NCBI RefSeq assembly: GCF_017355915.2
Contig: NZ_JAFEUV020000002.1
Coordinates: forward strand, 659,662-723,661
Direction of reading: 5' to 3'
Source: Telluribacter roseus
Lineage (GTDB): Bacteria > Bacteroidota > Bacteroidia > Cytophagales > Spirosomataceae
DNA: 64,000 bases
The notes beneath the pieces were generated by a model. The model was not told the DNA's origin. It searched no databases and was given only the letters and a program-made list of their open reading frames with translations. Positions 1 to 64,000 of this stretch are shown piece by piece. The translations under genes were made by a program, and so were the position numbers. Every line of letters starts with the position of its first letter. The stretch's first letter is position 1.

Positions 1-40
1 GAATGCCCAGTAAGCGCAGCCATTTGTCGGGGTAGTTCAT
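1..40 (-). CDS. 5' end of an unidentified divergent gene (cut by window edge)
   Basis: Reading the minus strand from an ATG at 38-40 gives 13 codons (MNYPDKWLRLLGI) that stay open to the window edge. A KWLRxLGI opening is seen, from memory, in some Bacteroidota sensor histidine kinases just before the first membrane helix, but 13 residues cannot establish that. The gene would diverge from the ECF sigma gene, sharing the 41-164 spacer. Function is left open. Confidence 0.35.
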   Translation of the reverse strand, partial: MNYPDKWLRLLGI

Positions 41-105
41 GGGCAAAAGAGGTGGTGTGAGCTGATGCGTTCAGAAAATATTTACAAAAAAAACTAAAAT
101 TCTCT

Positions 106-123
106 GTAACCTCCTCGGGTTAC
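106..123. promoter_or_regulatory. Inverted repeat in sigma-factor upstream region
   Basis: GTAACC (106-111) and GGTTAC (118-123) form a 6+6 inverted repeat 42 bp before the sigma gene start. GTAAC resembles the -35 element of many autoregulated ECF promoters, and a CGTC (-10-like) lies at 135-138. The gap between them (24 nt) is longer than the usual 16-17, so autoregulation is only a suggestion. Confidence 0.3.
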
Positions 124-164
124 CCCGGTTTTCACGTCAAATTCCTAAACCACCAGCCAAACGA

Positions 165-716
165 TTGAATTCACTAGCTGACAATGCCCTGATGCTAAAG
201 GTCAAGGCGGGCGACCTGGACAAGATGGGACTGCTCTTTGAGCGGTACCACCGGGAGTTGTTCGGCTACCTGTACCACATGAGCGGCCGCCCCGATGTGA
301 GTGAAGATATCGTCCAGACGGTGTTTTACCGGATGCTAAAGTACCGCCATAGCTTCACCGGCGAGGGCTCGTTTCGCTCCTGGATGTACCACCTGGCGCG
401 CAACGTCCTGGTCGACACGGCCCAGAAGAACAAGCGGATGGCGTACCACCACGATATGGTCGAATACGATGAAAAGATTGGCGGTGACCTGGCGGCTGAC
501 GAGCCGCTGCAAAAGGAACAGGAACTGGCCATGCTGCAGGAAGCCCTGGCGGGCCTGAGCCCGGAGTACCGCGAAGTACTGGTACTTAGCCGCTTTCAGG
601 AGCTGAAGTACGAAGAGATAGCCCGCATCCTGGATACTACCGAAGGCGCCATAAAGGTACGGGTGCACCGGGCTATGAATGAGTTAAAGAAGATTTACCT
701 ACGAATTGAACAGTAA
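165..716 (+). CDS. ECF-type RNA polymerase sigma factor
   Basis: This 183-residue protein has the two-domain layout of an extracytoplasmic-function sigma factor, which directs core RNA polymerase to stress promoters. Region 2 spans about residues 22-90 (the LFERYHRELFGYLYHM helix, then DIVQTVFYRML and a FRSWMYHLARNVLVD segment). Region 4 spans about 125-180 and ends in the helix-turn-helix YEEIARILDTTEGAIKVRVHRA. The start is TTG at 165; an in-frame ATG at codon 10 is a possible alternative. The anti-sigma factor begins 10 bp downstream, followed by two DUF4097 genes, so the four probably form an envelope-stress operon. The regulated signal is unknown. Confidence 0.93.
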   Translation: MNSLADNALMLKVKAGDLDKMGLLFERYHRELFGYLYHMSGRPDVSEDIVQTVFYRMLKYRHSFTGEGSFRSWMYHLARNVLVDTAQKNKRMAYHHDMVEYDEKIGGDLAADEPLQKEQELAMLQEALAGLSPEYREVLVLSRFQELKYEEIARILDTTEGAIKVRVHRAMNELKKIYLRIEQ

Positions 717-726
717 GAGATACAGC

Positions 727-1548
727 ATGAACTGCGATAATGTAAAGGAACAACTGCCTGAATGGCTGAACGAACAGCTCCCGGCTGCTGAAAAGGCCGT
801 GCTGGACGATCACCTGGCCCAGTGCCCTGACTGTCAGCAGGAGCTAAGCGCGACGCGGCAGCTGTGGCAACAGATGGGGAAGATCCGGGTACCGGAGCCT
901 CGCCCCGAGCTGCGGATGCAGTTTTACGTCATGCTGGATGAGTTCAAGGAGGAAGAGAAGGCGCAGCAGCGCAGTACCTGGGCCGAGTGGGTACATCAGC
1001 TGAAGCAGTGGTGGGAGCCCCGGCAGGCCCTGCGCCTGGCGTACAGCTTTCTGCTGCTGGGGGTAGGCGTGTTGGCAGGCTACTGGCTGCAGCTCCAGCG
1101 TACGCCCACGGTAGCCTACCAGCAACAGATTGACACCCTCTCCACGCAGGTAGAGGAAATGCGCCAGATGATGATGCTCTCCCTGCTCGAAAACCCTTCG
1201 GCTACGGAGCGGCTGCGGGCGGTCAGCTACACCAAAGAGATCAGCGATGTGGACGGCCGCGTGATTGACGCCCTGCTCACGACCCTCAACAACGACCCGA
1301 ACGTAAACGTACGCCTGGTGACGCTGGAAGCCCTGGCCGAGCTGGCCACCGACGCCCGCGTACGCGAAGGACTGGTCCACTCCCTCACGCAACAGGAGTC
1401 GCCCCTGGTACAGGTGGCCCTGGCGGACGTGATGGTCAAGCTGCAGATGAAGAAGTCCATCAAGCCCCTGCGGCAACTGCTCCACCGGGACGACATCAAC
1501 GACCTGGTCAAGAGCAAAATCGAACAATCTATTAAGGATCTATCCTGA
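727..1548 (+). CDS. Zinc-finger (zf-HC2) anti-sigma factor with HEAT-like periplasmic domain
   Basis: The 273-residue protein begins with an anti-sigma zinc-finger domain: Cys3 and the HxxxCxxC motif at His29, Cys33 and Cys36. One membrane helix follows at about 105-127 (LRLAYSFLLLGVGVLAGYW). After a short coiled region (QQQIDTLSTQVEEMRQMM) the C-terminal ~110 residues form helical HEAT-like repeats (DPNVNVRLVTLEALAEL, SPLVQVALADVMVKL). It should hold the upstream sigma factor at the membrane and release it on an envelope signal. ATG 727 is preferred over TTG 706, because 706 overlaps the sigma gene and would add residues ahead of the conserved Cys. A HEAT-repeat sensor end is a plausible protein-protein interaction module (inference). 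Confidence 0.88.
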   Translation: MNCDNVKEQLPEWLNEQLPAAEKAVLDDHLAQCPDCQQELSATRQLWQQMGKIRVPEPRPELRMQFYVMLDEFKEEEKAQQRSTWAEWVHQLKQWWEPRQALRLAYSFLLLGVGVLAGYWLQLQRTPTVAYQQQIDTLSTQVEEMRQMMMLSLLENPSATERLRAVSYTKEISDVDGRVIDALLTTLNNDPNVNVRLVTLEALAELATDARVREGLVHSLTQQESPLVQVALADVMVKLQMKKSIKPLRQLLHRDDINDLVKSKIEQSIKDLS

Positions 1549-1576
1549 CGACTAACTAAACCAACATCCATTAGCT

Positions 1577-2458
1577 ATGAAACTATTCTTTTTACTCCCC
1601 CTGCTGGGGGGGCTGGTGCTCTCTTGTGCTCCATCGATAGCGCAGAAACAGGAGTTCAAGGAAAAAGTGGTGCGGGAATTTGCCCTCACCGGCAGCGCCG
1701 GAGCCAGTACGCTGATTATCTACAACATCAACGGCTCCATCCACGTAGAAGGTACTTCGTCCAACAAGGTCAGTATAGAGGTAGACCAGCAGCTCACGGC
1801 GAAGACGCCGCAGGGGCTGGAAGAAGGCAGGCAGGAATTTAAGCTGGGTTTTGAACAGGTAGGTGATACCCTCTATGCCTACATCGCTGAGCCATTCGAC
1901 ACCCGTCCCGGCCTGGATAGGTCAAGCCGGGAAAAGCGCAACTGGAACCATAAAGAACTGGGCTACGACTTCACCCTGGACTTTACCGTAAAGGTACCCC
2001 GCCAGATGAACCTGAACGTCTCGACCATTAACCGGGGAGACGTGGTGGTGAAGGATGTGGCGGGAGCCCTGCGGGTGCGGAATATCAATGGCGCCATCGG
2101 ACTCACCAATGCCTCGGGCCTGACGGATGCGCATACCATCAACGGCAACCTGGAAGCCACCTACACGACCGCACCCGCCGACGCCTCAACCTACTACACC
2201 CTCAACGGCGATATTAAGGTAGTCTACCCCGCTAACCTATCGGCTGATCTGGAGTTCAAGAGCTTCCAGGGAGAGTTGTATACCGATTTTCCGCAGGCCG
2301 AGGCCCTACCGGCGCGGGTAGTAAAGAACCAGACGCAGCGCGGCGACAAGACGGTGTACAAGCTGGATAAAACCACTTCGGTACGTATCGGAAGTGGTGG
2401 AAAGAACCTGCGCTTCGAGACCTTCAATGGCAATGTATATATCAGAAAGCAATCATAA
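1577..2458 (+). CDS. DUF4097-family exported protein, probable lipoprotein
   Basis: The 293-residue protein starts with a signal peptide ending in a lipobox (LVLSC), which predicts a lipid-anchored periplasmic or outer-membrane protein. The rest is rich in short beta-strands with recurring (I/V)NG turns (NINGSIHVEG, TINRGDVVV, NINGAIGL, TINGNLEATY, LNGDIKVVY), the pattern of DUF4097 'adhesin-like' beta-solenoid domains. It lies 28 bp after the anti-sigma gene and 19 bp before a second DUF4097 gene, so it is likely co-transcribed with the sigma/anti-sigma pair. Molecular function is not established for this family. Confidence 0.8.
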   Translation: MKLFFLLPLLGGLVLSCAPSIAQKQEFKEKVVREFALTGSAGASTLIIYNINGSIHVEGTSSNKVSIEVDQQLTAKTPQGLEEGRQEFKLGFEQVGDTLYAYIAEPFDTRPGLDRSSREKRNWNHKELGYDFTLDFTVKVPRQMNLNVSTINRGDVVVKDVAGALRVRNINGAIGLTNASGLTDAHTINGNLEATYTTAPADASTYYTLNGDIKVVYPANLSADLEFKSFQGELYTDFPQAEALPARVVKNQTQRGDKTVYKLDKTTSVRIGSGGKNLRFETFNGNVYIRKQS

Positions 2459-2477
2459 ATTACTTAATTATTCCAAA

Positions 2478-3356
2478 ATGAAGACTCTATTAACATACAT
2501 AGTACTGCTTATAACTCCTGTTGCTACGCTACTCGCTCAGAACCCCATCACCGAAGAACTGGTCATTCCGCTGTCTGATCCCGCTAAGCCGGGGGCCCTG
2601 GAAGTAGGGCTGGTCAACGGCTCCATCAAGGTCATGACCCATACCGGCAAGGATGTGGTCATTGAGGCTACCTCAGGTGCCCGGGGCATGGCCAAAGGAG
2701 AGGGAAGTAAGGAGAAGATCAAAGAGAAAGTAAAGGGAGACAACACCGCCGCCAGCGAGGCCCAATCCAGCGGCATGCGCCGCATCACGCCCAACAACGG
2801 ACTGGAACTAACGGCGGAGGAACGTAGCAACCGGGTGAAGGTAAGTACCAACAGCCACGCCAAAGCTGTGGACCTGACAATAAAAGTACCGGAGCGCTTT
2901 TCGCTCAAACTAAGCAGTGTCAACGGAGGTACTATTTCGGTGGAGAATGTTAAAGGCGAGCTGGAAGTGGACAACGTGAACGGGCCCATTGAGTTGACCA
3001 ACGTAGGCGGCTCGGCGGTGGCTAATACCATCAACGGAAGCATCAAAGCTACCTTTACCAACGTCAACGCCAACACACCCATGGCCTTTTCGACCCTCAA
3101 CGGCCGCATTGACGTTACCTTCCCGCCCAACATGAAAGCCAACGTAAAAATGAAGTCAGACCGGGGTGATATCTACAGTGACTTCGACATGGATATTGAC
3201 AAAAGCCAGCCGCAGGCTACGCGGTCCAGTCAGTCGGGCGTATACCGCGTGACGGTAGAGAACTGGGTCAACGGCAAGATCAACGGCGGCGGCCCGGAAA
3301 TCATGATGAAGAGCATGCAGGGCAACATCTACGTGAGGAAGGCGGGGGGTAAGTAA
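2478..3356 (+). CDS. DUF4097-family exported protein
   Basis: This 292-residue protein has a signal peptide (MKTLLTYIVLLITPVATLLAQ) and the same NG-turn beta-repeat pattern as its upstream neighbour (LVNGSIKVMT, SVNGGTISVENV, NVNGPIELTNV, TINGSIKATF, TLNGRIDVTF). A Lys/Glu-rich insertion sits at about residues 72-100 (GEGSKEKIKEKVKGDN). ATG 2478 is chosen because it puts the hydrophobic signal at the N-terminus; the frame is open further upstream but overlaps the preceding gene. It differs from its neighbour in lacking a lipobox. It is probably the last gene of the sigma operon, since a strong hairpin follows at 3388-3441. Confidence 0.82.
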   Translation: MKTLLTYIVLLITPVATLLAQNPITEELVIPLSDPAKPGALEVGLVNGSIKVMTHTGKDVVIEATSGARGMAKGEGSKEKIKEKVKGDNTAASEAQSSGMRRITPNNGLELTAEERSNRVKVSTNSHAKAVDLTIKVPERFSLKLSSVNGGTISVENVKGELEVDNVNGPIELTNVGGSAVANTINGSIKATFTNVNANTPMAFSTLNGRIDVTFPPNMKANVKMKSDRGDIYSDFDMDIDKSQPQATRSSQSGVYRVTVENWVNGKINGGGPEIMMKSMQGNIYVRKAGGK

Positions 3357-3387
3357 AGTAGGTAAGGTACTTGCCCGCAATAATTTA

Positions 3388-3441
3388 CAAAAGGATATGC
3401 AACAGCAGCCCTCTTCCGGTGTCTTTGTGCATATCCTTTTG
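3388..3441 (+). terminator. Long-stem hairpin after the sigma/DUF4097 operon
   Basis: CAAAAGGATATGCA (3388-3401) pairs perfectly with TGCATATCCTTTTG (3428-3441), a 14-bp stem with a 26-nt loop. It sits 31 bp after the DUF4097 stop, with T-rich sequence on the 3' side of the stem. The rest of the 3357-3688 gap holds no convincing gene. Confidence 0.55.
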
Positions 3442-3688
3442 CTCTTACTTGCATCCTAACCAAGCTCATTAACTGAGTAGCCATGATAAAAAATGTACGC
3501 TTCCAGTCAGGACAACAACGCCTTCTGTTCCTCCTATATTCTGCCTTTTCCCAACCTGACAACCCAAACCTGTGAGACACCGATCTGGGTTTTAGGTCTG
3601 TTTACTGCTCCTTTAGTTACTGTATTGCCCTGTCTTTCATTGAGCTTAAGGCGTAAGAGAAGAGGTTAGTTTAGGTTAAAAATAAAAA

Positions 3689-3791
3689 ACTAATAAATTA
3701 TTAGTATTCCTAATTGATTAGTAGTATAATTGTATACTAATTCATTAGTAGACCGCCTAATCTATTAGTACTTTAACCTTTAACTTATTAG
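3689..3791. promoter_or_regulatory. Array of BlaI-type operators (CTAAT-N-ATTAG palindromes)
   Basis: Four palindromes with half-site CTAAT/ATTAG precede the repressor gene: 3690-3704 (5-nt centre), 3710-3721 (2-nt centre), 3735-3750 (TACTAAT-TC-ATTAGTA, perfect) and 3757-3768 (2-nt centre). A lone half-site lies at 3787-3791. A further dyad, TAGTATA-ATTG-TATACTA, fills 3722-3739. Centre spacings are about 18.5, 27 and 20 bp. Known BlaI/MecI operators are TACTAC-type dyads, so these are most likely where the downstream BlaI-like repressor binds to control its own operon. Confidence 0.75.
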
Positions 3792-3795
3792 TGAT

Positions 3796-4155
3796 ATGAA
3801 ACTGGCTAACCGAGAAGAACAGATTATGCACGCCTTTTGGACCCTGGGAAAGGCTTTCATCCGGGATGTGATTCCCCTCCTTCCTGACCCCAAGCCCCAC
3901 TATAACAGTGTAGCAACTATGGTAAAAATTCTGGAAGGAAAGGGGTACCTAGCCCATGAAACGGTAGGAAATATGAACTGCTATCATCCGATCATTGCCC
4001 GCGAAGAATACCAGAATCACACCATTAAGGATATTGTCAATCAGTACTTTGATAATTCGTACCCGCGCATGCTAGCTTATTTTGCCAAAGAGCAGAATCT
4101 GACCGAAGAGGAGTTGAAGGAGGTCCTGGAAATCATTAAAGCCCAGAAGAAATGA
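3796..4155 (+). CDS. BlaI/MecI/CopY-family transcriptional repressor
   Basis: This 119-residue protein matches the usual length and layout of BlaI-family winged-helix repressors. The N-terminal LANREEQIMHAFW helix, the recognition region PHYNSVATMVKILEGKGYL and the beta-wing with HETVGNMNCYHP are followed by a C-terminal dimerisation helix bundle. In the family, a membrane M56 protease signals to inactivate the repressor by cleavage. Its stop overlaps the next gene's start (ATGA at 4152-4155), the standard coupling of blaI with blaR. The operators at 3689-3791 argue for autorepression. The target need not be beta-lactam resistance, because no beta-lactamase is nearby. Confidence 0.93.
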   Translation: MKLANREEQIMHAFWTLGKAFIRDVIPLLPDPKPHYNSVATMVKILEGKGYLAHETVGNMNCYHPIIAREEYQNHTIKDIVNQYFDNSYPRMLAYFAKEQNLTEEELKEVLEIIKAQKK

Positions 4156-5903
4156 TACCTTACATTCTGCATACGGCCCTGCTTGTTGGCTGCTGCTATG
4201 TATTTTATAGGATTCTGCTGCAGAAAGAGACTTTCTACCAGCTGAACCGTTTCCTGTTACTGGCTTGCCTGTTGCTGTCGTTCCTGCTTCCACTGGCTCC
4301 TGTTCCTCATCAATGGGCGATTAGCCTACAGGGTACTCCCCCGACTGCCCAGCAGTCGGAACCGTCCGTATCTGGTAGAATTCAATCGGCCTCCGGGTTA
4401 TCTCAGGGTGATCACCTGGTATCCGGCAACCTGACAACTGTACTACCAGAAAGTTCTTTTTATGTTGAACAGCTTGGTACTCTGGTTACGTGGATTTATT
4501 GGATTGGGGTAGCCGCCTTCAGCCTCAATTTCCTGGTACAGCTCAGTATGTTAGGCTACCGGGCGTACTCGGGTCCGGTCATACGGGACGGGAGGTACCG
4601 TATTGTGGAATTAAGCGGCGATCAGGCCCCCTGCTCCTTTGGAAATACTATTTTTATCAATCCCGAAAAATACGACTGGGAGACCTACGAACAAATCCTG
4701 ATACATGAGAAGGTTCATGTGCAGCAGGGGCATACCCTGGACCTCGTGCTCGCAGAGGTAATGCTGGTTTTTCAGTGGTTCAATCCTCTGGCGTGGCTGT
4801 ACCGCAGAGAGATGGAAACCAACCTGGAGTTTCTGACTGATGATCAGGTGCTTCAACAGGGTGACTGCGAGAAAACCGCCTATCAGATGAGTCTTTTGAA
4901 AGTAGCGGCTCCCCATTTTCCGCTCAGTCTTACGACCAATTACAATCAATCACTTCTAAAAAGAAGAATAGCCATGATGAACGCGAAAAAATCAAATCTG
5001 AATTCAGCCTGGAAGTACTTCTTCCTGCTTCCAGTCCTGGTACTTACGGTATGCCTGCTCAATGAACCCATGGCAAGGGGGGAATCCATCAATGTGAATT
5101 TTGAACCGGTGGCCCAATCAAAGCCTGAAAAAGCAGAGGGTACCTGGTTGGCTACCCTGGAAGGAGACCGGGTGACGGTGCAGTTCTTTGACCGCTACGG
5201 CGATCGGAGCAGCCAGTTCCGACTTAGTGAATTAGAGGGATACTCAGCGAAGGGCTCTGATACTTTCTCATTGACACGTGAAGCAGGTACTTTACAGTTA
5301 ACAGGAAGCTTCAAAGAGAATAAAGGCTCAGGCCACTATGAGTTCATAGGCAACAAGAGTTATCGCGACTTAATGAGCAAGGAAGGAATTCGTATCAAAG
5401 AAGATGAAGAACTGATGACATTCTTCTTGCTGGACATATCCAACGCCTATGTACAAACGCTGAAAAAGCACGGATATACCCAACTGAAGAAGCAGGATCT
5501 TACTTCACTGGCCACTTTTGGAGTAGGTAAAGCGGACAAGCAGGATACACTTGATGTGCCGGAGCCCGGACCGGAAGATACTGATCCGCTGGGTGTAATG
5601 ATCAACTCTAAAATGGTCGGGATTACCGATGAATTTATCAAGGGCTTTCATGACAAAGGTTACAAGAACATCCCGCCGGGTACCATGATCAATTTCAAAT
5701 CAGTAGGGGTGACTCCGGACTATATCCAGAGTTTCGAAAAGGCGGGGTATCGGGATATACCCTACGGTACCATCATCAATTTTAAGTCAGTGGGAGTGAC
5801 TCCTGAGTTTATCAGGAGCTTTGAAGACGCGGGATTCAAGAATGTTCCTTACGGTACCTATGTCAATCTAAAATCAACGGGTGTAACGCCACCAAAGGGC
5901 TAG
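4152..5903 (+). CDS. M56-family (BlaR1-like) membrane metalloprotease with 29-residue tandem repeats
   Basis: This is a 583-residue membrane protease. Hydrophobic helices lie at about residues 4-22, 34-55, 112-135 and 288-306. The zinc-protease motif HEKVH is at 185-189 in a cytoplasmic loop, followed by FNPLAWLYRREMETNLEF, which carries the downstream acidic residues typical of M56. The extracytoplasmic part has no penicillin-binding (SxxK/KTG) domain. From about residue 483 it ends in three 29-residue repeats plus a partial fourth, each around (I/M)INFKSVGVTP(E/D)(F/Y)I-SFE-AGY. The 4-bp overlap with the BlaI-like gene indicates a two-gene sensor/repressor operon. The ligand is unknown. Confidence 0.9.
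   Translation: MIPYILHTALLVGCCYVFYRILLQKETFYQLNRFLLLACLLLSFLLPLAPVPHQWAISLQGTPPTAQQSEPSVSGRIQSASGLSQGDHLVSGNLTTVLPESSFYVEQLGTLVTWIYWIGVAAFSLNFLVQLSMLGYRAYSGPVIRDGRYRIVELSGDQAPCSFGNTIFINPEKYDWETYEQILIHEKVHVQQGHTLDLVLAEVMLVFQWFNPLAWLYRREMETNLEFLTDDQVLQQGDCEKTAYQMSLLKVAAPHFPLSLTTNYNQSLLKRRIAMMNAKKSNLNSAWKYFFLLPVLVLTVCLLNEPMARGESINVNFEPVAQSKPEKAEGTWLATLEGDRVTVQFFDRYGDRSSQFRLSELEGYSAKGSDTFSLTREAGTLQLTGSFKENKGSGHYEFIGNKSYRDLMSKEGIRIKEDEELMTFFLLDISNAYVQTLKKHGYTQLKKQDLTSLATFGVGKADKQDTLDVPEPGPEDTDPLGVMINSKMVGITDEFIKGFHDKGYKNIPPGTMINFKSVGVTPDYIQSFEKAGYRDIPYGTIINFKSVGVTPEFIRSFEDAGFKNVPYGTYVNLKSTGVTPPKG
5598..5903 (+). repeat. In-frame 87-bp tandem repeats in the M56 protease gene
   Basis: Repeat starts fall at 5598, 5685, 5772 and 5859, exactly 87 bp (29 codons) apart; the fourth unit is cut by the stop codon. 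Units two and three are the most alike. Confidence 0.85.
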
Positions 5904-6031
5904 TAGATCAGCCTGGCGCCCCATTAACTAAAGCCTCAGGTTATGGCAGAAGGGGTGGGGGTATAGCCTCCGCCCGCTGTCAACACCTCTAATTAAGATA
6001 CTATTCAACACCTTTTACTATTCTGCTAGCC

Positions 6032-8476
6032 ATGAAAAAAAGTCTACTTGTTTGGTTGGGCAAACTATGCCTTTTCCTGCTGTTCTCAACTGTGTTGAAG
6101 GCCCAAACTACCCCTCCGGGAGTTATCTCGGGCCTCCTGCTCGACTCTACTACCACCAAACCCATTGAGTACGCTACCGTGGCGCTGCTACCCAAAGGCC
6201 AGACCCAGTCCACCGCCGGTACCCTTACAGACGGACAGGGCAGGTTCACCTTTACAGGAGTAGCGTTGGGTGAATATGAACTGGTAGTGAGCTTCCTGGG
6301 CTACGAGACCAAAACCATCCGTGGTATAGCGCTAACGGAGCAGCGGCCCCGCGCTAATGTGGGGCCCATTCAGCTACCGGTTGTGGCTACTAATCTGAAA
6401 GAAGTAAACGTGCAGGCCATGCGGCCTACCATTACGCAGGAAGCCGACCGGATGGTGGTGAGCGTAGAAGGTACCGCCATGGCGGCGGGCAACACGGCTT
6501 TTACGGTACTGGCCCGCTCACCGGGGGTATTCGTCGACGCCGAAGGCAATATTCAGCTCAACGGCCGCAGTGGTGTCACCGTGATGATCGACGGGCGGCT
6601 CACTTACCTCTCGGCGCGGGATCTGCGGGCGATGCTGGAAGGGATGTCGGCGGAGAATATCAAGAACATCGAGATTATCACTAATCCATCCGCTAAGTAC
6701 GACGCTGAAGGTACCTCGGGTATCCTCAATATCAATCTGAAAAAGAATACGCAGCGGGGCATCAATGGTAGCGTGTATGCGGGCTATACCAATAACTTCC
6801 AGCAGTACGGCTATACCTACGGCGGAAACATCAACCACAAGAGCGGCCGCTGGAACTCCTTCCTGAACCTCGACGCGGCCCGTCGGGTAGGAGGCCGCGA
6901 AGCTACCTTCACCCGTATCTTCTACGGCCAGGACCGCACCACCTACTTCGACCAGGTCGCTACCGGCAACTTTACAGCCGAAGGGCCGCCGTCGGTGCGG
7001 CTGGGCACGGACTACAGCCTCAACGACCGGCACAGCGTCGGGTTTACGTCCTACTACGTTACCAATCGCGCCGTGTCGGACTTCCTGACAGATACCTACA
7101 TTGGTTACGCACCGGCTACGCCTTCGCAGTACATCGATGCCGATAATATCAGTAGCAACACGTTCACCAGCTTTACTTCTAATCTGCACTATACCGGCAA
7201 GTTGGATACGCTGGGTACCACGCTCTCGACGGACCTGGATTATGCCCGCATCGGCAACCGGGGCGAGGCCAACTTCTACAACTACTTTACCGACCTGGCT
7301 ACCGGACAGCAGACCCGGGATTTCTTGTATACCAATACTCCCAACGGCTACAATATATACTCGGCTAAGGTAGACTTCACGCGTCCGCTGGCACCTGGAC
7401 ACAAGATGGAGGCGGGGATAAAGGGCAGTCGAGTTGTCTCGGATAATGATTTTCGCTTCTACTTCAACAACGAAAGATTGGTACTAGACCCGCAGCGGAC
7501 CAACCACTTCAACTACCGCGAGAGCATTCTGGCCGCTTACGTCAACTGGAACGGCAAGCTCAGCAAGCGCTTTACCCTACAGGCGGGGCTACGGGCGGAG
7601 AATACCAGTTCGCTGGGTACCTCCTATACGACCGGGCAGGTGACCGAGCGCGACTACCTCAACTTCTTCCCCAGCCTGTTTTTGCAGCAAAAGGTACGTG
7701 AGGACTACCAGGTCAGCTACAGCTACAGCCGCCGCCTGACGCGCCCCAACTACGGCAACCTCAACCCCTTCCGATCGTACCGTGACCCGTATACCTATAC
7801 GGAGGGCAATCCGTACCTGCGGCCGCAGTACACCCAGTCGTTTGGGATTAACCAAACGTTTAAAAAGGTATATAATCTGAATGCCTTTTATAACTACAAC
7901 CGCGATGTCATGGCCGAGATTCCTATACTGGACGTTGCCAATGCCACCACTATTTATACCACAGGCAATGTCAACGACGGGTATAACATCGGCTTCACGG
8001 GCGTAGCCCCGCTCAAAATTGCGAAGTGGTGGGACACCCAGAACACGACGGTACTTTCGTACAGCAAGTTCACGATGGTATCCAATGAAGGACCACTCGT
8101 AAATGACCAGGTGTTCTTCATGCTGCAGTCCAACCACACCATACAGCTGCCGCTGGAGGTACGCATGGAGCTGAACCTGCTGTACCGTGGTCCGGCTGCC
8201 TCGGGCCTGTACCACATGGCACCCATGCATAGAGTAGATGTAGCCTTCAAGCGGAGCTTCAAGAAGAAAAAGCTGGACCTGACCGTCAACGCCAATGACC
8301 TGTTCAAGGGCTTCCGCTACTACTGGACCACCGACATCGGCGGCAACGTCAACGAGTTTGACCAGTACTTCCGCTGGCGTAGTGTGGGCGCTACCCTCCG
8401 CTACAATTTCAGTAAAGGGCAGAAGGTAGACGTGAAGCGGAGAAACAACAGTCTGGAAGAAATGAATCGTACCTAG
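6032..8476 (+). CDS. Outer-membrane beta-barrel (TonB-receptor-like) protein
   Basis: The 814-residue protein begins with a signal peptide ending ...LKAQ. A carboxypeptidase-regulatory-like Ig domain follows at about 30-120 (GVISGLLLDSTTTKPIEYATVAL, ALGEYELVVSFLGYETKTI), then a TonB-type plug at about 120-235 (GVFVDAEGNIQLNGRSGVTVMIDGR in parts, NIEIITNPSAKYDAEGTSGILNI). The rest is a long barrel of alternating strands rich in Tyr, Asn and Arg. This matches the 'outer membrane beta-barrel family' of Bacteroidota rather than a SusC-length receptor, which is usually above 950 residues. The charged C-terminal tail (QKVDVKRRNNSLEEMNRT) instead of a terminal aromatic residue is usual for that group. 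Substrate unknown; no SusD partner is present. Confidence 0.9.
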   Translation: MKKSLLVWLGKLCLFLLFSTVLKAQTTPPGVISGLLLDSTTTKPIEYATVALLPKGQTQSTAGTLTDGQGRFTFTGVALGEYELVVSFLGYETKTIRGIALTEQRPRANVGPIQLPVVATNLKEVNVQAMRPTITQEADRMVVSVEGTAMAAGNTAFTVLARSPGVFVDAEGNIQLNGRSGVTVMIDGRLTYLSARDLRAMLEGMSAENIKNIEIITNPSAKYDAEGTSGILNINLKKNTQRGINGSVYAGYTNNFQQYGYTYGGNINHKSGRWNSFLNLDAARRVGGREATFTRIFYGQDRTTYFDQVATGNFTAEGPPSVRLGTDYSLNDRHSVGFTSYYVTNRAVSDFLTDTYIGYAPATPSQYIDADNISSNTFTSFTSNLHYTGKLDTLGTTLSTDLDYARIGNRGEANFYNYFTDLATGQQTRDFLYTNTPNGYNIYSAKVDFTRPLAPGHKMEAGIKGSRVVSDNDFRFYFNNERLVLDPQRTNHFNYRESILAAYVNWNGKLSKRFTLQAGLRAENTSSLGTSYTTGQVTERDYLNFFPSLFLQQKVREDYQVSYSYSRRLTRPNYGNLNPFRSYRDPYTYTEGNPYLRPQYTQSFGINQTFKKVYNLNAFYNYNRDVMAEIPILDVANATTIYTTGNVNDGYNIGFTGVAPLKIAKWWDTQNTTVLSYSKFTMVSNEGPLVNDQVFFMLQSNHTIQLPLEVRMELNLLYRGPAASGLYHMAPMHRVDVAFKRSFKKKKLDLTVNANDLFKGFRYYWTTDIGGNVNEFDQYFRWRSVGATLRYNFSKGQKVDVKRRNNSLEEMNRT

Positions 8477-8483
8477 GAGCCTG

Positions 8484-8587
8484 TTCGCAGGCGCGCAAAA
8501 ACTGTCCGATATCGGACAGTTTTTGGCTTATATGGGTCTGTAACATATTGATATACAGAAGGTGTGGCGGACTGGCATAGTGTTGGT
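8484..8587 (+). promoter_or_regulatory. Composite palindrome/sigma-54-like element, copy A
   Basis: A perfect 28-nt palindrome (8497-8524, core CTGTCCGATATCGGACAG, A5/T5 flanks) has its centre at 8510.5. A TTGATATACAG motif ends at 8558, and after 14 nt comes TGGCATAGTGTTGGT (8573-8587), close to the sigma-54 -24/-12 consensus. A GTTCG half-site lies at 8483-8487. It precedes the permease at 8807 and also follows the outer-membrane protein gene, where the palindrome could end transcription. Confidence 0.65.
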
Positions 8588-8664
8588 GCAGAGACAGGTG
8601 TGTATTACGTCTGGAAGGTACAAAGGGAGAAAAAGAGGAATGTGCCGAAGGTAACGTCTTTACA

Positions 8665-8745
8665 GGCCTGTGGAAACACAGGCCATGGATAAAGAGACCC
8701 AGGCATGCACCGGGCAAGGTACCTAAGGCCTGTGAGACACTGGCC
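8665..8745. repeat. Two GGCCTGTG...CA(C)NGGCC hairpins
   Basis: GGCCTGTG-GAAA-CACAGGCC occupies 8665-8684 and a degenerate copy lies at 8727-8745. A third relative is at 43914-43933. They lie in the leader between copy A of the promoter-like element and the first permease gene. This ~200-nt leader contains no gene. Confidence 0.6.
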
Positions 8746-8806
8746 CTGGATAAGGGACTATAAAACGTAAAAAAGCCTATAGCCTAAAGCATACAGCCTA
8801 TCGCTT

Positions 8807-11203
8807 ATGATTGTCAACTACCTCAAAATAGCCTGGCGGTACTTATGGAAAAACCAGTGGCTGACGCTGATTAACCTGATGAGTCTGGCCGTTGGCTTGA
8901 CGAGCTGTTTGCTGATCGGGCTGTACATTAGCCACGAACTGGCCTACGACCAACACCACGTCCGGCAGCAGGAGGTGTACCGGCTGGTGGCTGATCGCAA
9001 CTACACTAACGGTGAGCAGAAGAAGTATGCTACCGCTCCGGTACCCCTGGCGCAGCTGGTTCAGCAGGAGCTACCCGAAGTAGTACAAACTACGCAGGTA
9101 TTCAGCCCGCAGTGGACTACGCAGAAGACCCTGGTGGCTTCCGGTCCTGACCGTACTTTTTACGAATCAGACCTCATATTTGCTGACTCCACTTTCTTTC
9201 AGGTATTAGGTGGCTATGCATTCATAGCGGGTCAGCCGGCCACGGCTCTGCTGCGCCCTAGTTCGGTGGTACTGACCGAGCGCGCCGCGCAGAAGTACTT
9301 TGGTAACCAGGACCCACTGGGGCAGAAGCTGACTCTGGATGGAAAATACGAGGTTGAAGTAACGGGAGTACTACGTGATAGCTATTCGCCTTCACACCTG
9401 GAGGCGGACATCATCGCTTCGTTTGATATTGTAAAGGAGAAGTACAGCGATATGCTCTCACTCTGGGGCTGGGACCTGACTTATACCTACTTGGTAGTTA
9501 GTCCGGGCAGCCGCCCGGAAGTACTTTCTCAGAAGGTGGCCGGGCTGGTCAGTAAGCACCTGCCGGACTTTAAAGAAATGCGCGGGTACGAGTATGGGTT
9601 TGAGCTACAGCTGTTGACGGACATTCATCTCTACTCCGACCGGCAGTGGGAAGTACAGCCCAACGGCAAGGCTCTCTATGTGAAAGTACTTGGCGTGGTG
9701 GCGGTATTGGTCCTACTGGTATCGTGTATCAACTCTATTAACCTGCAACTGACCCGCCTGTCGCGCCGGCTCGTGGAGATGAGCGTCAGGAAGGTACTTG
9801 GCGCGGGTCGTACCCAGCTCCCCCTGCAACTGCTGATGGAGGCCGCATTGCTCACCACCATAGCTCTGGTACTGACGGCTCTGTTTAGCTGGCTGGCCCT
9901 GCCCTGGCTCGAGCGGCTAACCGGAGAGTCATATAGCGAGGCGCTCCTGATAAGTACCGAATACAACGGGTTGGTAGTAGCGGGCATTGGAGTAATCATT
10001 GTGGCGGTAGGGCTACTGCCCGCGCGCTTCATTGCCCGGTTGAACCTGGCTGCGACCTTGAAAAATGGCTTGACCACCACCCGCTCACTCACCTGGCTGC
10101 ACAAGGGCCTGCTGGTTGGGCAGTTTTCGGTTTCGGTATTTCTGCTGATCGCCTCGCTGGTATTGTACCGCCAGCTGGACCACTGGCAGAGCCAGCCGCT
10201 GGGCTTTGAGAAGGAATCCGTCCTGATTGTGAAAGGGTACGGTAGCAATGAACAGTTACCGGTCCTGAAAGAGGCATTTCGCTCCATCAAAGGTGTCGGA
10301 AAGGTAGCGGCGGCTTCCGGTGTGCCGGGTAGCACCATTGAGAAAATGCGGGTGATCTGGGAGGGGCAGTCGGAGCCGCGACCGGTGGATATGCTGTGGG
10401 TAGATGAGGACTTCGTAAGTACCCTCGGCATCGGTCTGGCCGCCGGACGCGATTTCTCTACCCGCTTTGGTACCGATACGACCGACGCCTACCTCATCAA
10501 CGAAACCGCCGCCCGCACCCTGGGCTGGCAGCAGCCCCTGGGTAAGCAGGTACAGGTAGGAGGGCGCTTCGCCCCCAAAGGCAAGGTAGTAGGCGTCATC
10601 AAAGATATTCACCATGCCTCACTGCACCAGACCGTGGAGCCCCTGGTGATGCTGGTACGGCCCAGCGGCTATAGCCAGCTGGTGGTACGGGTACAGGGGC
10701 CGGTAGGTACCGTTATTACCGATCTCGAGAAAGCCTGGAAGCGGGTGGTACCTAACCAGCCCTTTGAATATGATTTTCTGGACCAGCAGCTCGCCCGGCA
10801 GTACCGGCGTGAGCTGGTATTCGGCGAGGTCGTAGTGGTATTTACCCTGCTGGCGGTACTCATTGCCTGCATGGGCCTGTTTGGCTTGTCGGCGCTGATG
10901 GCCGAGCAGCGTACGAAGGAGATTGGTGTCCGCAAGGTACTGGGAGCCAGTGTGGCCGGTATCGTGGCGCTGCTTTCCAGAGACTTTCTGGTGCTGGTAC
11001 TCGTCGCTATCGCAGTAGCCTCGCCGCTGGCCTGGTGGGCCATGGACCAGTGGCTGCAGAACTTCGCCTACCACATCACGGTGGAGTGGTGGCTGCTACT
11101 CGTAGCCGGACTGGTAGCTATTGCGGTCGCGTTATTGACAATAGGCCTACAAGGAGTCAAAGCCGCCCTGATGAATCCGGTGCGCACGCTCAGGAGCGAG
11201 TAA
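8807..11203 (+). CDS. FtsX/MacB-type ABC permease, paralogue 1
   Basis: This 798-residue membrane protein has the duplicated layout shared by all 15 permeases here: first TM helix (~20-42), periplasmic MacB_PCD domain (~50-270), FtsX TM block (~285-455), second periplasmic domain (~480-665), second FtsX block (~675-785). The central cytoplasmic coupling segment is EMSVRKVLGAG near residue 324, where the usual Gly is replaced by Ser. The C-terminal one is QRTKEIGVRKVLGAS near 701. No ATP-binding domain is present, so it needs a separate ATPase. It opens the first array and follows composite element copy A. Cargo unknown. Confidence 0.93.
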   Translation: MIVNYLKIAWRYLWKNQWLTLINLMSLAVGLTSCLLIGLYISHELAYDQHHVRQQEVYRLVADRNYTNGEQKKYATAPVPLAQLVQQELPEVVQTTQVFSPQWTTQKTLVASGPDRTFYESDLIFADSTFFQVLGGYAFIAGQPATALLRPSSVVLTERAAQKYFGNQDPLGQKLTLDGKYEVEVTGVLRDSYSPSHLEADIIASFDIVKEKYSDMLSLWGWDLTYTYLVVSPGSRPEVLSQKVAGLVSKHLPDFKEMRGYEYGFELQLLTDIHLYSDRQWEVQPNGKALYVKVLGVVAVLVLLVSCINSINLQLTRLSRRLVEMSVRKVLGAGRTQLPLQLLMEAALLTTIALVLTALFSWLALPWLERLTGESYSEALLISTEYNGLVVAGIGVIIVAVGLLPARFIARLNLAATLKNGLTTTRSLTWLHKGLLVGQFSVSVFLLIASLVLYRQLDHWQSQPLGFEKESVLIVKGYGSNEQLPVLKEAFRSIKGVGKVAAASGVPGSTIEKMRVIWEGQSEPRPVDMLWVDEDFVSTLGIGLAAGRDFSTRFGTDTTDAYLINETAARTLGWQQPLGKQVQVGGRFAPKGKVVGVIKDIHHASLHQTVEPLVMLVRPSGYSQLVVRVQGPVGTVITDLEKAWKRVVPNQPFEYDFLDQQLARQYRRELVFGEVVVVFTLLAVLIACMGLFGLSALMAEQRTKEIGVRKVLGASVAGIVALLSRDFLVLVLVAIAVASPLAWWAMDQWLQNFAYHITVEWWLLLVAGLVAIAVALLTIGLQGVKAALMNPVRTLRSE

Positions 11204-11296
11204 TGTATAATGGAAAATGTATAATGTATAATGGGTGAAAGCGCCTTATTTGCAGGTGCGATTCTTTGCATTTTTGAAAAACATTGAAAGCTAATA

Positions 11297-11316
11297 CCGC
11301 GCGGCGGACCGTCTAA
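11297..11316. repeat. GC-rich repeat ending GGACCGTCTAA, copy 1
   Basis: This 20-bp sequence (CCGCGCGGCGG followed by ACCGTCTAA) recurs without change at 35875-35894. Both copies lie just before the CTAAC-rich leader of a permease gene. Confidence 0.7.
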
Positions 11317-11344
11317 AAGCTAACAGCTGATAGCTAACACAGCC

Positions 11345-13798
11345 ATGCTCACCAACTACTTCAAAATTGCCTGGCGGAATATAGTCCGCAACAAAACCTT
11401 CTCTGCAATTAATGTATTGGGGCTGGCCTTGGGTATGGCCTGCTGTATGTTGCTGCTGCTTTACATTCGCAGTGAGCTTTCGTTCGACCGGCACCACACC
11501 TTCGCTAAGGATATTTATTTACTACGAAGCGAAATATGGCGCAACGGTGATAAGATGGATAACCCGCGCGCGCCCTCGCCCTACGCCCAGGCCATCAAGG
11601 CGGAGTACCCCGAGGTAGTGCAGGTGACGCGTCTGTGGCCAAACTTTATCGAAAGCCAGGCTTTGCTGAAAATAGAGGAGCCGGGCCAGGCCGTAAAGTC
11701 CTTCTACGAAACCAACGGCTACCAGGTCGACTCTACTTTTTTCGACGTGTTTACGTATGACTTCCTGGAAGGCGATGCCCGCACGGCGCTGGCCGATCCT
11801 AAGTCGGTGGTGCTGTCGGATGACGTGGCCCGGAAGCTATTTGGCGGAGTACCCGCCCTGGGTCGGACGATCCGCATTGGCGGGGCGAGTGGGTACGGCG
11901 AAAGCTATAACGTTACGGGCGTCTACCGAAACGAAAGTACTCGCTCGCACATTGACGCCCGCTATTTTCTTCCCATGACGGCCGGTTGGGTGGGTGGCTT
12001 CCTGCGCGACCAGCCGCAGGACTTCACCAACAACAGTATGTTTTTTACGTACGTCCGGCTGAGGGAAGGTACTAACGCGACGCAGTTTGCCCAGAAACTA
12101 CCCGCTTTTGTAGACAAGTACGCCCGGCAGGATTTAAAAGCCACCGGTGTGGAAAAATACCTCTTCCTGCTGCCGGTGCCGGATATTCACCTATTTAGCA
12201 GGATCAATGCCATCGTGACACCTACCACCAGTACTACCTACCTGTACGTGCTGGCTTCCATTGCCTTGTTTACGCTGCTCATTGCCTGTATCAACTTCAT
12301 GAACCTGGCCACGGCACGTTCGGCCAAGCGGGCTGCGGAGGTAGGGGTACGCAAAGTAATGGGAGCTGGTAAAGGCAACCTGATCGGACAGTTTCTGGGC
12401 GAGTCGATGGTACTTACCTTCCTGGCGCTGATAGTAGCGGTAGCCGGGGTGTTACTTTTCCTGCCAGCGTTCAACCAAATGGCCGACAAAGCACTGGATA
12501 TTCAGGACTTGCTTCGGCCCGAAATCATGTTGGCTTTAGTTGGGTTGGCTTTCCTGACCGGCCTGCTGGCGGGTAGTTATCCGGCGTTTTACCTGTCAGT
12601 CTTCAATCCCCTGGATGTGATCAAGGGTAGGTTTGTCAATTCGGTTTCGGCTACGGCTTTGCGACGCGGATTGGTGGTGTTCCAATTTGTGATTTCGATC
12701 GGCTTGGTAGTGGCTACGCTGGTGATCCAAAGGCAGATCCAGTTCATGCGCGACCAGCCGCTGGGTTTTACCAAAGAGCAGCAATTGGTCATTCCGCTGC
12801 GGAGTGATAAATCCCGGCAGGCATACCACGCGCTGCGCCAGGAGATTTTACAGAATAATCAGATCACTGCGGCTTCAGGTACCTCTTACTACCCAGGCAT
12901 CATCAATCCCAGCGACATATCGGTGTACCGTCCCGACCAAAGTGTGAACGAAGCATCGTTGGTCAAAACCAACTGGGTAGCACCAGATTTCATGCAAACA
13001 ATGGGCTTTACGATGGTCGCGGGCCGCATGTTGTCGGAGAAATTTCCGGGTGATACCAACTCCCGAATGGTGGTCAACGAAGCAACCCTGCGCAAGTTTG
13101 GCATCCCGCTGCATAAGGCCGTAGGTGCCCGGCTCCACTTCCGCGAAGGCGACGACTCGATCTATCCCCTCGAGATTGTGGGCGTTGTCAAAGATTTTCA
13201 CTTTGCGGATCTGCACCAGGCTATCGAGCCGTACGCTTTTTTTCTGCACCTGGGCAACGACTTCCGGTATATCATTGCCCACGTAAACACCAGCGACGTC
13301 AGCAAGGCACTTTCCGCTCTGGAATCCAAATGGAACGCTTTGATGCCGGGCGAGCCCTTTACATACAGTTTTCTGGATGAAGATTTCCAGCGCAACTACG
13401 CCGCTGACGCCCGTACGGCCCGGATTGTTAATTCTTTTACACTTATTTCTATTCTGATCTCCTGCCTGGGGCTGTTTGGCCTGGCGGCCTTTGCGGCTCA
13501 GCAGCGCACCAAAGAAATAGGCGTACGTAAGGTACTTGGCGCGGATATTTTGAGTATCGTGTCGCTATTGTCCGGAGATTTTATCAAGCTAGTGCTGATC
13601 GCCCTGGTCCTGGCCACCCCCCTGACCTGGTACATTATGGAGCAATGGCTGCAGGATTTTGCGTATAAGATTAGTATTCAGTGGTGGATGTTTGTGCTGG
13701 CAGGTACCCTGGCCGTCCTGATCGCCCTGCTGACGGTAATCAGTCAGAGCATCAGGGCCGCCCTGATGAACCCGGTGAAGAGTTTACGGGCTGAGTAA
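11345..13798 (+). CDS. FtsX/MacB-type ABC permease, paralogue 2
   Basis: The 817-residue permease begins MLTNYFKIAWRNIVRNKTFS, the usual amphipathic entry to the first TM helix. Coupling motifs are AAEVGVRKVMGAG near residue 332 and QRTKEIGVRKVLGAD near 720. Its closest relative in the window is the permease at 30189: both carry the periplasmic signatures SHIDAR(Y/F)F, YYPGI-N-SD and RPDQS and the same middle segment SAxALRR. They therefore look like a duplicated subfamily with a shared ligand or partner. It lies 141 bp after paralogue 1, with only repeat sequence between. Confidence 0.93.
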   Translation: MLTNYFKIAWRNIVRNKTFSAINVLGLALGMACCMLLLLYIRSELSFDRHHTFAKDIYLLRSEIWRNGDKMDNPRAPSPYAQAIKAEYPEVVQVTRLWPNFIESQALLKIEEPGQAVKSFYETNGYQVDSTFFDVFTYDFLEGDARTALADPKSVVLSDDVARKLFGGVPALGRTIRIGGASGYGESYNVTGVYRNESTRSHIDARYFLPMTAGWVGGFLRDQPQDFTNNSMFFTYVRLREGTNATQFAQKLPAFVDKYARQDLKATGVEKYLFLLPVPDIHLFSRINAIVTPTTSTTYLYVLASIALFTLLIACINFMNLATARSAKRAAEVGVRKVMGAGKGNLIGQFLGESMVLTFLALIVAVAGVLLFLPAFNQMADKALDIQDLLRPEIMLALVGLAFLTGLLAGSYPAFYLSVFNPLDVIKGRFVNSVSATALRRGLVVFQFVISIGLVVATLVIQRQIQFMRDQPLGFTKEQQLVIPLRSDKSRQAYHALRQEILQNNQITAASGTSYYPGIINPSDISVYRPDQSVNEASLVKTNWVAPDFMQTMGFTMVAGRMLSEKFPGDTNSRMVVNEATLRKFGIPLHKAVGARLHFREGDDSIYPLEIVGVVKDFHFADLHQAIEPYAFFLHLGNDFRYIIAHVNTSDVSKALSALESKWNALMPGEPFTYSFLDEDFQRNYAADARTARIVNSFTLISILISCLGLFGLAAFAAQQRTKEIGVRKVLGADILSIVSLLSGDFIKLVLIALVLATPLTWYIMEQWLQDFAYKISIQWWMFVLAGTLAVLIALLTVISQSIRAALMNPVKSLRAE

Positions 13799-13841
13799 CC
13801 GGGAGCCTTTCCGTCTAACGAATAAACTAGCGCCCAGCAGC

Positions 13842-13945
13842 GTCCGTACTTGAACAAAACTGTCCGATTTCGGACAGTTTTGTTTTATTAAATTACCTTA
13901 ATTGGTTGGTAATCAGTTGTTATACTAGACTGGCATAGGGTTGGT
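13842..13945 (+). promoter_or_regulatory. Composite palindrome/sigma-54-like element, copy B
   Basis: A 32-nt inverted repeat (13853-13884, AACAAAACTGTCCGA-TT-TCGGACAGTTTTGTT) has its centre at 13868.5. An AATCAG motif ends at 13916, again 47.5 nt from the centre, then after 14 nt TGGCATAGGGTTGGT at 13931-13945. A GTCCG half-site lies at 13842-13846. It drives, or lies in front of, the permease at 14080. Confidence 0.65.
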
Positions 13946-13986
13946 ATATCGGGAGGTGAACAGTATAAGGAATAAAAGGTACAAAA

Positions 13987-14064
13987 GCGGCCGCCGCGCG
14001 GGAGAAAATTGCCGGAAGTAATCACTCTGCCTCCTTCTCCTTTCCTCCGTTCCTGCTTTTCTCC
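13987..14064. repeat. GC-rich NotI/BssHII-like motif plus pyrimidine-rich spacer
   Basis: GCGGCCGCCGCGCGG (13987-14001) recurs at 27447. It is followed by TTGCCGGAAGT and a tract of CCTCCTTC/CTCCTTTCCTCC, a version of the spacer that recurs between permease genes. Confidence 0.6.
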
Positions 14065-14079
14065 TTCAAAAAAACAGCC

Positions 14080-16509
14080 ATGATACAAAATTACCTCAAA
14101 ATAGCCTGGCGTAACCTGCAGAAGCACCGGTTCTACTCGTTCCTGAACATTTTTGGACTGTCGCTGGGGCTGGCGAGCTGCCTGCTCATCACGCTGTACG
14201 TGATAGATGAGTTGAGTTACGACCGGTTCTTTGATAAGGCCGACCGGATTTACCGCGTAGATGCGGACATCAAATTTGGTGGGCCGGAGATGAAGCTGGC
14301 CGTAGCCCCCGATCCCATGGCTTTTACCATCAAGATAGACTACCCGCAGGTAGAGGCGGCTACGCGCCTGCGTGAGAATGGAAGCTATTTGGTCAGACGA
14401 ACCGGGCAAACCGGAAATATCAGGGAAGATAAAGTAACGTTTGCGGACTCTACCTTCTTTGATGTATTCTCGATACCCATGGTGGCCGGTGACCCCAAAA
14501 CGGCCCTGACCGAACCGAATACACTGGTGCTTTCGGAGCGGGCTGCCAGGAAGTACTTTGGCAACGAAAGCCCCCTTGGTAAGACACTCCTGCTGGATAA
14601 TGAGCATACTTACCGCGTGACGGGCGTCATGACTACCATACCGTCCAACTCGCATCTGGCGGACCTGAATATGCTGCTCTCCATGGCCTCACGGGCCGAA
14701 AGTCGCCAGAACAACTGGGGCGCCCATAATTTTTCGACCTACCTGGTACTGCAGGAGGGGGTAAAGGGGGCACAGTTTGCCAGGAACCTCGAAACTATAC
14801 TCGAAAAATACACAGGTCCTTGGGTAAAGGGGTTTATGGGGTCTTCGCTGGATGATTTAAAAAAAGCCGGCAACTACATCCGCTACTCACTTATACCCAT
14901 TACTGATATTCACCTGCACTCCGACCGGATGGCGGAGTTGAGCGTCAACGGTAACATCCAGTACGTCTACATATTCTCGGTGATCGCGGTATTCCTGCTG
15001 CTGATTGCCTGCGTCAACTTTATGAACCTGGCCACGGCCCGCTCGTCCAACCGGGCGCGTGAGGTAGGTGTACGTAAGGCCCTGGGGTCGGAGCGCTCGT
15101 CACTGGTAGCTCAGTTTCTGACGGAGGCCATGCTGCTGAGCTTTATTTCTTTAGCGCTGGCGCTGGTACTGGCTTACCTGGCGATGCCGTTTTTTAATCA
15201 GCTGGCCAGCAAACAGCTGGAAGTACCAACCGTGAGTCCGTACTTCTGGGCCATACTGCTGATGACCGGGGCCGGGGTAGGGCTGCTGGCGGGTAGTTAT
15301 CCGGCTTTCTTCCTGTCGGGTTTTCAGGCCATCAAGGTACTCAAAGGAAAGCTGGTCCTGGAGGGTCGGGGCGGACAGCTACGTAATACGCTGGTGGTGT
15401 TCCAGTTCATGATTTCGGTGATGCTGATTATCGGTACCATCGTTATCTTCCGGCAGCTCAACTACATCCAGACCAAAACACTGGGATTCAATAAAGAACA
15501 GGTACTGCTGATTGACAACGCCTACGCCCTCGGTACCCAGACGGATGCCTTCAAGCAGGAAACCCTTAACCTGCCGCAGGTAGAGAGTAGCACCATTTCG
15601 TACTACATGCCTACGCCCTCCTCCCGCAGCGACAATACCTTCTATCCGGAAGGGCAGCAGCAGGACAAAGGCATGAGCATGCAGAACTGGCCCGTAGACC
15701 ACGACTACGTCAGGACCCTGAATCTTGAGATTGTGGCAGGGCGGGATTTCAGCCGTGACTTTCCATCCGATTCGCTCGGAATGCTGGTCAATGAGTCGGC
15801 GGTAAAGCTGCTTGGCTTTACAGGCAACCCCATCGGAAAGAAAGTAATGACTCTCTTTGGCCCAAATCCTGAAGACCAGATAGCCTATACCATCATTGGC
15901 GTGGTGAAGAACTTCCACTACGAGTCGCTGCGCAAAAACATAGGTCCGGTGAGTATGGTACTGGGCCGCAGTCCGGGTATTATCGCTCTGAAACTAAAAA
16001 CAGACGACATGATGGCCAGCGTAGCCAGCGTCGAGCAACTCTGGAAGCGAATGGCTCCGGGGCAGCCGTTTGAGTACCGCTTCATGAACGATGATTTTGA
16101 TAAGGAGTACCGCGCCGAGCAGCGCGTGGGCCAGATCTTCGTCACCTTCGCTCTGTTATCTATCCTGATCGGATGCCTGGGCCTGTTCGGTCTGGCGGCC
16201 TATACGGCCGAGCGCCGTACCAAGGAGATCGGGGTGCGCAAGGTACTCGGTGCTTCTATTGGAGATATCGTAACCATGCTCTCGCGCGACTTCATGAAGC
16301 TGGTACTGATCGCTATTGTCATAGCCTCACCCATAGCCTGGTACGCCATGAACCGCTGGCTCAGTGACTTCGCCTTCAAGGTTGATATCCAGTGGTGGAT
16401 ATTCGTAGCGGCCGGTCTGCTGGCCGTAGGTATTGCTCTGCTGACGGTAAGTTTCCAAAGTATCAAAGCCGCCCTGATGAATCCGGTAAAGTCATTGAAA
16501 TCGGAGTAA
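14080..16509 (+). CDS. FtsX/MacB-type ABC permease, paralogue 3
   Basis: The 809-residue permease has coupling motifs AREVGVRKALGSE near residue 327 and ERRTKEIGVRKVLGAS near 711. Before the middle TM block it carries the segment DIHLHSDRMAELSVNGNIQYVYIFS, also present with small changes in paralogues 6, 14 and 15, which form its nearest subgroup by eye. It has its own copy of the composite promoter-like element (copy B) 135 bp upstream, so transcription may restart here within the array. No ATPase domain; cargo unknown. Confidence 0.93.
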   Translation: MIQNYLKIAWRNLQKHRFYSFLNIFGLSLGLASCLLITLYVIDELSYDRFFDKADRIYRVDADIKFGGPEMKLAVAPDPMAFTIKIDYPQVEAATRLRENGSYLVRRTGQTGNIREDKVTFADSTFFDVFSIPMVAGDPKTALTEPNTLVLSERAARKYFGNESPLGKTLLLDNEHTYRVTGVMTTIPSNSHLADLNMLLSMASRAESRQNNWGAHNFSTYLVLQEGVKGAQFARNLETILEKYTGPWVKGFMGSSLDDLKKAGNYIRYSLIPITDIHLHSDRMAELSVNGNIQYVYIFSVIAVFLLLIACVNFMNLATARSSNRAREVGVRKALGSERSSLVAQFLTEAMLLSFISLALALVLAYLAMPFFNQLASKQLEVPTVSPYFWAILLMTGAGVGLLAGSYPAFFLSGFQAIKVLKGKLVLEGRGGQLRNTLVVFQFMISVMLIIGTIVIFRQLNYIQTKTLGFNKEQVLLIDNAYALGTQTDAFKQETLNLPQVESSTISYYMPTPSSRSDNTFYPEGQQQDKGMSMQNWPVDHDYVRTLNLEIVAGRDFSRDFPSDSLGMLVNESAVKLLGFTGNPIGKKVMTLFGPNPEDQIAYTIIGVVKNFHYESLRKNIGPVSMVLGRSPGIIALKLKTDDMMASVASVEQLWKRMAPGQPFEYRFMNDDFDKEYRAEQRVGQIFVTFALLSILIGCLGLFGLAAYTAERRTKEIGVRKVLGASIGDIVTMLSRDFMKLVLIAIVIASPIAWYAMNRWLSDFAFKVDIQWWIFVAAGLLAVGIALLTVSFQSIKAALMNPVKSLKSE

Positions 16510-16575
16510 AGGAGGAGAGGAGGAATGTAATTTTCCTTTCCTCCCTTCCTCCTTTTTACCCTTTTTCCTTAAAAT
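16510..16575. repeat. Purine/pyrimidine inverted-repeat spacer
   Basis: GGAGGAGAGGAGGAATG is followed within 10 nt by CTTTCCTCCCTTCCTCC, so the transcript can fold into a G/A-C/U hairpin ending in a U-rich run. Homologous spacers lie after the permeases at 16584, 25010, 27560, 50091 and 52621. Confidence 0.6.
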
Positions 16576-16583
16576 AAACAGCC

Positions 16584-18938
16584 ATGTTCAGAAACTACTT
16601 TAAAATAGCTTTTCGAAGCCTTTGGAACAACAAAGGGTATACTACTCTGAATGTGGCTGGGCTGGCTTTGGGGATGGCCTGTAGCTTTCTGGCAGCGTTG
16701 TGGGCGTATGATGAATTGACTTACGATCAGTTTCATGAAAATATTGGATCTATCTATCAGGTCAACCGGAACTCGGAGCGGGACGGGCAGATCTTTGTAA
16801 GTCAGAATACGCCGTATCCGCTAGCGAATGGATTAAGACAAAACTTTCCGGATGTTAAATACGCCTGTCGGGTAGATCAGGACGATGCCCGTCTGTTAGC
16901 CGCCGGAGAGAAGAAGGTATACCGGAAAGCAGTTTTTGCCGACCCTGACTTCCTGAATATATTCACCTTCACCTTAACCGAAGGGGCAGCCAATTCGGCC
17001 TTATCCGATCCGCGGTCCGTTGTGCTAAGTCAGCAAACGGCGGAAGCCCTTTTCGGAGAAGAGAACGCCGTGGGAAGAATCATCCGGTTCAATAACGAAG
17101 TGGATGTAAAAGTAACGGGTGTACTGGCCGGGATACCGACAAATTCGACCTTCCAGTTTGATTGCCTGTTTCCGTACAGCCTCAAGGCGGTGATGGATCC
17201 CTGGTTTCTTAAGCTGGATGATGTATGGGATAATAACGTAGTCAGAACGTACATCCAGCTCCAGCCCAATGTAACGGCCGCGAAAGCGGAGGCCAAAATA
17301 GTTAATTTCCTGACTACCCGTGACGAAACGGTCAAACAGACCCTGATGCTGCACGCCATGCCCGACTGGCATTTGCGTAATACCTTTGAAAATGGAAAAA
17401 TAGCCGGAGGACTGATTGATTACATCCGCATATTTTTGTGGATAGCCGGATTTGTACTGCTCATTGCCTGCATCAATTTTATGAATCTGGCGACGGCACG
17501 GTCCGAGAAGCGGGCCAAAGAAGTAGGTATCCGCAAAACGATCGGCTCCTCCCGAACCAGGCTGATCCTGCATTTTCTGGGGGAGTCCAATCTGCTGGCA
17601 TTTATGGCCTTTGCACTCGCAGTACTACTTATCCATGTACTGCTTCCGTGGTTCAACGGGCTCACCGACAAAAGCATTCAGGTACCCTTTGCCAATCCCG
17701 TGTACTGGCTCATTGGGCTGGGCATCGCCTTAGCAACGGGGATGGCGGCTGGCCTCTATCCGGCTTTTTATCTGTCGTCTTTCCAGCCGGTCAGGGTACT
17801 TAAAGGTACGGTCAGATTGGGTAAAAACGCCGGTATACCCCGCAAGCTGCTGGTCGGGCTGCAGTTTACCATTTCAATACTGCTGATCATTAGCGTAGTC
17901 GTCATTAGTAAGCAGCTGGACTACACCAAAGATCGCTCTGTGGGGTATGATCGGAATAACCTGATCATGGCAGACTTTACGGAAGAACTAAAACAGAACG
18001 AAGAGGTACTTCGAAATGAATTATTGAACTCCGGCTACGTACATGCGGTATCGGCTACCCAGGCTCCCATGACCGAAATCAGGAATACGAACGGAGTAGG
18101 CTACGGTGGTGATAAAGAGATTGGGTTGGTCACGGTTTGCTCGGATTATAAGTACCTGAAAACCTTTGGCATCCGGCTGAAAGCGGGACGGGACTTTTCG
18201 CGGGAGTTTATTACTGATAGCTCCGCTGCCCTGCTGAATGAGTCGGCGGTAAAGGAAATGAATCTTACGGATCCCATAGGCGAGCAAATTGAGTATGGCG
18301 GGAAAACCTACCACGTAGTCGGGGTGATCGAGGATGTACTGATGGATTCACCCTACGCTCAGGTACGCCCTACCGGAGTATTCTTAAAAAAGGAAAGCCG
18401 CAACATTATTAACATACGCTTCCGGGACGGTGTAAACAGACAGGAGGCTTTGGCCAGTACCAAAGCAATAGTGGAAGGCCTGGCCCCGGCTTATCCGTTT
18501 GCCTATCAGTTTGTGGATGAAGAATACGCCAAAAAATTTGCCACCGAAGAGCGGATCGGTAGCCTCATCAATGCGTTTGCTCTGCTTACTATTTTTATTT
18601 CCTGCCTCGGACTGTTCGGCCTGGCGGCCTATACGGCCGAGCGGCGCACCAAAGAAATCGGAGTACGCAAGGTGTTGGGTGCTAACCTGTCCAGCATTGT
18701 TATCATGCTTTCCAGAGAATATGTATACCTGATTGGAATAGCCTCCCTCGTTGCTTCGCCTATTGCCTGGTACTTTCTGCACAACTGGCTACAGAACTAC
18801 ATCTATCGCATCGAAATACCCGGCTGGGCCTTTTTCTTTTCCGGCCTGCTGGCCATCACGATCGCGCTACTCACGGTAAGTTTCCAAAGCCTTAAAGCCG
18901 CCCTCATGAACCCGGTAAAATCGCTGCGCTCGGAGTAA
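16584..18938 (+). CDS. FtsX/MacB-type ABC permease, paralogue 4
   Basis: At 784 residues this is one of the two shortest permeases of the array; the loss lies mainly in the periplasmic domains. Coupling motifs are AKEVGIRKTIGSS near residue 312 and ERRTKEIGVRKVLGAN near 687. The N-terminus (MFRNYFKIAFRSLWNNKGYTT) and second periplasmic domain (e.g. VGYGGDKEIGLVTVCSDYK) are divergent, and I see no close partner in the window. It starts 74 bp after paralogue 3 across a purine/pyrimidine hairpin spacer. ATPase must come from elsewhere. Confidence 0.92.
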   Translation: MFRNYFKIAFRSLWNNKGYTTLNVAGLALGMACSFLAALWAYDELTYDQFHENIGSIYQVNRNSERDGQIFVSQNTPYPLANGLRQNFPDVKYACRVDQDDARLLAAGEKKVYRKAVFADPDFLNIFTFTLTEGAANSALSDPRSVVLSQQTAEALFGEENAVGRIIRFNNEVDVKVTGVLAGIPTNSTFQFDCLFPYSLKAVMDPWFLKLDDVWDNNVVRTYIQLQPNVTAAKAEAKIVNFLTTRDETVKQTLMLHAMPDWHLRNTFENGKIAGGLIDYIRIFLWIAGFVLLIACINFMNLATARSEKRAKEVGIRKTIGSSRTRLILHFLGESNLLAFMAFALAVLLIHVLLPWFNGLTDKSIQVPFANPVYWLIGLGIALATGMAAGLYPAFYLSSFQPVRVLKGTVRLGKNAGIPRKLLVGLQFTISILLIISVVVISKQLDYTKDRSVGYDRNNLIMADFTEELKQNEEVLRNELLNSGYVHAVSATQAPMTEIRNTNGVGYGGDKEIGLVTVCSDYKYLKTFGIRLKAGRDFSREFITDSSAALLNESAVKEMNLTDPIGEQIEYGGKTYHVVGVIEDVLMDSPYAQVRPTGVFLKKESRNIINIRFRDGVNRQEALASTKAIVEGLAPAYPFAYQFVDEEYAKKFATEERIGSLINAFALLTIFISCLGLFGLAAYTAERRTKEIGVRKVLGANLSSIVIMLSREYVYLIGIASLVASPIAWYFLHNWLQNYIYRIEIPGWAFFFSGLLAITIALLTVSFQSLKAALMNPVKSLRSE

Positions 18939-19040
18939 ACCAGGGAGGAAGGGTAAGAAAGCAGGAAAGTGCCGAAAGTAAAAAATCCGCATCCACCTCC
19001 TTTTCTCCCTTCCTCCTTTCGAACCTTTTTCCTTTAAAAA
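18939..19040. repeat. Purine/pyrimidine inverted-repeat spacer with GTGCCGAAAGT core
   Basis: Purine-rich GGAGGAAGGGTAAGAAAGCAG, then GTGCCGAAAGT, then CTCCTTTTCTCCCTTCCTCC and TTTCGAACCTTTTTCCTTT. The same order of blocks appears at 27437-27510, 52503-52615 and 55015-55105. Confidence 0.65.
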
Positions 19041-19045
19041 ATGCC

Positions 19046-21478
19046 ATGATCAAAAACTACTTCAAAATAGCCTTCAGAAACCTGTCCCGGCACCGGGGAT
19101 TTACAGTCCTCAATGTACTGGGGCTGAGTGTAGGCGTGGCGGCTTCGCTCCTGCTGTTTATGGTGGTGCGGTACGAGCTGAGCTTTGACAAATTCCATAC
19201 CGACCACGACCGGATCTATCGGGTTGTGCGGAAGCAGGTGTACCCCAGTGGGCAGGAAGACCTTTCGCCAGGGAATCCGCTGCCGGTAGTGGCTGCTCTG
19301 AAAGCGGATATACCCCAATTTGAAAAAGTAGTACCCGTGTTTGGTACCTTCGATCCGCAGGTGACCGTACTGGGCAGCGATCCCAACTCGACGGATGTAA
19401 GCACCAAATTTATTGAAGATGATGAGGGCCTGCTGGTTGGACCGGAATTCTTTGGCCTGTTTAATTACAGCTGGCTGGTAGGTAACCCTAAAGTACTTGC
19501 CGAGCCCAATGTGGTGGTGCTTTCGCGGAAGTATGCCGAGAAGTACTTCAAGGACCATCAAAAAGCGGTGGGACAGTACCTGAAGATTAACAATATCACT
19601 ACCATGCGCGTAGCCGGGGTACTGGAAGATGCTCCCGCCACGACGGACTTCCCGCTCAACCTGGTCATCTCGTACGAGTCCAAGCGGGCCCGGCCGGATC
19701 TGTTTGGGTTTGGGCAGTTCGATAGCTGGGGAAGCACCAGCAGCAACGATCAGGTATATGTACTCCTGCCCAAAAACTTCACGGTAGCCACCGCGAATAC
19801 CCTGCTCGAAAAATTCTCACGCAAGCACTATGATAAGCGAAAGGAGAACGATATCAAAACCCACCTCCTGAGCCCGCTGGCGGATGTACACCACGACGAG
19901 CGCCTTGATAACTACAAGGGTAAGGTGGTGCCCCTGCAGCGCATCCGGAATATAGCCATTGTGGGGGCATTGCTGCTGCTGATGGCCTGCATCAACTTCA
20001 TCAATATCTACTCTGCACTGGCTGCCAAACGCGCCAAAGAAGTAGGGGTACGTAAAGTACTGGGAAGCCAGAAAAGTCAGCTGGTCGCGCAGTTTCTGAC
20101 GGAGACCTTCCTGGTGGTAGCCTTCTCGATGTTTGTAGGTATTATGGCAGCGTATCTGGCTTTGCCGCTTCTTGAAAAAATATTCAGTGTACCGGCCGAT
20201 GCTACCTTGTATTTCACTCCGGAGCTTGGCATGTACCTGGTAGGATTTTTAGTAGTCATCACCCTGCTTTCGGGCGTATATCCATCCCTGATCCTTTCCT
20301 CGTTTTCGCCCCTGGATATTTTTCGGAAGCGGATGCCCAAAAGCTGGATGGGCGGCCTATCGGTGCGCCAGAGTCTTATTGTCTTCCAGTTTGCCACGGC
20401 TCTGGTACTTATCATTGGTACGGTGATTAACCTGCGGCAAATGGAGTACCTCAGCAAGCTGGACCTGGGTTTTGTGAAGGAAGGCGTGTACAATTTTCCG
20501 GTAGATACGGAGTACCGCCAGCGGTACCAGTCGTTGCGCAACGAGCTGCTGCAGATACCGGATGTCGGTTCGGTGTCCTTTTCGTCCGATCAGCCTTCTT
20601 CGGGCAATAACTGGCAGAGCAACTTCTCCTTCACAAAAACATCGGAGGACGAGGATTTCAGTGTTTCCATGAAAATGGCCGACGGCGATTACTTTACCAC
20701 CTACGGTCTGCAGTTCCTGGCGGGTGGTCCCTACGCGGCCAGCGATACCCTGACAAAGTATGTAGTGAACGAAACGCTCCTTAAGAAGCTGGGTATCCAG
20801 GATCCCAATTCGGTCATTGGAAAAGAAATGCGGGTAGGTAGAGGGAAACCGGCCCCTATTGTGGGAGTAGTGAAGAATTTTCATACCCATTCGGCCAAGG
20901 AAGACATCGATCCGATTGTGATTACGACGAATGAACAATTCTACTGGGCAGGCGGAGTTAAGATTCAGTCTCAGAACCTGCCTCAGACGGTAGAAAAGGT
21001 GAAAGCGGTCTATGAGCGGGTTTTTCCGGAAGTACCCTTCAACGGTACTTTTTATGAGGAAAGCATTGAAAACTACTACCAGGCCGAGCGGCAGATGGGA
21101 CTGCTGTACCGCACCTTTGCGGGACTTACCGTATTCATCGCCTGCCTGGGTCTGTTTGGACTGGCCGCTTTTACCGCCGAGCAACGTACCAAAGAGATAG
21201 GTGTTCGCAAGGTACTAGGCGCTTCAGTGCCCAGCCTGGTGACGCTGCTATCCAATGATTTTCTGAAACTGGTGGTCATCGCCATTGTCATTGCCACGCC
21301 CGTAGCCTGGTACCTGATGCAGGCCTGGATGGAAGACTTCAAGTACCAGGTCGGTATCGAGTGGTGGGTGTTTGTAGTAGCAGCCCTGCTGGCCCTGACG
21401 GTAGCCTTCCTGACGGTCAGTTTTCAGGCAGTTAAGGCCGCCCTGGTTAATCCGGTGAAGTCTTTAAAAACGGAGTAA
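19046..21478 (+). CDS. FtsX/MacB-type ABC permease, paralogue 5
   Basis: The 810-residue permease has coupling motifs AKEVGVRKVLGSQ near residue 331 and EQRTKEIGVRKVLGAS near 713. The central TM segment reads ACINFINIYSALAAKRAKE instead of the common NFMNLATARS, and the FtsX block turn is SGVYPSLILSSFSPLDIFRKR. The MGGLSVRQSLIVFQF segment resembles paralogues 12 and 13 (GGMSVRRGLIVFQF, GGFTLRRGLVITQF), so these three may share ancestry. It is followed by a MITE-like element rather than by another gene, which may mark a transcription break. Confidence 0.93.
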   Translation: MIKNYFKIAFRNLSRHRGFTVLNVLGLSVGVAASLLLFMVVRYELSFDKFHTDHDRIYRVVRKQVYPSGQEDLSPGNPLPVVAALKADIPQFEKVVPVFGTFDPQVTVLGSDPNSTDVSTKFIEDDEGLLVGPEFFGLFNYSWLVGNPKVLAEPNVVVLSRKYAEKYFKDHQKAVGQYLKINNITTMRVAGVLEDAPATTDFPLNLVISYESKRARPDLFGFGQFDSWGSTSSNDQVYVLLPKNFTVATANTLLEKFSRKHYDKRKENDIKTHLLSPLADVHHDERLDNYKGKVVPLQRIRNIAIVGALLLLMACINFINIYSALAAKRAKEVGVRKVLGSQKSQLVAQFLTETFLVVAFSMFVGIMAAYLALPLLEKIFSVPADATLYFTPELGMYLVGFLVVITLLSGVYPSLILSSFSPLDIFRKRMPKSWMGGLSVRQSLIVFQFATALVLIIGTVINLRQMEYLSKLDLGFVKEGVYNFPVDTEYRQRYQSLRNELLQIPDVGSVSFSSDQPSSGNNWQSNFSFTKTSEDEDFSVSMKMADGDYFTTYGLQFLAGGPYAASDTLTKYVVNETLLKKLGIQDPNSVIGKEMRVGRGKPAPIVGVVKNFHTHSAKEDIDPIVITTNEQFYWAGGVKIQSQNLPQTVEKVKAVYERVFPEVPFNGTFYEESIENYYQAERQMGLLYRTFAGLTVFIACLGLFGLAAFTAEQRTKEIGVRKVLGASVPSLVTLLSNDFLKLVVIAIVIATPVAWYLMQAWMEDFKYQVGIEWWVFVVAALLALTVAFLTVSFQAVKAALVNPVKSLKTE

Positions 21479-21494
21479 TGTAGAATGAAGAATT

Positions 21495-21740
21495 AGTAGT
21501 GTACGAAGGAGTTACCAGCCGTTCAAAGGCGGCCCCATAGGGGTCTAACCTTAGTAGCAGATTAGCGAATTGGAGAGATTTGAGCCCCGGTAGTCGGACG
21601 GCCGATGCCGGGCGACACCAAGCCTCTTATGTGCCGCTCCGCGCGGCGGCCGCCTACGGAGCTTGGTTTACCCTTGTAATGCTATTTCTACTAAAGTACC
21701 GCCCCGATGGGGCTGAAATAAAATTGGTTCGTACACTTCT
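21495..21740. mobile_element. MITE-like non-coding element, copy 1
   Basis: The element is bounded by terminal inverted repeats AGTGTACGAAGGA (21498-21510) and TTCGTACACTTCT (21728-21740). It contains no substantial ORF. Its interior (CTTAGTAGCAGATTAGCGA, TTTGAGCCCCGGTAG, TATGTGCCGCT, CCTACGGAGCT, GATGCTATTTCT-like, AAGTACCGCCC) is repeated in reverse orientation at 60181-60434. Several GGGGCC(T/C)-type small dyads lie inside. No transposase gene is adjacent. Confidence 0.75.
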
Positions 21741-21788
21741 GATGAAGAACGTAAAAGATAGAATGAATAATGAAGGGAGTTGACTAAC

Positions 21789-21816
21789 GTAGAGACGCAA
21801 GATTTTGCGTCTCTAC
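21789..21816. repeat. GTAGAGACGC hairpin repeat, copy 1
   Basis: GTAGAGACGCAA-GATT-TTGCGTCTCTAC is a perfect 12-bp stem. A degenerate relative sits at 32742-32768, and both are followed by CAAGCCAYAAAAAGCTAA, so the copies share flanking sequence as well. Confidence 0.75.
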
Positions 21817-21868
21817 AAGCCACAAAAAGCTAATACCTAATTCCTAACAGCTAACGCCTAGCCTAGCC

Positions 21869-24283
21869 ATGATCAAGAACTACTTCAAAATCGCGCTCAG
21901 AAACCTGATAAAGCACAAAGCATTCAGCTTTATCAACATCATAGGCGTAGCCATCGGGCTGGCCTGTTTTCTGCTTCTGGCTTTGTACGTGAAGGACGAA
22001 CTGAGTTACGACCGTCACCACCAGCACGCCGATCGGATCTACCGCCTGTCGCGGACCTTCCTGTCCAAGGATGGTACCGAGTCGCTCCGGCTGGGGCACG
22101 CCGCGCCTCCCTTCGGGCCGCTGGTCAAGCAGGACTTTCCCGAGGTGGAAGAGGTAGTACGGATGCTGGAGACGAGTTGGCTGATCCGGCATAATGATAA
22201 AGTCTTCAACGAAGAGAATGCCTTCATGGCGGAGGCTAATGTGTTCAAGGTATTTAGCTTTAATGTACTGAATGGTAATCCGGATAAGGCGCTGGAGAAT
22301 CCTTTCTCCATCATGTTCTCCCGGCCCATGGCGGAGAAGTACTTTGGCAATGAGAATCCGGTGGGTAAGACCGTCCGGCTGGACAGCCAGTTTGACTTTA
22401 CCGTCACGGGCGTGTTTGAGCCGCTGCCCGCCCAGTCGCACTTCCACCCCGACTTCCTGCTGTCGTTCTCGACCCTGAACGACGACCGGCTTTATGGAGC
22501 CGAAGGCCTTCGCACCAACTGGGGCAACAACTCTTTCTCGACCTTCCTGCTGCTGCCCGAGGGCTACGACCCGCAGAAGCTGGAGCGGGCCTTTCCGGCT
22601 TTTCAGGACCGGCACATTCCGCAGGACGGAGGCACCAAGGCTTCGTCGTACTCAGTACTGAATCTGATGAAGCTCACGGACATTCACCTGCGCTCCCACC
22701 TCGACTCCGAGATCGAGGCAAACGGCGATATACAGTACGTGTACCTGTTTTCGGCCATTGCCATCTTCATCCTGCTCATTGCCTGCATCAACTACATGAA
22801 CCTGGCTACGGCCCGCTCGGCTTCGCGCGCCAAGGAGGTAGGGATGCGCAAAGTAGTAGGTGCTGTGCGTAATCAACTGGTAGGGCAGTTTCTGAGTGAG
22901 TCGGTGCTGCTGGTATCGGTGTCGGTACTGATTGCACTGGTACTGGTGGTGCTGTTCCTGCCGGTGCTGAATGAGTTTACGCAGAAGCAGTTGTCATTCG
23001 GCGTACTGCTCGACCCGCAGTTTCTGGCTATTATTCTCGCCATTACTCTTCTGACTGGCCTGGCCGCGGGTAGTTACCCCGCTTTCTTCCTGACGTCCTT
23101 CCAGCCTACCAGCGTATTGAAGGGCAAGATTGCCTCGGCCATGCGCAACGGTAAGCTGCGGCAGACGCTGGTCGTAGCGCAGTTCGCCATTGCGGTGGCG
23201 CTCATCATCAGTACCGTGGTGGTGTACAACCAGATGCGGTACATCCAGAACTACAAGCTGGGGTACTCCAAAGACCAGATGGTACTACTGCGCATGGTAG
23301 GAGATACCAGTACCAACTACGAAACCATCAAGCAGGAGCTGAAGCAGAACAGCGGCGTGGTGGAGGTAGGAAGTTCGTCGCGTATTCCGTCGGGGCGCCT
23401 GCTCGACTCGTACGGGGCACTGGTAATGAAAGGCGACTCCATGGCTCCGGCTGAGGTAGGTATCAAAGCCCTGACCGTTGACCATGATTTTATACCGGCC
23501 TATCAGATCGAGATGGCCGCGGGACGCAACTTTTCCCGCCAGCACACCACCGACGACTCTGCCGGTTTCATCCTGAATGAAACGGCGGTGAAAATGCTCG
23601 GTTGGAAAGATCCCCGCGAGGCTATCGGCAAAGGCTTCGGCTACGGCAATGACCGCGGACAGATCATCGGCGTTACCAAAGATTACCATTTCGAATCACT
23701 GCACCAGACGGTGGCGCCCATTGCCCTATTTCTGGAGCCCCGGCGACTCAACTGGATGTCCGTACACGTAGCAGGTGGTAACCTGCAGCAGGCCCTGGGG
23801 CATATTGAGGCTACTTGGAAGAAGCACTTCCCCGACCGGCCGTACAGCTACGAGTTTCTGGACCAGCGTTTTGGCCGTCTCTACGCCCGCGAGCAGACCC
23901 AGCAGGTACTCTTCGGGGTATTCGCTGGCATCGCCATCTTCATCTCCTGCCTTGGCCTGCTGGGACTGTCCATGTTTATGGCCGAGCAGCGTACCAAGGA
24001 GATTGGCGTCCGCAAGGTACTGGGTGCTTCGGTGGGCAACCTGGTAGCCTTACTTTCCAAAGACTTCATGAAGCTGGTACTCATAGCGATAGTCATAGCC
24101 AGCCCCATTGCCTGGTACGCCATGGACCGCTGGCTGCAGGACTTTGCCTACCGCACCGACATCCAATGGTGGGTATTTGCGTTGGCGGGTATCGTAGCCA
24201 TCCTTATTGCGCTCTTCACCATCAGCTTCCAGAGTATCAAAGCGGCGCTGATGAACCCCATAAAATCCTTACGAACCGAATAA
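21869..24283 (+). CDS. FtsX/MacB-type ABC permease, paralogue 6
   Basis: The 804-residue permease has coupling motifs AKEVGMRKVVGAV near residue 322 (Val-Arg changed to Met-Arg) and EQRTKEIGVRKVLGAS near 707. It belongs by eye with paralogues 3, 14 and 15 (DIHLRSHLDSEIEANGDIQ, YLFSAIAIFILLIACINYMNL). In the C-terminal block the usual CLGLFGL is CLGLLGLSMFM. A small exported-protein gene starts only 13 bp after its stop, so the two are probably co-transcribed and may act together. Confidence 0.93.
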   Translation: MIKNYFKIALRNLIKHKAFSFINIIGVAIGLACFLLLALYVKDELSYDRHHQHADRIYRLSRTFLSKDGTESLRLGHAAPPFGPLVKQDFPEVEEVVRMLETSWLIRHNDKVFNEENAFMAEANVFKVFSFNVLNGNPDKALENPFSIMFSRPMAEKYFGNENPVGKTVRLDSQFDFTVTGVFEPLPAQSHFHPDFLLSFSTLNDDRLYGAEGLRTNWGNNSFSTFLLLPEGYDPQKLERAFPAFQDRHIPQDGGTKASSYSVLNLMKLTDIHLRSHLDSEIEANGDIQYVYLFSAIAIFILLIACINYMNLATARSASRAKEVGMRKVVGAVRNQLVGQFLSESVLLVSVSVLIALVLVVLFLPVLNEFTQKQLSFGVLLDPQFLAIILAITLLTGLAAGSYPAFFLTSFQPTSVLKGKIASAMRNGKLRQTLVVAQFAIAVALIISTVVVYNQMRYIQNYKLGYSKDQMVLLRMVGDTSTNYETIKQELKQNSGVVEVGSSSRIPSGRLLDSYGALVMKGDSMAPAEVGIKALTVDHDFIPAYQIEMAAGRNFSRQHTTDDSAGFILNETAVKMLGWKDPREAIGKGFGYGNDRGQIIGVTKDYHFESLHQTVAPIALFLEPRRLNWMSVHVAGGNLQQALGHIEATWKKHFPDRPYSYEFLDQRFGRLYAREQTQQVLFGVFAGIAIFISCLGLLGLSMFMAEQRTKEIGVRKVLGASVGNLVALLSKDFMKLVLIAIVIASPIAWYAMDRWLQDFAYRTDIQWWVFALAGIVAILIALFTISFQSIKAALMNPIKSLRTE

Positions 24284-24296
24284 ACAACCTAACGCT

Positions 24297-24899
24297 ATGA
24301 AAACTCTTGCAACCCTATTCCTATTGGCTATTAGCTTCACGGCAGTAGCGCAGCAGTACTTATTTCATGAAGAAGTTCATGACGACGGTAAGCGCCTCAA
24401 GATCAAGGTGGATATTGAAGAAAAAGGACGGTCCATTCATTACTCCAATACCTTCAACGTGAGTGGTATGAGCAAGGAAGAAAAGGAGGACCTCGTAGCT
24501 CGTACCCTTGAATCAGTAAAGGGCCGGAAGACGCAGGAAGAATTGAGTACCGCGTATGCGCCCCGCCCCGCCAGATCTGCCACCCGGATTGCATCAGCTA
24601 CTTGCCCGGAGGCCCGGAGTACCGTAGCTCATAGGGACGCGCCTGCTACCTGGACCACCGCGTCGGCTGAGGCGACGGCTTCTGCTAATCCGGTCATGGA
24701 AAAACACTCTCCTTTTCAGAAATCCATCGAAGAAGACATCGAGGCCAAACGTATCAAGGTACGCTATGAGTACTTCGAAAACGGCGAGGAGCACATCTTC
24801 GAGCGCACCATCAACACTGAAGGCCGCACCGAACGGGAAATCAAAAAGCTCCTGGAAGAAACGGAAAAGAGCTTGGGCCTGACCCAAAAGAGCATGTAG
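24297..24899 (+). CDS. Exported protein with two copies of an uncharacterised ~55-residue domain
   Basis: The 200-residue protein has a cleavable signal peptide (MKTLATLFLLAISFTAVAQ). Residues ~20-75 (FHEEVHDDGKRLKIKVDIEEKG...SKEEKEDLVARTLESV) and ~140-195 (SIEEDIEAKRIKVRYEYFENG...TEREIKKLLEETEKSL) look like divergent copies of one domain: two basic/acidic strands, then an acidic helix. The linker (~80-138) is low-complexity and rich in Ala, Thr, Arg and Ser. I do not recognise the family. Its position 13 bp behind permease 6 suggests a periplasmic partner or substrate (inference). Confidence 0.75.
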   Translation: MKTLATLFLLAISFTAVAQQYLFHEEVHDDGKRLKIKVDIEEKGRSIHYSNTFNVSGMSKEEKEDLVARTLESVKGRKTQEELSTAYAPRPARSATRIASATCPEARSTVAHRDAPATWTTASAEATASANPVMEKHSPFQKSIEEDIEAKRIKVRYEYFENGEEHIFERTINTEGRTEREIKKLLEETEKSLGLTQKSM

Positions 24900-24920
24900 A
24901 GGCCCTGTGGGAATGTATAG

Positions 24921-24940
24921 CGGTCCGCCGCCGCGGTGAA
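24921..24940. repeat. GC-rich CCGCCGCCGCGG motif
   Basis: CGGTCCGCCGCCGCGGTGAA recurs at 32651-32670 with two changes. Both copies follow a gene end and are embedded in ATGTATAATG-type AT repeats. Confidence 0.6.
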
Positions 24941-25009
24941 TAATTATGAATGTATAATGTAGAATGAAAGCCTAAAGCTTACAGCCTACTGCTTAAAGCC
25001 CTAACAGCC

Positions 25010-27436
25010 ATGTTCAGAAATTATCTCAAGATAGCGCTGCGCAACTTTGCGAAGCATAAAGTGTACTCCTTCATTAACCTGGGGGGGCTGACGCTGGCCA
25101 TTACCTGCTGTCTCCTGCTGGGGATGTACGTCCGGCACGAGTGGAGCTTTGATCGCTTCCACTCCAAGACCGACCGCTTGTACCGCTCCTGGACGAAGGA
25201 GGTATATAAAGGAGAAGTATTTACCAATACGGTTACCCCTTACGTACTGGGACCTACGCTGAAAGAAACCTACCCGGAGGTAGAAGCCATGACCCGTGTC
25301 CGGACGAGTACTCTCAACGTCCGGAAGGGCAGCGAGGTACTGAGCGAACGCGTACATGAGGTAGATAAGGACTTCTTCCGGATGTTCGATTTTGAATTAG
25401 TGAGCTCAGCGGGCAGCAATCCGGTGCAGGACCTGTATTCGGTGGTACTGACGGAGGAGATCGCCAGGAAGTACTTCGGGGATGAGAACCCTATCGGTAA
25501 GCAGCTATTCATGCAGCTCGACAGCGCCATGGAGGCCTATACCGTAACGGCCGTCGCCAAAACGCCTCCGACGCACTCGAGCATCCGCTTTGGGATCATC
25601 ATCCCCATGGCCAATGTACTACCGTACGTCTCGGACAAGATGCAGAAAAGCTGGTTCATGATTGACCCCGAAACCTACGTACTACTGCGCGAGGGGTCGG
25701 ATGCGGAGAAGCTAAAAGCGAAGTTTCCATCCCTGCTCAAGACCGCCCTCGGCGATAAATACCAGGATAACAACTATGTGATCAACCTGCAGCCCATCCC
25801 GGACATTCACCTCAACACCGAGCTGACGGGTGGTATCGAACCTACCAGTAACCCGGCTTATTCCTATATTCTGGGAGCGATTGCTGTCTTCATCCTGCTG
25901 ATTGCCTGCATCAACTTCATGACCCTGTCGCTGGGGCGCTCTATCAGCCGGGCGCAGGAGGTAGGCGTACGCAAAGCCATGGGAGCGCTGAGAGGCCAGC
26001 TCATGAACCAGTTCTGGAGCGAAGCCCTGCTAATGACGCTATTTGCGGTAGTGCTGGGTGTAGCGCTGGCCTTTGTACTCACACCTACGTTTAGTAAGCT
26101 GTCTAATCAGGAGCTGACCTTCCGCTTCGATGCGGTAACGGCGCTATTCCTGCTGGGGCTGGTAGGGGTAGTAGGGCTGGTGGCCGGTAGTTACCCCGCG
26201 CTGGTACTGTCCGGCTTCCGTCCGGTGGAGGTACTTAAAGGAAAGATCAGCCTGAAAGGCGACGTGAGTCTGTTTCGTAGGTCGCTGGTGGTAGTACAGT
26301 TTAGCCTGTCGATCTTCCTGATTGCGGGTACCATCCTGCTCAACCAGCAGTTGAACTTCCTGCAAGGTACCTCGCTCGGGTACCAATCAGACCAGACCGT
26401 GATTATACCCGTAGGAGTAGGAGGTCCGGAAGGACGACAACTGGCCGAACGGTACAAAAATGCCCTGGCCAATCATAAAGAGGTACGGAATGTTGCGGCA
26501 TCCGCCTTTCCCTTCGCCGAAGAGGACCGCGGTAGCTGGGGCACGCTGGGCTTTACTGACAACAGGAAGGTATATCGTGAGTTTCAGTTCAACGCGGTGG
26601 ATCCGCAGTTTGTACCTACATACGGTATAAAGCTGGTACAGGGCCGCAATTTTGACCCGGCCAATACCGCCGACACATACGGGGGCATCATCGTCAACCA
26701 GGCTTTTGTGAAGCAGTTTGGCCTGAAGGACCCGCTGAACGAAAAGATCCCCGGCCGCTTCCACGACCACCGCATCATTGGCGTCACCGAAGACTTCCAC
26801 TACGCCTCACTGCACTCCAAAGTACAGCCGTTGGTGCTGACCATGCGTCCTGACTCATTATTCAAGTACTCCGAAAACGTTAATATCGGAAGCTCTACCG
26901 CACTGGACATGTCGGTACGGCTGGCGCCGGGACAGCTCTCGGAGCAGGTGGCCCTGCTCGAGCAGACCTGGAAGACAGTTGCACTCAACGAGCCTTTCAA
27001 CTTTACGTTCCTGGATGATAACCTGCATCGGCAGTACGAAGCGGAGCAGCGCCTGAGCCGTATCGTCACCATCGCCTCCATCATCTCCATCCTCATTGCC
27101 TGTCTGGGACTGTTCGGTCTGGCTACCCTGGCGGTGGCACGTCGTACCAAAGAGATTGGTGTGCGCAAGGTACTGGGAGCTTCGGTGTCGGGTATCGTAG
27201 GCCTACTCTCAAAGGATTTTCTGCAACTAGTACTGGTCGCCATCGTAGTAGCCTCGCCGCTGGCCTGGTATGCCATGGAGCAGTGGCTGCAGGACTTCGC
27301 CTACCGCATCGATATCCAGTGGTGGGTATTCGCGCTGGCGGGGGTAGTAGCCGTACTGGTAGCCTTCCTGACGGTAAGCTTTCAAAGCCTCAAAGCCGCC
27401 CTCATGGACCCGGTGCGCTCATTAAAAACGGAGTAA
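25010..27436 (+). CDS. FtsX/MacB-type ABC permease, paralogue 7
   Basis: The 808-residue permease has coupling motifs AQEVGVRKAMGAL near residue 316 and ARRTKEIGVRKVLGAS near 711. The middle block NFMTLSLGRSISRAQE replaces the common NLATARSSxRAKE. By eye it is closest to paralogue 10, sharing DIHLNT/DVHFDT-(I/L)(T/S)GG, NQFWSEALL/VQIWGESLL and a long LVAG(S/G)YPA(L/W) turn. The C-terminal tail is ALMDPVRSLKTE, with Asp where nearly all others have Asn. Cargo unknown; no ATPase domain. Confidence 0.93.
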   Translation: MFRNYLKIALRNFAKHKVYSFINLGGLTLAITCCLLLGMYVRHEWSFDRFHSKTDRLYRSWTKEVYKGEVFTNTVTPYVLGPTLKETYPEVEAMTRVRTSTLNVRKGSEVLSERVHEVDKDFFRMFDFELVSSAGSNPVQDLYSVVLTEEIARKYFGDENPIGKQLFMQLDSAMEAYTVTAVAKTPPTHSSIRFGIIIPMANVLPYVSDKMQKSWFMIDPETYVLLREGSDAEKLKAKFPSLLKTALGDKYQDNNYVINLQPIPDIHLNTELTGGIEPTSNPAYSYILGAIAVFILLIACINFMTLSLGRSISRAQEVGVRKAMGALRGQLMNQFWSEALLMTLFAVVLGVALAFVLTPTFSKLSNQELTFRFDAVTALFLLGLVGVVGLVAGSYPALVLSGFRPVEVLKGKISLKGDVSLFRRSLVVVQFSLSIFLIAGTILLNQQLNFLQGTSLGYQSDQTVIIPVGVGGPEGRQLAERYKNALANHKEVRNVAASAFPFAEEDRGSWGTLGFTDNRKVYREFQFNAVDPQFVPTYGIKLVQGRNFDPANTADTYGGIIVNQAFVKQFGLKDPLNEKIPGRFHDHRIIGVTEDFHYASLHSKVQPLVLTMRPDSLFKYSENVNIGSSTALDMSVRLAPGQLSEQVALLEQTWKTVALNEPFNFTFLDDNLHRQYEAEQRLSRIVTIASIISILIACLGLFGLATLAVARRTKEIGVRKVLGASVSGIVGLLSKDFLQLVLVAIVVASPLAWYAMEQWLQDFAYRIDIQWWVFALAGVVAVLVAFLTVSFQSLKAALMDPVRSLKTE

Positions 27437-27515
27437 AGCAGGAAAGGCGGCCGCCGCGCGGAGGAAAGTGCCGAAAGTAAATTCAACTAAGGCAAATACC
27501 TTCCTCCTTTTATCC
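27437..27515. repeat. Purine/pyrimidine spacer with inserted GC-rich motif
   Basis: GCAGGAAAG, then GCGGCCGCCGCGCGGAG (27447-27463), then GAAAGTGCCGAAAGTAAA and CTTCCTCCTTTTATCC. It combines the permease-spacer blocks with the NotI/BssHII-like motif, as at 13987. Confidence 0.6.
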
Positions 27516-27559
27516 TATAATAAAAAGCCTATTGCATACAGCCTAAAGCCTAAAACGCA

Positions 27560-29989
27560 ATGCTTACCAACTACTTCAAAATAGCCTGGCGGAATCTGGT
27601 TCGCAACAAGGTGTATAGCTTTATCAATGTGGTAGGGCTGGCGCTGGGAATTGCGGCTTTCCTGCTCATACTGGAATACATTAGTTTCGAGCGGAGCTAC
27701 GACCGATTTCATACGCAGCTGCCCCACATGGTGCGACTGCTGAATGAGGACGTAAAAGGGCAAAGCTGGCCGGAGATAGAGCCGGGCTGGGCACCGCGCA
27801 TCAAGGAGCGCTTCCCGGAGGTAAAGGACTACTGCCGCTTTGAGTTCGGCGTATCGCAGGGTGTCATCAAGACCGCTGCGGGTAATGAGGAGCCATTCCG
27901 GGAGAAGGGCATCGGGTTTGTAGAGGAGAACTTCTTCCAGTTTTTTTGCTTTCCGCTTCGGGCAGGACAGCCCCGGGCGCTGGCAAAGCCGAACGTGGTG
28001 TTTATGTCCGAGTCGGCGGCCCGGAAGTACTTCGGTACGCAGGACCCGATGGGAGAGGTACTTACGCTGTCTAACCAGTTTGGCTCGGCACCCTTTACGG
28101 TGGAGGGCATTTACGAAGACATCCCCCTCAACTCCGACATCCGGTACGACATGGTGTTTTCGCTGGCAACGATGAAAAGCAAGGGCTACATTGATGGCAA
28201 CGGCTGGGCTTCGCTGGATAACCTGGACTCGCAGTACATCAATACCTTTTTTCTGCTGAATGAAGGCGTGGATCCCAGCGATTTTGAAAAGAAGCTCACG
28301 GCCTTCCGGGATGAGCTGGGGCAGGAGAATGACGGCGTGAAGTTCCGGCTGCAGCCCTTTGCCTATACCCACTTGGCGGAGTCGCTCTCGGATACGCTGC
28401 AAACTACCGGTAACCTGAAGTACGTGTACATGCTGGGGGTGATTGCGCTCCTCATCATCCTGATTGCCTGGTTCAACTATGTCAATCTCTCCACCGCCCA
28501 TGCCCTGAAACGCGCCGGCGAAGTAGGAGTACGTAAGGCGATCGGCGCTACGCAGCGGATGCTGATGGGGCAGTTCCTGGGCGAGTCGCTGCTGGTGACG
28601 GCACTGGCGCTGGGGGGCGCTATCCTGCTGGTACAACTCCTACAGCCCCTTTTCAATAGATTGATCGGGAGAGAGCTGTCGCTGGGTATGCTCGGTTATA
28701 CTTCGACCTGGGCCGTAGGGCTGGGGGTGTTGCTGCTGGGCTCACTGGGGGCCGGTGCCTTTACCGCCTCCCGGCTGTCGGGCTTCAATCCAGTAGATAC
28801 TCTGAAAGGTAAGCTGACCCGCTCCACGAGTGGTATCCTGTTGAGGAAGTCGCTGGTGGTGGTACAGTTTACTATCTCTATTGTATTGGTACTGGCGACG
28901 CTGGTTATCTACAGCCAGCTCCGGTACATGAAAAACAAGAACCTGGGTATCGATACGGAGCGGTTGCTGGTAGTGAAGGGGCCGGATGTGGGCAAAGACA
29001 GTAGCTTTGCCAACCGCAAAACAGGCTTTATCAGTGACATTACGCAGCAGAGCTTTATCAGCGACTACTGCGTGTCGGGCAGTGTACCCAGCAACTGGTT
29101 CAACTTTGCTACGTCGGGCTTCGTCAAGCCTAGTCCCCGCCCCGGCGATGAACACAAGACCTACTCCTTCGCCATCATTGATAGCCGCTACCTGGCTACC
29201 TACGGCATGACGCTGAAAGCGGGCCGTAACTTTACGCCCGAGGAGTGCCGCGTGTCCTGGAACGAGAACAGCAAGGTACTGATGAACGAGCGGGCCATCT
29301 GGCAACTGGGCTTCGAAACGCCCGAGGAGGCCGTCCGCACCCGCATCAGGTGGGACGAGCGTGAGTTGGAAATCGTCGGGGTGGTGCAGGACTACCACCA
29401 TACAGGGGTGCAGCGGGCCATCGAACCCATTATCTTCTATCCACAGGACAACAACACCTTCTACACGCTCCGTCTCACCGCCGGCGAACTGCCCGAAAAG
29501 ATCGCGGCCGTGGAGCAGATGTACAGGGCTACCTTTCCGGGTAATCCGTTTGAGTACTTCTTCGTAGACGATAATTTCAATAAGCAATATGCCTCCGAGC
29601 AGCAGTATGGCAACCTGTTTTCCACGGCTTCGCTCTGGGCCATTCTGATTGGGTGCATGGGCCTGTTTGGTCTGGTGGCCTTTACGGTGGAGCAGCGCAC
29701 CCGGGAGATTGGTATCCGCAAAGTACTTGGCGCCAGTGTGGGCGGCATCGTGGCTTTGCTCTCGAAAGACTTTCTGGTGCTGGTGCTGATTGCCATTGGG
29801 GTAGCTTCGCCTATCGCCTGGTACCTGATGGAGCAGTGGCTGCAGAACTTCGCCAATCGGATCGACATCGAATGGTGGATTTTCGCGCTGGCGGCTCTAC
29901 TCGCCATCCTCATTGCCTTGCTAACGGTCTGCTACCAGTCAGTCCGGGCGGCGCTGATGAATCCGGTGAGGTCGCTACGCTCGGAGTAA
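27560..29989 (+). CDS. FtsX/MacB-type ABC permease, paralogue 8
   Basis: The 809-residue permease has coupling motifs AGEVGVRKAIGAT near residue 320 and EQRTREIGIRKVLGAS near 712 (Lys to Arg and Val to Ile against the consensus). The central TM reads IAWFNYVNLSTAHALKR, replacing the usual ACINFMNL. The GAFTASRLSGFNPVDTLKG turn is also divergent from the common GSYPAFxLSxF. It ends ALMNPVRSLRSE. Both periplasmic domains look unlike the other paralogues, so it may have a different partner or cargo. Confidence 0.93.
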   Translation: MLTNYFKIAWRNLVRNKVYSFINVVGLALGIAAFLLILEYISFERSYDRFHTQLPHMVRLLNEDVKGQSWPEIEPGWAPRIKERFPEVKDYCRFEFGVSQGVIKTAAGNEEPFREKGIGFVEENFFQFFCFPLRAGQPRALAKPNVVFMSESAARKYFGTQDPMGEVLTLSNQFGSAPFTVEGIYEDIPLNSDIRYDMVFSLATMKSKGYIDGNGWASLDNLDSQYINTFFLLNEGVDPSDFEKKLTAFRDELGQENDGVKFRLQPFAYTHLAESLSDTLQTTGNLKYVYMLGVIALLIILIAWFNYVNLSTAHALKRAGEVGVRKAIGATQRMLMGQFLGESLLVTALALGGAILLVQLLQPLFNRLIGRELSLGMLGYTSTWAVGLGVLLLGSLGAGAFTASRLSGFNPVDTLKGKLTRSTSGILLRKSLVVVQFTISIVLVLATLVIYSQLRYMKNKNLGIDTERLLVVKGPDVGKDSSFANRKTGFISDITQQSFISDYCVSGSVPSNWFNFATSGFVKPSPRPGDEHKTYSFAIIDSRYLATYGMTLKAGRNFTPEECRVSWNENSKVLMNERAIWQLGFETPEEAVRTRIRWDERELEIVGVVQDYHHTGVQRAIEPIIFYPQDNNTFYTLRLTAGELPEKIAAVEQMYRATFPGNPFEYFFVDDNFNKQYASEQQYGNLFSTASLWAILIGCMGLFGLVAFTVEQRTREIGIRKVLGASVGGIVALLSKDFLVLVLIAIGVASPIAWYLMEQWLQNFANRIDIEWWIFALAALLAILIALLTVCYQSVRAALMNPVRSLRSE

Positions 29990-30180
29990 TGGAGGAAGGG
30001 AGGAAAGCAGGAAGGGAGGAATGGAGGAAAGGTAAGTTGTTAGCTGTTGGAAGAGCACTTTGCGGAAATTAATATTGATATGAGGAAAATGAATAATAGA
30101 AAAAATAGACAAGATAGAGAAGAGAAAATCACATAACGGAGAAGTGTCCACTTTCCTCCTTTCGTACCCTTAATCCTTTA
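29990..30180. repeat. Expanded purine/pyrimidine spacer
   Basis: A long G/A run (GGAGGAAGGGAGGAAAGCAG and following) is separated by ~110 nt of AT-rich DNA from GAAGTGTCCACTTTCCTCC and TTTCGTACCCTTAATCC. It is a longer member of the same spacer family. I see no gene in it. Confidence 0.55.
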
Positions 30181-30188
30181 ACGAAGCC

Positions 30189-32636
30189 ATGATAAAGAAC
30201 TATCTTAAAATAGCCTGGCGGAATATTATCCGTAACAAGACCTTCTCCGCTATTAATATTCTGGGGCTGTCGGTGGGGCTGACCTGCTGTATGCTCCTGC
30301 TGCTGTACATCCGCAACGAACTATCGTACGACAAGCACCACGAGCACGCCGACAACCTGTACATGCTGAGCCTCAAAGCGGTGATCGGGCAGAGCGCGGG
30401 TAGGGAGTTCGCTACTTCGCCAGCCCCGTACGCCCCGACGCTGAAGTCGGAGTACCCCGAAATAGAGGAAACGAGCCGCCTTTTTGCCCCCGAGAACAAA
30501 GCCTTGCTCCAGGTACGCGAGCAGGGAAAACAGGTGCTGTCATTTTATGAGAGCAAAGGCTATCAGGTGGATTCCAATTTCTTTACTATGTTCTCCTATG
30601 AGTTTGTGGAGGGAAATGCTGCTAACGCGTTGGCTGACCGCAACTCGCTGGTGTTGTCGGAGGAGGTGGCTCGGAAACTATTCGGGAACAGCCCGGCGCT
30701 CGACCGGACCATCCGGGTCAGTGGTGACCAGGGGGGCGGTGAAGACTTCAAGGTTACGGGCGTGTACCGCGATGCCAGCGCTCACTCCCACATCGACGCC
30801 CGTTTCTTTGTACCCATCTACGCCGGTAGCATTGGTAATTTTCTGAAGGAGGGGCAGCTGGACTTCGCCAATAACAACATGTTCTATACCTACCTGCGGT
30901 TGCGGCCGGGTACCGAGTCAGCCCAACTGATGCAGAAGCTACCGGCTTTCGTGGAGAAGTACGCCCGGGCTGATCTGAAGCAGTATGGCTTTGATGTAGA
31001 CCTGCAACTGATATCGGTAAAAGACCTGCACCTGTACGACCAGTTTCAGAGCGTTGTTACCCCTACCAATACGACTACCTACCTGTACATATTGGCTTCC
31101 ATTGCCATTTTTACCCTACTGATTGCTTGTATCAACTTCATGAACCTGTCCACGGCGCGCTCGGCTCGTCGGGCGGCGGAAGTAGGAGTACGTAAAGTAA
31201 TGGGAGCGGAGAAATTCGCGCTGGTGCGGCAGTTCCTGGGTGAGTCGATGGTACTGACGCTGCTGGCGCTGGTGATCGCGTTGTTGCTCGTGGTACTGCT
31301 GCTGCCTGTATTTAACCAACTGACCAGCAAGCAACTTCATTTTAATGAGCTGCTCGAGCCGTCCATCCTCCTGACGTTCCTGGGGCTGGCCCTGCTGACG
31401 GGATTTGTAGCGGGTAGCTATCCGGCTTTTTACCTGTCACTGTTCAACCCGGCGCTGGTCCTGAAGGGGAAGTTTACCAATACTCTTTCGGCGGTTGCGT
31501 TGCGCCGTAGTCTGGTGGTGTTCCAGTTTGTGGTCTCGGTGGGGCTGGTGCTGGCTACGTTCGTGATTCAGGAGCAGATGAAGTACCTGCGCAACAAGTC
31601 GCTGGGCTTTACCCAGGACCAGCAGATAGCCATTCCTTTCCGGTCACAGGAGTCACGTGAGGCTTACACAGCACTACGAAACGAAATACTCTCCAACAAC
31701 CAGGTCGTAGCGGCAGGAGGTGCCCAGTACTACCCCGGTATCTTCAACGCCTCCGACCTGGTGATGCACCGCCCCGACCAGTCCAAAGACCAGGGGCACG
31801 ACATCAAGATCAACCGCGTCGACTACGAGTACATGCAGACGATGGGCTTTGAGCTGAAGCAGGGGCGGCTATTCTCCCGCGAGTTTCCGGGCGATACCAA
31901 CGACCGGATGGTCGTCAACGAAGCGCTGCTAAAGGAGTTCCAGATTCCGGCGGATAAAGCAATTGGCCAACGGTTGAGCTTCGACTGGAATGGCGTCAGC
32001 TATCCGTTTGAGATAGTGGGGGTGGTGAAAGATTTCCATTACGAAAACCTGCACCAGACCATCGAACCCTACGCGTTTCTGCTGAATAATGGGGATAGCT
32101 TTAACTATCTCATTGTACACGTCAATACTGATAACATGCAGAATGTGCTCGGTTTTATTGAGCAGAAATGGAAAGCCCTGCGGCCCGACGAGCCGTTTGA
32201 GTATACCTTCCTGAACGAGGATTTTCAGAAGAACTACCAGGCCGAGGCCCGTACGTCGCGGATCGTCAGCTACTTTACCCTTATCTCTATCCTGATTTCT
32301 TGTCTGGGACTATTCGGGTTGGCAGCTTTTGCGGCGCAACAACGTACTAAGGAGATTGGTGTACGGAAGGTCATGGGAGCCTCGGTGAGCAGTATCGTAC
32401 TACTGCTTTCCAAAGACTTCCTCAGGCTGGTACTCATTGCCATCGTCATTGCTTCGCCTATAGCCTGGTACGCCATGAACCAGTGGCTGGCCGACTTTGC
32501 CTACAAGATTACTATTCCGTGGTGGGTATTTGTGGTATCGGGAGCGCTGGCGGTAGTCATTGCCTTTATCACTATCAGCTTCCAAAGCATCAAAGCGGCT
32601 CTCATGAACCCGGTGAAGTCGCTTCGGAGCGAGTAA
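30189..32636 (+). CDS. FtsX/MacB-type ABC permease, paralogue 9
   Basis: The 815-residue permease is the visible sister of paralogue 2. They share the N-terminus (IAWRNIIRNKTFSAINILGL against IAWRNIVRNKTFSAINVLGL), SHIDARFF, RPDQS, YYPGIFNASD, and coupling motif AAEVGVRKVMGAE near residue 330. The C-terminal motif is QQRTKEIGVRKVMGAS near 717. Seven other permease genes lie between the sisters, so duplication was not a simple tandem event or was followed by rearrangement. Confidence 0.93.
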   Translation: MIKNYLKIAWRNIIRNKTFSAINILGLSVGLTCCMLLLLYIRNELSYDKHHEHADNLYMLSLKAVIGQSAGREFATSPAPYAPTLKSEYPEIEETSRLFAPENKALLQVREQGKQVLSFYESKGYQVDSNFFTMFSYEFVEGNAANALADRNSLVLSEEVARKLFGNSPALDRTIRVSGDQGGGEDFKVTGVYRDASAHSHIDARFFVPIYAGSIGNFLKEGQLDFANNNMFYTYLRLRPGTESAQLMQKLPAFVEKYARADLKQYGFDVDLQLISVKDLHLYDQFQSVVTPTNTTTYLYILASIAIFTLLIACINFMNLSTARSARRAAEVGVRKVMGAEKFALVRQFLGESMVLTLLALVIALLLVVLLLPVFNQLTSKQLHFNELLEPSILLTFLGLALLTGFVAGSYPAFYLSLFNPALVLKGKFTNTLSAVALRRSLVVFQFVVSVGLVLATFVIQEQMKYLRNKSLGFTQDQQIAIPFRSQESREAYTALRNEILSNNQVVAAGGAQYYPGIFNASDLVMHRPDQSKDQGHDIKINRVDYEYMQTMGFELKQGRLFSREFPGDTNDRMVVNEALLKEFQIPADKAIGQRLSFDWNGVSYPFEIVGVVKDFHYENLHQTIEPYAFLLNNGDSFNYLIVHVNTDNMQNVLGFIEQKWKALRPDEPFEYTFLNEDFQKNYQAEARTSRIVSYFTLISILISCLGLFGLAAFAAQQRTKEIGVRKVMGASVSSIVLLLSKDFLRLVLIAIVIASPIAWYAMNQWLADFAYKITIPWWVFVVSGALAVVIAFITISFQSIKAALMNPVKSLRSE

Positions 32637-32650
32637 TGTATAATGTAAAG

Positions 32651-32670
32651 CGGGCCGCCGCCGCGGTGAA
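32651..32670. repeat. GC-rich CCGCCGCCGCGG motif, second copy
   Basis: CGGGCCGCCGCCGCGGTGAA, near-identical to 24921-24940 and also placed between ATGTA-type AT repeats just after a permease stop. Confidence 0.6.
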
Positions 32671-32741
32671 GAATGTATAATGGAGGCGGGAGGAGCAAGC
32701 CCTACCAGGGTGGGACGGCCGCCACTGAAGATGTTCTGCTT

Positions 32742-32768
32742 AAGAGGCGCAAGGATTGTGTCTCTACA
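32742..32768. repeat. GTAGAGACGC-type hairpin repeat, degenerate copy
   Basis: AAGAGGCGCAAGGATTGTGTCTCTAC resembles the perfect hairpin at 21789-21816 and is followed by the same CAAGCCATAAAAAGCTAA flank. Confidence 0.55.
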
Positions 32769-32820
32769 AGCCATAAAAAGCTAACTACTAAAAGTTAATT
32801 GCTAACCACCTAAAACAGCC

Positions 32821-35244
32821 ATGATTAAAAATTACTTCAAAATCGCCATTCGTACCCTCTGGAAAGGCCGGGGCTTTGCCGCTATTAATGTGGTGGGGCT
32901 GTCGGTGGCCTTCTGTATCTGTGTTTTTCTGTTCCTGACGGCCTACCGTCAGTTAACGTTTGACTCCTTCCATGAAGATAGGGAGCGTATTTTTCAAACC
33001 TACTTCTTCTCCAACGATCCCGAAGGAGCCAAACGAACGGGAAGTATGCCCATGCCCCTTACGCCAGCCCTGAAAGAAGAGTTTCCCGAAGTAGAAGCCG
33101 CTACCCGGATCCTAACTGGCAAATCCACCCTGATTACCTACCAGGGAAGGTACTTTGATAAACTGGTGAGTAAGACAGACGCGGACTTCTTAAAGATATT
33201 TTCGTTTCCGCTGCTCAAGGGCAACCGGGAGAGCGCCCTGCTGAATATGAGCAGTATGGTGATCAGTAAGAGTCTGGCGGAGGCAGTGTTCGGTAAGGAA
33301 GATCCCATAGGCAAGCAGCTACAGGTAGGCAACGAAGGCAGCCAGCAGACCTACATAGTTAGTGCCGTGATGGACGAGATACCCGATAATTCGTCCATTC
33401 GGTGCGACGCGCTGATCCGGATTGAAAGTATTGCCGAGTACCAGGATCAGAAAGATGATTGGGAGGCCTATTCTCATCCTGTATTTATCAAAGTGGCCCC
33501 GGGCATTGAGCAAGGTGCCCTGGAAGCCAAATTGAAACCCTTTGCCACCAAGTACTTCCCGGCCGCTATCGAGACCCTCACCAAAAAAGGCGCTACACCT
33601 GATGAGCGTGGTGACCGGTTTGCCATCCGGCTGCAGCCACTGGCCGATGTACATTTTGATACCCAGATATCGGGTGGCAAGGGAGCTCCGATTGCCGTTG
33701 TGTATGCCATTATTGGTATCGCGCTGTTTATCCTGCTGATCGCCTCCATTAACTTTATCAATCTCAGCATTGCCCGTTTGTTTACCCGCATGCGGGAGAT
33801 GGGCGTCCGCAAGTCCATGGGCGCTGTGAAGGCGCAGCTATTCGTCCAGATCTGGGGGGAATCCCTGCTGGTGTGTACCCTTGCTTTTACCACGGGATTT
33901 ATGTTGGCGCTCAACCTGGTACCTACTTTCAACGCGACCTTTGATGCCCGCATCCAGGTAACTCAGCTCTTCCAGCCGGGCTTCCTGGCGGTCATGCTGG
34001 GCATTTTTGTACTGGTATCGCTGGTGGCAGGCGGGTACCCGGCTTGGAAGATGGCCCGCTTTAATCCGATAGAGGTACTGAAAGGAAAGATCACTACCGA
34101 ACGTCCGGGCATACTGCGCAATTCGCTGATCGTAACCCAATTTGCTATTTCGTGCCTGCTTATCTGCTTCACCATTGTGGCCCGGCAGCAGATCAACCAC
34201 CTGCGACAAAAGCCACTGGGCTTCCAGAAAGAGCAGGTAGTGAGCATACCGGTAGGGAACCGGGCCAATGGCCGACAAGTACTCCAGCGCCTGCGCAACC
34301 AGTTTGCCAATGATCCGGCGGTGCTGTCGGTAACGGGTAGCGGGGTCAATCTGGGGCGGGGCAAAGACCGGGTTTCTTCAAGGGCTACGCTTGGATTTGA
34401 CTATAAAGACAAAGAGGTGGTAACTGACTGGCTGCTGGTGGACTATGACTACCTCAAGACCCTCGATATAAAGCTGCTGCAGGGTCGGGAGTTTGATCCG
34501 GCCTTCCCAACCGATTCGGTCAACCGGGTCATTATCACCGAAAGCATGGCCAAGGCCATCGGGAACAGCCAGCCGGTAGGTAGCTATTTTGAAACCGACA
34601 CGGCCGGGACCCGCTACCAGATCATCGGTCTGGTGCCGGACTTCCAGCTCTACTCCGTGGCTGAGGAGGCAAGGCCGATTACAATGCACCTGTCAGCTTC
34701 CGAGCCGATCAACTACGTGTTTGTCAGGGTGTCGCCTAACCACCTGGCCGGTACCATGGATAAGCTGAAAGCGGTGTGGCGTGAGGTAGCTCCGGCCTCT
34801 GAGTTCATGGGATCTTTTCTGGATGAGAACATTGATAACTGGTACCGCAACGAGCAGGCGCTGACGCAGATTTTCAGTCTGGCTGCCACCATTACTATTC
34901 TGCTGTCCTGCTTGGGGTTGTTTGCCATCGCTCTGCTGGTGATTGAGCAGCGAACCAAGGAAATAGGTATCCGTAAAGTGATGGGCGCCAGCGTAAGCAG
35001 TGTGGTGTACCTGCTCAGCCGCGACTTTGTGAAACTGGTCGTGATCGCGCTGGCTATTGCCCTGCCGCTGGCGTGGTTTGGTCTTCAGCAGTGGCTGAAG
35101 CAGTACTCCTACCGGATCGAAATAAGCGCCTGGGTATTTGCAGGCGTGGCGGCGGCGGCTATCTGTATAGCGCTGGCCACGGTGAGCTACCAGAGTATCA
35201 AGGCGGCTCTGATGAATCCGGTGAGGTCGCTGCGCTCCGAATAA
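32821..35244 (+). CDS. FtsX/MacB-type ABC permease, paralogue 10
   Basis: The 807-residue permease has coupling motifs MREMGVRKSMGAV near residue 325 and EQRTKEIGIRKVMGAS near 710. The middle TM reads ASINFINLSIARLFTRM. The FtsX turn is LVAGGYPAWKMARFNPIEVLKG, with Gly-Gly where others have Gly-Ser. By eye its nearest partner is paralogue 7. A small exported NTF2-like protein begins 38 bp after its stop, the second case in the array of a permease followed closely by a small secreted protein. Confidence 0.93.
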   Translation: MIKNYFKIAIRTLWKGRGFAAINVVGLSVAFCICVFLFLTAYRQLTFDSFHEDRERIFQTYFFSNDPEGAKRTGSMPMPLTPALKEEFPEVEAATRILTGKSTLITYQGRYFDKLVSKTDADFLKIFSFPLLKGNRESALLNMSSMVISKSLAEAVFGKEDPIGKQLQVGNEGSQQTYIVSAVMDEIPDNSSIRCDALIRIESIAEYQDQKDDWEAYSHPVFIKVAPGIEQGALEAKLKPFATKYFPAAIETLTKKGATPDERGDRFAIRLQPLADVHFDTQISGGKGAPIAVVYAIIGIALFILLIASINFINLSIARLFTRMREMGVRKSMGAVKAQLFVQIWGESLLVCTLAFTTGFMLALNLVPTFNATFDARIQVTQLFQPGFLAVMLGIFVLVSLVAGGYPAWKMARFNPIEVLKGKITTERPGILRNSLIVTQFAISCLLICFTIVARQQINHLRQKPLGFQKEQVVSIPVGNRANGRQVLQRLRNQFANDPAVLSVTGSGVNLGRGKDRVSSRATLGFDYKDKEVVTDWLLVDYDYLKTLDIKLLQGREFDPAFPTDSVNRVIITESMAKAIGNSQPVGSYFETDTAGTRYQIIGLVPDFQLYSVAEEARPITMHLSASEPINYVFVRVSPNHLAGTMDKLKAVWREVAPASEFMGSFLDENIDNWYRNEQALTQIFSLAATITILLSCLGLFAIALLVIEQRTKEIGIRKVMGASVSSVVYLLSRDFVKLVVIALAIALPLAWFGLQQWLKQYSYRIEISAWVFAGVAAAAICIALATVSYQSIKAALMNPVRSLRSE

Positions 35245-35282
35245 TGTAAAATGTAGAATTGATAACGTATAATGGATTAGCT

Positions 35283-35750
35283 ATGAAGAAGTTATTTGTG
35301 ATTATTCTGTTTTTGACGGCGCTTACCCGGACTTACGCCCAGAACAGCCAAACCGAAGATCTGGCGGCTGTCAAGCAAGCCTGCTTCAACTACATTGATG
35401 CCTTCTATAAAGTAGATACTACACTGGCATACCAGAGCATCCACCCGAGCCTGCAGAAGCGCGGCTTCTCGTATAGCACGAAGGATAACAACTACTCCCG
35501 GCAGCTGGAGATGCCTTTCCCGGCTCTGATCAGCCTGGCCAAAGTATGGAACAAGGACGGCAACCGCACCAATGCGCAGTCGCCGCGGGAGGTAGAGGTA
35601 TTTGAAATAGCCGACAAGACGGCTTCGGCCAAGGTAAAGGCTGTATGGGGTATTGACTACATCCACCTGATGAAGGAAAATGGTACCTGGTACATCGTGA
35701 ATGTGCTGTGGCAGTCGCCGCCTAAGTATACGCAGCAGACCCGGCAGTAG
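35283..35750 (+). CDS. Exported NTF2-like (lumazine-binding-type) protein
   Basis: The 155-residue protein has a signal peptide (MKKLFVIILFLTALTRTYAQ) and an NTF2-like alpha+beta fold pattern. A helix (AVKQACFNYIDAFYKVDTTLAYQSIHPSL) is followed by strands ending in WGIDYIHLMKENGTWYIVNVLWQSPP. Proteins of this shape are often called 'nuclear transport factor 2 family' or 'putative lumazine-binding'; the biochemical role is not known. ATG 35283 is preferred over upstream 35259 because it begins the signal peptide. The last 71 bp of this gene are duplicated beyond the next gene (38283-38353). Confidence 0.75.
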   Translation: MKKLFVIILFLTALTRTYAQNSQTEDLAAVKQACFNYIDAFYKVDTTLAYQSIHPSLQKRGFSYSTKDNNYSRQLEMPFPALISLAKVWNKDGNRTNAQSPREVEVFEIADKTASAKVKAVWGIDYIHLMKENGTWYIVNVLWQSPPKYTQQTRQ

Positions 35751-35768
35751 ATACGCAAAATCTTACTT

Positions 35769-35812
35769 TTCTTCACCGTGACCCGTGAGGACACACAGGT
35801 TACGGTGAAGAA
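35769..35812 (+). terminator. Hairpin after the NTF2-like gene
   Basis: TTCTTCACCGTGACC (35769-35783) pairs with GGTTACGGTGAAGAA (35798-35812) with one mismatch and a 14-nt loop, 18 bp after the stop. There is no clear U-run, so it may be a repeat rather than a terminator. Confidence 0.4.
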
Positions 35813-35874
35813 ACATAGGCCCAGTGAAGCCAGTCAAGATTTCAGAAAAAAGAACTAACAGCTACTAGCTAGCG

Positions 35875-35894
35875 CCGCGCGGCGGACCGTCTAA
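35875..35894. repeat. GC-rich repeat ending GGACCGTCTAA, copy 2
   Basis: Identical over 20 bp to 11297-11316. It lies 14 bp before the ATG of the AT-rich permease. Confidence 0.7.
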
Positions 35895-35908
35895 CCACCT
35901 AACGAGCC

Positions 35909-38254
35909 ATGATAAAGAACAATCTAAAAATCGCTATCCGGATACTCTGGAAAAACAAACTTTTTTCATTAGTCAATATACTGAGCCTGTCACTGAGTAT
36001 GGCGGTTGGTGTTATTCTTTTTACAGGACTAAAAGCCACTTTTGATACAGACCATTTTCATCCGGAATTAAACCAAATAGTGCGGGTACTCACGCAGGAA
36101 ATAAAGGAGGGGGGACAAACCAAATGGGCAACAGCTCCATTGCCGTTAGCGACTCAGATGGAAAGCGTCTCCTTTATTGAAAAAACGGTTAAAGTACGTC
36201 TGGCAGGAAAACATAACCTGCAAACCGACAAGGGTGATGTACCTGTTGACATAAAATTTTCAGAGCCTTCTTTTTTTGATGTTTTTGGCTTTAAATTATT
36301 GTCAGGTAATGCGAAAAGCCTTGCCAATAATTCCACCACCCTTTTTTTAACAGAAAAAACAGCAGAGAAAATATTTGGCAGTACCAATGTCTTAGGACAT
36401 ACGCTTCAATTTGAAAGCTTAGGTTCTTATACCGTTGGGGGAATAATCCAGGACCCGCCTTTAGAAACACATCTGCCCATTGAGGCAATGCTGTCTATTA
36501 ATTCTGCTGAAATGCTCGAAAAAAAAGGAGCAATCAGTAGTATTTCACAAGATTGGGGAGGCTTCAAGAGTTCAGCAATTTATGCCCGTTTAAAATCAGA
36601 AGATGATATAAAGCAACTTAATGCTACGCTCCAGAACTATAATCGAAAATTGGATAAGAGCAATCTTCAATTTTTGGCACAACCCATAGAAGATATTACC
36701 CCTAGAAAAATCGATCTTAAAAATAACCCCAATGCGGGCACTAGTTGGGAAGACGTAAAAACGCAGCTATTCATAATTCTATCTTTAACCCTTTTAGCTG
36801 CTTTCAATTATATCAGTTTGGCATTGGCGCGTGCTTTCTCCCGGGCGCAGGAAGTAGGTGTTCGCAAAACCATAGGCGCAACAAGAGGACAAGTTATCGG
36901 TCAATTTTTACTGGAATCGACCATTGTTGCCCTGCTAGCTTTGTTGTTTACAGTGCCCTGTGTTACTACGTTAGCCCACTATATACCCGATATGGATGAT
37001 GTGACATTCTCCTGGGATATATCCTTAATAGTAGGCTTGATAACCTACGCAGTTATCACGGGCTTAGTCGCCGGGGCATTTCCGTCATGGCTATTGTCAG
37101 CGTTTCAGCCCATACAGATTTTGCGTAAAATGAAGAATATAAAGCTGTTCCGGGGTGTTGCTATTTACAAAGCTTTACTAGTCGTTCAATTTTCAGTGAC
37201 TATCCTATTTATGATATTGGTTGTCATAGTAGCCGATTATGATAGAAAAAATAGGGCAATCATCAGCTCAACTGTGCCATCCAATGTTCTGACACTGGAT
37301 TTAAAAGGTGAAAAATATCAAAACCTGCAAAACGAAATAAGTCAGTTAAGTCAGGTAGAAACGATTTTGGCGACGAACTGGTACTATGAACCGATTAAAA
37401 TGGGCAAAGATTCTGTCACATTTAACGATAAGATTCTGGAAATGAAGTACGTAAGTATTGACCCGAAAGCCATTGAAACAGAAGGTATCAGCTTACTAGC
37501 TGGGCAGAATTTTCCTTCAACTATGCCCCAAAGTACGGAGCAATATGTGTTGGTGAATGAAGCTGCCGCAAAATTATTGGAATCTAAATCGGAGACCCTG
37601 GTGGGGCAAAATCTCTTGCTGGACTCTGCCTCTGTACAAGTCATTGGTATCATACCCAATGAGATTATTGGCCAACAACTCCCTTTAATCTATCGGTATT
37701 TGCCAAATGAAATAACCACCTTGACCATAAAAATAAAGCCAAATACAGAATTGGAAGCGACCAAGGCCATTCAATCGGTATGGAAAAACCATTTTCCTGA
37801 GAAAACAGCAAATCTTTATAACTTAAAAGAGTATCGTTATTCAGGAGAAGTTAATGGAGAAATCAGTGGAGAAATGGAAATGTTTGGAGGCTCTGCCCTG
37901 ATTGTCATGATAATCGCTGCTTTGGGCATTTTAGGTATAGCCAGTTACTCCGTAGAAACGCGCACCAAAGAACTGGGTATACGGAAAATATTGGGAGCAA
38001 ACAATATAAAATTGGTGTGGATAGTTACCAAGAATTTTGGTGTTCTTATCCTGAATGCCGGGCTTATTGGTGTGCCAGCGGGTTTGTTTGGCGGTAAATT
38101 ATTAAGAGAAGAAATGGGCAGTCATCTTGATTTAGGTCTTATAAATTTAAGCATAGGCTTTGGTTTGGTTGCCTTGGTCGGACTACTGACTGTCCTATCC
38201 CAAACCATTCGAGCGGGGCAGATCGAACCTGTTAAAGTGTTGAAAGCAGAGTAA
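35909..38254 (+). CDS. FtsX/MacB-type ABC permease, paralogue 11 (AT-rich, divergent)
   Basis: The 781-residue permease is the outlier of the array. Its DNA is visibly AT-richer than all neighbours, with many AAA, TTT, ATT and TTA codons. Coupling motifs are AQEVGVRKTIGAT near residue 313 and ETRTKELGIRKILGAN near 684. It ends IEPVKVLKAE rather than NPVKSLRSE, and the FtsX turn is GAFPSWLLSAF. Its flanks are a GC-rich repeat upstream and a duplicated fragment of the NTF2-like gene end downstream. The frame is intact, so it is probably functional. Composition and flanks suggest acquisition from a lower-GC relative (inference). Confidence 0.9.
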   Translation: MIKNNLKIAIRILWKNKLFSLVNILSLSLSMAVGVILFTGLKATFDTDHFHPELNQIVRVLTQEIKEGGQTKWATAPLPLATQMESVSFIEKTVKVRLAGKHNLQTDKGDVPVDIKFSEPSFFDVFGFKLLSGNAKSLANNSTTLFLTEKTAEKIFGSTNVLGHTLQFESLGSYTVGGIIQDPPLETHLPIEAMLSINSAEMLEKKGAISSISQDWGGFKSSAIYARLKSEDDIKQLNATLQNYNRKLDKSNLQFLAQPIEDITPRKIDLKNNPNAGTSWEDVKTQLFIILSLTLLAAFNYISLALARAFSRAQEVGVRKTIGATRGQVIGQFLLESTIVALLALLFTVPCVTTLAHYIPDMDDVTFSWDISLIVGLITYAVITGLVAGAFPSWLLSAFQPIQILRKMKNIKLFRGVAIYKALLVVQFSVTILFMILVVIVADYDRKNRAIISSTVPSNVLTLDLKGEKYQNLQNEISQLSQVETILATNWYYEPIKMGKDSVTFNDKILEMKYVSIDPKAIETEGISLLAGQNFPSTMPQSTEQYVLVNEAAAKLLESKSETLVGQNLLLDSASVQVIGIIPNEIIGQQLPLIYRYLPNEITTLTIKIKPNTELEATKAIQSVWKNHFPEKTANLYNLKEYRYSGEVNGEISGEMEMFGGSALIVMIIAALGILGIASYSVETRTKELGIRKILGANNIKLVWIVTKNFGVLILNAGLIGVPAGLFGGKLLREEMGSHLDLGLINLSIGFGLVALVGLLTVLSQTIRAGQIEPVKVLKAE

Positions 38255-38282
38255 AAAGGTAAAACATTCATTGGCACGTTAT

Positions 38283-38353
38283 ATGGTACCTGGTACATCG
38301 TGAATGTGCTGTGGCAGTCGCCGCCCAGGTTTACGCAGCAGTCCCGGCAGTAG
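38283..38353 (+). pseudogene. Duplicated 3' end of the NTF2-like gene (remnant)
   Basis: These 71 bp match 35680-35750 at all but four positions, including the stop codon, and encode the same ending (GTWYIVNVLWQSPP-type). There is no start or 5' part, so it is a gene fragment. It lies 28 bp after the stop of the AT-rich permease, which is therefore bracketed by two copies of this sequence. Confidence 0.85.
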
Positions 38354-38429
38354 TTACTTTGCAGGCTTTATTAATCATAATGAGTTGAGTGATAGGAAAG
38401 GGAAGCTCAATAATAGGTGACAGTACTCT

Positions 38430-38490
38430 TTTCCTGCTTTTATCCCGCGCGGGAGGCGCTCCTCCGGCGGCCGCTTTCGTACCTTTTACT
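38430..38490. repeat. GC-rich dyads and pyrimidine spacer fragment
   Basis: TTTTCCTGCTTTTATCC, then CCGCGCGGGAGGCGCTCCTCCGG and CGGCCGC, then TTTCGTACCTTTT. It looks like the pyrimidine half of a permease spacer with a GC-rich motif inserted. No gene is seen in 38354-38525. Confidence 0.5.
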
Positions 38491-38525
38491 AATAAATTAC
38501 TTAACCTTTAAATAAATTAACACGT

Positions 38526-38813
38526 ATGAGTCACATAGCAATTCCGATTCCTCCGCTTCCGGGCAAGCAGGAAATTGAGGTGGAAGTTACCATCAACGGA
38601 CAGAAGCAGCAGCTGCACTACCGCGTAGAACTATTCTACTGGGACGACTGTAGCAATCCACAGGGACACCGCGCCGACTGCATCAGCGAGATGCTCGCGC
38701 ACCACGACCCCGACTGGACCGTGTACTACATCGGGGCACCTACCGATGAGTTTGTACCCATCACCTTCGTGAAGAAGGAGAGCCGCCGGTTCTTACAGGG
38801 AGCCACGGCTTAG
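38526..38813 (+). CDS. Hypothetical 95-residue cytoplasmic protein
   Basis: The 95-residue protein has no signal peptide or membrane helix. It starts with Pro-rich IPIPPLPGKQ, then strands EIEVEVTINGQKQ and LHYRVELFYWDD, a CxxxxxxxxDC pair (Cys46 and Cys55 region), and DPDWTVYYIGAP. The family is not recognised. It is a single gene closed by a strong terminator at 38834-38880. Codon use matches neighbours, and the reading frame with its own upstream AT-rich region supports a real gene. Confidence 0.65.
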   Translation: MSHIAIPIPPLPGKQEIEVEVTINGQKQQLHYRVELFYWDDCSNPQGHRADCISEMLAHHDPDWTVYYIGAPTDEFVPITFVKKESRRFLQGATA

Positions 38814-38833
38814 CAAAACTACAAGGGTAAACG

Positions 38834-38880
38834 AACAGGAGCAGTTGCCTGGGGACAGAGCCTCAGCAACTGCTCCTGTT
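38834..38880 (+). terminator. Rho-independent-type terminator
   Basis: AACAGGAGCAGTTGC (38834-38848) pairs perfectly with GCAACTGCTCCTGTT (38866-38880), a 15-bp stem with a 17-nt loop followed by TATTTATG, 20 bp after the stop of the 95-residue protein gene. Confidence 0.75.
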
Positions 38881-39037
38881 TATTTATGACTCTTTGACTA
38901 TCAGTAGTAACAGCTTCCGTTAGTTGGGTTTCAGTAGTAGGTAGTTGCGCTCATGTCAGGAACAGATTTTGTAGAGATTCTGACAGAAGCAAGGATTCAC
39001 TTGCTTTACCAGGAGGCGCCTGTAACGAATCAAACCC

Positions 39038-39400
39038 ATGAGAAGATATGTATTCATACTATTGCTGTTTGGGGTATTTGTGGGCTGTCAGGACAAAGAA
39101 GTAGATCCGGATGGTACCATAGAAACCAACGCCCGGCTGGTAAATAACCTGCCGGTAGATGGGTGTGAGTGGCACTTTATGATAACCCACGACCATCACA
39201 CCAGTTTTTATCTGCCCAGTAAGAGCACGGCGTATAAAGTCGAAACCATTATAGCTACTTTGCCTAGATCGGGTGGAGCTATTACCACCAGGGTCAGGAT
39301 CAGGTACCGTCCCACTAGTCAGAAGGGTCATGTGCAGTGTGGTTTCGGACGTATAGCCGAATACGATGAGATTGATATTATTGAAATACGAAAAAGATAA
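39038..39400 (+). CDS. Small lipoprotein, paralogue of the one at 48237
   Basis: The 120-residue protein has a lipoprotein signal (MRRYVFILLLFGVFVGC, Cys17). It aligns by eye along its length with the protein at 48237: GCQDKEVDPDGTIETNARLVNNLPVDGCEWHF against SCQDNEVPLENVVDTEATVVSNLAADGCDWHI, then YLPSKSTAYK/YVPTKATENK, VRIRYRPTSQKGHVQCGFGR/ITVKYRATSGKQQVECGWGK and a final (I/E)I(D/E)I(I/M)E(I/V). Two further Cys are conserved in the pair. The family is not recognised. An overlapping 64-codon ORF in another frame (38953-39147) is rejected. Confidence 0.8.
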   Translation: MRRYVFILLLFGVFVGCQDKEVDPDGTIETNARLVNNLPVDGCEWHFMITHDHHTSFYLPSKSTAYKVETIIATLPRSGGAITTRVRIRYRPTSQKGHVQCGFGRIAEYDEIDIIEIRKR

Positions 39401-39426
39401 CTAGCAGAGGTAGTCATGTACAAGGC

Positions 39427-39455
39427 AAAGGTACTCCGGGAGGGGTACCTTTTTT
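39427..39455 (+). terminator. Terminator before the nqr operon
   Basis: AAAGGTACTCC (39427-39437), loop GGGA, GGGGTACCTTT (39442-39452), then a T-run. It separates the lipoprotein gene from nqrA. The remaining gap to 39674 holds the nqr promoter region; no gene was seen. Confidence 0.7.
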
Positions 39456-39674
39456 GTATGTATACCATTAGGTGAATATGGTATAGTAAGGTTGCCGGGT
39501 CGGCTACAATGGTACTTTGCGAAGATGCGTGGAACTGCCTGAGTATTAGCAGCAAGAGCAGCAGGATGTGTGCCGGAAAATGCTTTTAAATTTTCTGAAA
39601 AAATGTTTGAAACAGATAGTAGGAAATAGGCTACAAAAGCTTATTATTGAACTATTAAAAGATTTTGTAGCATT

Positions 39675-41036
39675 ATGGGTAAAGCAATCAAACTTCGCAG
39701 AGGCTACGATATTAATCTTGTCGGAAAGGCCGGATACGTCCTCACTTCACTTCCCGTATCAGATGTGATAGCTGTCAAACCAGCTGATTTTAAGCTGGTT
39801 GTTCCTAAGCTACTGGTAGAAGTGGGGCAGGAGGTGCTGGCAGGCCAGCCTGTGTTTTATGACAAGAGCAACCAAGCTATAAAAGTGGCCTCGCCCGTGA
39901 GTGGGGAGGTGGCCGAGGTAGTGCGGGGAGAGAAGCGACGCATCCTCGAAATACGCATCATCCCCGACCGTGCTGGTCTGCGCTATGTGTCTTATCCACA
40001 GGTAGATCCGGTTGGACTTTCCCGTGAGGCTATCGTAGAGCGCCTGCTGGAAGGTGGCTGCTGGAACTACATCCGGCAGCGCCCTTACACGCTGATAGCC
40101 ACTCCCGAGGATACGCCCAAGGGGATATTTATTTCCTGCTTTGACACCGCTCCCCTGGCTCCGGATATAGAGTACATCCTGGATCAGGAAAAAGAAAACT
40201 TTCAGGCCGGTCTGGATGCCCTGCACAAGCTGGCTCCCGGGCGGCTGCATGTAAGCCTGAGGGGAGGGGCTGATAGCAGGATCAATGAAGCGGATCTGGC
40301 AGATATTCCTTCCGAAAACATCCACTACTTCCAGGGGCCGCACCCGGCCGGCAACGTAGGCGTACAGATTCACCACCTGTCGCCCATCCGGAAGGACGAG
40401 GTAGTCTGGTACGTACAACCGCAGGATGTCGTCATCATGGGCCGACTGTTCCGGGAGGGACGGTATCGGGCCGAGCGCATAGTGGCCCTGACAGGCAGCT
40501 GCGTGAAGGAGCCGCAGTATTATCGGGTACTTACCGGACAAAAGCTGGGTACTCTACTGGACGGACGTTTGGCAGAAGGAAAGTTACGTATAGTACAAGG
40601 AAACATTCTTACTGGTGTCACTTCCTCTAGCGAAGACTTTCTATCCCACTATTGCAATCAATTGACGGTCGTGCCCGAAGGGGACGAGCCGGAATTTCTG
40701 GGCTGGCTGCTACCCGGCGTTAATAAGCTCAGCCTGTCCCGTACCTATTTCTCCTGGTTGTTTCCCAAGCGTAGTTACCAGCTCGATACCAACATGCACG
40801 GCGAAGAGCGGGCTTTTGTCATGACGGGCCAGTACGATCAGGTACTCCCTATGGACATCATGCCCGTCGTACTGCTGAAGGCCATCCTGGCCCGGGACAT
40901 CGAGCGGATGGAACAGCTGGGTATCTATGAAGTTGCGGAGGAAGACTTCGCTCTATGTGAATTTGTGTGTACTTCCAAGATTGAAGTACAGCGTATTATT
41001 TCGGAGGGGCTGGAATACGTCCGTACCGAAGGGTAG
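39675..41036 (+). CDS. nqrA: Na(+)-translocating NADH-quinone reductase subunit A
   Basis: The 453-residue protein has the expected length and opening of NqrA (AIKLRRGYDINLVGKAG, then the barrel-sandwich VSPVSGEVAEVVRGEKRRILEI-type segment at ~70-100). NqrA is the cytoplasmic subunit of the Na+-pumping NADH:quinone oxidoreductase, implicated in quinone access. No TM helix is seen. It opens a complete nqrABCDEF-apbE cluster in the usual order. The gap to nqrB (197 bp) is longer than other spacings in the cluster and holds nothing I recognise. Confidence 0.95.
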   Translation: MGKAIKLRRGYDINLVGKAGYVLTSLPVSDVIAVKPADFKLVVPKLLVEVGQEVLAGQPVFYDKSNQAIKVASPVSGEVAEVVRGEKRRILEIRIIPDRAGLRYVSYPQVDPVGLSREAIVERLLEGGCWNYIRQRPYTLIATPEDTPKGIFISCFDTAPLAPDIEYILDQEKENFQAGLDALHKLAPGRLHVSLRGGADSRINEADLADIPSENIHYFQGPHPAGNVGVQIHHLSPIRKDEVVWYVQPQDVVIMGRLFREGRYRAERIVALTGSCVKEPQYYRVLTGQKLGTLLDGRLAEGKLRIVQGNILTGVTSSSEDFLSHYCNQLTVVPEGDEPEFLGWLLPGVNKLSLSRTYFSWLFPKRSYQLDTNMHGEERAFVMTGQYDQVLPMDIMPVVLLKAILARDIERMEQLGIYEVAEEDFALCEFVCTSKIEVQRIISEGLEYVRTEG

Positions 41037-41233
41037 CTTACTCCCCATACAGTAGCGTACAGTAGTTTGTAGGATTGCTTTGAATCGGTAACTCAGGGTC
41101 GTGGTCCCGGCTGGGACAGCGCCCCGAGGATATAGCTTATCAGTTTGCCAGTATTCAAAGGCCCGTCAGGAGAGCGTCATGCTCACCCGCCGGACCCATT
41201 ACCTATACCTGAACCCTTAACACTACTTGTGCC

Positions 41234-42391
41234 GTGAGACCAATCCGTATGCTTGTTGATACTGCCAAGCCGCACTTCCATAAAGGCGGGCGCTTTGAGA
41301 AGTTCCATCCGGCTTTTGACGCGCTGGAGACCTTCCTGTTTGTGCCCGGACACACTACCCACAACGGAGTACACATCCGCGATGCCATGGATCTCAAGCG
41401 GGCCATGTTTACGGTTATAGTAGCCCTGACGCCCACCTTGTTCTTCGGTATGTGGAACGTAGGGTACCAGCACTACCAGGCCTACGGTATGCAGGTGTCC
41501 TTTGTCGATAATTTCCTGTTCGGCGCTCAGCGGGTACTTCCCATTGTCATTGTGTCTTACGCGGTAGGGTTGGGGGTGGAGTTCATTTTTGCCATCCTGC
41601 GGGGGCATCAGGTGAGTGAAGGGTACCTCGTAACAGGCATGCTCATCCCGCTCATTCTGCCCGTGACCATACCGCTCTGGATGGTGGGGCTGGCAGCAAT
41701 TTTCTGTACGGTACTGGGCAAGGAAATATTCGGAGGTACCGGTATGAACTTCATGAACCCGGCGCTGCTGGCGCGGGCCTTCCTGTTTTTTGCTTTTCCG
41801 TCCTACATGACCGGCGACGTATGGGTGGACCTTACGCCCGAGCCGGGGCATACGCTGGTGGATGCTTATTCGGGAGCCACCAGTCTGGTCGCTTTTGATA
41901 CCAACTGGGAAGCTATGCCTTCGGCCTGGCGCCAGTTCTGGGGCTTTGAAGCAGGCTCCATCGGCGAAACCAGCACCTTTGCCTGCCTGCTTGGGGCCCT
42001 GCTTCTGATTGGTACCGGAGTAGGTAGCTGGAAAATTATCGTGGCCTGCTGTCTGGGTGCTCTGGGTATGGGACTGCTTATGAATGGGCTGGCGCCGGCG
42101 GATGTTACCACCCACGCCATGCACACACCAGCCTACTACCACCTGCTGATGGGAGGCTTTGCATTCGGAGCCGTGTACATGGCTACTGATCCGGTGAGTG
42201 CGGCCCAGACCGAACGGGGCAAGTGGATCTACGGAATCCTGATCGGCGTCTTTACGGTGGTGCTGCGGGTATTTAATCCGGCTTATCCGGAGGGCGTGAT
42301 GCTGGCCATTCTGCTGATGAATGTCTTTGCACCACTCATTGATCATGTCGTAGTAGAGCAACACATCAAAAACCGGGCAAAGCGTGCATAG
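41234..42391 (+). CDS. nqrB: Na(+)-translocating NADH-quinone reductase subunit B
   Basis: The 385-residue polytopic membrane subunit has the NqrB signature region FHPAFDALETFLFVPG and HIRDAMDLKRAMF, then about ten TM segments. It carries covalent FMN on the Thr of DAYSGAT (Thr216). The start is GTG 41234; an in-frame TGA at 41210-41212 limits the N-terminus and ATG 41249 is the alternative. It overlaps nqrC by 8 bp. In the enzyme it contributes to the Na+ channel and the quinone site with NqrA. Confidence 0.95.
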   Translation: MRPIRMLVDTAKPHFHKGGRFEKFHPAFDALETFLFVPGHTTHNGVHIRDAMDLKRAMFTVIVALTPTLFFGMWNVGYQHYQAYGMQVSFVDNFLFGAQRVLPIVIVSYAVGLGVEFIFAILRGHQVSEGYLVTGMLIPLILPVTIPLWMVGLAAIFCTVLGKEIFGGTGMNFMNPALLARAFLFFAFPSYMTGDVWVDLTPEPGHTLVDAYSGATSLVAFDTNWEAMPSAWRQFWGFEAGSIGETSTFACLLGALLLIGTGVGSWKIIVACCLGALGMGLLMNGLAPADVTTHAMHTPAYYHLLMGGFAFGAVYMATDPVSAAQTERGKWIYGILIGVFTVVLRVFNPAYPEGVMLAILLMNVFAPLIDHVVVEQHIKNRAKRA

Positions 42392-43115
42392 CAACCAATA
42401 CACACTCATCTACGCGGCGGTGCTGTCGGTACTGACAGCGGTGATACTGGCCGTGACCGCCGAGGGGCTGAAGCCCGCTCAGCAGGCCAACGTTATACTG
42501 GATACCAAAGCCAATATTCTAAAAGCAGTCCGCCTCGACCTGACGGAGCGACAGCAGATCGAGCAGACCTACAGGAGTCGTATCAAAGAGGTAGTACTCA
42601 ATGTCTCCGGAGAGGAACTGGAGGGAGTGGATGCCAAGGATATTGATATGAAAGAAGAAACGGATAAGGATTGGCAAGAGCGTCGGCTGCCCCTCTACGT
42701 GTACACAGCACCGGAAGGAGGCAAAAGCTATATCATACCCGTGCGGGGGGTAGGGCTGTGGGGACCGATATGGGGGTACATCTCGCTCGAAGGGGACTTC
42801 AATACCATCTATGGTGCCTACTTCGACCACAAGGGCGAGACTCCCGGCCTGGGCGCTGAAATAGCCGAAAAGCCTTTTCAGGACCAGTTCCGGGGCAAGA
42901 AGATCATGTCGGATGACGGTCAGTTTGTGTCGGTGAACGTGATCAAGAAGACGGATAAGCTTGAGTACGGCGATATGTACCGGGTCGATGCCATCTCGGG
43001 AGGGACTATTACCTCGCAGGGTACCCACAATATGATCAAAGAAGGGCTGGAACCGTACCTGACCTATTTCAAAAAGCACAAGAGTAATAACCTGTTGAGT
43101 GAGTACCGTAAGTAG
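42384..43115 (+). CDS. nqrC: Na(+)-translocating NADH-quinone reductase subunit C
   Basis: The 243-residue protein has one N-terminal TM helix (YTLIYAAVLSVLTAVILAVTAEG) and a periplasmic FMN-binding domain. The flavinylation site is DAISGGT with Thr208; most NqrC proteins have SGAT here, so the Ala-to-Gly change in the ApbE recognition motif is worth noting. GTG 42384 overlaps the end of nqrB by 8 bp. FMN should be attached by the ApbE encoded at 45912. It passes electrons between NqrB/NqrD-E cofactors in the complex. Confidence 0.94.
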   Translation: MHSNQYTLIYAAVLSVLTAVILAVTAEGLKPAQQANVILDTKANILKAVRLDLTERQQIEQTYRSRIKEVVLNVSGEELEGVDAKDIDMKEETDKDWQERRLPLYVYTAPEGGKSYIIPVRGVGLWGPIWGYISLEGDFNTIYGAYFDHKGETPGLGAEIAEKPFQDQFRGKKIMSDDGQFVSVNVIKKTDKLEYGDMYRVDAISGGTITSQGTHNMIKEGLEPYLTYFKKHKSNNLLSEYRK

Positions 43116-43159
43116 AGTCAGTAGTGTAAACCATTTTTCACCAGACCATCGCATGTGTT

Positions 43160-43894
43160 ATGAATGAAGAAGAACAACTGATGAGTGAGGAAGAACAGCT
43201 CACCACCGTACGTGAAGAGGCTACCACCGTAACTCCGTCCGTAGTACCGGTTAAGAAAAGAGAAGCTTTATTTTCAAAGAAGAATGTACAAACCCTGCGG
43301 GATCCGCTCGATGACTCCAATCCCGTCACCGTGCAGGTACTGGGTATCTGCTCGGCGCTGGCCGTAACGGTGCAGATGAAGCCCGCCCTGATCATGGCGC
43401 TAGGGGTTACGTTTGTGGTAGCTTTCTCCAACCTGATCGTATCCATGCTGCGGCGCACCATTCCCACCCGCATCCGGATCATCGTGCAGCTGATCATTGT
43501 AGCTATGCTGGTTACCATCGTAGACCAGCTCCTGAAAGCCTACATGTTTGACATCAGCAAAAAGCTGTCGGTATTTGTAGGTCTCATCATTACCAACTGT
43601 ATCGTGATGGGGCGACTGGAAGCCTTTGCGCTGGCCCAACGGCCCTGGCCGGCTTTTCTGGATGGTATTGGCAATGGCCTCGGCTACGGATTGATACTGC
43701 TAGTGGTGGCCTTTTTCCGGGAGCTGTTCGGGGCAGGTACCTTATTCGGCTTTAAGGTAGTACCTCAGTGGGCGTACGACATGGGCTACGTCAACAACGG
43801 TCTGATGGTACTGCCTCCGGCGGCTCTGTTCGTGATCGGGATCTACATCTGGTGGCAGCGCAGCCGCAACCGCAAGCTTATCAACGCGTCCTGA
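43160..43894 (+). CDS. nqrD: Na(+)-translocating NADH-quinone reductase subunit D
   Basis: The 244-residue protein contains six TM segments and family motifs (NPVTVQVLGICSALAVT, ISKKLSVFVGLIITNCIVMG, AFLDGIGNGLGYG). It is about 30 residues longer than usual because of a charged N-terminal extension (MNEEEQLMSEEEQL..., residues 1-45). The only early alternative Met (codon 8) would remove little of it, so the extension appears real. It forms with NqrE the membrane pair that holds an Fe-S centre in the complex. Confidence 0.94.
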   Translation: MNEEEQLMSEEEQLTTVREEATTVTPSVVPVKKREALFSKKNVQTLRDPLDDSNPVTVQVLGICSALAVTVQMKPALIMALGVTFVVAFSNLIVSMLRRTIPTRIRIIVQLIIVAMLVTIVDQLLKAYMFDISKKLSVFVGLIITNCIVMGRLEAFALAQRPWPAFLDGIGNGLGYGLILLVVAFFRELFGAGTLFGFKVVPQWAYDMGYVNNGLMVLPPAALFVIGIYIWWQRSRNRKLINAS

Positions 43895-43913
43895 GTAAAA
43901 GATATGAATAAAT

Positions 43914-43933
43914 GGCCTGTGGGGACACAGGCC
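43914..43933. repeat. GGCCTGTG-GGGA-CACAGGCC hairpin
   Basis: A perfect 8-bp stem (10 bp counting the AT/AT flanks at 43912-43935) lies in the nqrD-nqrE spacer. Related hairpins are at 8665 and 8727. Confidence 0.65.
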
Positions 43934-43986
43934 ATGGTGTTGTGACGCTAAAAAGCTACTACCTAACACCTAACTACCTAACAGCT

Positions 43987-44601
43987 ATGTACGAGCTAAT
44001 CAATATATTCATCAGAGCCATTTTTATCGAGAATGTGATCTTCGCCTTCTTCCTGGGGATGTGCTCATTCCTGGCCGTATCTAAGAAGATCAAGACGGCC
44101 TCTGGCCTGGGGCTGGCCGTTATATTCGTAATGGTGCTGACTACCCCCCTCAACTACTTTATCCTGAACTACATGCTGGGCGAAGGGGCCCTGGCCTGGA
44201 TACATCCGTCACTGGCCTCGGTGGATCTGACTTTCCTGGCCTTCATACTCTTTATCTCCACCATCGCCGGTGCCGTGCAGCTGGTCGAGATGAGCGTAGA
44301 GAAGTTTATGCCAGCGCTCTATGCTTCGCTGGGTATCTTTCTGCCGCTCATTACCGTCAACTGCTCCATCCTGGGTACTTCGCTGTTCATGCAGGAGCGC
44401 CAGTATACCTTTGCCGAAACGGCCGTTTTCTCTTTGGGGGCAGGTGTTGGTTTCTTCCTGGCTATTGTGCTGTTGGCGGCCATTCGGGAGCGGCTTCGCT
44501 ACTCCAACGTCCCTCAGCCCCTGCAGGGCCTGGGTATCGCAATGATCATTACGGCTCTGATGGGCCTGGCTTTTCTGAGCTTTTCCGGAATCAAACTTTG
44601 A
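43987..44601 (+). CDS. nqrE: Na(+)-translocating NADH-quinone reductase subunit E
   Basis: The 204-residue protein has six TM helices and the NqrE opening YELINIFIRAIFIENVIFAFFLG, with later LITVNCSILGTSLFMQER. Cys residues in the two half-repeats (FLGMCSFLAV and VNCSILG) match the positions that with NqrD hold the membrane Fe-S centre. ATG 43987 is chosen because it gives the normal N-terminus; the open frame upstream to 43912 is spacer repeat sequence. The leader before the ATG is a CTAAC-type repeat. Confidence 0.95.
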   Translation: MYELINIFIRAIFIENVIFAFFLGMCSFLAVSKKIKTASGLGLAVIFVMVLTTPLNYFILNYMLGEGALAWIHPSLASVDLTFLAFILFISTIAGAVQLVEMSVEKFMPALYASLGIFLPLITVNCSILGTSLFMQERQYTFAETAVFSLGAGVGFFLAIVLLAAIRERLRYSNVPQPLQGLGIAMIITALMGLAFLSFSGIKL

Positions 44602-44607
44602 CCGCCC

Positions 44608-45912
44608 ATGCTACCCGTACTCACCACCAGTGTCGTAGTTTTTATAGTCATCATCCTGCTGCTGGCCTTCCTGATCCTGCTGGCCAAGGAGCGTCTGCTG
44701 CCCCAGCGCGACGTTGCCATCATCATCAATGACAACAGGGATACACCCCTGGTCGTGAAGCCGGGATCGTCGCTGCTGTCTACGCTGGCGGCGCGTAATA
44801 TCTTCCTGTCGTCGGCCTGTGGGGGTGGAGGTACCTGTGCCATGTGCAAGTGCCAGATTTACGAAGGGGGAGGCGAAGTACTACCCACCGAAACCAACCA
44901 CCTCAACCGCCGTCAGGTCAAGGAGCACATCCGGCTGGCGTGTCAGGTCAAGGTCAAGGAGGATATGCGCATAGAGGTACCCGCGGAGGTATTTGGGGTG
45001 AAGAAGTGGGAGTGTACGGTGGAGTCCAACTACAATGTAGCTACGTTTATCAAGGAGTTTATGGTAAAGCTGCCGGAGGGGGAGCATCTGGAATTCAAAG
45101 CGGGTGGGTACATTCAAATCGACATTCCCGAGACGGTAGTGGACTACAAAGACATAGACATCACGGCGCACCCACTTTACCACAACTCGCCCTATAAGTT
45201 TCAGGAGGACTGGGATAAATTTGACTTGTGGTCGCTCAAAATGGTCAATGACGAGCCCCTGTTCCGGGCCTACTCCATGGCCAACCATCCCGCCGAGGGC
45301 AACATCATCAAGCTGACCGTCCGGATCGCCACGCCTCCCTTCGACCGTGCCCGTAACGGGTGGATGGATGTCAATCCGGGCGTAGCTTCTTCCTATATAT
45401 TCAGTCGGAAACCCGGTGATAAGGTAACCATATCAGGCCCCTACGGGGAGTTCTTTATTAAAGATACTGACCGCGAGATGCTCTACGTAGGCGGGGGAGC
45501 CGGTATGGCCCCCATGCGCTCGCACCTGTTCCACCTGTTCCATACCCTGAAGACTGAGCGCAAGGTAACCTTCTTCTACGGGGGCCGTACCCGCAAGGAG
45601 TTGTTTTATATTGATGAGTTCAGGCAGATCGAGAAAGAATTCCCTAACTTTAAATTCGTCGTAGCCCTGGATGGTCCCCTGCCCGAAGACAACTGGACGG
45701 TAAAGAAAGACATTAACGATCCCGAGGGCGACGGATTCATTGGTTTTGTTCATAACGTAGTAATCAAAGAATTCTTGAGTAAACATCCCGCTCCCGAAGA
45801 CCTGGAAGTATACTTCTGCGGTCCACCCATGATGAACCAGTCGGTGCTCAAAATGGCCGATGACTGGGGCATCCCATCCGAAAACGTATCCTTCGACGAC
45901 TTCGGTAGCTAA
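44608..45912 (+). CDS. nqrF: Na(+)-translocating NADH-quinone reductase subunit F
   Basis: The 434-residue NADH-oxidising subunit has an N-terminal TM anchor (~5-27) and a 2Fe-2S ferredoxin domain with Cys71, Cys77, Cys80 and Cys112 ([13 protein letters not shown]...LAC). The FAD-binding RAYSMANH motif and the NAD-binding [12 protein letters not shown] and CGPPMMN segments follow. It ends with the family's FDDFGS. Its stop codon shares one base with the apbE start (TAATG), so the two are translationally coupled. Confidence 0.96.
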
Positions 45913-46910
45913 TGCGGTTAAAGTTCATCTGTGTATGTATAGTTTGGGCGGGTTGGCTGGCAGGATGCCAGTCCACCCGGAAGAGCTATACCCACCTCGA
46001 AGGGCAGGCCCAGGGTACTACCTTCCGGATTGTCTACAACGACTCATTAGCCAGGGATTTCTCGCAGTCGGTGGACAGCATCTTCCGGGTGATTGACCGC
46101 AGCATGTCCCTCTGGGATAGTACTTCCGTGATCAGTGGGCTCAATGCCAACCGCTCCTACGTACGGGCCGATGCGCACTTTACTACCGTGTTCCGGCGAT
46201 CTCAGGAGGTAGCAGCGGATACCAAAGGGTACTTTGACCCCACCGTAGGCCCGCTGGTAAAGGCCTGGGGATTTAGCTATAAGAAAGGCCTGCCGCAGCC
46301 CGACAGGGTCCGGGTGGATAGCTTGTTGCGGCTGGTGGGGTACCAGAAGGTACGGCTGGAAGGGGGACAACTGGTAAAGGAAACTCCCGCCATGGAGATT
46401 GACTTTAATGCCATTGCGCAGGGCTATACGGTGGATGTCATTGCCGGATTTCTTAAAAGCCGAGGTGTACGCAACTACCTGGTAGAGATAGGAGGGGAGG
46501 TACGGGCCGAAGGACAGAATGAACGTAGCGAAGCCTGGCACATAGGCATCGATAAGCCCGTAGATAACCAGGAGGCGGGGCGGCCCCTGCAGACGGTCGT
46601 CCCTCTGAGCGGGCGGGCATTGGCTACCTCGGGTAGTTATCGAAAGTTTGTCGAGCGCGACGGGCGCCGGTACAGCCACGCCATTGACCCGCATACGGGT
46701 GTTCCCATTACACATAACCTGCTTAGTATCTCAGTCATCGCCGACGACTGCATGACCGCCGACGCCTACGCTACTGCTTTTCTGGTAATGGGGCTGGATA
46801 AGGCGCTGCCGATCGCCAAAGCCCATAGGATGGAGCTATACGGAATATACGAAGGGGAGGACGGCGCTCTGCAGGTATACAGTACGCCGGGATTCGGTCA
46901 GAAGGAGTAA
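45912..46910 (+). CDS. apbE: FAD:protein FMN transferase (lipoprotein)
   Basis: The 332-residue protein has a lipobox (WLAGC, Cys19) that anchors it in the envelope. The ApbE domain shows GTTFRIVYND, the flavin/metal motifs EIDFNAIAQGYTVD and VEIGGEVRAEG, RALATSGSYRKF, and the catalytic/Mg region YSHAIDPHTGVP and DDCMTADAYATA. It attaches FMN to Thr of NqrB and NqrC. Its coupling to nqrF supports that role directly. Confidence 0.95.
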   Translation: MRLKFICVCIVWAGWLAGCQSTRKSYTHLEGQAQGTTFRIVYNDSLARDFSQSVDSIFRVIDRSMSLWDSTSVISGLNANRSYVRADAHFTTVFRRSQEVAADTKGYFDPTVGPLVKAWGFSYKKGLPQPDRVRVDSLLRLVGYQKVRLEGGQLVKETPAMEIDFNAIAQGYTVDVIAGFLKSRGVRNYLVEIGGEVRAEGQNERSEAWHIGIDKPVDNQEAGRPLQTVVPLSGRALATSGSYRKFVERDGRRYSHAIDPHTGVPITHNLLSISVIADDCMTADAYATAFLVMGLDKALPIAKAHRMELYGIYEGEDGALQVYSTPGFGQKE

Positions 46911-46924
46911 GTTTTAGATCATTA

Positions 46925-47146
46925 TCATCCTTTCTCACTCTTCACTACCTCCTCCTCCTGCTTCTCGCAGGCTTCGCCCGCTTTGCGGCCGCATACCCCA
47001 CAGGTAGCGCCCTCATTGCGTAGGAGTGGATTGTTATTGGCGCAGGTACCTCTGAACTCTCCCCCCTTCACAAAAAGCAGGCGCAGGCTGAACAGGAAAA
47101 ATCCGAACAGCACCAGTAGGATCGACACTATCAGAACAGGTACCAT
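46925..47146 (-). CDS. nqrM: NqrM-like small membrane protein (Na-NQR maturation)
   Basis: The 73-residue protein has one TM helix (residues ~2-25), then GEFRGTCANNN with Cys35 and ATCGVCG with Cys49/Cys52, and another Cys60 in a charged tail. NqrM (DUF539) proteins are small, single-TM and share a G-(T/S)C...C-xx-C pattern needed to insert the NqrD/E Fe-S centre. It is convergent with apbE, 14 bp away, which strongly supports the link. Identification rests on this pattern and context, not a search. Confidence 0.65.
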   Translation of the reverse strand: MVPVLIVSILLVLFGFFLFSLRLLFVKGGEFRGTCANNNPLLRNEGATCGVCGRKAGEACEKQEEEVVKSEKG

Positions 47147-47292
47147 ACGTCTCTTTTTCAGTGAATATACAAAGAATCAGCTTCAATAGAAATTTAATAA
47201 TAAATTTCTTATAAGTATTTGTATTTTATATAGCCGGTGCTTATATTCGATACGTTGTACTTTTCTCTTTACTATCTCAAAATGAAAAAGTT

Positions 47293-47727
47293 ATGATCTC
47301 AGTCAAAAAACTGCTGTATGACAAGCCTACGTCAGGCGTATGGAGTGTAACACCTGCAACTACCGTTATTGACACCCTGTATTTTATGTCCGACAAAAAT
47401 ATCGGAGCCGTAGTGGTGCTGGATGGAGAAGAACTGGTAGGTATTTTCTCCGAAAGGGACTACGCCCGCAAGGGGATTGTCCAGGGACGCAAAGCCAGCA
47501 GTACCCCCATTAGTGAGGTTATGACGAGTCCTGTATTCACGGTTTCGTCGGATATGGGTATTCAGGAGTGTATGAAGCTGTTCAGCGAAAAGAAGATCCG
47601 ACACCTGCCCGTGGTGGATCAGGGACGGGTCGTAGGGGTACTTAGTATTGGAGATATTGTTAACTCTATCATGAGTGAGCAGCGGCAGCACATTCAGTTT
47701 CTGGAACACTATATTACCAACGCCTGA
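47293..47727 (+). CDS. CBS-domain-pair protein
   Basis: The 144-residue cytoplasmic protein consists almost only of two CBS domains (~15-70, TVIDTLYFMSDKNIGAVVVL and GIFSERDYARKGI; ~78-140, MGIQECMKLFSEKKIRHLPVV and VGVLSIGDIVNSI). Such stand-alone pairs bind adenine nucleotides and report energy state; the SERDY motif is common in them. It is divergent from the NqrM-like gene with a 146-bp AT-rich shared promoter region. Partner unknown. Confidence 0.9.
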   Translation: MISVKKLLYDKPTSGVWSVTPATTVIDTLYFMSDKNIGAVVVLDGEELVGIFSERDYARKGIVQGRKASSTPISEVMTSPVFTVSSDMGIQECMKLFSEKKIRHLPVVDQGRVVGVLSIGDIVNSIMSEQRQHIQFLEHYITNA

Positions 47728-47884
47728 CGCCTATCCACCTACCTTTACGCTTTCCTTAGTAGCTTGCTGATTTCCCCGTTGTTTTACTGCCACCGGCTAG
47801 CCCGGATGGTCTCACTCCCCTTGTGCCCGTACCGTTGGGCCTGATCTTTCATCTTTACAAAAAAATATTTGTATAGTTTACAAC

Positions 47885-47927
47885 CCCTTTGGTTTATACC
47901 GACTCTATGTAGGTGTAAACCAAAGGG
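47885..47927. promoter_or_regulatory. Inverted repeat just before the Kazal-type gene
   Basis: CCCTTTGGTTTA (47885-47896) pairs with TAAACCAAAGGG (47916-47927), a perfect 12-bp stem with 19-nt spacing, ending 12 bp before the start codon. GTTTACA also occurs just upstream. It could be a repressor site or an RNA hairpin controlling translation. The rest of 47728-47884 shows no gene. Confidence 0.5.
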
Positions 47928-47939
47928 AACAGAAGAGCT

Positions 47940-48176
47940 ATGCAACTGATTTCGAAAACCACCCTGCTGGTACTGCTGCTTTGGGGGAGCCTACCCGGAT
48001 GCCAGGATCAGGATGCAGTAAAAGACTGCCAGGAGCGTCCCCGCGACGACCGGGCCTGTTACGAGATATATGCTCCTGTGTGCGGGTGTAATGGCAAGAC
48101 CTACCCCAACGACTGTGAAGCTCTGGCGGCGGGCATTACCCGCTTTACGGAGGGGCCTTGTGCCAAAGCGGACTAA
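47940..48176 (+). CDS. Kazal-type protease-inhibitor-like lipoprotein
   Basis: The 78-residue protein has a lipobox (SLPGC, Cys21). The mature part is one Kazal-like domain with ACYEIYAPVCGCNGKTYPNDCEA in two overlapping halves, then GI-RFTEGPC. Six Cys lie after the lipobox, as expected for a disulfide-rich inhibitor fold. In the family this loop blocks serine proteases; targets of bacterial members are mostly unknown. It is followed 60 bp later by another lipoprotein gene. Confidence 0.88.
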   Translation: MQLISKTTLLVLLLWGSLPGCQDQDAVKDCQERPRDDRACYEIYAPVCGCNGKTYPNDCEALAAGITRFTEGPCAKAD

Positions 48177-48236
48177 GACGCTAGCCGGTATAGTTTTAAT
48201 AAGTTATCACCTTAAACAAAAAATTGATTAGCCATT

Positions 48237-48596
48237 ATGAAACTAGTAATCACACTATTTGGGCTGCTGGCGTGGGTAAGTTGCCAGGATAATGAAGTAC
48301 CTCTCGAGAATGTCGTTGATACGGAGGCTACCGTAGTGAGCAATCTGGCCGCCGATGGCTGTGACTGGCACATCGAGGTAGCGTCGGGCGAGCAGACCTA
48401 CTACTATGTACCTACCAAAGCGACCGAAAATAAATTGAAGGCAGCTGTGGCCGAATGGAGAACCGAAAATAGCTACAGCTTTACCCCTATTACCGTTAAG
48501 TATCGTGCTACCAGCGGAAAGCAGCAGGTAGAGTGCGGCTGGGGTAAGAAGGGCGAGTTTACGGAGATTGAGATCATGGAAGTAAAGAAGAAATAG
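48237..48596 (+). CDS. Small lipoprotein, paralogue of the one at 39038
   Basis: The 119-residue protein has a lipoprotein signal (FGLLAWVSC, Cys16), then a small beta-rich domain with two Cys (DGCDWH and VECGWG). It mirrors the protein at 39038 across its whole length, so the two bracket the nqr region as dispersed duplicates. Family not recognised. It follows the Kazal-type lipoprotein gene in the same direction and precedes composite element copy D. Confidence 0.8.
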   Translation: MKLVITLFGLLAWVSCQDNEVPLENVVDTEATVVSNLAADGCDWHIEVASGEQTYYYVPTKATENKLKAAVAEWRTENSYSFTPITVKYRATSGKQQVECGWGKKGEFTEIEIMEVKKK

Positions 48597-48608
48597 CAGA
48601 CAGTAACT

Positions 48609-48713
48609 GTTCGGCTGCGTACGTGAAGTGTCCGGTATCGGGCACTTTTTGTTTTATATAAATAGTTAACTATCAGGTTATCAGTACGTTGTTTTTTTGG
48701 GTATAGTTATTGG
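48609..48713 (+). promoter_or_regulatory. Composite palindrome/sigma-54-like element, copy D
   Basis: The imperfect palindrome GTGTCCGGTATCGGGCAC (48628-48645, centre 48636.5) is followed by TTATCAG ending at 48684, again 47.5 nt from the centre. After 14 nt comes GGGTATAGTTATTGG at 48699-48713. A GTTCG half-site lies at 48609-48613. It precedes the DUF4097 gene at 48801. Confidence 0.6.
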
Positions 48714-48800
48714 ATGAGTAATGACAGTAAAATTATTAATGGAGGGACGCAACCTCAGCGAGTTATTAATCATCCTTAAAAAAATAACTAACCAATAACC

Positions 48801-49838
48801 ATGAAAAATAAAAGTATACTCCTGCTCATCTGGGTACTGGTAGCCTCCGCCGCCGCCTATGCTCAGTCCAACGACGAGACGCCTTACTCGACCAAAACAT
48901 TTTCCGGCTCGCTCAGCGCCCTGCGCGTCGAAACTTCCGGGGGCTCCATCAGTGTAGAGGGAAACAACAGCAGCGGCGTCAAGGTAGAGATGTACGTGCG
49001 CCCCAACAACTGGAACGGCCGTGACAACCTGAGCAGCAAGGAGATCGAAGAGCGCCTGCAGGACTACGACATAGACATCCGGACCGAGGGCAGCACGGTC
49101 ATAGCGACCGCCAAGCGCCGCAACCGTGACAACGACTGGAAGCGGAGCCTTTCTATCGGTTTTAAAGTGTATACTCCCCGTAACATGCAGACCAACCTCC
49201 GCACCAGCGGCGGCAGCATCCGGATCGCCTCCCTGACGGGCGAGCAGAATTTTACCACCAGTGGCGGTAGCATCAAGGTACGTGACCTGGATGGCGTAGT
49301 GCGTGGACGTACCTCCGGCGGTAGCATCGAGGTAGACAAGTGCTCGAAGGATGTAGAGCTCGTAACGAGCGGGGGGAGTATCAAAGCCAATGACCTGAAT
49401 GGTAAGATTATGCTGAGAACTTCCGGGGGCAGTATAGCCCTTAATAACCTGGATGGCGACATCGAGGCTAAGACCAGCGGGGGCAGTATCAAAGGCGAAG
49501 GGATCAAAGGAGCCCTGAACACGGGTACTTCCGGGGGCTCCATTCGTTTGGCCGGAGTGGCCGCCAGCCTGCGGGCCAGCACCAGCGCCGGAGCTATTGA
49601 AGTAGACTTTGATAAACTAGGCGATTACGTAACCCTGGCTACCTCGGCGGGTAGTGTGCGGGTACACATGCCGCTGGACAAAGGGTTGGACCTGGACCTG
49701 CGTGGCAACAAGGTAAATGTACCTCTGAAGAACTTCAGCGGCCACGCCGGTAATGACCGCGTAGAAGGCCGCCTGAATGGGGGTGGTATACCGGTGAAGC
49801 TGTCAGCGAGCAGCGGTAGCGTTTACATCAACCAGTAG
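48801..49838 (+). CDS. DUF4097-family protein with exact 18-residue TSGGSI repeats
   Basis: The 345-residue exported protein (signal peptide ending AAAYAQ) contains seven consecutive 18-residue units starting TSGGSI from about residue 135 to 260, followed by degenerate TSAGAI and TSAGSV units. One more TSGGSI lies near residue 46. This strict period indicates a beta-solenoid with a Thr/Ser/Gly face. It is related to the DUF4097 proteins at 1577 and 2478 but far more regular. Copy D of the composite promoter-like element upstream suggests co-regulation with the permeases. Confidence 0.88.
   Translation: MKNKSILLLIWVLVASAAAYAQSNDETPYSTKTFSGSLSALRVETSGGSISVEGNNSSGVKVEMYVRPNNWNGRDNLSSKEIEERLQDYDIDIRTEGSTVIATAKRRNRDNDWKRSLSIGFKVYTPRNMQTNLRTSGGSIRIASLTGEQNFTTSGGSIKVRDLDGVVRGRTSGGSIEVDKCSKDVELVTSGGSIKANDLNGKIMLRTSGGSIALNNLDGDIEAKTSGGSIKGEGIKGALNTGTSGGSIRLAGVAASLRASTSAGAIEVDFDKLGDYVTLATSAGSVRVHMPLDKGLDLDLRGNKVNVPLKNFSGHAGNDRVEGRLNGGGIPVKLSASSGSVYINQ
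49203..49580 (+). repeat. 54-bp in-frame tandem repeats (TSGGSI units)
   Basis: Seven units of 54 bp, each opening with codons for Thr-Ser-Gly-Gly-Ser-Ile. Synonymous codons differ between units, so selection on the protein rather than recent DNA slippage keeps the period. Confidence 0.85.
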
Positions 49839-49868
49839 CAACTACTTATAGCGTGTTTTTGAGGCTTG

Positions 49869-49971
49869 TTCGCCTATGAACAAAAGTGTCCGATATCGGA
49901 CACTTTTGTTTTTTATGGGTATGCTAAATGCTTGATTTACAGCTAGAATTGCATATTGGCATAGCTTTTAG
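49869..49971 (+). promoter_or_regulatory. Composite palindrome/sigma-54-like element, copy C
   Basis: A perfect 32-nt palindrome (49879-49910, core GTGTCCGATATCGGACAC with AACAAAA/TTTTGTT flanks) has its centre at 49894.5. TTGATTTACAG ends at 49942, 47.5 nt away, and after 14 nt TGGCATAGCTTTTAG follows at 49957-49971; here the -12 half is the weakest of the five. It precedes the permease at 50091. Confidence 0.65.
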
Positions 49972-50090
49972 TACTAGTAAGGTACCTGTCAGGTGGAACA
50001 GTGTACGTAATTTCCATCTATTAGCCATGAATTTTTGATGAACAGGAGAAGCTAAAAGTAAGTACCTACCAGCTAACTACCTAAACCGCC

Positions 50091-52502
50091 ATGATCCTTA
50101 ACTACTTCAAAATCGCCTGGAGAAATCTGCTTAGAAATCAGACGTACGCGCTGCTTAATATAGGAGGTCTTTCGCTGGGCTTAGCCTGTGCTCTGCTGGT
50201 GTTCTGGTTTATCCGGTTCCAGACAACCCACGACGACTACCATACCAACATCGACCGTATCTATCAGGTCACGACTGAGTTCAGGTTTGATGGTAGCAGC
50301 TACTCACGGGGAGTACCTACTCCTATGTGGAAGGCCATGCGTACCGAACTGCCCAAACTGACTACCGGTATGTGCCTGGGCGCTTATGACCTGCTGCTGG
50401 CTACGCTGGATGCGAATGGAAAACCCCAGAAGAAGTTCAAAGAGGAAGGGCCGAAGTCGGCCTATGTACAGCCTGAGTACTTCTCTATTTTTGATTATAC
50501 CTGGCAGGTAGGCAACGCCAAGCAGGCGCTGAGCAAGCCCAATACCATTGTACTGAGTGAGCGGATGGCGGAGAAGTACTTTGGTAAGGAAAATCCCATC
50601 GGAAAAATCATTCGTCTGGAAAACCAGCTGGACCTGGAAGTAACAGGTATTGTCGGTAATCCACGTGAAAATACAAACCTGCCCTACGAGTTTTTTGTGT
50701 CCTTTGAGACCCTTCCGGCCAACCCTAAGTTCAGACACGGAGGCTCCGATCTGGAACACTGGGGAGGCGTTAACTCCAATACCTTTTGTTTTACCCTGCT
50801 TCCTGAAAACGTAAGTGCGGCGTACGTTCAGAAGCAGCTGGAAATGATCAACAAGAAGTACCACGGCGAAAACGACTATAAGTCATACTTTCACCACCTG
50901 GTCCCTTTCCGCGAAATACACCACTCCGAGACCTACTACGGCTCTATGCCCATGAAGTGGATCTGGATCATGGGGGCTATCGGTCTGTTTCTGATTGTGA
51001 CCGCCTGCTTCAACTTCATCAATATGGCTACGGCGCAGGCGATGCGGCGCTCCAAAGAAGTAGGGGTACGCAAGTCCATCGGTGGTACCAAGAGCCAGGT
51101 ATTTGTTCAGTTCCTGATCGAAACTACCCTCATCACCCTGGCTGCTATGGTTGTGGGATTGGGTATAGCGGCCAGTATCCTGCCCAATGCCAGCGAATGG
51201 CTCGAACAACCCGGCGCCTGGCCTACCAGCGTGGCCTGGTCCGATGCTATGCTGTGGCTGTTTCTGGCCGGGTTGCTGGTCGTAGTAGTGCTGCTGGCGG
51301 GCTCCTATCCGGGGCTGATCCTGGCGGGCTTCCGTCCGGTACTTGCCCTGAAAGGCTCCGTCACTACCCGTCATATCGGCGGTATGTCGGTACGCCGGGG
51401 CCTGATCGTATTTCAGTTTGTGCTGATCCAGTTGCTGGTAATCTGTACGCTGGTGGTCAATAACCAGGTGGACTTCATGCTGAATAAATCCGTCGGATAC
51501 GAGACCAAAGGCATTGTACAGGTACCAATACCCGCTCCTGACAAGATCAACCAGGCTACCTTCCGCGAAAGACTACTGACCATACCCGGTGTCGCCGACG
51601 CTTCGTTCTGCCTGTTTATGCCAACTGATCAGTCCGCCAATACAACGAATTTCCGGTACGATACCCGCCAGAAGGACGAAGTATGGCAGATCAGTACCAA
51701 AAACGCAGATCACAACTACATCAAAACATTTGGTCTGCAGCTCGTAGCCGGCCAGAACATACCTCAGAGTGACACCACCCGGGGGTACCTGATCAACGAA
51801 AAGGCCGTAGAGCGTCTGGGGCTGAAAAGTCCGAACGAAGCCCTCGGCAAGACCCTGCGTGTCTGGGGCAAGCCCGCACCCATCTATGGTGTACTCAAAA
51901 ACTGGAACAATACCTCTTTCCAGAACGATATCGATCCCATAGCGATATTTACCTGGAAGGATATTCATCATAGCTGCGGCATAAAGCTCAAGGCCGCTAA
52001 CCTGCAGCAGACCATGAAGGACGTAGAGAAGCTGTGGAACGAGTACTTTCCCGACCACCTCTACGAGCAGCACTTCCTGGACGACCGAATTGCCGAAAGC
52101 TACCAACTGGAAAAGATCATGCTGAAGCTCATCCGGGTGTTTTCGCTGATCGCTATCTTTATCGGCTGCCTGGGCTTGTACGGTCTGGTGAAGTTTATGG
52201 CCTCTCAGAAGACCAAGGAGATTGGTGTCCGGAAGGTACTAGGCGCCAGCCTGACGAGTATACTTTCTCTTTTTGGTAAAGAAATCGCGCTCCTTATCGT
52301 CGTTGCTTTTGTGATAGCCGCACCGGCGGGGTGGTACATGATGCAGTCCTGGCTGGAAGACTATTCCTACAAGATACCCATTGGAGCCGGCATTATGCTG
52401 CTGGCCATCGCACTGACGTTCCTGGTTGCCGTAGTCACTGCCAGCTATGAATCCATGAAAGCCGCCCTGGCCAACCCGGTAAAGTCACTACGATCTGAAT
52501 AA
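50091..52502 (+). CDS. FtsX/MacB-type ABC permease, paralogue 12
   Basis: The 803-residue permease opens the second array behind composite element copy C. Coupling motifs are SKEVGVRKSIGGT near residue 322 and SQKTKEIGVRKVLGAS near 706, with Lys replacing the usual Arg of QRTKE. It pairs by eye with paralogue 13, sharing NPIGK(I/T)IRL, SWGG/HWGG-VNS/FSG, QKTKEIGVRK and a LFGKE segment before the last TM helices. The tail is ALANPVKSLRSE, with Ala for Met. Confidence 0.93.
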   Translation: MILNYFKIAWRNLLRNQTYALLNIGGLSLGLACALLVFWFIRFQTTHDDYHTNIDRIYQVTTEFRFDGSSYSRGVPTPMWKAMRTELPKLTTGMCLGAYDLLLATLDANGKPQKKFKEEGPKSAYVQPEYFSIFDYTWQVGNAKQALSKPNTIVLSERMAEKYFGKENPIGKIIRLENQLDLEVTGIVGNPRENTNLPYEFFVSFETLPANPKFRHGGSDLEHWGGVNSNTFCFTLLPENVSAAYVQKQLEMINKKYHGENDYKSYFHHLVPFREIHHSETYYGSMPMKWIWIMGAIGLFLIVTACFNFINMATAQAMRRSKEVGVRKSIGGTKSQVFVQFLIETTLITLAAMVVGLGIAASILPNASEWLEQPGAWPTSVAWSDAMLWLFLAGLLVVVVLLAGSYPGLILAGFRPVLALKGSVTTRHIGGMSVRRGLIVFQFVLIQLLVICTLVVNNQVDFMLNKSVGYETKGIVQVPIPAPDKINQATFRERLLTIPGVADASFCLFMPTDQSANTTNFRYDTRQKDEVWQISTKNADHNYIKTFGLQLVAGQNIPQSDTTRGYLINEKAVERLGLKSPNEALGKTLRVWGKPAPIYGVLKNWNNTSFQNDIDPIAIFTWKDIHHSCGIKLKAANLQQTMKDVEKLWNEYFPDHLYEQHFLDDRIAESYQLEKIMLKLIRVFSLIAIFIGCLGLYGLVKFMASQKTKEIGVRKVLGASLTSILSLFGKEIALLIVVAFVIAAPAGWYMMQSWLEDYSYKIPIGAGIMLLAIALTFLVAVVTASYESMKAALANPVKSLRSE

Positions 52503-52615
52503 TAGGGAAGAGGAGGAAAGGAGGAAAGTGTCGAAAGTGTTTTTCTCCCTTCTTTTTTCCACAAAGCGGCCTCCCTTCCTCCTTTTCTCCATTCGAACCT
52601 TTTATCCTTTAGCAA
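52503..52615. repeat. Purine/pyrimidine spacer, GTGTCGAAAGT version
   Basis: GGGAAGAGGAGGAAAGGAGG, then AAAGTGTCGAAAGTG, then CTCCCTTCTTTTTTCC and CTTCCTCCTTTTCTCC, then ATTCGAACCTTTTATCCTTT. The open frame through it upstream of 52621 is not a convincing extension of the next gene. Confidence 0.6.
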
Positions 52616-52620
52616 TAGCC

Positions 52621-55014
52621 ATGATCAAGAATTACTTAAAAATCGCCTTTCGGAACCTGAAGCGACACAAGGCCTACGCCATCATCAACGTAGCGGGCCT
52701 GGCTATGGGTATTACCTGTGCCATCCTGATCTTTACGCTGGTCAGGTACCACCTGAGCTACGATACCTTTCATGCCCAGAGCGACCGGATCTACCGGGTT
52801 ATTTCGGAGTTTCATAGCGAAGAGATCAGCTACTCCAGCGGCGTACCGCAGCCCCTGGGCAAGGCCTTCCGCAATGACTACACCTTTGCCGAGAAAGTAG
52901 CCCGCGTCGCTGTCTACCAGAATCAGCTGCTGTCGCTGCCGCAGTCACGCGACAATAAGAAGTTTCAGGAAGAGCAGGGGGTAGCGTACGCCGAACCTGA
53001 GTTTCTCGATGTCATGAGCTTCCCCCTGGTGCAGGGAGATAAGAAAACTGCTCTTGCCGAACCCAATACAGCGGTAGTTACCCAAAAAATAGCCAATAAG
53101 TACTTTGGCAATGAGAATCCCATCGGCCAGACCATCCGTCTGGACAACCGCTTCGACTTCAAGGTAACGGGCGTACTGCAGGACCTGCCCGCTACGACGG
53201 ACCGCCGCCAGGAGATATACCTTTCGTACGCCAATCTGAAAGACCAGAACGCCTGGCTGGCCGGTGATGAAAGCTGGGGCGGTGTATTCAGCGGGTTGAA
53301 CTGCTTTGTGCTCCTGAAGCCGGGTGTCACCCAGGCTATGGTGGAGAAGGCACTGCCGTCGATGTCCAGGAAGTACTACGATGCCGAGGGCGCCAAGGTG
53401 TTCCGGTTTAAGCTGCAGCCCATTGCCGATATGCACTTCAACCCCGACCTGGACGGCTACGTAGAGAAGAAAAACCTGTGGGCTCTGTCGCTGGTAGGAC
53501 TGTTCCTGATTATTACGGCCTGCGTTAATTTTATCAATCTGGCTACGGCTCAGGCACTCACCCGGGCCAAAGAGATTGGGGTGCGTAAGGTACTGGGTAG
53601 CCTGCGGGCGCAGCTATTCTGGCAATTTATCTCCGAAACGGCTCTGATCACCGCTTTTGCGACCGGTATTGCTTTCGGACTGGCGCATCTGGCGTTGCCC
53701 TTTGCCAACCAGCTCTTCGAATCCCAGATGACCATCAACCTCCTTCAGGACTACTACCTGCTGGGCTTTCTGGTGGTACTGCTGGTGATGGTGGTATTCT
53801 TCTCGGGCTCGTATCCGGGGCTGATTCTGGCCGGCTTCCAGCCGATGCAGGCGCTGAAAGGCAAGCTGGCTCAGAAACACGTGGGAGGCTTCACGCTGCG
53901 CCGCGGACTGGTGATCACGCAGTTTGCCATCTCACAGATCCTGATCATTGGGACCATTGTCATAGCCGACCAGATGCGGTACTCGCAGGAGTCGGATCTG
54001 GGCTTCAATAAGGATGCGGTAGTGATGCTGCCCGTACCGGTACGGGATCAGGCCAAGCTGAGTACGCTGCGCAGTCGGGTGGAGCAGGTAGCAGGCGTGA
54101 ACGAAAGTGCCTTTTGCTTCCAGGCACCCGCAGCGGGTGCCAACCTGAATACCGGCCTGCGCTACGATACCCGTACCGAAGACGAAGTGTTTTCAATCAA
54201 CATGAAAGTAGCCGATAGCAAGTACCTGTCCACCTTTGATCTGCAACTCGTAGCGGGCCGTAATATAGTGCCATCAGATACCGTGCGTGAGTTTGTGGTG
54301 AACGAAACACTCGTAAAGAAACTGGGGGTGAAGTCGCCGGAGGAGGTGATCGGCAAGCAGCTCAGCGTCAACGGTGGTACCATGACGGCTCCGATCGTAG
54401 GGGTAGTGAAGGACTTTTATAACTACTCCTTCCGTACCGACATCAGCCCCGTATGCATCATGTCCGATATCAGCCGGTATCAGAACTATGCTGTGAAGGT
54501 GAACACCAGTAACCTGCAGCCTACCCTGGCGGCCATCGAAAAGGTATGGAGCGAGACGTTCCCGGAGTATGTCTATCAGCACGAGTTTCTGGATGAGCGC
54601 ATTGCCGAGTTCTATGCTATTGACTCCATCATGCTCCAGCTGATCCAGTTCTTCGCCGGAGTAGCCATCTTTATCGGTTGTCTGGGCTTGTACGGTTTGA
54701 TTTCGTTCATGGCGGTACAGAAGACCAAGGAGATCGGGGTACGCAAAGTACTGGGTGCCAGTGTGGAGAATATTCTGTGGCTATTCGGAAAAGAGTTTGC
54801 ACGGCTGGTCATCATCGCCTTTGTGCTGGCGGCTCCGATGGCCTGGTGGGTCATGAACAAGTGGCTCTCGGAGTTCAAGTACAAGATTGAAGTAGGCGTT
54901 GGCATATTTGCTCTGGCTATTGCGGCTACGCTCCTTATTGCCGCGCTTACGGTAGGGTACCGTTCACTACGCGCCGCCCTGATGAACCCCGTACGCTCGC
55001 TCAGGAGTGAGTAA
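52621..55014 (+). CDS. FtsX/MacB-type ABC permease, paralogue 13
   Basis: The 797-residue permease has coupling motifs AKEIGVRKVLGSL near residue 317 (EIG, not EVG, in the central copy) and VQKTKEIGVRKVLGAS near 700. ATG 52621 gives the standard MIKNYLKIAFRNLKRHKAYA start; the frame stays open upstream to 52528 but only through spacer repeat. It is the sister of paralogue 12 and its tandem neighbour, separated by a spacer of the purine/pyrimidine type, so a recent local duplication is likely. Confidence 0.93.
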   Translation: MIKNYLKIAFRNLKRHKAYAIINVAGLAMGITCAILIFTLVRYHLSYDTFHAQSDRIYRVISEFHSEEISYSSGVPQPLGKAFRNDYTFAEKVARVAVYQNQLLSLPQSRDNKKFQEEQGVAYAEPEFLDVMSFPLVQGDKKTALAEPNTAVVTQKIANKYFGNENPIGQTIRLDNRFDFKVTGVLQDLPATTDRRQEIYLSYANLKDQNAWLAGDESWGGVFSGLNCFVLLKPGVTQAMVEKALPSMSRKYYDAEGAKVFRFKLQPIADMHFNPDLDGYVEKKNLWALSLVGLFLIITACVNFINLATAQALTRAKEIGVRKVLGSLRAQLFWQFISETALITAFATGIAFGLAHLALPFANQLFESQMTINLLQDYYLLGFLVVLLVMVVFFSGSYPGLILAGFQPMQALKGKLAQKHVGGFTLRRGLVITQFAISQILIIGTIVIADQMRYSQESDLGFNKDAVVMLPVPVRDQAKLSTLRSRVEQVAGVNESAFCFQAPAAGANLNTGLRYDTRTEDEVFSINMKVADSKYLSTFDLQLVAGRNIVPSDTVREFVVNETLVKKLGVKSPEEVIGKQLSVNGGTMTAPIVGVVKDFYNYSFRTDISPVCIMSDISRYQNYAVKVNTSNLQPTLAAIEKVWSETFPEYVYQHEFLDERIAEFYAIDSIMLQLIQFFAGVAIFIGCLGLYGLISFMAVQKTKEIGVRKVLGASVENILWLFGKEFARLVIIAFVLAAPMAWWVMNKWLSEFKYKIEVGVGIFALAIAATLLIAALTVGYRSLRAALMNPVRSLRSE

Positions 55015-55105
55015 AGGAGGAAAGGTAATAAGGGAGGAAAGTGCCGAACGTGTTTTTCTTTTCTCCCTTCCTGCTTTCCTCCCTTCATACCTTTTATTCT
55101 TATCA
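55015..55105. repeat. Purine/pyrimidine spacer, GTGCCGAACGT version
   Basis: GGAGGAAAGGTAATAAGGGAGG, then AAAGTGCCGAACGTG, then TCTCCCTTCCTGC and TTTCCTCCCTTCATACCTTTTATTC. Block order is the same as at 52503. Confidence 0.6.
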
Positions 55106-55114
55106 ACAAAGCTC

Positions 55115-57559
55115 ATGCTCCAGAACTACCTCAAAATCGCCTGGCGGAACCTGTTGAAAAACAAGGTGAACACCGCTATCAATATCATCGGATTATCCAT
55201 CGGCATGGTCTGCTGCATCCTGATTGTGATGTATGTGTCTGATGAATTGAGCTATGACCGTTACTGGCCCCAAGGGGAGCGCATCTACCGGATGGCACTG
55301 GAGCGCAAGTACCCCGACCGCGTCACGAAGTACGCCATTATTCCTGCATCGTACGCGCAGGATGTCAAGCGCGAGCTTCCGGAGGTAGAGGAGGTAGTAC
55401 GTATGGTACCCTTCGGCGGGGACGGGGTAGGTACCCTCATGAAGTACCAGGGGCAGGTGCTGGAAGAGAAGAATGTATTGGCGGCTGATTCTACCTTTTT
55501 TAACGTATTCAAGGTGCCACTGCTGCAGGGACAAGCGGCTCAGGTCCTGAGTCGGCCCAATACCGTAGTACTCAGCAGAAGTACCGCCGAGCGTCTTTTT
55601 GGAAAAGTGGATCCGGTGGGCAAAACCCTGGAAATAGTAGACGGCCCCCAACTGGAGGTAACGGGAGTAGCCGAAGATCTGCCCGACAATGTTCACTTTG
55701 ACTTCGACTTTGTGATAAGCCTGAAAGGCTTTCCCTTTGCGGAGCAGGAAAACCACACCAGCTTTTCGGTACTTACGTACCTGTTGCTGAAGCCTAATAC
55801 TGACGCTCAGGTAGTAGAAAGCAAGCTGCCGGCGCTGGTGGAGAAGTACGCCGCCGGTGAGGTACAGCGTAGTTTTGGGGTATCGTACCAGGAGTACGTC
55901 AGGGCAGGCAACGGCTACTACTACTTCCTGCAGCCCGTACGGAATATTCACCTGGATTCCAACCTGGAAGCCGAGCTGAAACCCAACGGCAATCGTACGC
56001 TGGTGTACATCTTCTCGGTGATTGCCGTATTTGTACTGCTGATCGCCTGTATCAATTTCATGAATCTGGCTACGGCGCGTTCGTCGGAGCGGGCGCGTGA
56101 GGTAGGTATCCGCAAAGCCCTGGGCTCCAACAAGAGCCAGCTGGCTACGCAGTTCCTGACCGAGTCGGTGCTGCTGAGCTTTTTCAGTTTCCTGCTGTCG
56201 CTTTTGCTGGTAGGTATACTACTGCCTTTCTTCAACAATCTGGCGGGTAAGCAGCTCTCAACCCTGTTTCTGCTACGGTGGGATACCGCGCCCTTCATGC
56301 TGTTGCTGGCCCTGCTGATCGGCCTGGTGGCAGGCAGCTATCCGGCGGGGGTACTTTCGTCGTTTGAACCCATCAAAGTACTTAAGGGAAGATTCATGTC
56401 GACCCGGCAGGGGCATCTGCTCCGCAACGGACTGGTGGTGTTTCAGTTTTCAATATCTATTATCCTGATCATTTGTACGCTGGTCGTACTGACGCAGCTA
56501 CGCTATATCCAGAACAAAGAGCTGGGCTTCACCAAAGAAGCCGTGGTTAATCTGCAGGGAGCGGGCTCTCTGGGACCTAAGACGGAGGCTTTTAAGCAGG
56601 AGTTGGGGCGGATAGCGGGTGTGCAGGCCGTAGGAGGTACCAACGCTACCCCCGGTACTCAGGGGGGATTCTTCGGTATTATTTTCCGGAAAGAGGCCGA
56701 AACTGAAACTGTGACGGGTAGGGGTACTGTAGTGGACGATAACTACCTGCAGGCTATGAATATAAAGCTGGTAGCCGGGCGCGGTTTCTCTAAGTCTTTC
56801 AATGATTCTTTATCAGTCCTCATTAACGAGGAGGCGGTTAGGGAACTGGGCCTGACCGATCCCGTTGGCAAAAAGCTGATTAGTCCGGGGAATTTTGGTC
56901 AGGCCAATGGTGCCGATGTGACGTATACTATCGTGGGAGTCATCAAGAACTTCCACTACCAGTCACTGCACCAGCGCATAGCACCGCTGTTTGTGCTCAA
57001 CGATCGCTGGTTTAACCGCAGCAACAGTCAGATCGTTATGCGTATTCAGGCTGATGATCCGCAGGCCATCGTGGCCCAGGCCGGCAAGGTCTGGAAGAAG
57101 TACCTGCCCGAGCAACCCTTCCACTACTCCTTCCTGGATTCGGACTGGGGTGCCCTGTACCGGGCCGAGCAGGTATCGCAGCGTATATTTAGCCTGTTTT
57201 CGTTCCTGGCTATTCTGATTGCCTGCATGGGGCTGCTGGGACTGGCGATCTATATCATACAGCAGCGAACCAAAGAGATCGGTATCCGGAAGGTATTGGG
57301 CGCGTCAGTAGCCAGTATCGTAGCTATGCTCTCTCAGGACTTTATGAAGCTGGTACTACTAGCTCTGGTCATTGCGGCACCCGTGGCGTGGTACGCTATG
57401 GATCGCTGGCTGCAGGACTTCGCCTACCGCATCGATATACCCTGGTGGGCCTTTGTACTGGCAGGTGTACTGGCCGTGCTCATAGCCTTTCTGACGGTAA
57501 GCTACCAGTCCATTAGAGCCGCCCTCATGAATCCGGTGCGCTCGCTAAGGAGCGAGTAA
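55115..57559 (+). CDS. FtsX/MacB-type ABC permease, paralogue 14
   Basis: The 814-residue permease has coupling motifs AREVGIRKALGSN near residue 328 and QQRTKEIGIRKVLGAS near 716. By eye it belongs with paralogues 3, 6 and 15 (NIHLDSNLEAELKPNGNR, YIFSVIAVFVLLIACINFMNL). ATG 55115 gives MLQNYLKIAWRNLLKNK; the open frame further upstream (to 55007) overlaps the previous gene end and is spacer. The C-terminal block has CMGLLGLAIYI where most have CLGLFGLAAF. Confidence 0.93.
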   Translation: MLQNYLKIAWRNLLKNKVNTAINIIGLSIGMVCCILIVMYVSDELSYDRYWPQGERIYRMALERKYPDRVTKYAIIPASYAQDVKRELPEVEEVVRMVPFGGDGVGTLMKYQGQVLEEKNVLAADSTFFNVFKVPLLQGQAAQVLSRPNTVVLSRSTAERLFGKVDPVGKTLEIVDGPQLEVTGVAEDLPDNVHFDFDFVISLKGFPFAEQENHTSFSVLTYLLLKPNTDAQVVESKLPALVEKYAAGEVQRSFGVSYQEYVRAGNGYYYFLQPVRNIHLDSNLEAELKPNGNRTLVYIFSVIAVFVLLIACINFMNLATARSSERAREVGIRKALGSNKSQLATQFLTESVLLSFFSFLLSLLLVGILLPFFNNLAGKQLSTLFLLRWDTAPFMLLLALLIGLVAGSYPAGVLSSFEPIKVLKGRFMSTRQGHLLRNGLVVFQFSISIILIICTLVVLTQLRYIQNKELGFTKEAVVNLQGAGSLGPKTEAFKQELGRIAGVQAVGGTNATPGTQGGFFGIIFRKEAETETVTGRGTVVDDNYLQAMNIKLVAGRGFSKSFNDSLSVLINEEAVRELGLTDPVGKKLISPGNFGQANGADVTYTIVGVIKNFHYQSLHQRIAPLFVLNDRWFNRSNSQIVMRIQADDPQAIVAQAGKVWKKYLPEQPFHYSFLDSDWGALYRAEQVSQRIFSLFSFLAILIACMGLLGLAIYIIQQRTKEIGIRKVLGASVASIVAMLSQDFMKLVLLALVIAAPVAWYAMDRWLQDFAYRIDIPWWAFVLAGVLAVLIAFLTVSYQSIRAALMNPVRSLRSE

Positions 57560-57691
57560 TGAAGAATGTATAATTAAAAATGTATAATTGCTACTATGTG
57601 TAGGTACCTGCTTTAGCGACGAACTCCTTGTAGCGCACGTTCAACAAAGAGCTAATAGCTAACACCTAACAGCTAACCACCTAACCTAGCC

Positions 57692-60136
57692 ATGATCCAA
57701 AACTATATCAAAATAGCCTGGCGGAACCTGATCCGCAACCGTGCCTTCACCGCCATCAATATCGTGGGGCTGGCCCTGGGACTGGCGACCTGCCTGCTGA
57801 TCGGCTTGTTTGTGTTTAACGAATTGAGCTATGACCGCTACCACGAGAAAGCCGATCGTATCGTACGGGTGGTATTCAGAGGTACCATGAACGGAGAAAA
57901 AATGCGGGAAGCCAACGTGATGGCACTCGTGGCCCAAGTCCTGCGCAACGACTACCCGGAGGTACTGGACGCTACCCGCCTCAGAACCGGCGGGGTACCA
58001 CGCATTACCTACGGCGACCGGACTTTCAAGGAAGAAGCCTTTGCCTTTGTGGACTCTAACTTCTTTCAGGTATTTACGCTGCCTCTGCTCAAAGGGGATG
58101 CCCGTACGGCGCTGGTACAGCCCAATACTGTAGTCATATCGGAGAAGGTAGCTCGCAAGTACTTCGGCGATGCTGACCCCATCGGCAAGGTACTAACCAT
58201 CAAAGATTCCCAGGCCTCCTATACCGTTACCGGCGTTTTTGACAAGGTACCGGCCAACTCACACTTTCACATGGACCTGTTTGCCTCCATGGCAAGCGTG
58301 CCGGAGTCCCGCCAGCCCAACTGGCTTGTGTCGGGATACTTCACCTATCTGGTACTGCCCGAGGGCTATAACTACCGCCAGCTCGAAGCCAAGCTGACGC
58401 GTGTGGTGGAAACACACATGGGACCGGCCCTGGAGAAGCTGATCGGGATTGGCCTGACGGAGTTCCGTAAGAAGGGCAATGACATTGGCCTGTATCTCCA
58501 GCCCCTGACCGACATCCACCTCCGCTCCGACTTCAAAGCCGAAACCGAAATAGAACCCGGCGGTGATATCCGGTACGTATACCTGTTTGCGGCTATTGCG
58601 TTGTTTATGTTGCTGCTGGCCTGTATCAACTTCATGAATCTCTCCACGGCCGGTGCCTCCAGGCGGGCCAAGGAAGTAGGTATCCGTAAAGTAATGGGCT
58701 CCGAGAAGAGCCGGCTGATAGGTCAGTTTCTGGTGGAGTCTATTCTGCTCACGGGGCTGTCACTCGTGCTGGCGATTGCAATCGTATACCTGGCTCTGCC
58801 TTTCTTCAATGATCTGTCGGGCAAGGAACTGGATCTTGACCTGCTGCGTACCCCCTGGACCCTGGTGGGGCTGGTCTTGTTCGGCCTGCTGGTGGGGGCG
58901 CTGGCGGGGAGCTATCCGGCCTTTTTCCTCTCGTCGTACAAACCCATTTCTATTCTTAAAGGAGGTACTACCGGCCGTGTAGTAAGTCGCGGTAGCATCG
59001 GTTTGCGGAGTAGCCTGGTGGTCTTTCAGTTTTTTGTTTCCATTACCCTCATCATCGGTACTACGGTAGTATACCGGCAGCTCCGCTACATCCAGAATAT
59101 AAAGCTGGGCTACGACAAGGAGCAGGTACTGGTAATCAACGAAACCTGGACGCTGGGCCGTAACGAAGAGGTACTACGCCGCCAGCTTCTGCAGGATACC
59201 CGGGTCACCAGCGCCAGTATTTCGGGCTTTTTGCCGGCCGGGTCGCCTAATAACGGCATCCTGTCGCTGTACCCGGATGGTAACGATGCGCAGCTCTTCC
59301 GGATGGGCTACTTTGGGGTAGATTACAACTACATCCCGACTCTGGGCATAAAGCTGGTGGCTGGCCGTAACTTCTCACCGGAGTTTCTGACTGATTCGTC
59401 GGCAGTGATCATCAACGAAGCGGCGGTAAGGACGTTTGGCTGGCACAAAGGGGCCCTAGGCAAGACCCTGACGAATCCGGGCGTACTGCTCAGTTCGGGT
59501 CAGAACAAGGTATACCGGGTAGTTGGGGTAGTGAAAGATTTCCATTACCGTTCGCTGCACGAGGAAATAGCCCCTATGGTGATGGCACTGGGTGACAACT
59601 CTGGCTCAATTATCGTCAAAGCCAGGACGCAGGATATGGCCGATCTGCTGGCTTCGATCAAAGAGAAGTGGGAGGGATTCGGAACCGGCGAACCCTTTCG
59701 ATATTCGTTCCTGGACGAAAGTTACCAGGCTACCTACCAGGCTGAGCTCAGAACCGGCCGCATCCTAGCCCTTTTTGCCGGACTGACGATCTTCGTAGCC
59801 TGTCTGGGGCTGTTCGGGCTGGTGAAGTTCGCAACCGAGCAGCGTGTCAAGGAGATTGGCGTTCGCAAGGTATTGGGCGCCAGTGTGGCCAGTATCGTGA
59901 CCCTGCTTTCCCTGGATTTCCTTAAGCTGGTAGTAATCGCCATTGTCATTGCAACGCCCGTGGCCTGGTACGCCATGGACCTCTGGCTGCAGGACTTCGC
60001 CTACAAGATCACTATGAGCTGGTGGATGGTGGTGGTAGCGGTCGTAGTGACAGTAGCCATTGCACTACTGACTATCAGCTTCCAAAGCATCAGGGCCGCC
60101 CTGGTCAATCCGGTGAAGAGCCTGAAGAGCGAATGA
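57692..60136 (+). CDS. FtsX/MacB-type ABC permease, paralogue 15
   Basis: The 814-residue permease is the last of the second array. Coupling motifs are AKEVGIRKVMGSE near residue 327 and EQRVKEIGVRKVLGAS near 716, the only copy with Val in place of the Thr of QRTKE. It has the DIHLRSDFKAETEIEPGGDIR segment of the 3/6/14 subgroup and the tail ALVNPVKSLKSE. A MITE-like element lies 45 bp downstream, the same arrangement as after paralogue 5. Confidence 0.93.
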   Translation: MIQNYIKIAWRNLIRNRAFTAINIVGLALGLATCLLIGLFVFNELSYDRYHEKADRIVRVVFRGTMNGEKMREANVMALVAQVLRNDYPEVLDATRLRTGGVPRITYGDRTFKEEAFAFVDSNFFQVFTLPLLKGDARTALVQPNTVVISEKVARKYFGDADPIGKVLTIKDSQASYTVTGVFDKVPANSHFHMDLFASMASVPESRQPNWLVSGYFTYLVLPEGYNYRQLEAKLTRVVETHMGPALEKLIGIGLTEFRKKGNDIGLYLQPLTDIHLRSDFKAETEIEPGGDIRYVYLFAAIALFMLLLACINFMNLSTAGASRRAKEVGIRKVMGSEKSRLIGQFLVESILLTGLSLVLAIAIVYLALPFFNDLSGKELDLDLLRTPWTLVGLVLFGLLVGALAGSYPAFFLSSYKPISILKGGTTGRVVSRGSIGLRSSLVVFQFFVSITLIIGTTVVYRQLRYIQNIKLGYDKEQVLVINETWTLGRNEEVLRRQLLQDTRVTSASISGFLPAGSPNNGILSLYPDGNDAQLFRMGYFGVDYNYIPTLGIKLVAGRNFSPEFLTDSSAVIINEAAVRTFGWHKGALGKTLTNPGVLLSSGQNKVYRVVGVVKDFHYRSLHEEIAPMVMALGDNSGSIIVKARTQDMADLLASIKEKWEGFGTGEPFRYSFLDESYQATYQAELRTGRILALFAGLTIFVACLGLFGLVKFATEQRVKEIGVRKVLGASVASIVTLLSLDFLKLVVIAIVIATPVAWYAMDLWLQDFAYKITMSWWMVVVAVVVTVAIALLTISFQSIRAALVNPVKSLKSE

Positions 60137-60180
60137 TTATTAATGTATAATTAAAAATGGATAATGAATAACGCATTAGT

Positions 60181-60434
60181 AGTGTACGAAGGAATTTCCA
60201 TTCAGCCCCGGAGGCGGACGGCCGCTGCCGGGCGGTACTTTAGGAGAAATAGCATCAAATGTGTACAAAGAGCTCCGTAGGAGCGGCCACCGTGGCAGCG
60301 GCACATATGAGGCTGGTATCGCCCCTACCGGGGCTCAAATCCCTCCAACTCGCTAATCTGCTACTAAGGTTTGGCCCCTCTGGGGCTGCATTTAAGGCGC
60401 CTTTTTATACACTATTATTCCTTCGTACACTTCT
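60181..60434. mobile_element. MITE-like non-coding element, copy 2 (inverted)
   Basis: It is bounded by AGTGTACGAAGGA (60181-60193) and TTCGTACACTTCT (60422-60434). The interior reads as the reverse complement of copy 1 at 21495-21740 with moderate divergence: GAGCTCCGTAGGAG, CCCTACCGGGGCTCAAAT, TCGCTAATCTGCTACTAAG. No gene is carried; a 74-codon ORF through it is a chance frame. Confidence 0.75.
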
Positions 60435-60573
60435 AATGTATAATGGGAAGGAAGACAGCAAGCTTACAGCCTATTGCATATAGCTTACAGCTTTTTTCAG
60501 ACCCATGCAACCTTTGCCCTGTATCCACCATCTGTTGAGTAAATCACATCAGATACTTAAAACTCGTAACGCC

Positions 60574-61374
60574 ATGAAAACCACATTTTCCTACTTCTTT
60601 TCGCTTGCGCTGGTAGCCCTGCTGGCCGTGTCGGCCACGGCCCAGTCTACGCTTTCGGCCAAAGAAATCATTCAGAACATTGACCGGAAGTTCGCGGTCG
60701 AGGTTAACAACAAAACCATCGAAGGGGACCTGGACCTGACGGAGCTGTCGAATAAGGAGCTGAAAAAACGCGGAAACATGGATACCCGCGAGTACAAGAG
60801 CCGCGTGGAGGTACCTATCACTTTTCGTAACTGTACCTTCAGGGGTGATGTAGTGGCCTACAAGGTGGTAGGCAAAGACGGAAAAAGACGCGGCCTGCTG
60901 GGAAGTGTCATGAACAACGATGGCGATGACCAGACACTCTACACGGCTGACTTCAAGGAAGCCGTTGTATTTGAGAACTGTACCTTTGAGGGACTGGCCG
61001 AATTTAAGTACTCTGACTTTGCCGAAAAGGTATCCTTTGCGGACAGTAAGTTCCGGCACCAGGCCAACTTCAAGTATGCTAAGTTTAACGAAGGTGCCCG
61101 ATTTGCCAATGTGGATTTTACGGATTCGGCCAACTTCAAGTATGCCAAGTTCAGCGATGAGGCTAATTTTGCCAATACCCGTATCAGCCAGGTAGCTGAC
61201 TTCAAGTACGCCAATTTTCAGGATGGCGTTACCTTTAAGGGTACCCACTTCCAGGGCTACGCCGACTTCAAGTACACCGACTTCAAGCGCGAGGGCGACC
61301 TGAGCCAGGTAACATTCAGCCGGGGCAGTGACTTCAAATACGCCAAAGGCAGCCGTTATATATCTACCAATTGA
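60574..61374 (+). CDS. Exported repeat protein with 22-residue FKY repeats (pentapeptide-repeat-like)
   Basis: The 266-residue protein has a signal peptide (LALVALLAVSATAQ) and then pentapeptide-like (A/x)(N/D/x)F repeats. From residue ~144 FKY(A/S/T) recurs every 22 residues exactly six times, with further Phe at fixed places within each unit. A right-handed beta-helix with a Phe-Lys-Tyr ladder on one face is the natural model. ATG 60574 starts the signal peptide; the upstream frame to 60505 is leader. It lies between the second permease array and the ATPase gene. Confidence 0.82.
   Translation: MKTTFSYFFSLALVALLAVSATAQSTLSAKEIIQNIDRKFAVEVNNKTIEGDLDLTELSNKELKKRGNMDTREYKSRVEVPITFRNCTFRGDVVAYKVVGKDGKRRGLLGSVMNNDGDDQTLYTADFKEAVVFENCTFEGLAEFKYSDFAEKVSFADSKFRHQANFKYAKFNEGARFANVDFTDSANFKYAKFSDEANFANTRISQVADFKYANFQDGVTFKGTHFQGYADFKYTDFKREGDLSQVTFSRGSDFKYAKGSRYISTN
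61003..61368 (+). repeat. 66-bp in-frame repeats (FKY units)
   Basis: FKY codons begin at 61003, 61069, 61135 and every 66 bp after that, ending with an incomplete unit near the stop. The usual pentapeptide helix turn is 20 residues, so 22 is unusual. Confidence 0.8.
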
Positions 61375-61410
61375 TAGGCGATTCCATTGTAAATACTCCT
61401 GATATTTGTG

Positions 61411-61515
61411 CCGTCCGAATTCGTACAAAAGTGTGCGATTTCGGACGGTTTTTTGTGTCTAAATAGGCATAAATGGCTGTATATCAGCAAAGGCAAGTTC
61501 TGGTATGCAATTTGA
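61411..61515 (+). promoter_or_regulatory. Composite palindrome/sigma-54-like element, copy E
   Basis: The palindrome variant GTGTGCGATTTCGGACGG (61431-61448, centre 61439.5) is followed by GTATATCAG ending at 61487, 47.5 nt from the centre. After 13 nt (14 in other copies) comes TGGTATGCAATTTGA at 61501-61515. CCGTCCGAA (61411-61419) is also an inverted partner of TTCGGACGG. It lies 35 bp before the ABC ATPase gene. Confidence 0.6.
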
Positions 61516-61549
61516 AAATAATCAACTATAACCCCCAATACAGACCCTG

Positions 61550-62212
61550 ATGTTACAGTTTCAGAAAATCTCCAAGCACTATCCCGCCGGTTTCGGTAAA
61601 GCATACGTACTACGCAACATCAATTTAGACATCAACGAAGGTGAGTTTGTGTCCATTATGGGTCCATCCGGTTCGGGTAAGTCTACGTTGCTGCATATCA
61701 TGGGACTGCTCGAAGAACCCTCCGAAGGCGAGTACCTCTTCCTGGGCGAGCCCGTTCAGAGCCTGTCCGAGAAGAAGCGTACGGATCTGCACCGCAACCA
61801 CATCGGCTTCGTGTTTCAGGCGTACCACCTCATTGACGAGCTGACTGTATACGAAAATATCGAAACGCCGCTGCTGTACAAGGGCGTGGCCTCGTCGGAG
61901 CGCAAGAGCCGGGTTGCTGAGCTGCTCGACCGCTTCAATATAGTAGCCAAGAAAGACCTGTTTCCGCATCAGCTATCGGGCGGACAGCAGCAGTTGGTAG
62001 GCGTGGCGCGGGCCATTGTACACCGTCCCAAAGTCATATTCGCGGATGAGCCAACCGGCAACCTCCACTCGGAGCAGGCCGTCGAAATCATGGAGCTGTT
62101 CAAGAAGCTGAATCAGGAGGATGGCGTCACCATTGTACAGGTGACGCACTCGGAGTCCAATGCTACCTACGGCGACCGGGTCGTACGCCTCAAAGACGGC
62201 TGGCTGGCGTGA
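61550..62212 (+). CDS. ABC transporter ATP-binding protein (MacB/LolD type)
   Basis: The 220-residue ATPase has Walker A GPSGSGKST (38-46), Q-loop Gln90, signature LSGGQ (142-146), Walker B VIFADE (162-167, catalytic Glu167) and H-loop His200. It lacks TM segments. This length and type are those of LolD/MacB/FtsE-like ATPases, which power FtsX-type permeases. It is the only ATPase in the window, so it is the prime candidate to energise the 15 permeases upstream. It shares their composite promoter-like element and is followed by a TolC-family gene. Confidence 0.96.
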   Translation: MLQFQKISKHYPAGFGKAYVLRNINLDINEGEFVSIMGPSGSGKSTLLHIMGLLEEPSEGEYLFLGEPVQSLSEKKRTDLHRNHIGFVFQAYHLIDELTVYENIETPLLYKGVASSERKSRVAELLDRFNIVAKKDLFPHQLSGGQQQLVGVARAIVHRPKVIFADEPTGNLHSEQAVEIMELFKKLNQEDGVTIVQVTHSESNATYGDRVVRLKDGWLA

Positions 62213-62368
62213 GTTAGCCTGTTAGGTATTAGGTTCTTAGGAATAAGGCTGCGGAAGCTGAACTCATAGATACAATTCATTTACTACTGTCTTAGAAAAT
62301 TCAATTTGTTATAAAACAGGAGAAAGGCTAACACCTAACAACCTACCTCCTAACTACCTAAAATAGCC

Positions 62369-63712
62369 ATGAAATATTTACTACTCTTACTTGGTTTTAT
62401 TCCCGGATTTCTGGTGCCTGAGCTTGCTAAAGCACAGGGCGCATCCACGCCGGACGCTATGCTCAGCCTGAGCGAGTGCGTCGATATCCTGGCTAAGAAT
62501 AACCTGACCTACCGCGATGCGCAGCTGCAGGCTGAGGCGGCGGATGCACTGTGGCGGCAGGTAAAATCGCAGCAGCTACCTTCGCTGGCACTGGGTGCGA
62601 GCCAGAGCGTCAACCTGGGCCGGAGCATCGACCGCTTCACCAACGCCTACATTGACCAGCTCTACAACTCCAACTACGTAGGAGCGGGGCTTGATCTGAC
62701 CCTATTCCGGGGCTTCCAGATCCAGAACCAGGTCCGTCAGAACCAGCTGCTGCGGGAGTCGGCCATCGAAAGCCGTACGGCCATCCTGAACGCCCAGACC
62801 ATCCTGCTGGTACAGGCTTACGTACAGGTACTGGCTACCCGGGCTCTGAACGAAGCGGCTCTACAGCAGGTAGAAGCTTCACAGCAGCAGGTAGATCGTG
62901 TGCAGAAGCAGGTTAGCGCCGGCGTAGTGGGCGAGAGTGGCCTGTACGAGATCAAGGCGCAGCTGGCCAATGACCGCTTCGACCAGGTGACGGCCCTTAA
63001 CAACTACCGGGCGGCGCGTCTGGCGCTCTTCCAGCTCCTGAACCTGCCCCCCAGCGATAACGTAGAACTGGAACCGCTGGCCCCGGCTGACCAGCCCAAT
63101 GGAACTATGAATGCCGAGGATATCTATGAAGATGCCCAGAAAGTATTTCCTGAACTACGCGGAGCCGAACTACGTCGGCAGAGCTTTACGTACCTGGTGA
63201 AGTCCATCAAGGCGGGTAATTTCCCGTCTCTGACTCTGTCTTCTAATTTCGGGGCGTTTTATGCCTCTACCAATGCCAATCTGGATTACTTCCAGCAGCT
63301 CAACGCTACCCGTAACGGAGGTTTGAGTGTGGGCCTGAACATCCCTCTCATGGGCCGCTGGGTAACCCGCCCCAGGGTTGCTACCGCCCAAGTACAGGAG
63401 CGCATCGCCCAGAACCAACTGGATATAACGCGTCAGCAGCTGCGCCAGGCCATCGAGCAGGCGGTGCTGGATGCCAATGCCGCCTCCGACCGCTTCGCCG
63501 CTGCCCAGAGCCAGCTCGAATCACTTACGATGAGCTTTGCGATGGTAGAAAGCCGACTCAACGCCGGTACGGCCAACATATTTGAGTACTCACTGGCTAA
63601 GGCCAATCTGGCCCGTGCCCAGGCCAACGCCATCCGCTCACGCTACGAGCACCAGATGCGTCAGCGCCTGCTGCAGTTCTACCGCCAGGGTGGCTGGAAT
63701 GGCGTGCTGTAA
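62369..63712 (+). CDS. TolC-family outer-membrane efflux protein
   Basis: The 447-residue protein has a signal peptide (MKYLLLLLGFIPGFLVPELAKAQ) and the duplicated TolC pattern of long amphipathic helices. The first half has SECVDILAKNNLTYRDAQLQAEAADALW and AQTILLVQAYVQVLA...ALQQVEASQQQVDRVQKQVSAG; the second half has LRQAIEQAVLDANAASDRFAAAQSQLESL and NIFEYSLAKANLARAQANAIRSRYE. It forms the outer-membrane channel of a tripartite exporter. The membrane-fusion (HlyD-type) partner is not in the window and may lie beyond or elsewhere. Confidence 0.92.
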   Translation: MKYLLLLLGFIPGFLVPELAKAQGASTPDAMLSLSECVDILAKNNLTYRDAQLQAEAADALWRQVKSQQLPSLALGASQSVNLGRSIDRFTNAYIDQLYNSNYVGAGLDLTLFRGFQIQNQVRQNQLLRESAIESRTAILNAQTILLVQAYVQVLATRALNEAALQQVEASQQQVDRVQKQVSAGVVGESGLYEIKAQLANDRFDQVTALNNYRAARLALFQLLNLPPSDNVELEPLAPADQPNGTMNAEDIYEDAQKVFPELRGAELRRQSFTYLVKSIKAGNFPSLTLSSNFGAFYASTNANLDYFQQLNATRNGGLSVGLNIPLMGRWVTRPRVATAQVQERIAQNQLDITRQQLRQAIEQAVLDANAASDRFAAAQSQLESLTMSFAMVESRLNAGTANIFEYSLAKANLARAQANAIRSRYEHQMRQRLLQFYRQGGWNGVL

Positions 63713-63804
63713 AAGAGAAAATAAGTAGGTAGCCTGCTGTGCAACGCTCAGGCTTTACCCGTGTCTTTAATTTAGAGTATTAGGTTGTGGAAATGTAAAT
63801 CCCG

Positions 63805-63837
63805 AAATAGGGCGGCTTCTGGCCGCCCTATTTTTTT
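63805..63837 (+). terminator. Rho-independent terminator after the TolC-family gene
   Basis: AAATAGGGCGGC (63805-63816), loop TTCTG, GCCGCCCTATTT (63822-63833), then a run of T to 63837. It is a classic intrinsic terminator about 95 bp after the stop; the opposite strand also has an A-rich lead, so it may serve the convergent gene too. Confidence 0.88.
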
Positions 63838-63906
63838 GTGGACATACACTCCTTATAGAGCAGTGTATTGAATTATAAAGTCTGCTTCATTGTGTCAGTC
63901 CGATTT

Positions 63907-63999
63907 CTATGACAAATGCAAGTTGTTCTGGTAGGTTGTCTGATTTTTTATCAGGGCGAATATCAGGTGAATGATCTTGTTTCTGACCGCATTCAGGAC
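63907..63999 (-). CDS. C-terminal end of a probable IS110-type transposase (cut by window edge)
   Basis: Minus-strand reading gives 30 open codons ending at TAG (63907-63909): VLNAVRNKIIHLIFALIKNQ then TTYQNNLHLS. The (N)AxRNK(I/L)xHxIFAxxxxxxxYxxN pattern resembles, from memory, the tail of IS110-family transposases in Bacteroidota. A second minus frame is also open for 37 codons here, so this call is tentative. It would place an insertion sequence immediately beyond the right edge. Confidence 0.4.
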   Translation of the reverse strand, partial: VLNAVRNKIIHLIFALIKNQTTYQNNLHLS

Positions 64000-64000
64000 T

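Follow-up and report, generated by a model that had tools for sequence, protein, structure and literature searches.

Five copies of a composite element lie upstream of genes in a window of 64,000 nucleotides from Telluribacter roseus, and they raise the question of which proteins read them. The initial annotation had described a palindrome, a CAG motif at a fixed distance and a sigma-54-like -24/-12 core, and had proposed that an NtrC-type activator works there with sigma-54 polymerase. We examined the layout of the five copies, its recurrence in 59 related genomes, and the genes for the factors that it would require.

Architecture of the five sites

Each copy contains a 16-bp palindrome, starting at 8503, 13861, 48629, 49887 and 61432, with 6+6 arms that are perfect at three sites and mismatched at 48629 and 61432. 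The parts of the five sites, A to E, and the genes that follow them are listed here.

8482..8497, + strand: site A upstream operator TGTTCGCAGGCGCGCA, a degenerate copy whose centre is 21 bp from that of the proximal operator
8503..8518, + strand: site A proximal operator TGTCCGATATCGGACA, where the activator is predicted to bind, centre ~88 nt before the predicted start
8541..8558, + strand: site A third element TAACATATTGATATACAG, bottom strand similar to the IHF consensus
8573..8588, + strand: site A sigma-54-like core TGGCATAGTGTTGGTG, predicted start near 8599
8807..11203, + strand: site A target, MacB_PCD/FtsX permease, closest to NCBIfam ADOP, under cut-off
13841..13856, + strand: site B upstream operator CGTCCGTACTTGAACA
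13861..13876, + strand: site B proximal operator TGTCCGATTTCGGACA
13899..13916, + strand: site B third element TAATTGGTTGGTAATCAG
13931..13946, + strand: site B sigma-54-like core TGGCATAGGGTTGGTA, predicted start near 13957
14080..16509, + strand: site B target, MacB_PCD/FtsX permease heading a run of permease genes
48608..48623, + strand: site C upstream operator TGTTCGGCTGCGTACG
48629..48644, + strand: site C proximal operator TGTCCGGTATCGGGCA, terminator-like in the scan
48667..48684, + strand: site C third element TAACTATCAGGTTATCAG
48699..48714, + strand: site C core GGGTATAGTTATTGGA, GGG for TGG, canonical N8 to TTG
48801..49838, + strand: site C target, DUF4097 protein
49867..49882, + strand: site D upstream operator TGTTCGCCTATGAACA
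49887..49902, + strand: site D proximal operator TGTCCGATATCGGACA
49925..49942, + strand: site D third element TAAATGCTTGATTTACAG
49957..49972, + strand: site D core TGGCATAGCTTTTAGT, -12 part weak
50091..52502, + strand: site D target, MacB_PCD/FtsX permease, followed by three more
61412..61427, + strand: site E upstream operator CGTCCGAATTCGTACA
61432..61447, + strand: site E proximal operator TGTGCGATTTCGGACG, weakest of the five
61470..61487, + strand: site E third element TAAATGGCTGTATATCAG
61501..61516, + strand: site E core TGGTATGCAATTTGAA, predicted start near 61527, ATPase gene 23 nt further
61550..62212, + strand: site E target, ABC ATPase, closest to NCBIfam darobactin exporter DarD, under cut-off
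62369-63712: OEP gene, 3' of the site E ATPase gene

The geometry first described holds. At every site exactly 47.5 nt separate the palindrome centre from the last G of the CAG; the TGG triplet, replaced by GGG at 48629, starts 53-54 nt past the end of the palindrome. A relaxed pattern built from the five sites matched those five alone, all on the + strand, with no sixth copy on either strand of the window or in its reversed sequence. Since a strict palindrome search with two mismatches is dominated by chance (472 matches; 1080 in the control), only places with no or one mismatch and the right neighbours were used. A composite score trained on sites from the relatives gave 46-60 for the five, against a best of 26.8 elsewhere in the window, other readings of the same operators set aside, and at most 25.9 in the reversed sequence.

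Three of the parts proved to be more than, or different from, what had been noted. The GT(T/C)CG upstream of the centre is present, not as a half-site but as an arm of another 16-bp operator, which is degenerate and lies 20-21 bp, centre to centre, from the proximal one. Because the upstream operators are degenerate, the exact tandem pattern occurs at only one site in the genome. The CAG motif keeps its fixed position but does not stand alone; it forms the right-hand arm of an inverted repeat of 11 bp, preceded at all five sites by TAA-N4. Lastly, the TTGG said to follow GGYAT occurs at 8503, 13861 and 48629, but 49887 reads TTTTAG and 61432 reads TTTGA. Counted from the -24 triplet, TTG lies at the canonical N8 at 48629 and 61432, is 1 nt nearer at 8503 and 13861, and is absent at 49887. 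The downstream genes, three permeases, a DUF4097 protein and an ABC ATPase, are as noted.

Recurrence in related genomes and a candidate activator

Across the 59 related genomes, a pattern of the palindrome, a spacer of 52-66 nt and TGGYAY gave 116 matches, compared with one in the control; these sites come from related genomes and so are not independent of each other. The spacing was 52-55 nt in 83 of the 116 and 63-66 nt in 30, with only three in between, two clusters approximately one helical turn apart. With shorter spacers of 21-51 nt the pattern matched 15 times and its control 9 times; four of the 15 have a spacer of exactly 43 nt, and there the third element sits closer to the operator. 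An upstream operator was found at the expected gap at 91 of 111 of the relatives' sites and at control gaps at 2 of 111. This 111-site set leaves out C14 (L022) and C1:124204 (L007). The C14 palindrome is followed by genes for PadR and an ADOP-like permease and has a TGGCAAAGGATTTGTA core and no clear CAG element; C1:124204 has a weaker tandem pair ahead of a gene for a small secreted protein that matches no Pfam family.

TGGYAY is part of the search pattern, so its invariance across the 111 sites is no evidence for the core; the unselected evidence is the position of TTG, the spacing clusters and the loci adjacent to the activator gene described below. TTG followed TGG at N8 in 45 of the 111 sites and at N7 in 23, with no more than 3 at any other offset tested.

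Two rpoN genes (Sigma54_DBD, E 4e-56 and 6e-54), the lack of which had been named as evidence against the proposal, are present in the genome, together with five strong Sigma54_activat proteins. A sigma-54 activator gene, which the initial annotation had suggested looking for near 64 kb or to the left of position 1, lies ~28 kb left of the window. It encodes an NtrC-type response regulator (EBP) of receiver-AAA+-Fis architecture (G000:C2:630414-631775) with an adjoining histidine kinase gene. Its domains, PF00072, PF00158 and PF02954 (L035:8412-9776), correspond to a receiver, Sigma54_activat and a Fis-type HTH, with a Walker A motif GENGTGKS and a loop reading GAFTDA where GAFTGA is the family criterion. 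GAFTDA is among the variants listed as functional-type in PMC4641369. The EBP and kinase genes are divergent from an HlyD-ABC-permease operon, and the EBP-HlyD intergenic region carries tandem operators like those of the window and a near-canonical TGGCACGGGGATTGG core.

At EBP-orthologue loci in named genera, tandem operators were found in 47 of 80; the remaining 33 fell below the operator score. TGGYAY-N5-T[TA][GA] followed within 100 nt of the operators at 43 of the 47 (0 of 47 in reversed sequence), at a distance of 51-55 nt in 18 and 62-65 nt in 25. Cores of the TGG-N8-TTGC type are seen at 43 of 47 EBP-adjacent loci and at two of the five window sites. EBP and element also co-occur: 29 of the 59 genomes have both, ten have the EBP with no pattern match, three only the element and 17 neither (Fisher P 2e-5). 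From this adjacency and co-occurrence, the EBP is the predicted binder of the tandem palindromes.

With two rpoN genes, an EBP beside like operators and genome-wide enrichment of the composite in relatives, whose absence the initial annotation had set as a ground for refutation, the proposal of an NtrC-type activator and sigma-54 is supported. Judged from sequence, the five elements are very probably sigma-54 promoters of one regulon, each likely switched on by a single shared NtrC-type response regulator. The EBP would recognise TGTCCG-N4-CGGACA, occupy two tandem palindromes that lie ~88 and ~109 nt upstream of the predicted start, and from there contact RNA polymerase over a spacer that is likely bent; RpoN would read the core, and the kinase may sense an envelope or drug signal.

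Alternative readings of the third element, core and palindromes

The third element, TAA-N4-YTGATWATCAR, is palindromic and in most cases lies 41.5-43.5 nt from the centre of the operator. A de novo search of the spacers placed it at one position within 1 nt in 72 of 83, with a reverse-complement correlation of 0.97. The integration host factor consensus is WATCAANNNNTTR, and the left half of the third element reads WATCARNNNNTTA on the bottom strand, but unlike the asymmetric consensus the element repeats its ATCAR arm as an inverted repeat. A relaxed form of the consensus, WATCARNNNNTTR, matched 33 of 114 sites on the bottom strand (0.56 in shuffles) and 18 of 114 on the top strand (0.70 in shuffles); the strict form matched 16 and 13 of 114, respectively, against ~0.45 in shuffles. 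Among the five window elements, two carry the consensus on the bottom strand. Searches with PF00216 and PF18291 returned a single HU/IHF-superfamily gene (G000:C13:42.2 kb), hence no IhfA/IhfB heterodimer pair, and this gene scores 65.6 bits against NCBIfam IHF-beta, below the 119.95 cut-off. Because the third element holds an IHF consensus and the genome a single HU/IHF gene, an IHF-like bend made by a homodimer is plausible; the cell's HU/IHF-family protein would bind TAA-N4-YTGATWATCAR and bend the DNA.

We give a little less than an even chance to a different reading, in which a separate sequence-specific regulator, a second input, uses the third palindrome as its operator and the palindrome is not an architectural bend site. 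The element is strongly palindromic with defined arms, and no clear copy was seen by eye in Chitinophaga and several more distant EBP loci. In the manner of a global regulator's site, the palindrome is over-represented far outside the regulon, unevenly (0 to 351 copies per genome), relative to a control of the reversed pattern that holds CTA/TAG words, which are rare in bacteria; with permuted palindromes as control (1.0 Mb of other loci, up to two mismatches) the excess was smaller and in the same direction, 13 against a mean of 1.6 and a maximum of 7. Inspection of 39 free copies from three genomes put 34 outside called ORFs and showed no sigma-54 core within 60 nt of any of them. Against a separate regulator stand the matches to WATCARNNNNTTR above shuffles, the placement between enhancer and core, as for IHF in known sigma-54 promoters, and subsets in which the element is shifted roughly one turn with respect to the operator or the core. 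The element and core, searched for with no operator in the pattern, gave 20 matches in 14 of the 59 genomes and none in the control; of 19 that could be placed, 12 have a TGTCCG operator upstream and 7 have none or a weak one.

It is quite unlikely that the cores are instead sigma-A-type Bacteroidota promoters at which an ordinary activator binds the palindromes. The Bacteroidota sigma-A consensus is TAnnTTTG near -7, which some permease cores, TAGCTTTTG or TAGTGTTG, do approach. However, the HlyD-operon promoters adjacent to the EBP read TGGCACGGGGATTGG or TGGCAYAGNGATTGG, lack TAnnTTTG and have TTG at N8 in 12 of 13 cases, and these cores disfavour sigma-A. Moreover, the factor gene beside the operators encodes a sigma-54 activator, and operator centres near -88 and -109 suit an enhancer, not a class I or II sigma-A activator.

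It is most improbable that the palindromes serve the upstream genes as intrinsic terminators and nothing more, with all else coincidence. We reject this as the sole explanation because operators also lie between divergent genes, beside the EBP, with no T-tract and little stem extension. A second operator also stands upstream, and the geometry to the third element and core is fixed. A terminator does not require the fixed sequence TGTCCG, and a terminator scan flagged 48629 alone, with no excess over shuffles. Nonetheless, all five palindromes lie 27-65 nt past the stop codon of a + strand gene, and four form long hairpins (-16 to -26 kcal/mol) with T-rich sequence downstream (61432 does not). 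Operators behind co-directional genes are followed by more T residues than those between divergent genes (5.17 compared with 3.67 of 9, P 5e-4; P 0.013 with EBP-adjacent sites removed). A terminator role alongside activator binding is compatible with the sigma-54 reading, and operators right behind co-directional genes may also end the upstream transcript.

Rather less likely than not is a bolder joint model of the sigma-54 regulon in which a homodimeric HU/IHF-family protein of Cytophagales is a sequence-specific bender at a palindromic IHF site (TAA-N4-YTGATWATCAR-N4-TTA), acting genome-wide and as the phase-locked hinge of the efflux-permease regulon, and in which the enhancer palindrome also terminates the preceding gene.

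The predicted regulon and related systems

The window contains 15 permease genes, only a minority of which have their own element. Among the relatives' sites, 82 of 111 precede permease, HlyD, ATPase, PadR, OEP or DUF4097 genes; 29 have no recognised target within 420 nt, some of them on contig ends. The target permease, ATPase and adaptor match best the ADOP/MacB-type permeases and darobactin-type exporters (NCBIfam TIGR03434, NF038007, NF038010), but all matches are under the curated cut-offs, and the permease and ATPase genes here are often separated, in contrast to those systems. Because the layout recurs in relatives, mostly before efflux-pump genes, it is likely that one predicted two-component activator switches on the whole pump family.

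Sigma-54 promoters with NtrC-family EBPs and IHF are established, for example E. coli pspA with PspF (PMC3709507, PMC7057263). As described there, pspA has two upstream activator sites, an intervening IHF-type site, a TGG/TTG core and an AAA+ activator, as proposed here. The present case differs from those descriptions in its Bacteroidota host and two-component activator, in the one-turn spacing steps over more than 100 sites, and in a palindromic third element in a genome with no heterodimeric IHF pair. A 2025 sigma-54 PSSM survey ties FtsX-like permeases (COG0577) to sigma-54 in Bacteroidia, a link that its authors term first evidence (PMC12316311). It places the same permease family, in the same bacterial class, under predicted sigma-54 control, but we saw no activator, operator, or tandem or phased architecture in it, and its main text mentions IHF 0 times. 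Our literature search found no published account of this activator, operator, phasing or third element.

A regulon of this kind would link one sensor-activator pair to the expansion of FtsX/MacB permeases in Bacteroidota, which is very large and for the most part unexplained, and would offer a handle on the signals that the pumps answer to. One-turn spacing clusters in natural promoters bear on the short-range facing of enhancer and sigma-54 polymerase. Should the third element prove to be an IHF-type bend site, the question of site-specific bending would also arise in a phylum where HU/IHF can be a single homodimer.

Architecture of the composite elements

Five composite elements lie in the window, listed by the first base of the proximal 16-bp operator:

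8503, + strand, composite element
13861, + strand, composite element
48629, + strand, composite element
49887, + strand, composite element
61432, + strand, composite element

Each lies 27 to 65 nt past the stop codon of the + strand gene before it. As the initial annotation stated, the genes they precede encode three permeases, a DUF4097 protein and an ABC ATPase. In the window, the upstream operator has the 16-bp form TGTYCG-N4-YGNACA, degenerate everywhere except at 49887, and the proximal operator, TGTCCG-N4-CGGACA, follows 20-21 bp downstream. The half-site previously placed upstream of the palindrome is present as sequence, but belongs to this whole second operator. The CAG is indeed found 47.5 nt from the proximal operator centre, and closes an 11-bp inverted repeat preceded by TAA-N4 (the third element). 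The sigma-54-like -24 part, described earlier as GGYAT-type, reads TGG or GGG and lies 53-54 nt past the operator end. A relaxed pattern matched exactly five times over both window strands and not once on the reversed window sequence. On a composite score built on relatives' sites, the five elements reached 46-60, and everything unrelated at most 26.8.

Fifteen MacB/FtsX-type permease genes of ~800 aa each occupy 8807-38254 and 50091-60136, most in tandem runs, and greatly outnumber ATPase genes; the nqrA-F genes (Na+-translocating NADH:quinone reductase) and an ApbE gene lie inside the permease region at 39675-46910. At 165-3356, genes for an ECF-type sigma factor, a zf-HC2/HEAT protein that may be an anti-sigma factor, and two DUF4097 proteins stand in a row; at 3796-5903 there is a penicillinase-repressor-like gene with a BlaR1-type M56 peptidase gene after it.

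Phased spacing and targets in related genomes

We searched 59 Cytophagales genomes for TGTYCG-N4-YGRACA followed after 52-66 nt by TGGYAY. The expected recurrence was borne out by 116 matches (114 distinct) in 32 genomes, against one for the same pattern read backwards. Spacing fell into two classes, 52-55 nt (n = 83, mean 53.4) and 63-66 nt (n = 30, mean 64.6), with three matches in between. At spacings of 21-51 nt there were 15 matches and, in the control, 9; of the 15, four were at exactly 43 nt with a CTGA-type element one turn closer to the operator. Spacings of 67-97 nt gave 58 against 3, with peaks at 73-77 (31) and 83-88 (16), each matching one of the classes lengthened by the 20-22 nt to the second operator. 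Among 111 two-class sites, a second operator lies 3-6 nt upstream in 91, compared with 2 at gaps of 12-15. TGGYAY was part of the search pattern for these sites; TTG follows TGG after N8 in 45 and N7 in 23 (at most 3 at other offsets examined), and 77 have G at -13.

Labelled with profiles made from the system's own proteins, genes downstream of the 111 sites were permease (59), HlyD (13), ATPase (4), PadR (4), OEP (1) and DUF4097 (1), with no recognised gene within 420 nt at 29. Scanned independently with Pfam, 29 downstream ORFs taken from 30 loci matched MacB_PCD (17), FtsX (13), HlyD (4), ABC (2), and OEP, PadR and DUF3244 (one each). One relative's site (region L076) lies upstream of a DUF3244 protein. 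In the source genome, two tandem operators spaced by 20 bp (G000:C1:124204; ~1501-1536 of region L007) lie ~0.17 kb upstream of a small secreted protein without a Pfam match.

Operator folding was stronger behind co-directional than behind divergent genes (-13.5 versus -10.1 kcal/mol, P = 0.008), and more of the following 9 nt were T (5.17 versus 3.67, P = 5e-4; P = 0.013 without EBP-adjacent sites), with no comparable difference 20 nt further on (2.75 versus 3.08). A generic terminator scan flagged 48629 alone among window sites and gave no excess in the regions. These data are at most suggestive of the operator also acting as a terminator behind co-directional genes.

A candidate activator

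The window (G000:C2:659662-723661) runs to the end of its contig. The genome has two rpoN genes, as the sigma-54 reading predicts, and five strong sigma-54 activators. One of these, a candidate for the activator gene anticipated near 64 kb or left of position 1, lies ~28 kb left of the window:

G000:C2:630414-631775, EBP gene (predicted enhancer-binding response regulator with Fis-type HTH), adjoining a kinase gene

The kinase has membrane segments, read from the sequence, a HATPase_c domain and a PAS match that falls short of the curated cut-off. A divergent operon encodes an HlyD adaptor, an ABC ATPase and a permease, and the EBP/HlyD intergenic region contains TGTTCGGCAGCGAACA and TGTCCGATAATGAACA, centres 20 bp apart, then TACAG and TGGCACGGGGATTGG. 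A further perfect site lies upstream of a permease between EBP and window (C2:645169), and others lie on other contigs, e.g. C10:214721, also upstream of a permease. The rpoN genes are at G000:C1:349421 and C3:28223, and directly 3' of the first lie genes for another sigma-54 activator and a kinase-like protein.

EBP relatives (EBP as query, E at most 1e-100) occur in 39 of the 59 genomes. In named genomes they occur at more than 80 loci, in genera that include Dyadobacter, Arundinibacter, Persicitalea, Runella, Larkinella and Chitinophaga. We examined 900 nt upstream of EBP at 80 listed loci of these named genomes, without using the promoter motif for selection. The operator score was reached at 47, of which 43 have TGGYAY-N5-T[TA][GA] within the next 100 nt (0 of 47 on reversed sequence). 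Core spacing was 51-55 at 18 and 62-65 at 25, with no other values, among loci that are mutually related and include 19 Dyadobacter-like ones, all at 65. Per genome, EBP and element co-occur (both 29, EBP only 10, element only 3, neither 17; P = 2e-5); two of the three element-only genomes are 63 and 66% complete.

The third element

From 83 spacers, unsupervised EM returned TAA-N4-YTGATWATCAR, at the same place within 1 nt in 72, with a core reverse-complement correlation of 0.97. Of the 83 short-class sites, 67 have the centre of this element 41.5-43.5 nt from that of the operator; in the long class it is at 42.5-44.5 in 16 of 28 and 52.5-53.5 in 5, indicating that either the operator-side or the core-side interval can be extended by about one turn. 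WATCARNNNNTTR occurs on its bottom strand in 33 of 114 sites (0.56 in shuffles) and on its top strand in 18 (0.70).

Placement of IHF between the sites of the activator and the core is the textbook layout (PMC7057263, PMC3709507). The source genome has one HU/IHF-superfamily gene, matched by both PF00216 and PF18291:

G000:C13:42227-42493 (region L101), sole HU/IHF-family gene

Among PDB chains, HU and IHF are roughly equally near its product; the top two entries are single-chain IHF, each with two matching stretches. IHF-beta is the nearest NCBIfam model, below cut-off. The protein has Ile at the DNA-intercalating proline position (RNIS versus RNPK), where aligned IHF/HU chains have Pro. A palindromic third element would suit a homodimeric HU/IHF protein.

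Nearly as likely, the third element is the site of a separate global regulator, given that free copies of its palindrome are many and very unevenly spread, have no sigma-54 core nearby in the 39 examined, and that the element is not evident at Chitinophaga EBP loci. With one mismatch allowed, TAANNNNYTGATWATCARNNNNTTA occurs 1658 times in the 59 genomes against 14 in the control, at 0 to 351 copies per genome, including genomes where EBP is absent; the majority of copies examined (regions L282-L321) lie outside called ORFs.

Our searches of open-licence papers returned no account of EBP or its operator, and none of the phased spacing or the third element. That FtsX-like permeases in Bacteroidia are under sigma-54 control was already predicted by a 2025 survey (PMC12316311).
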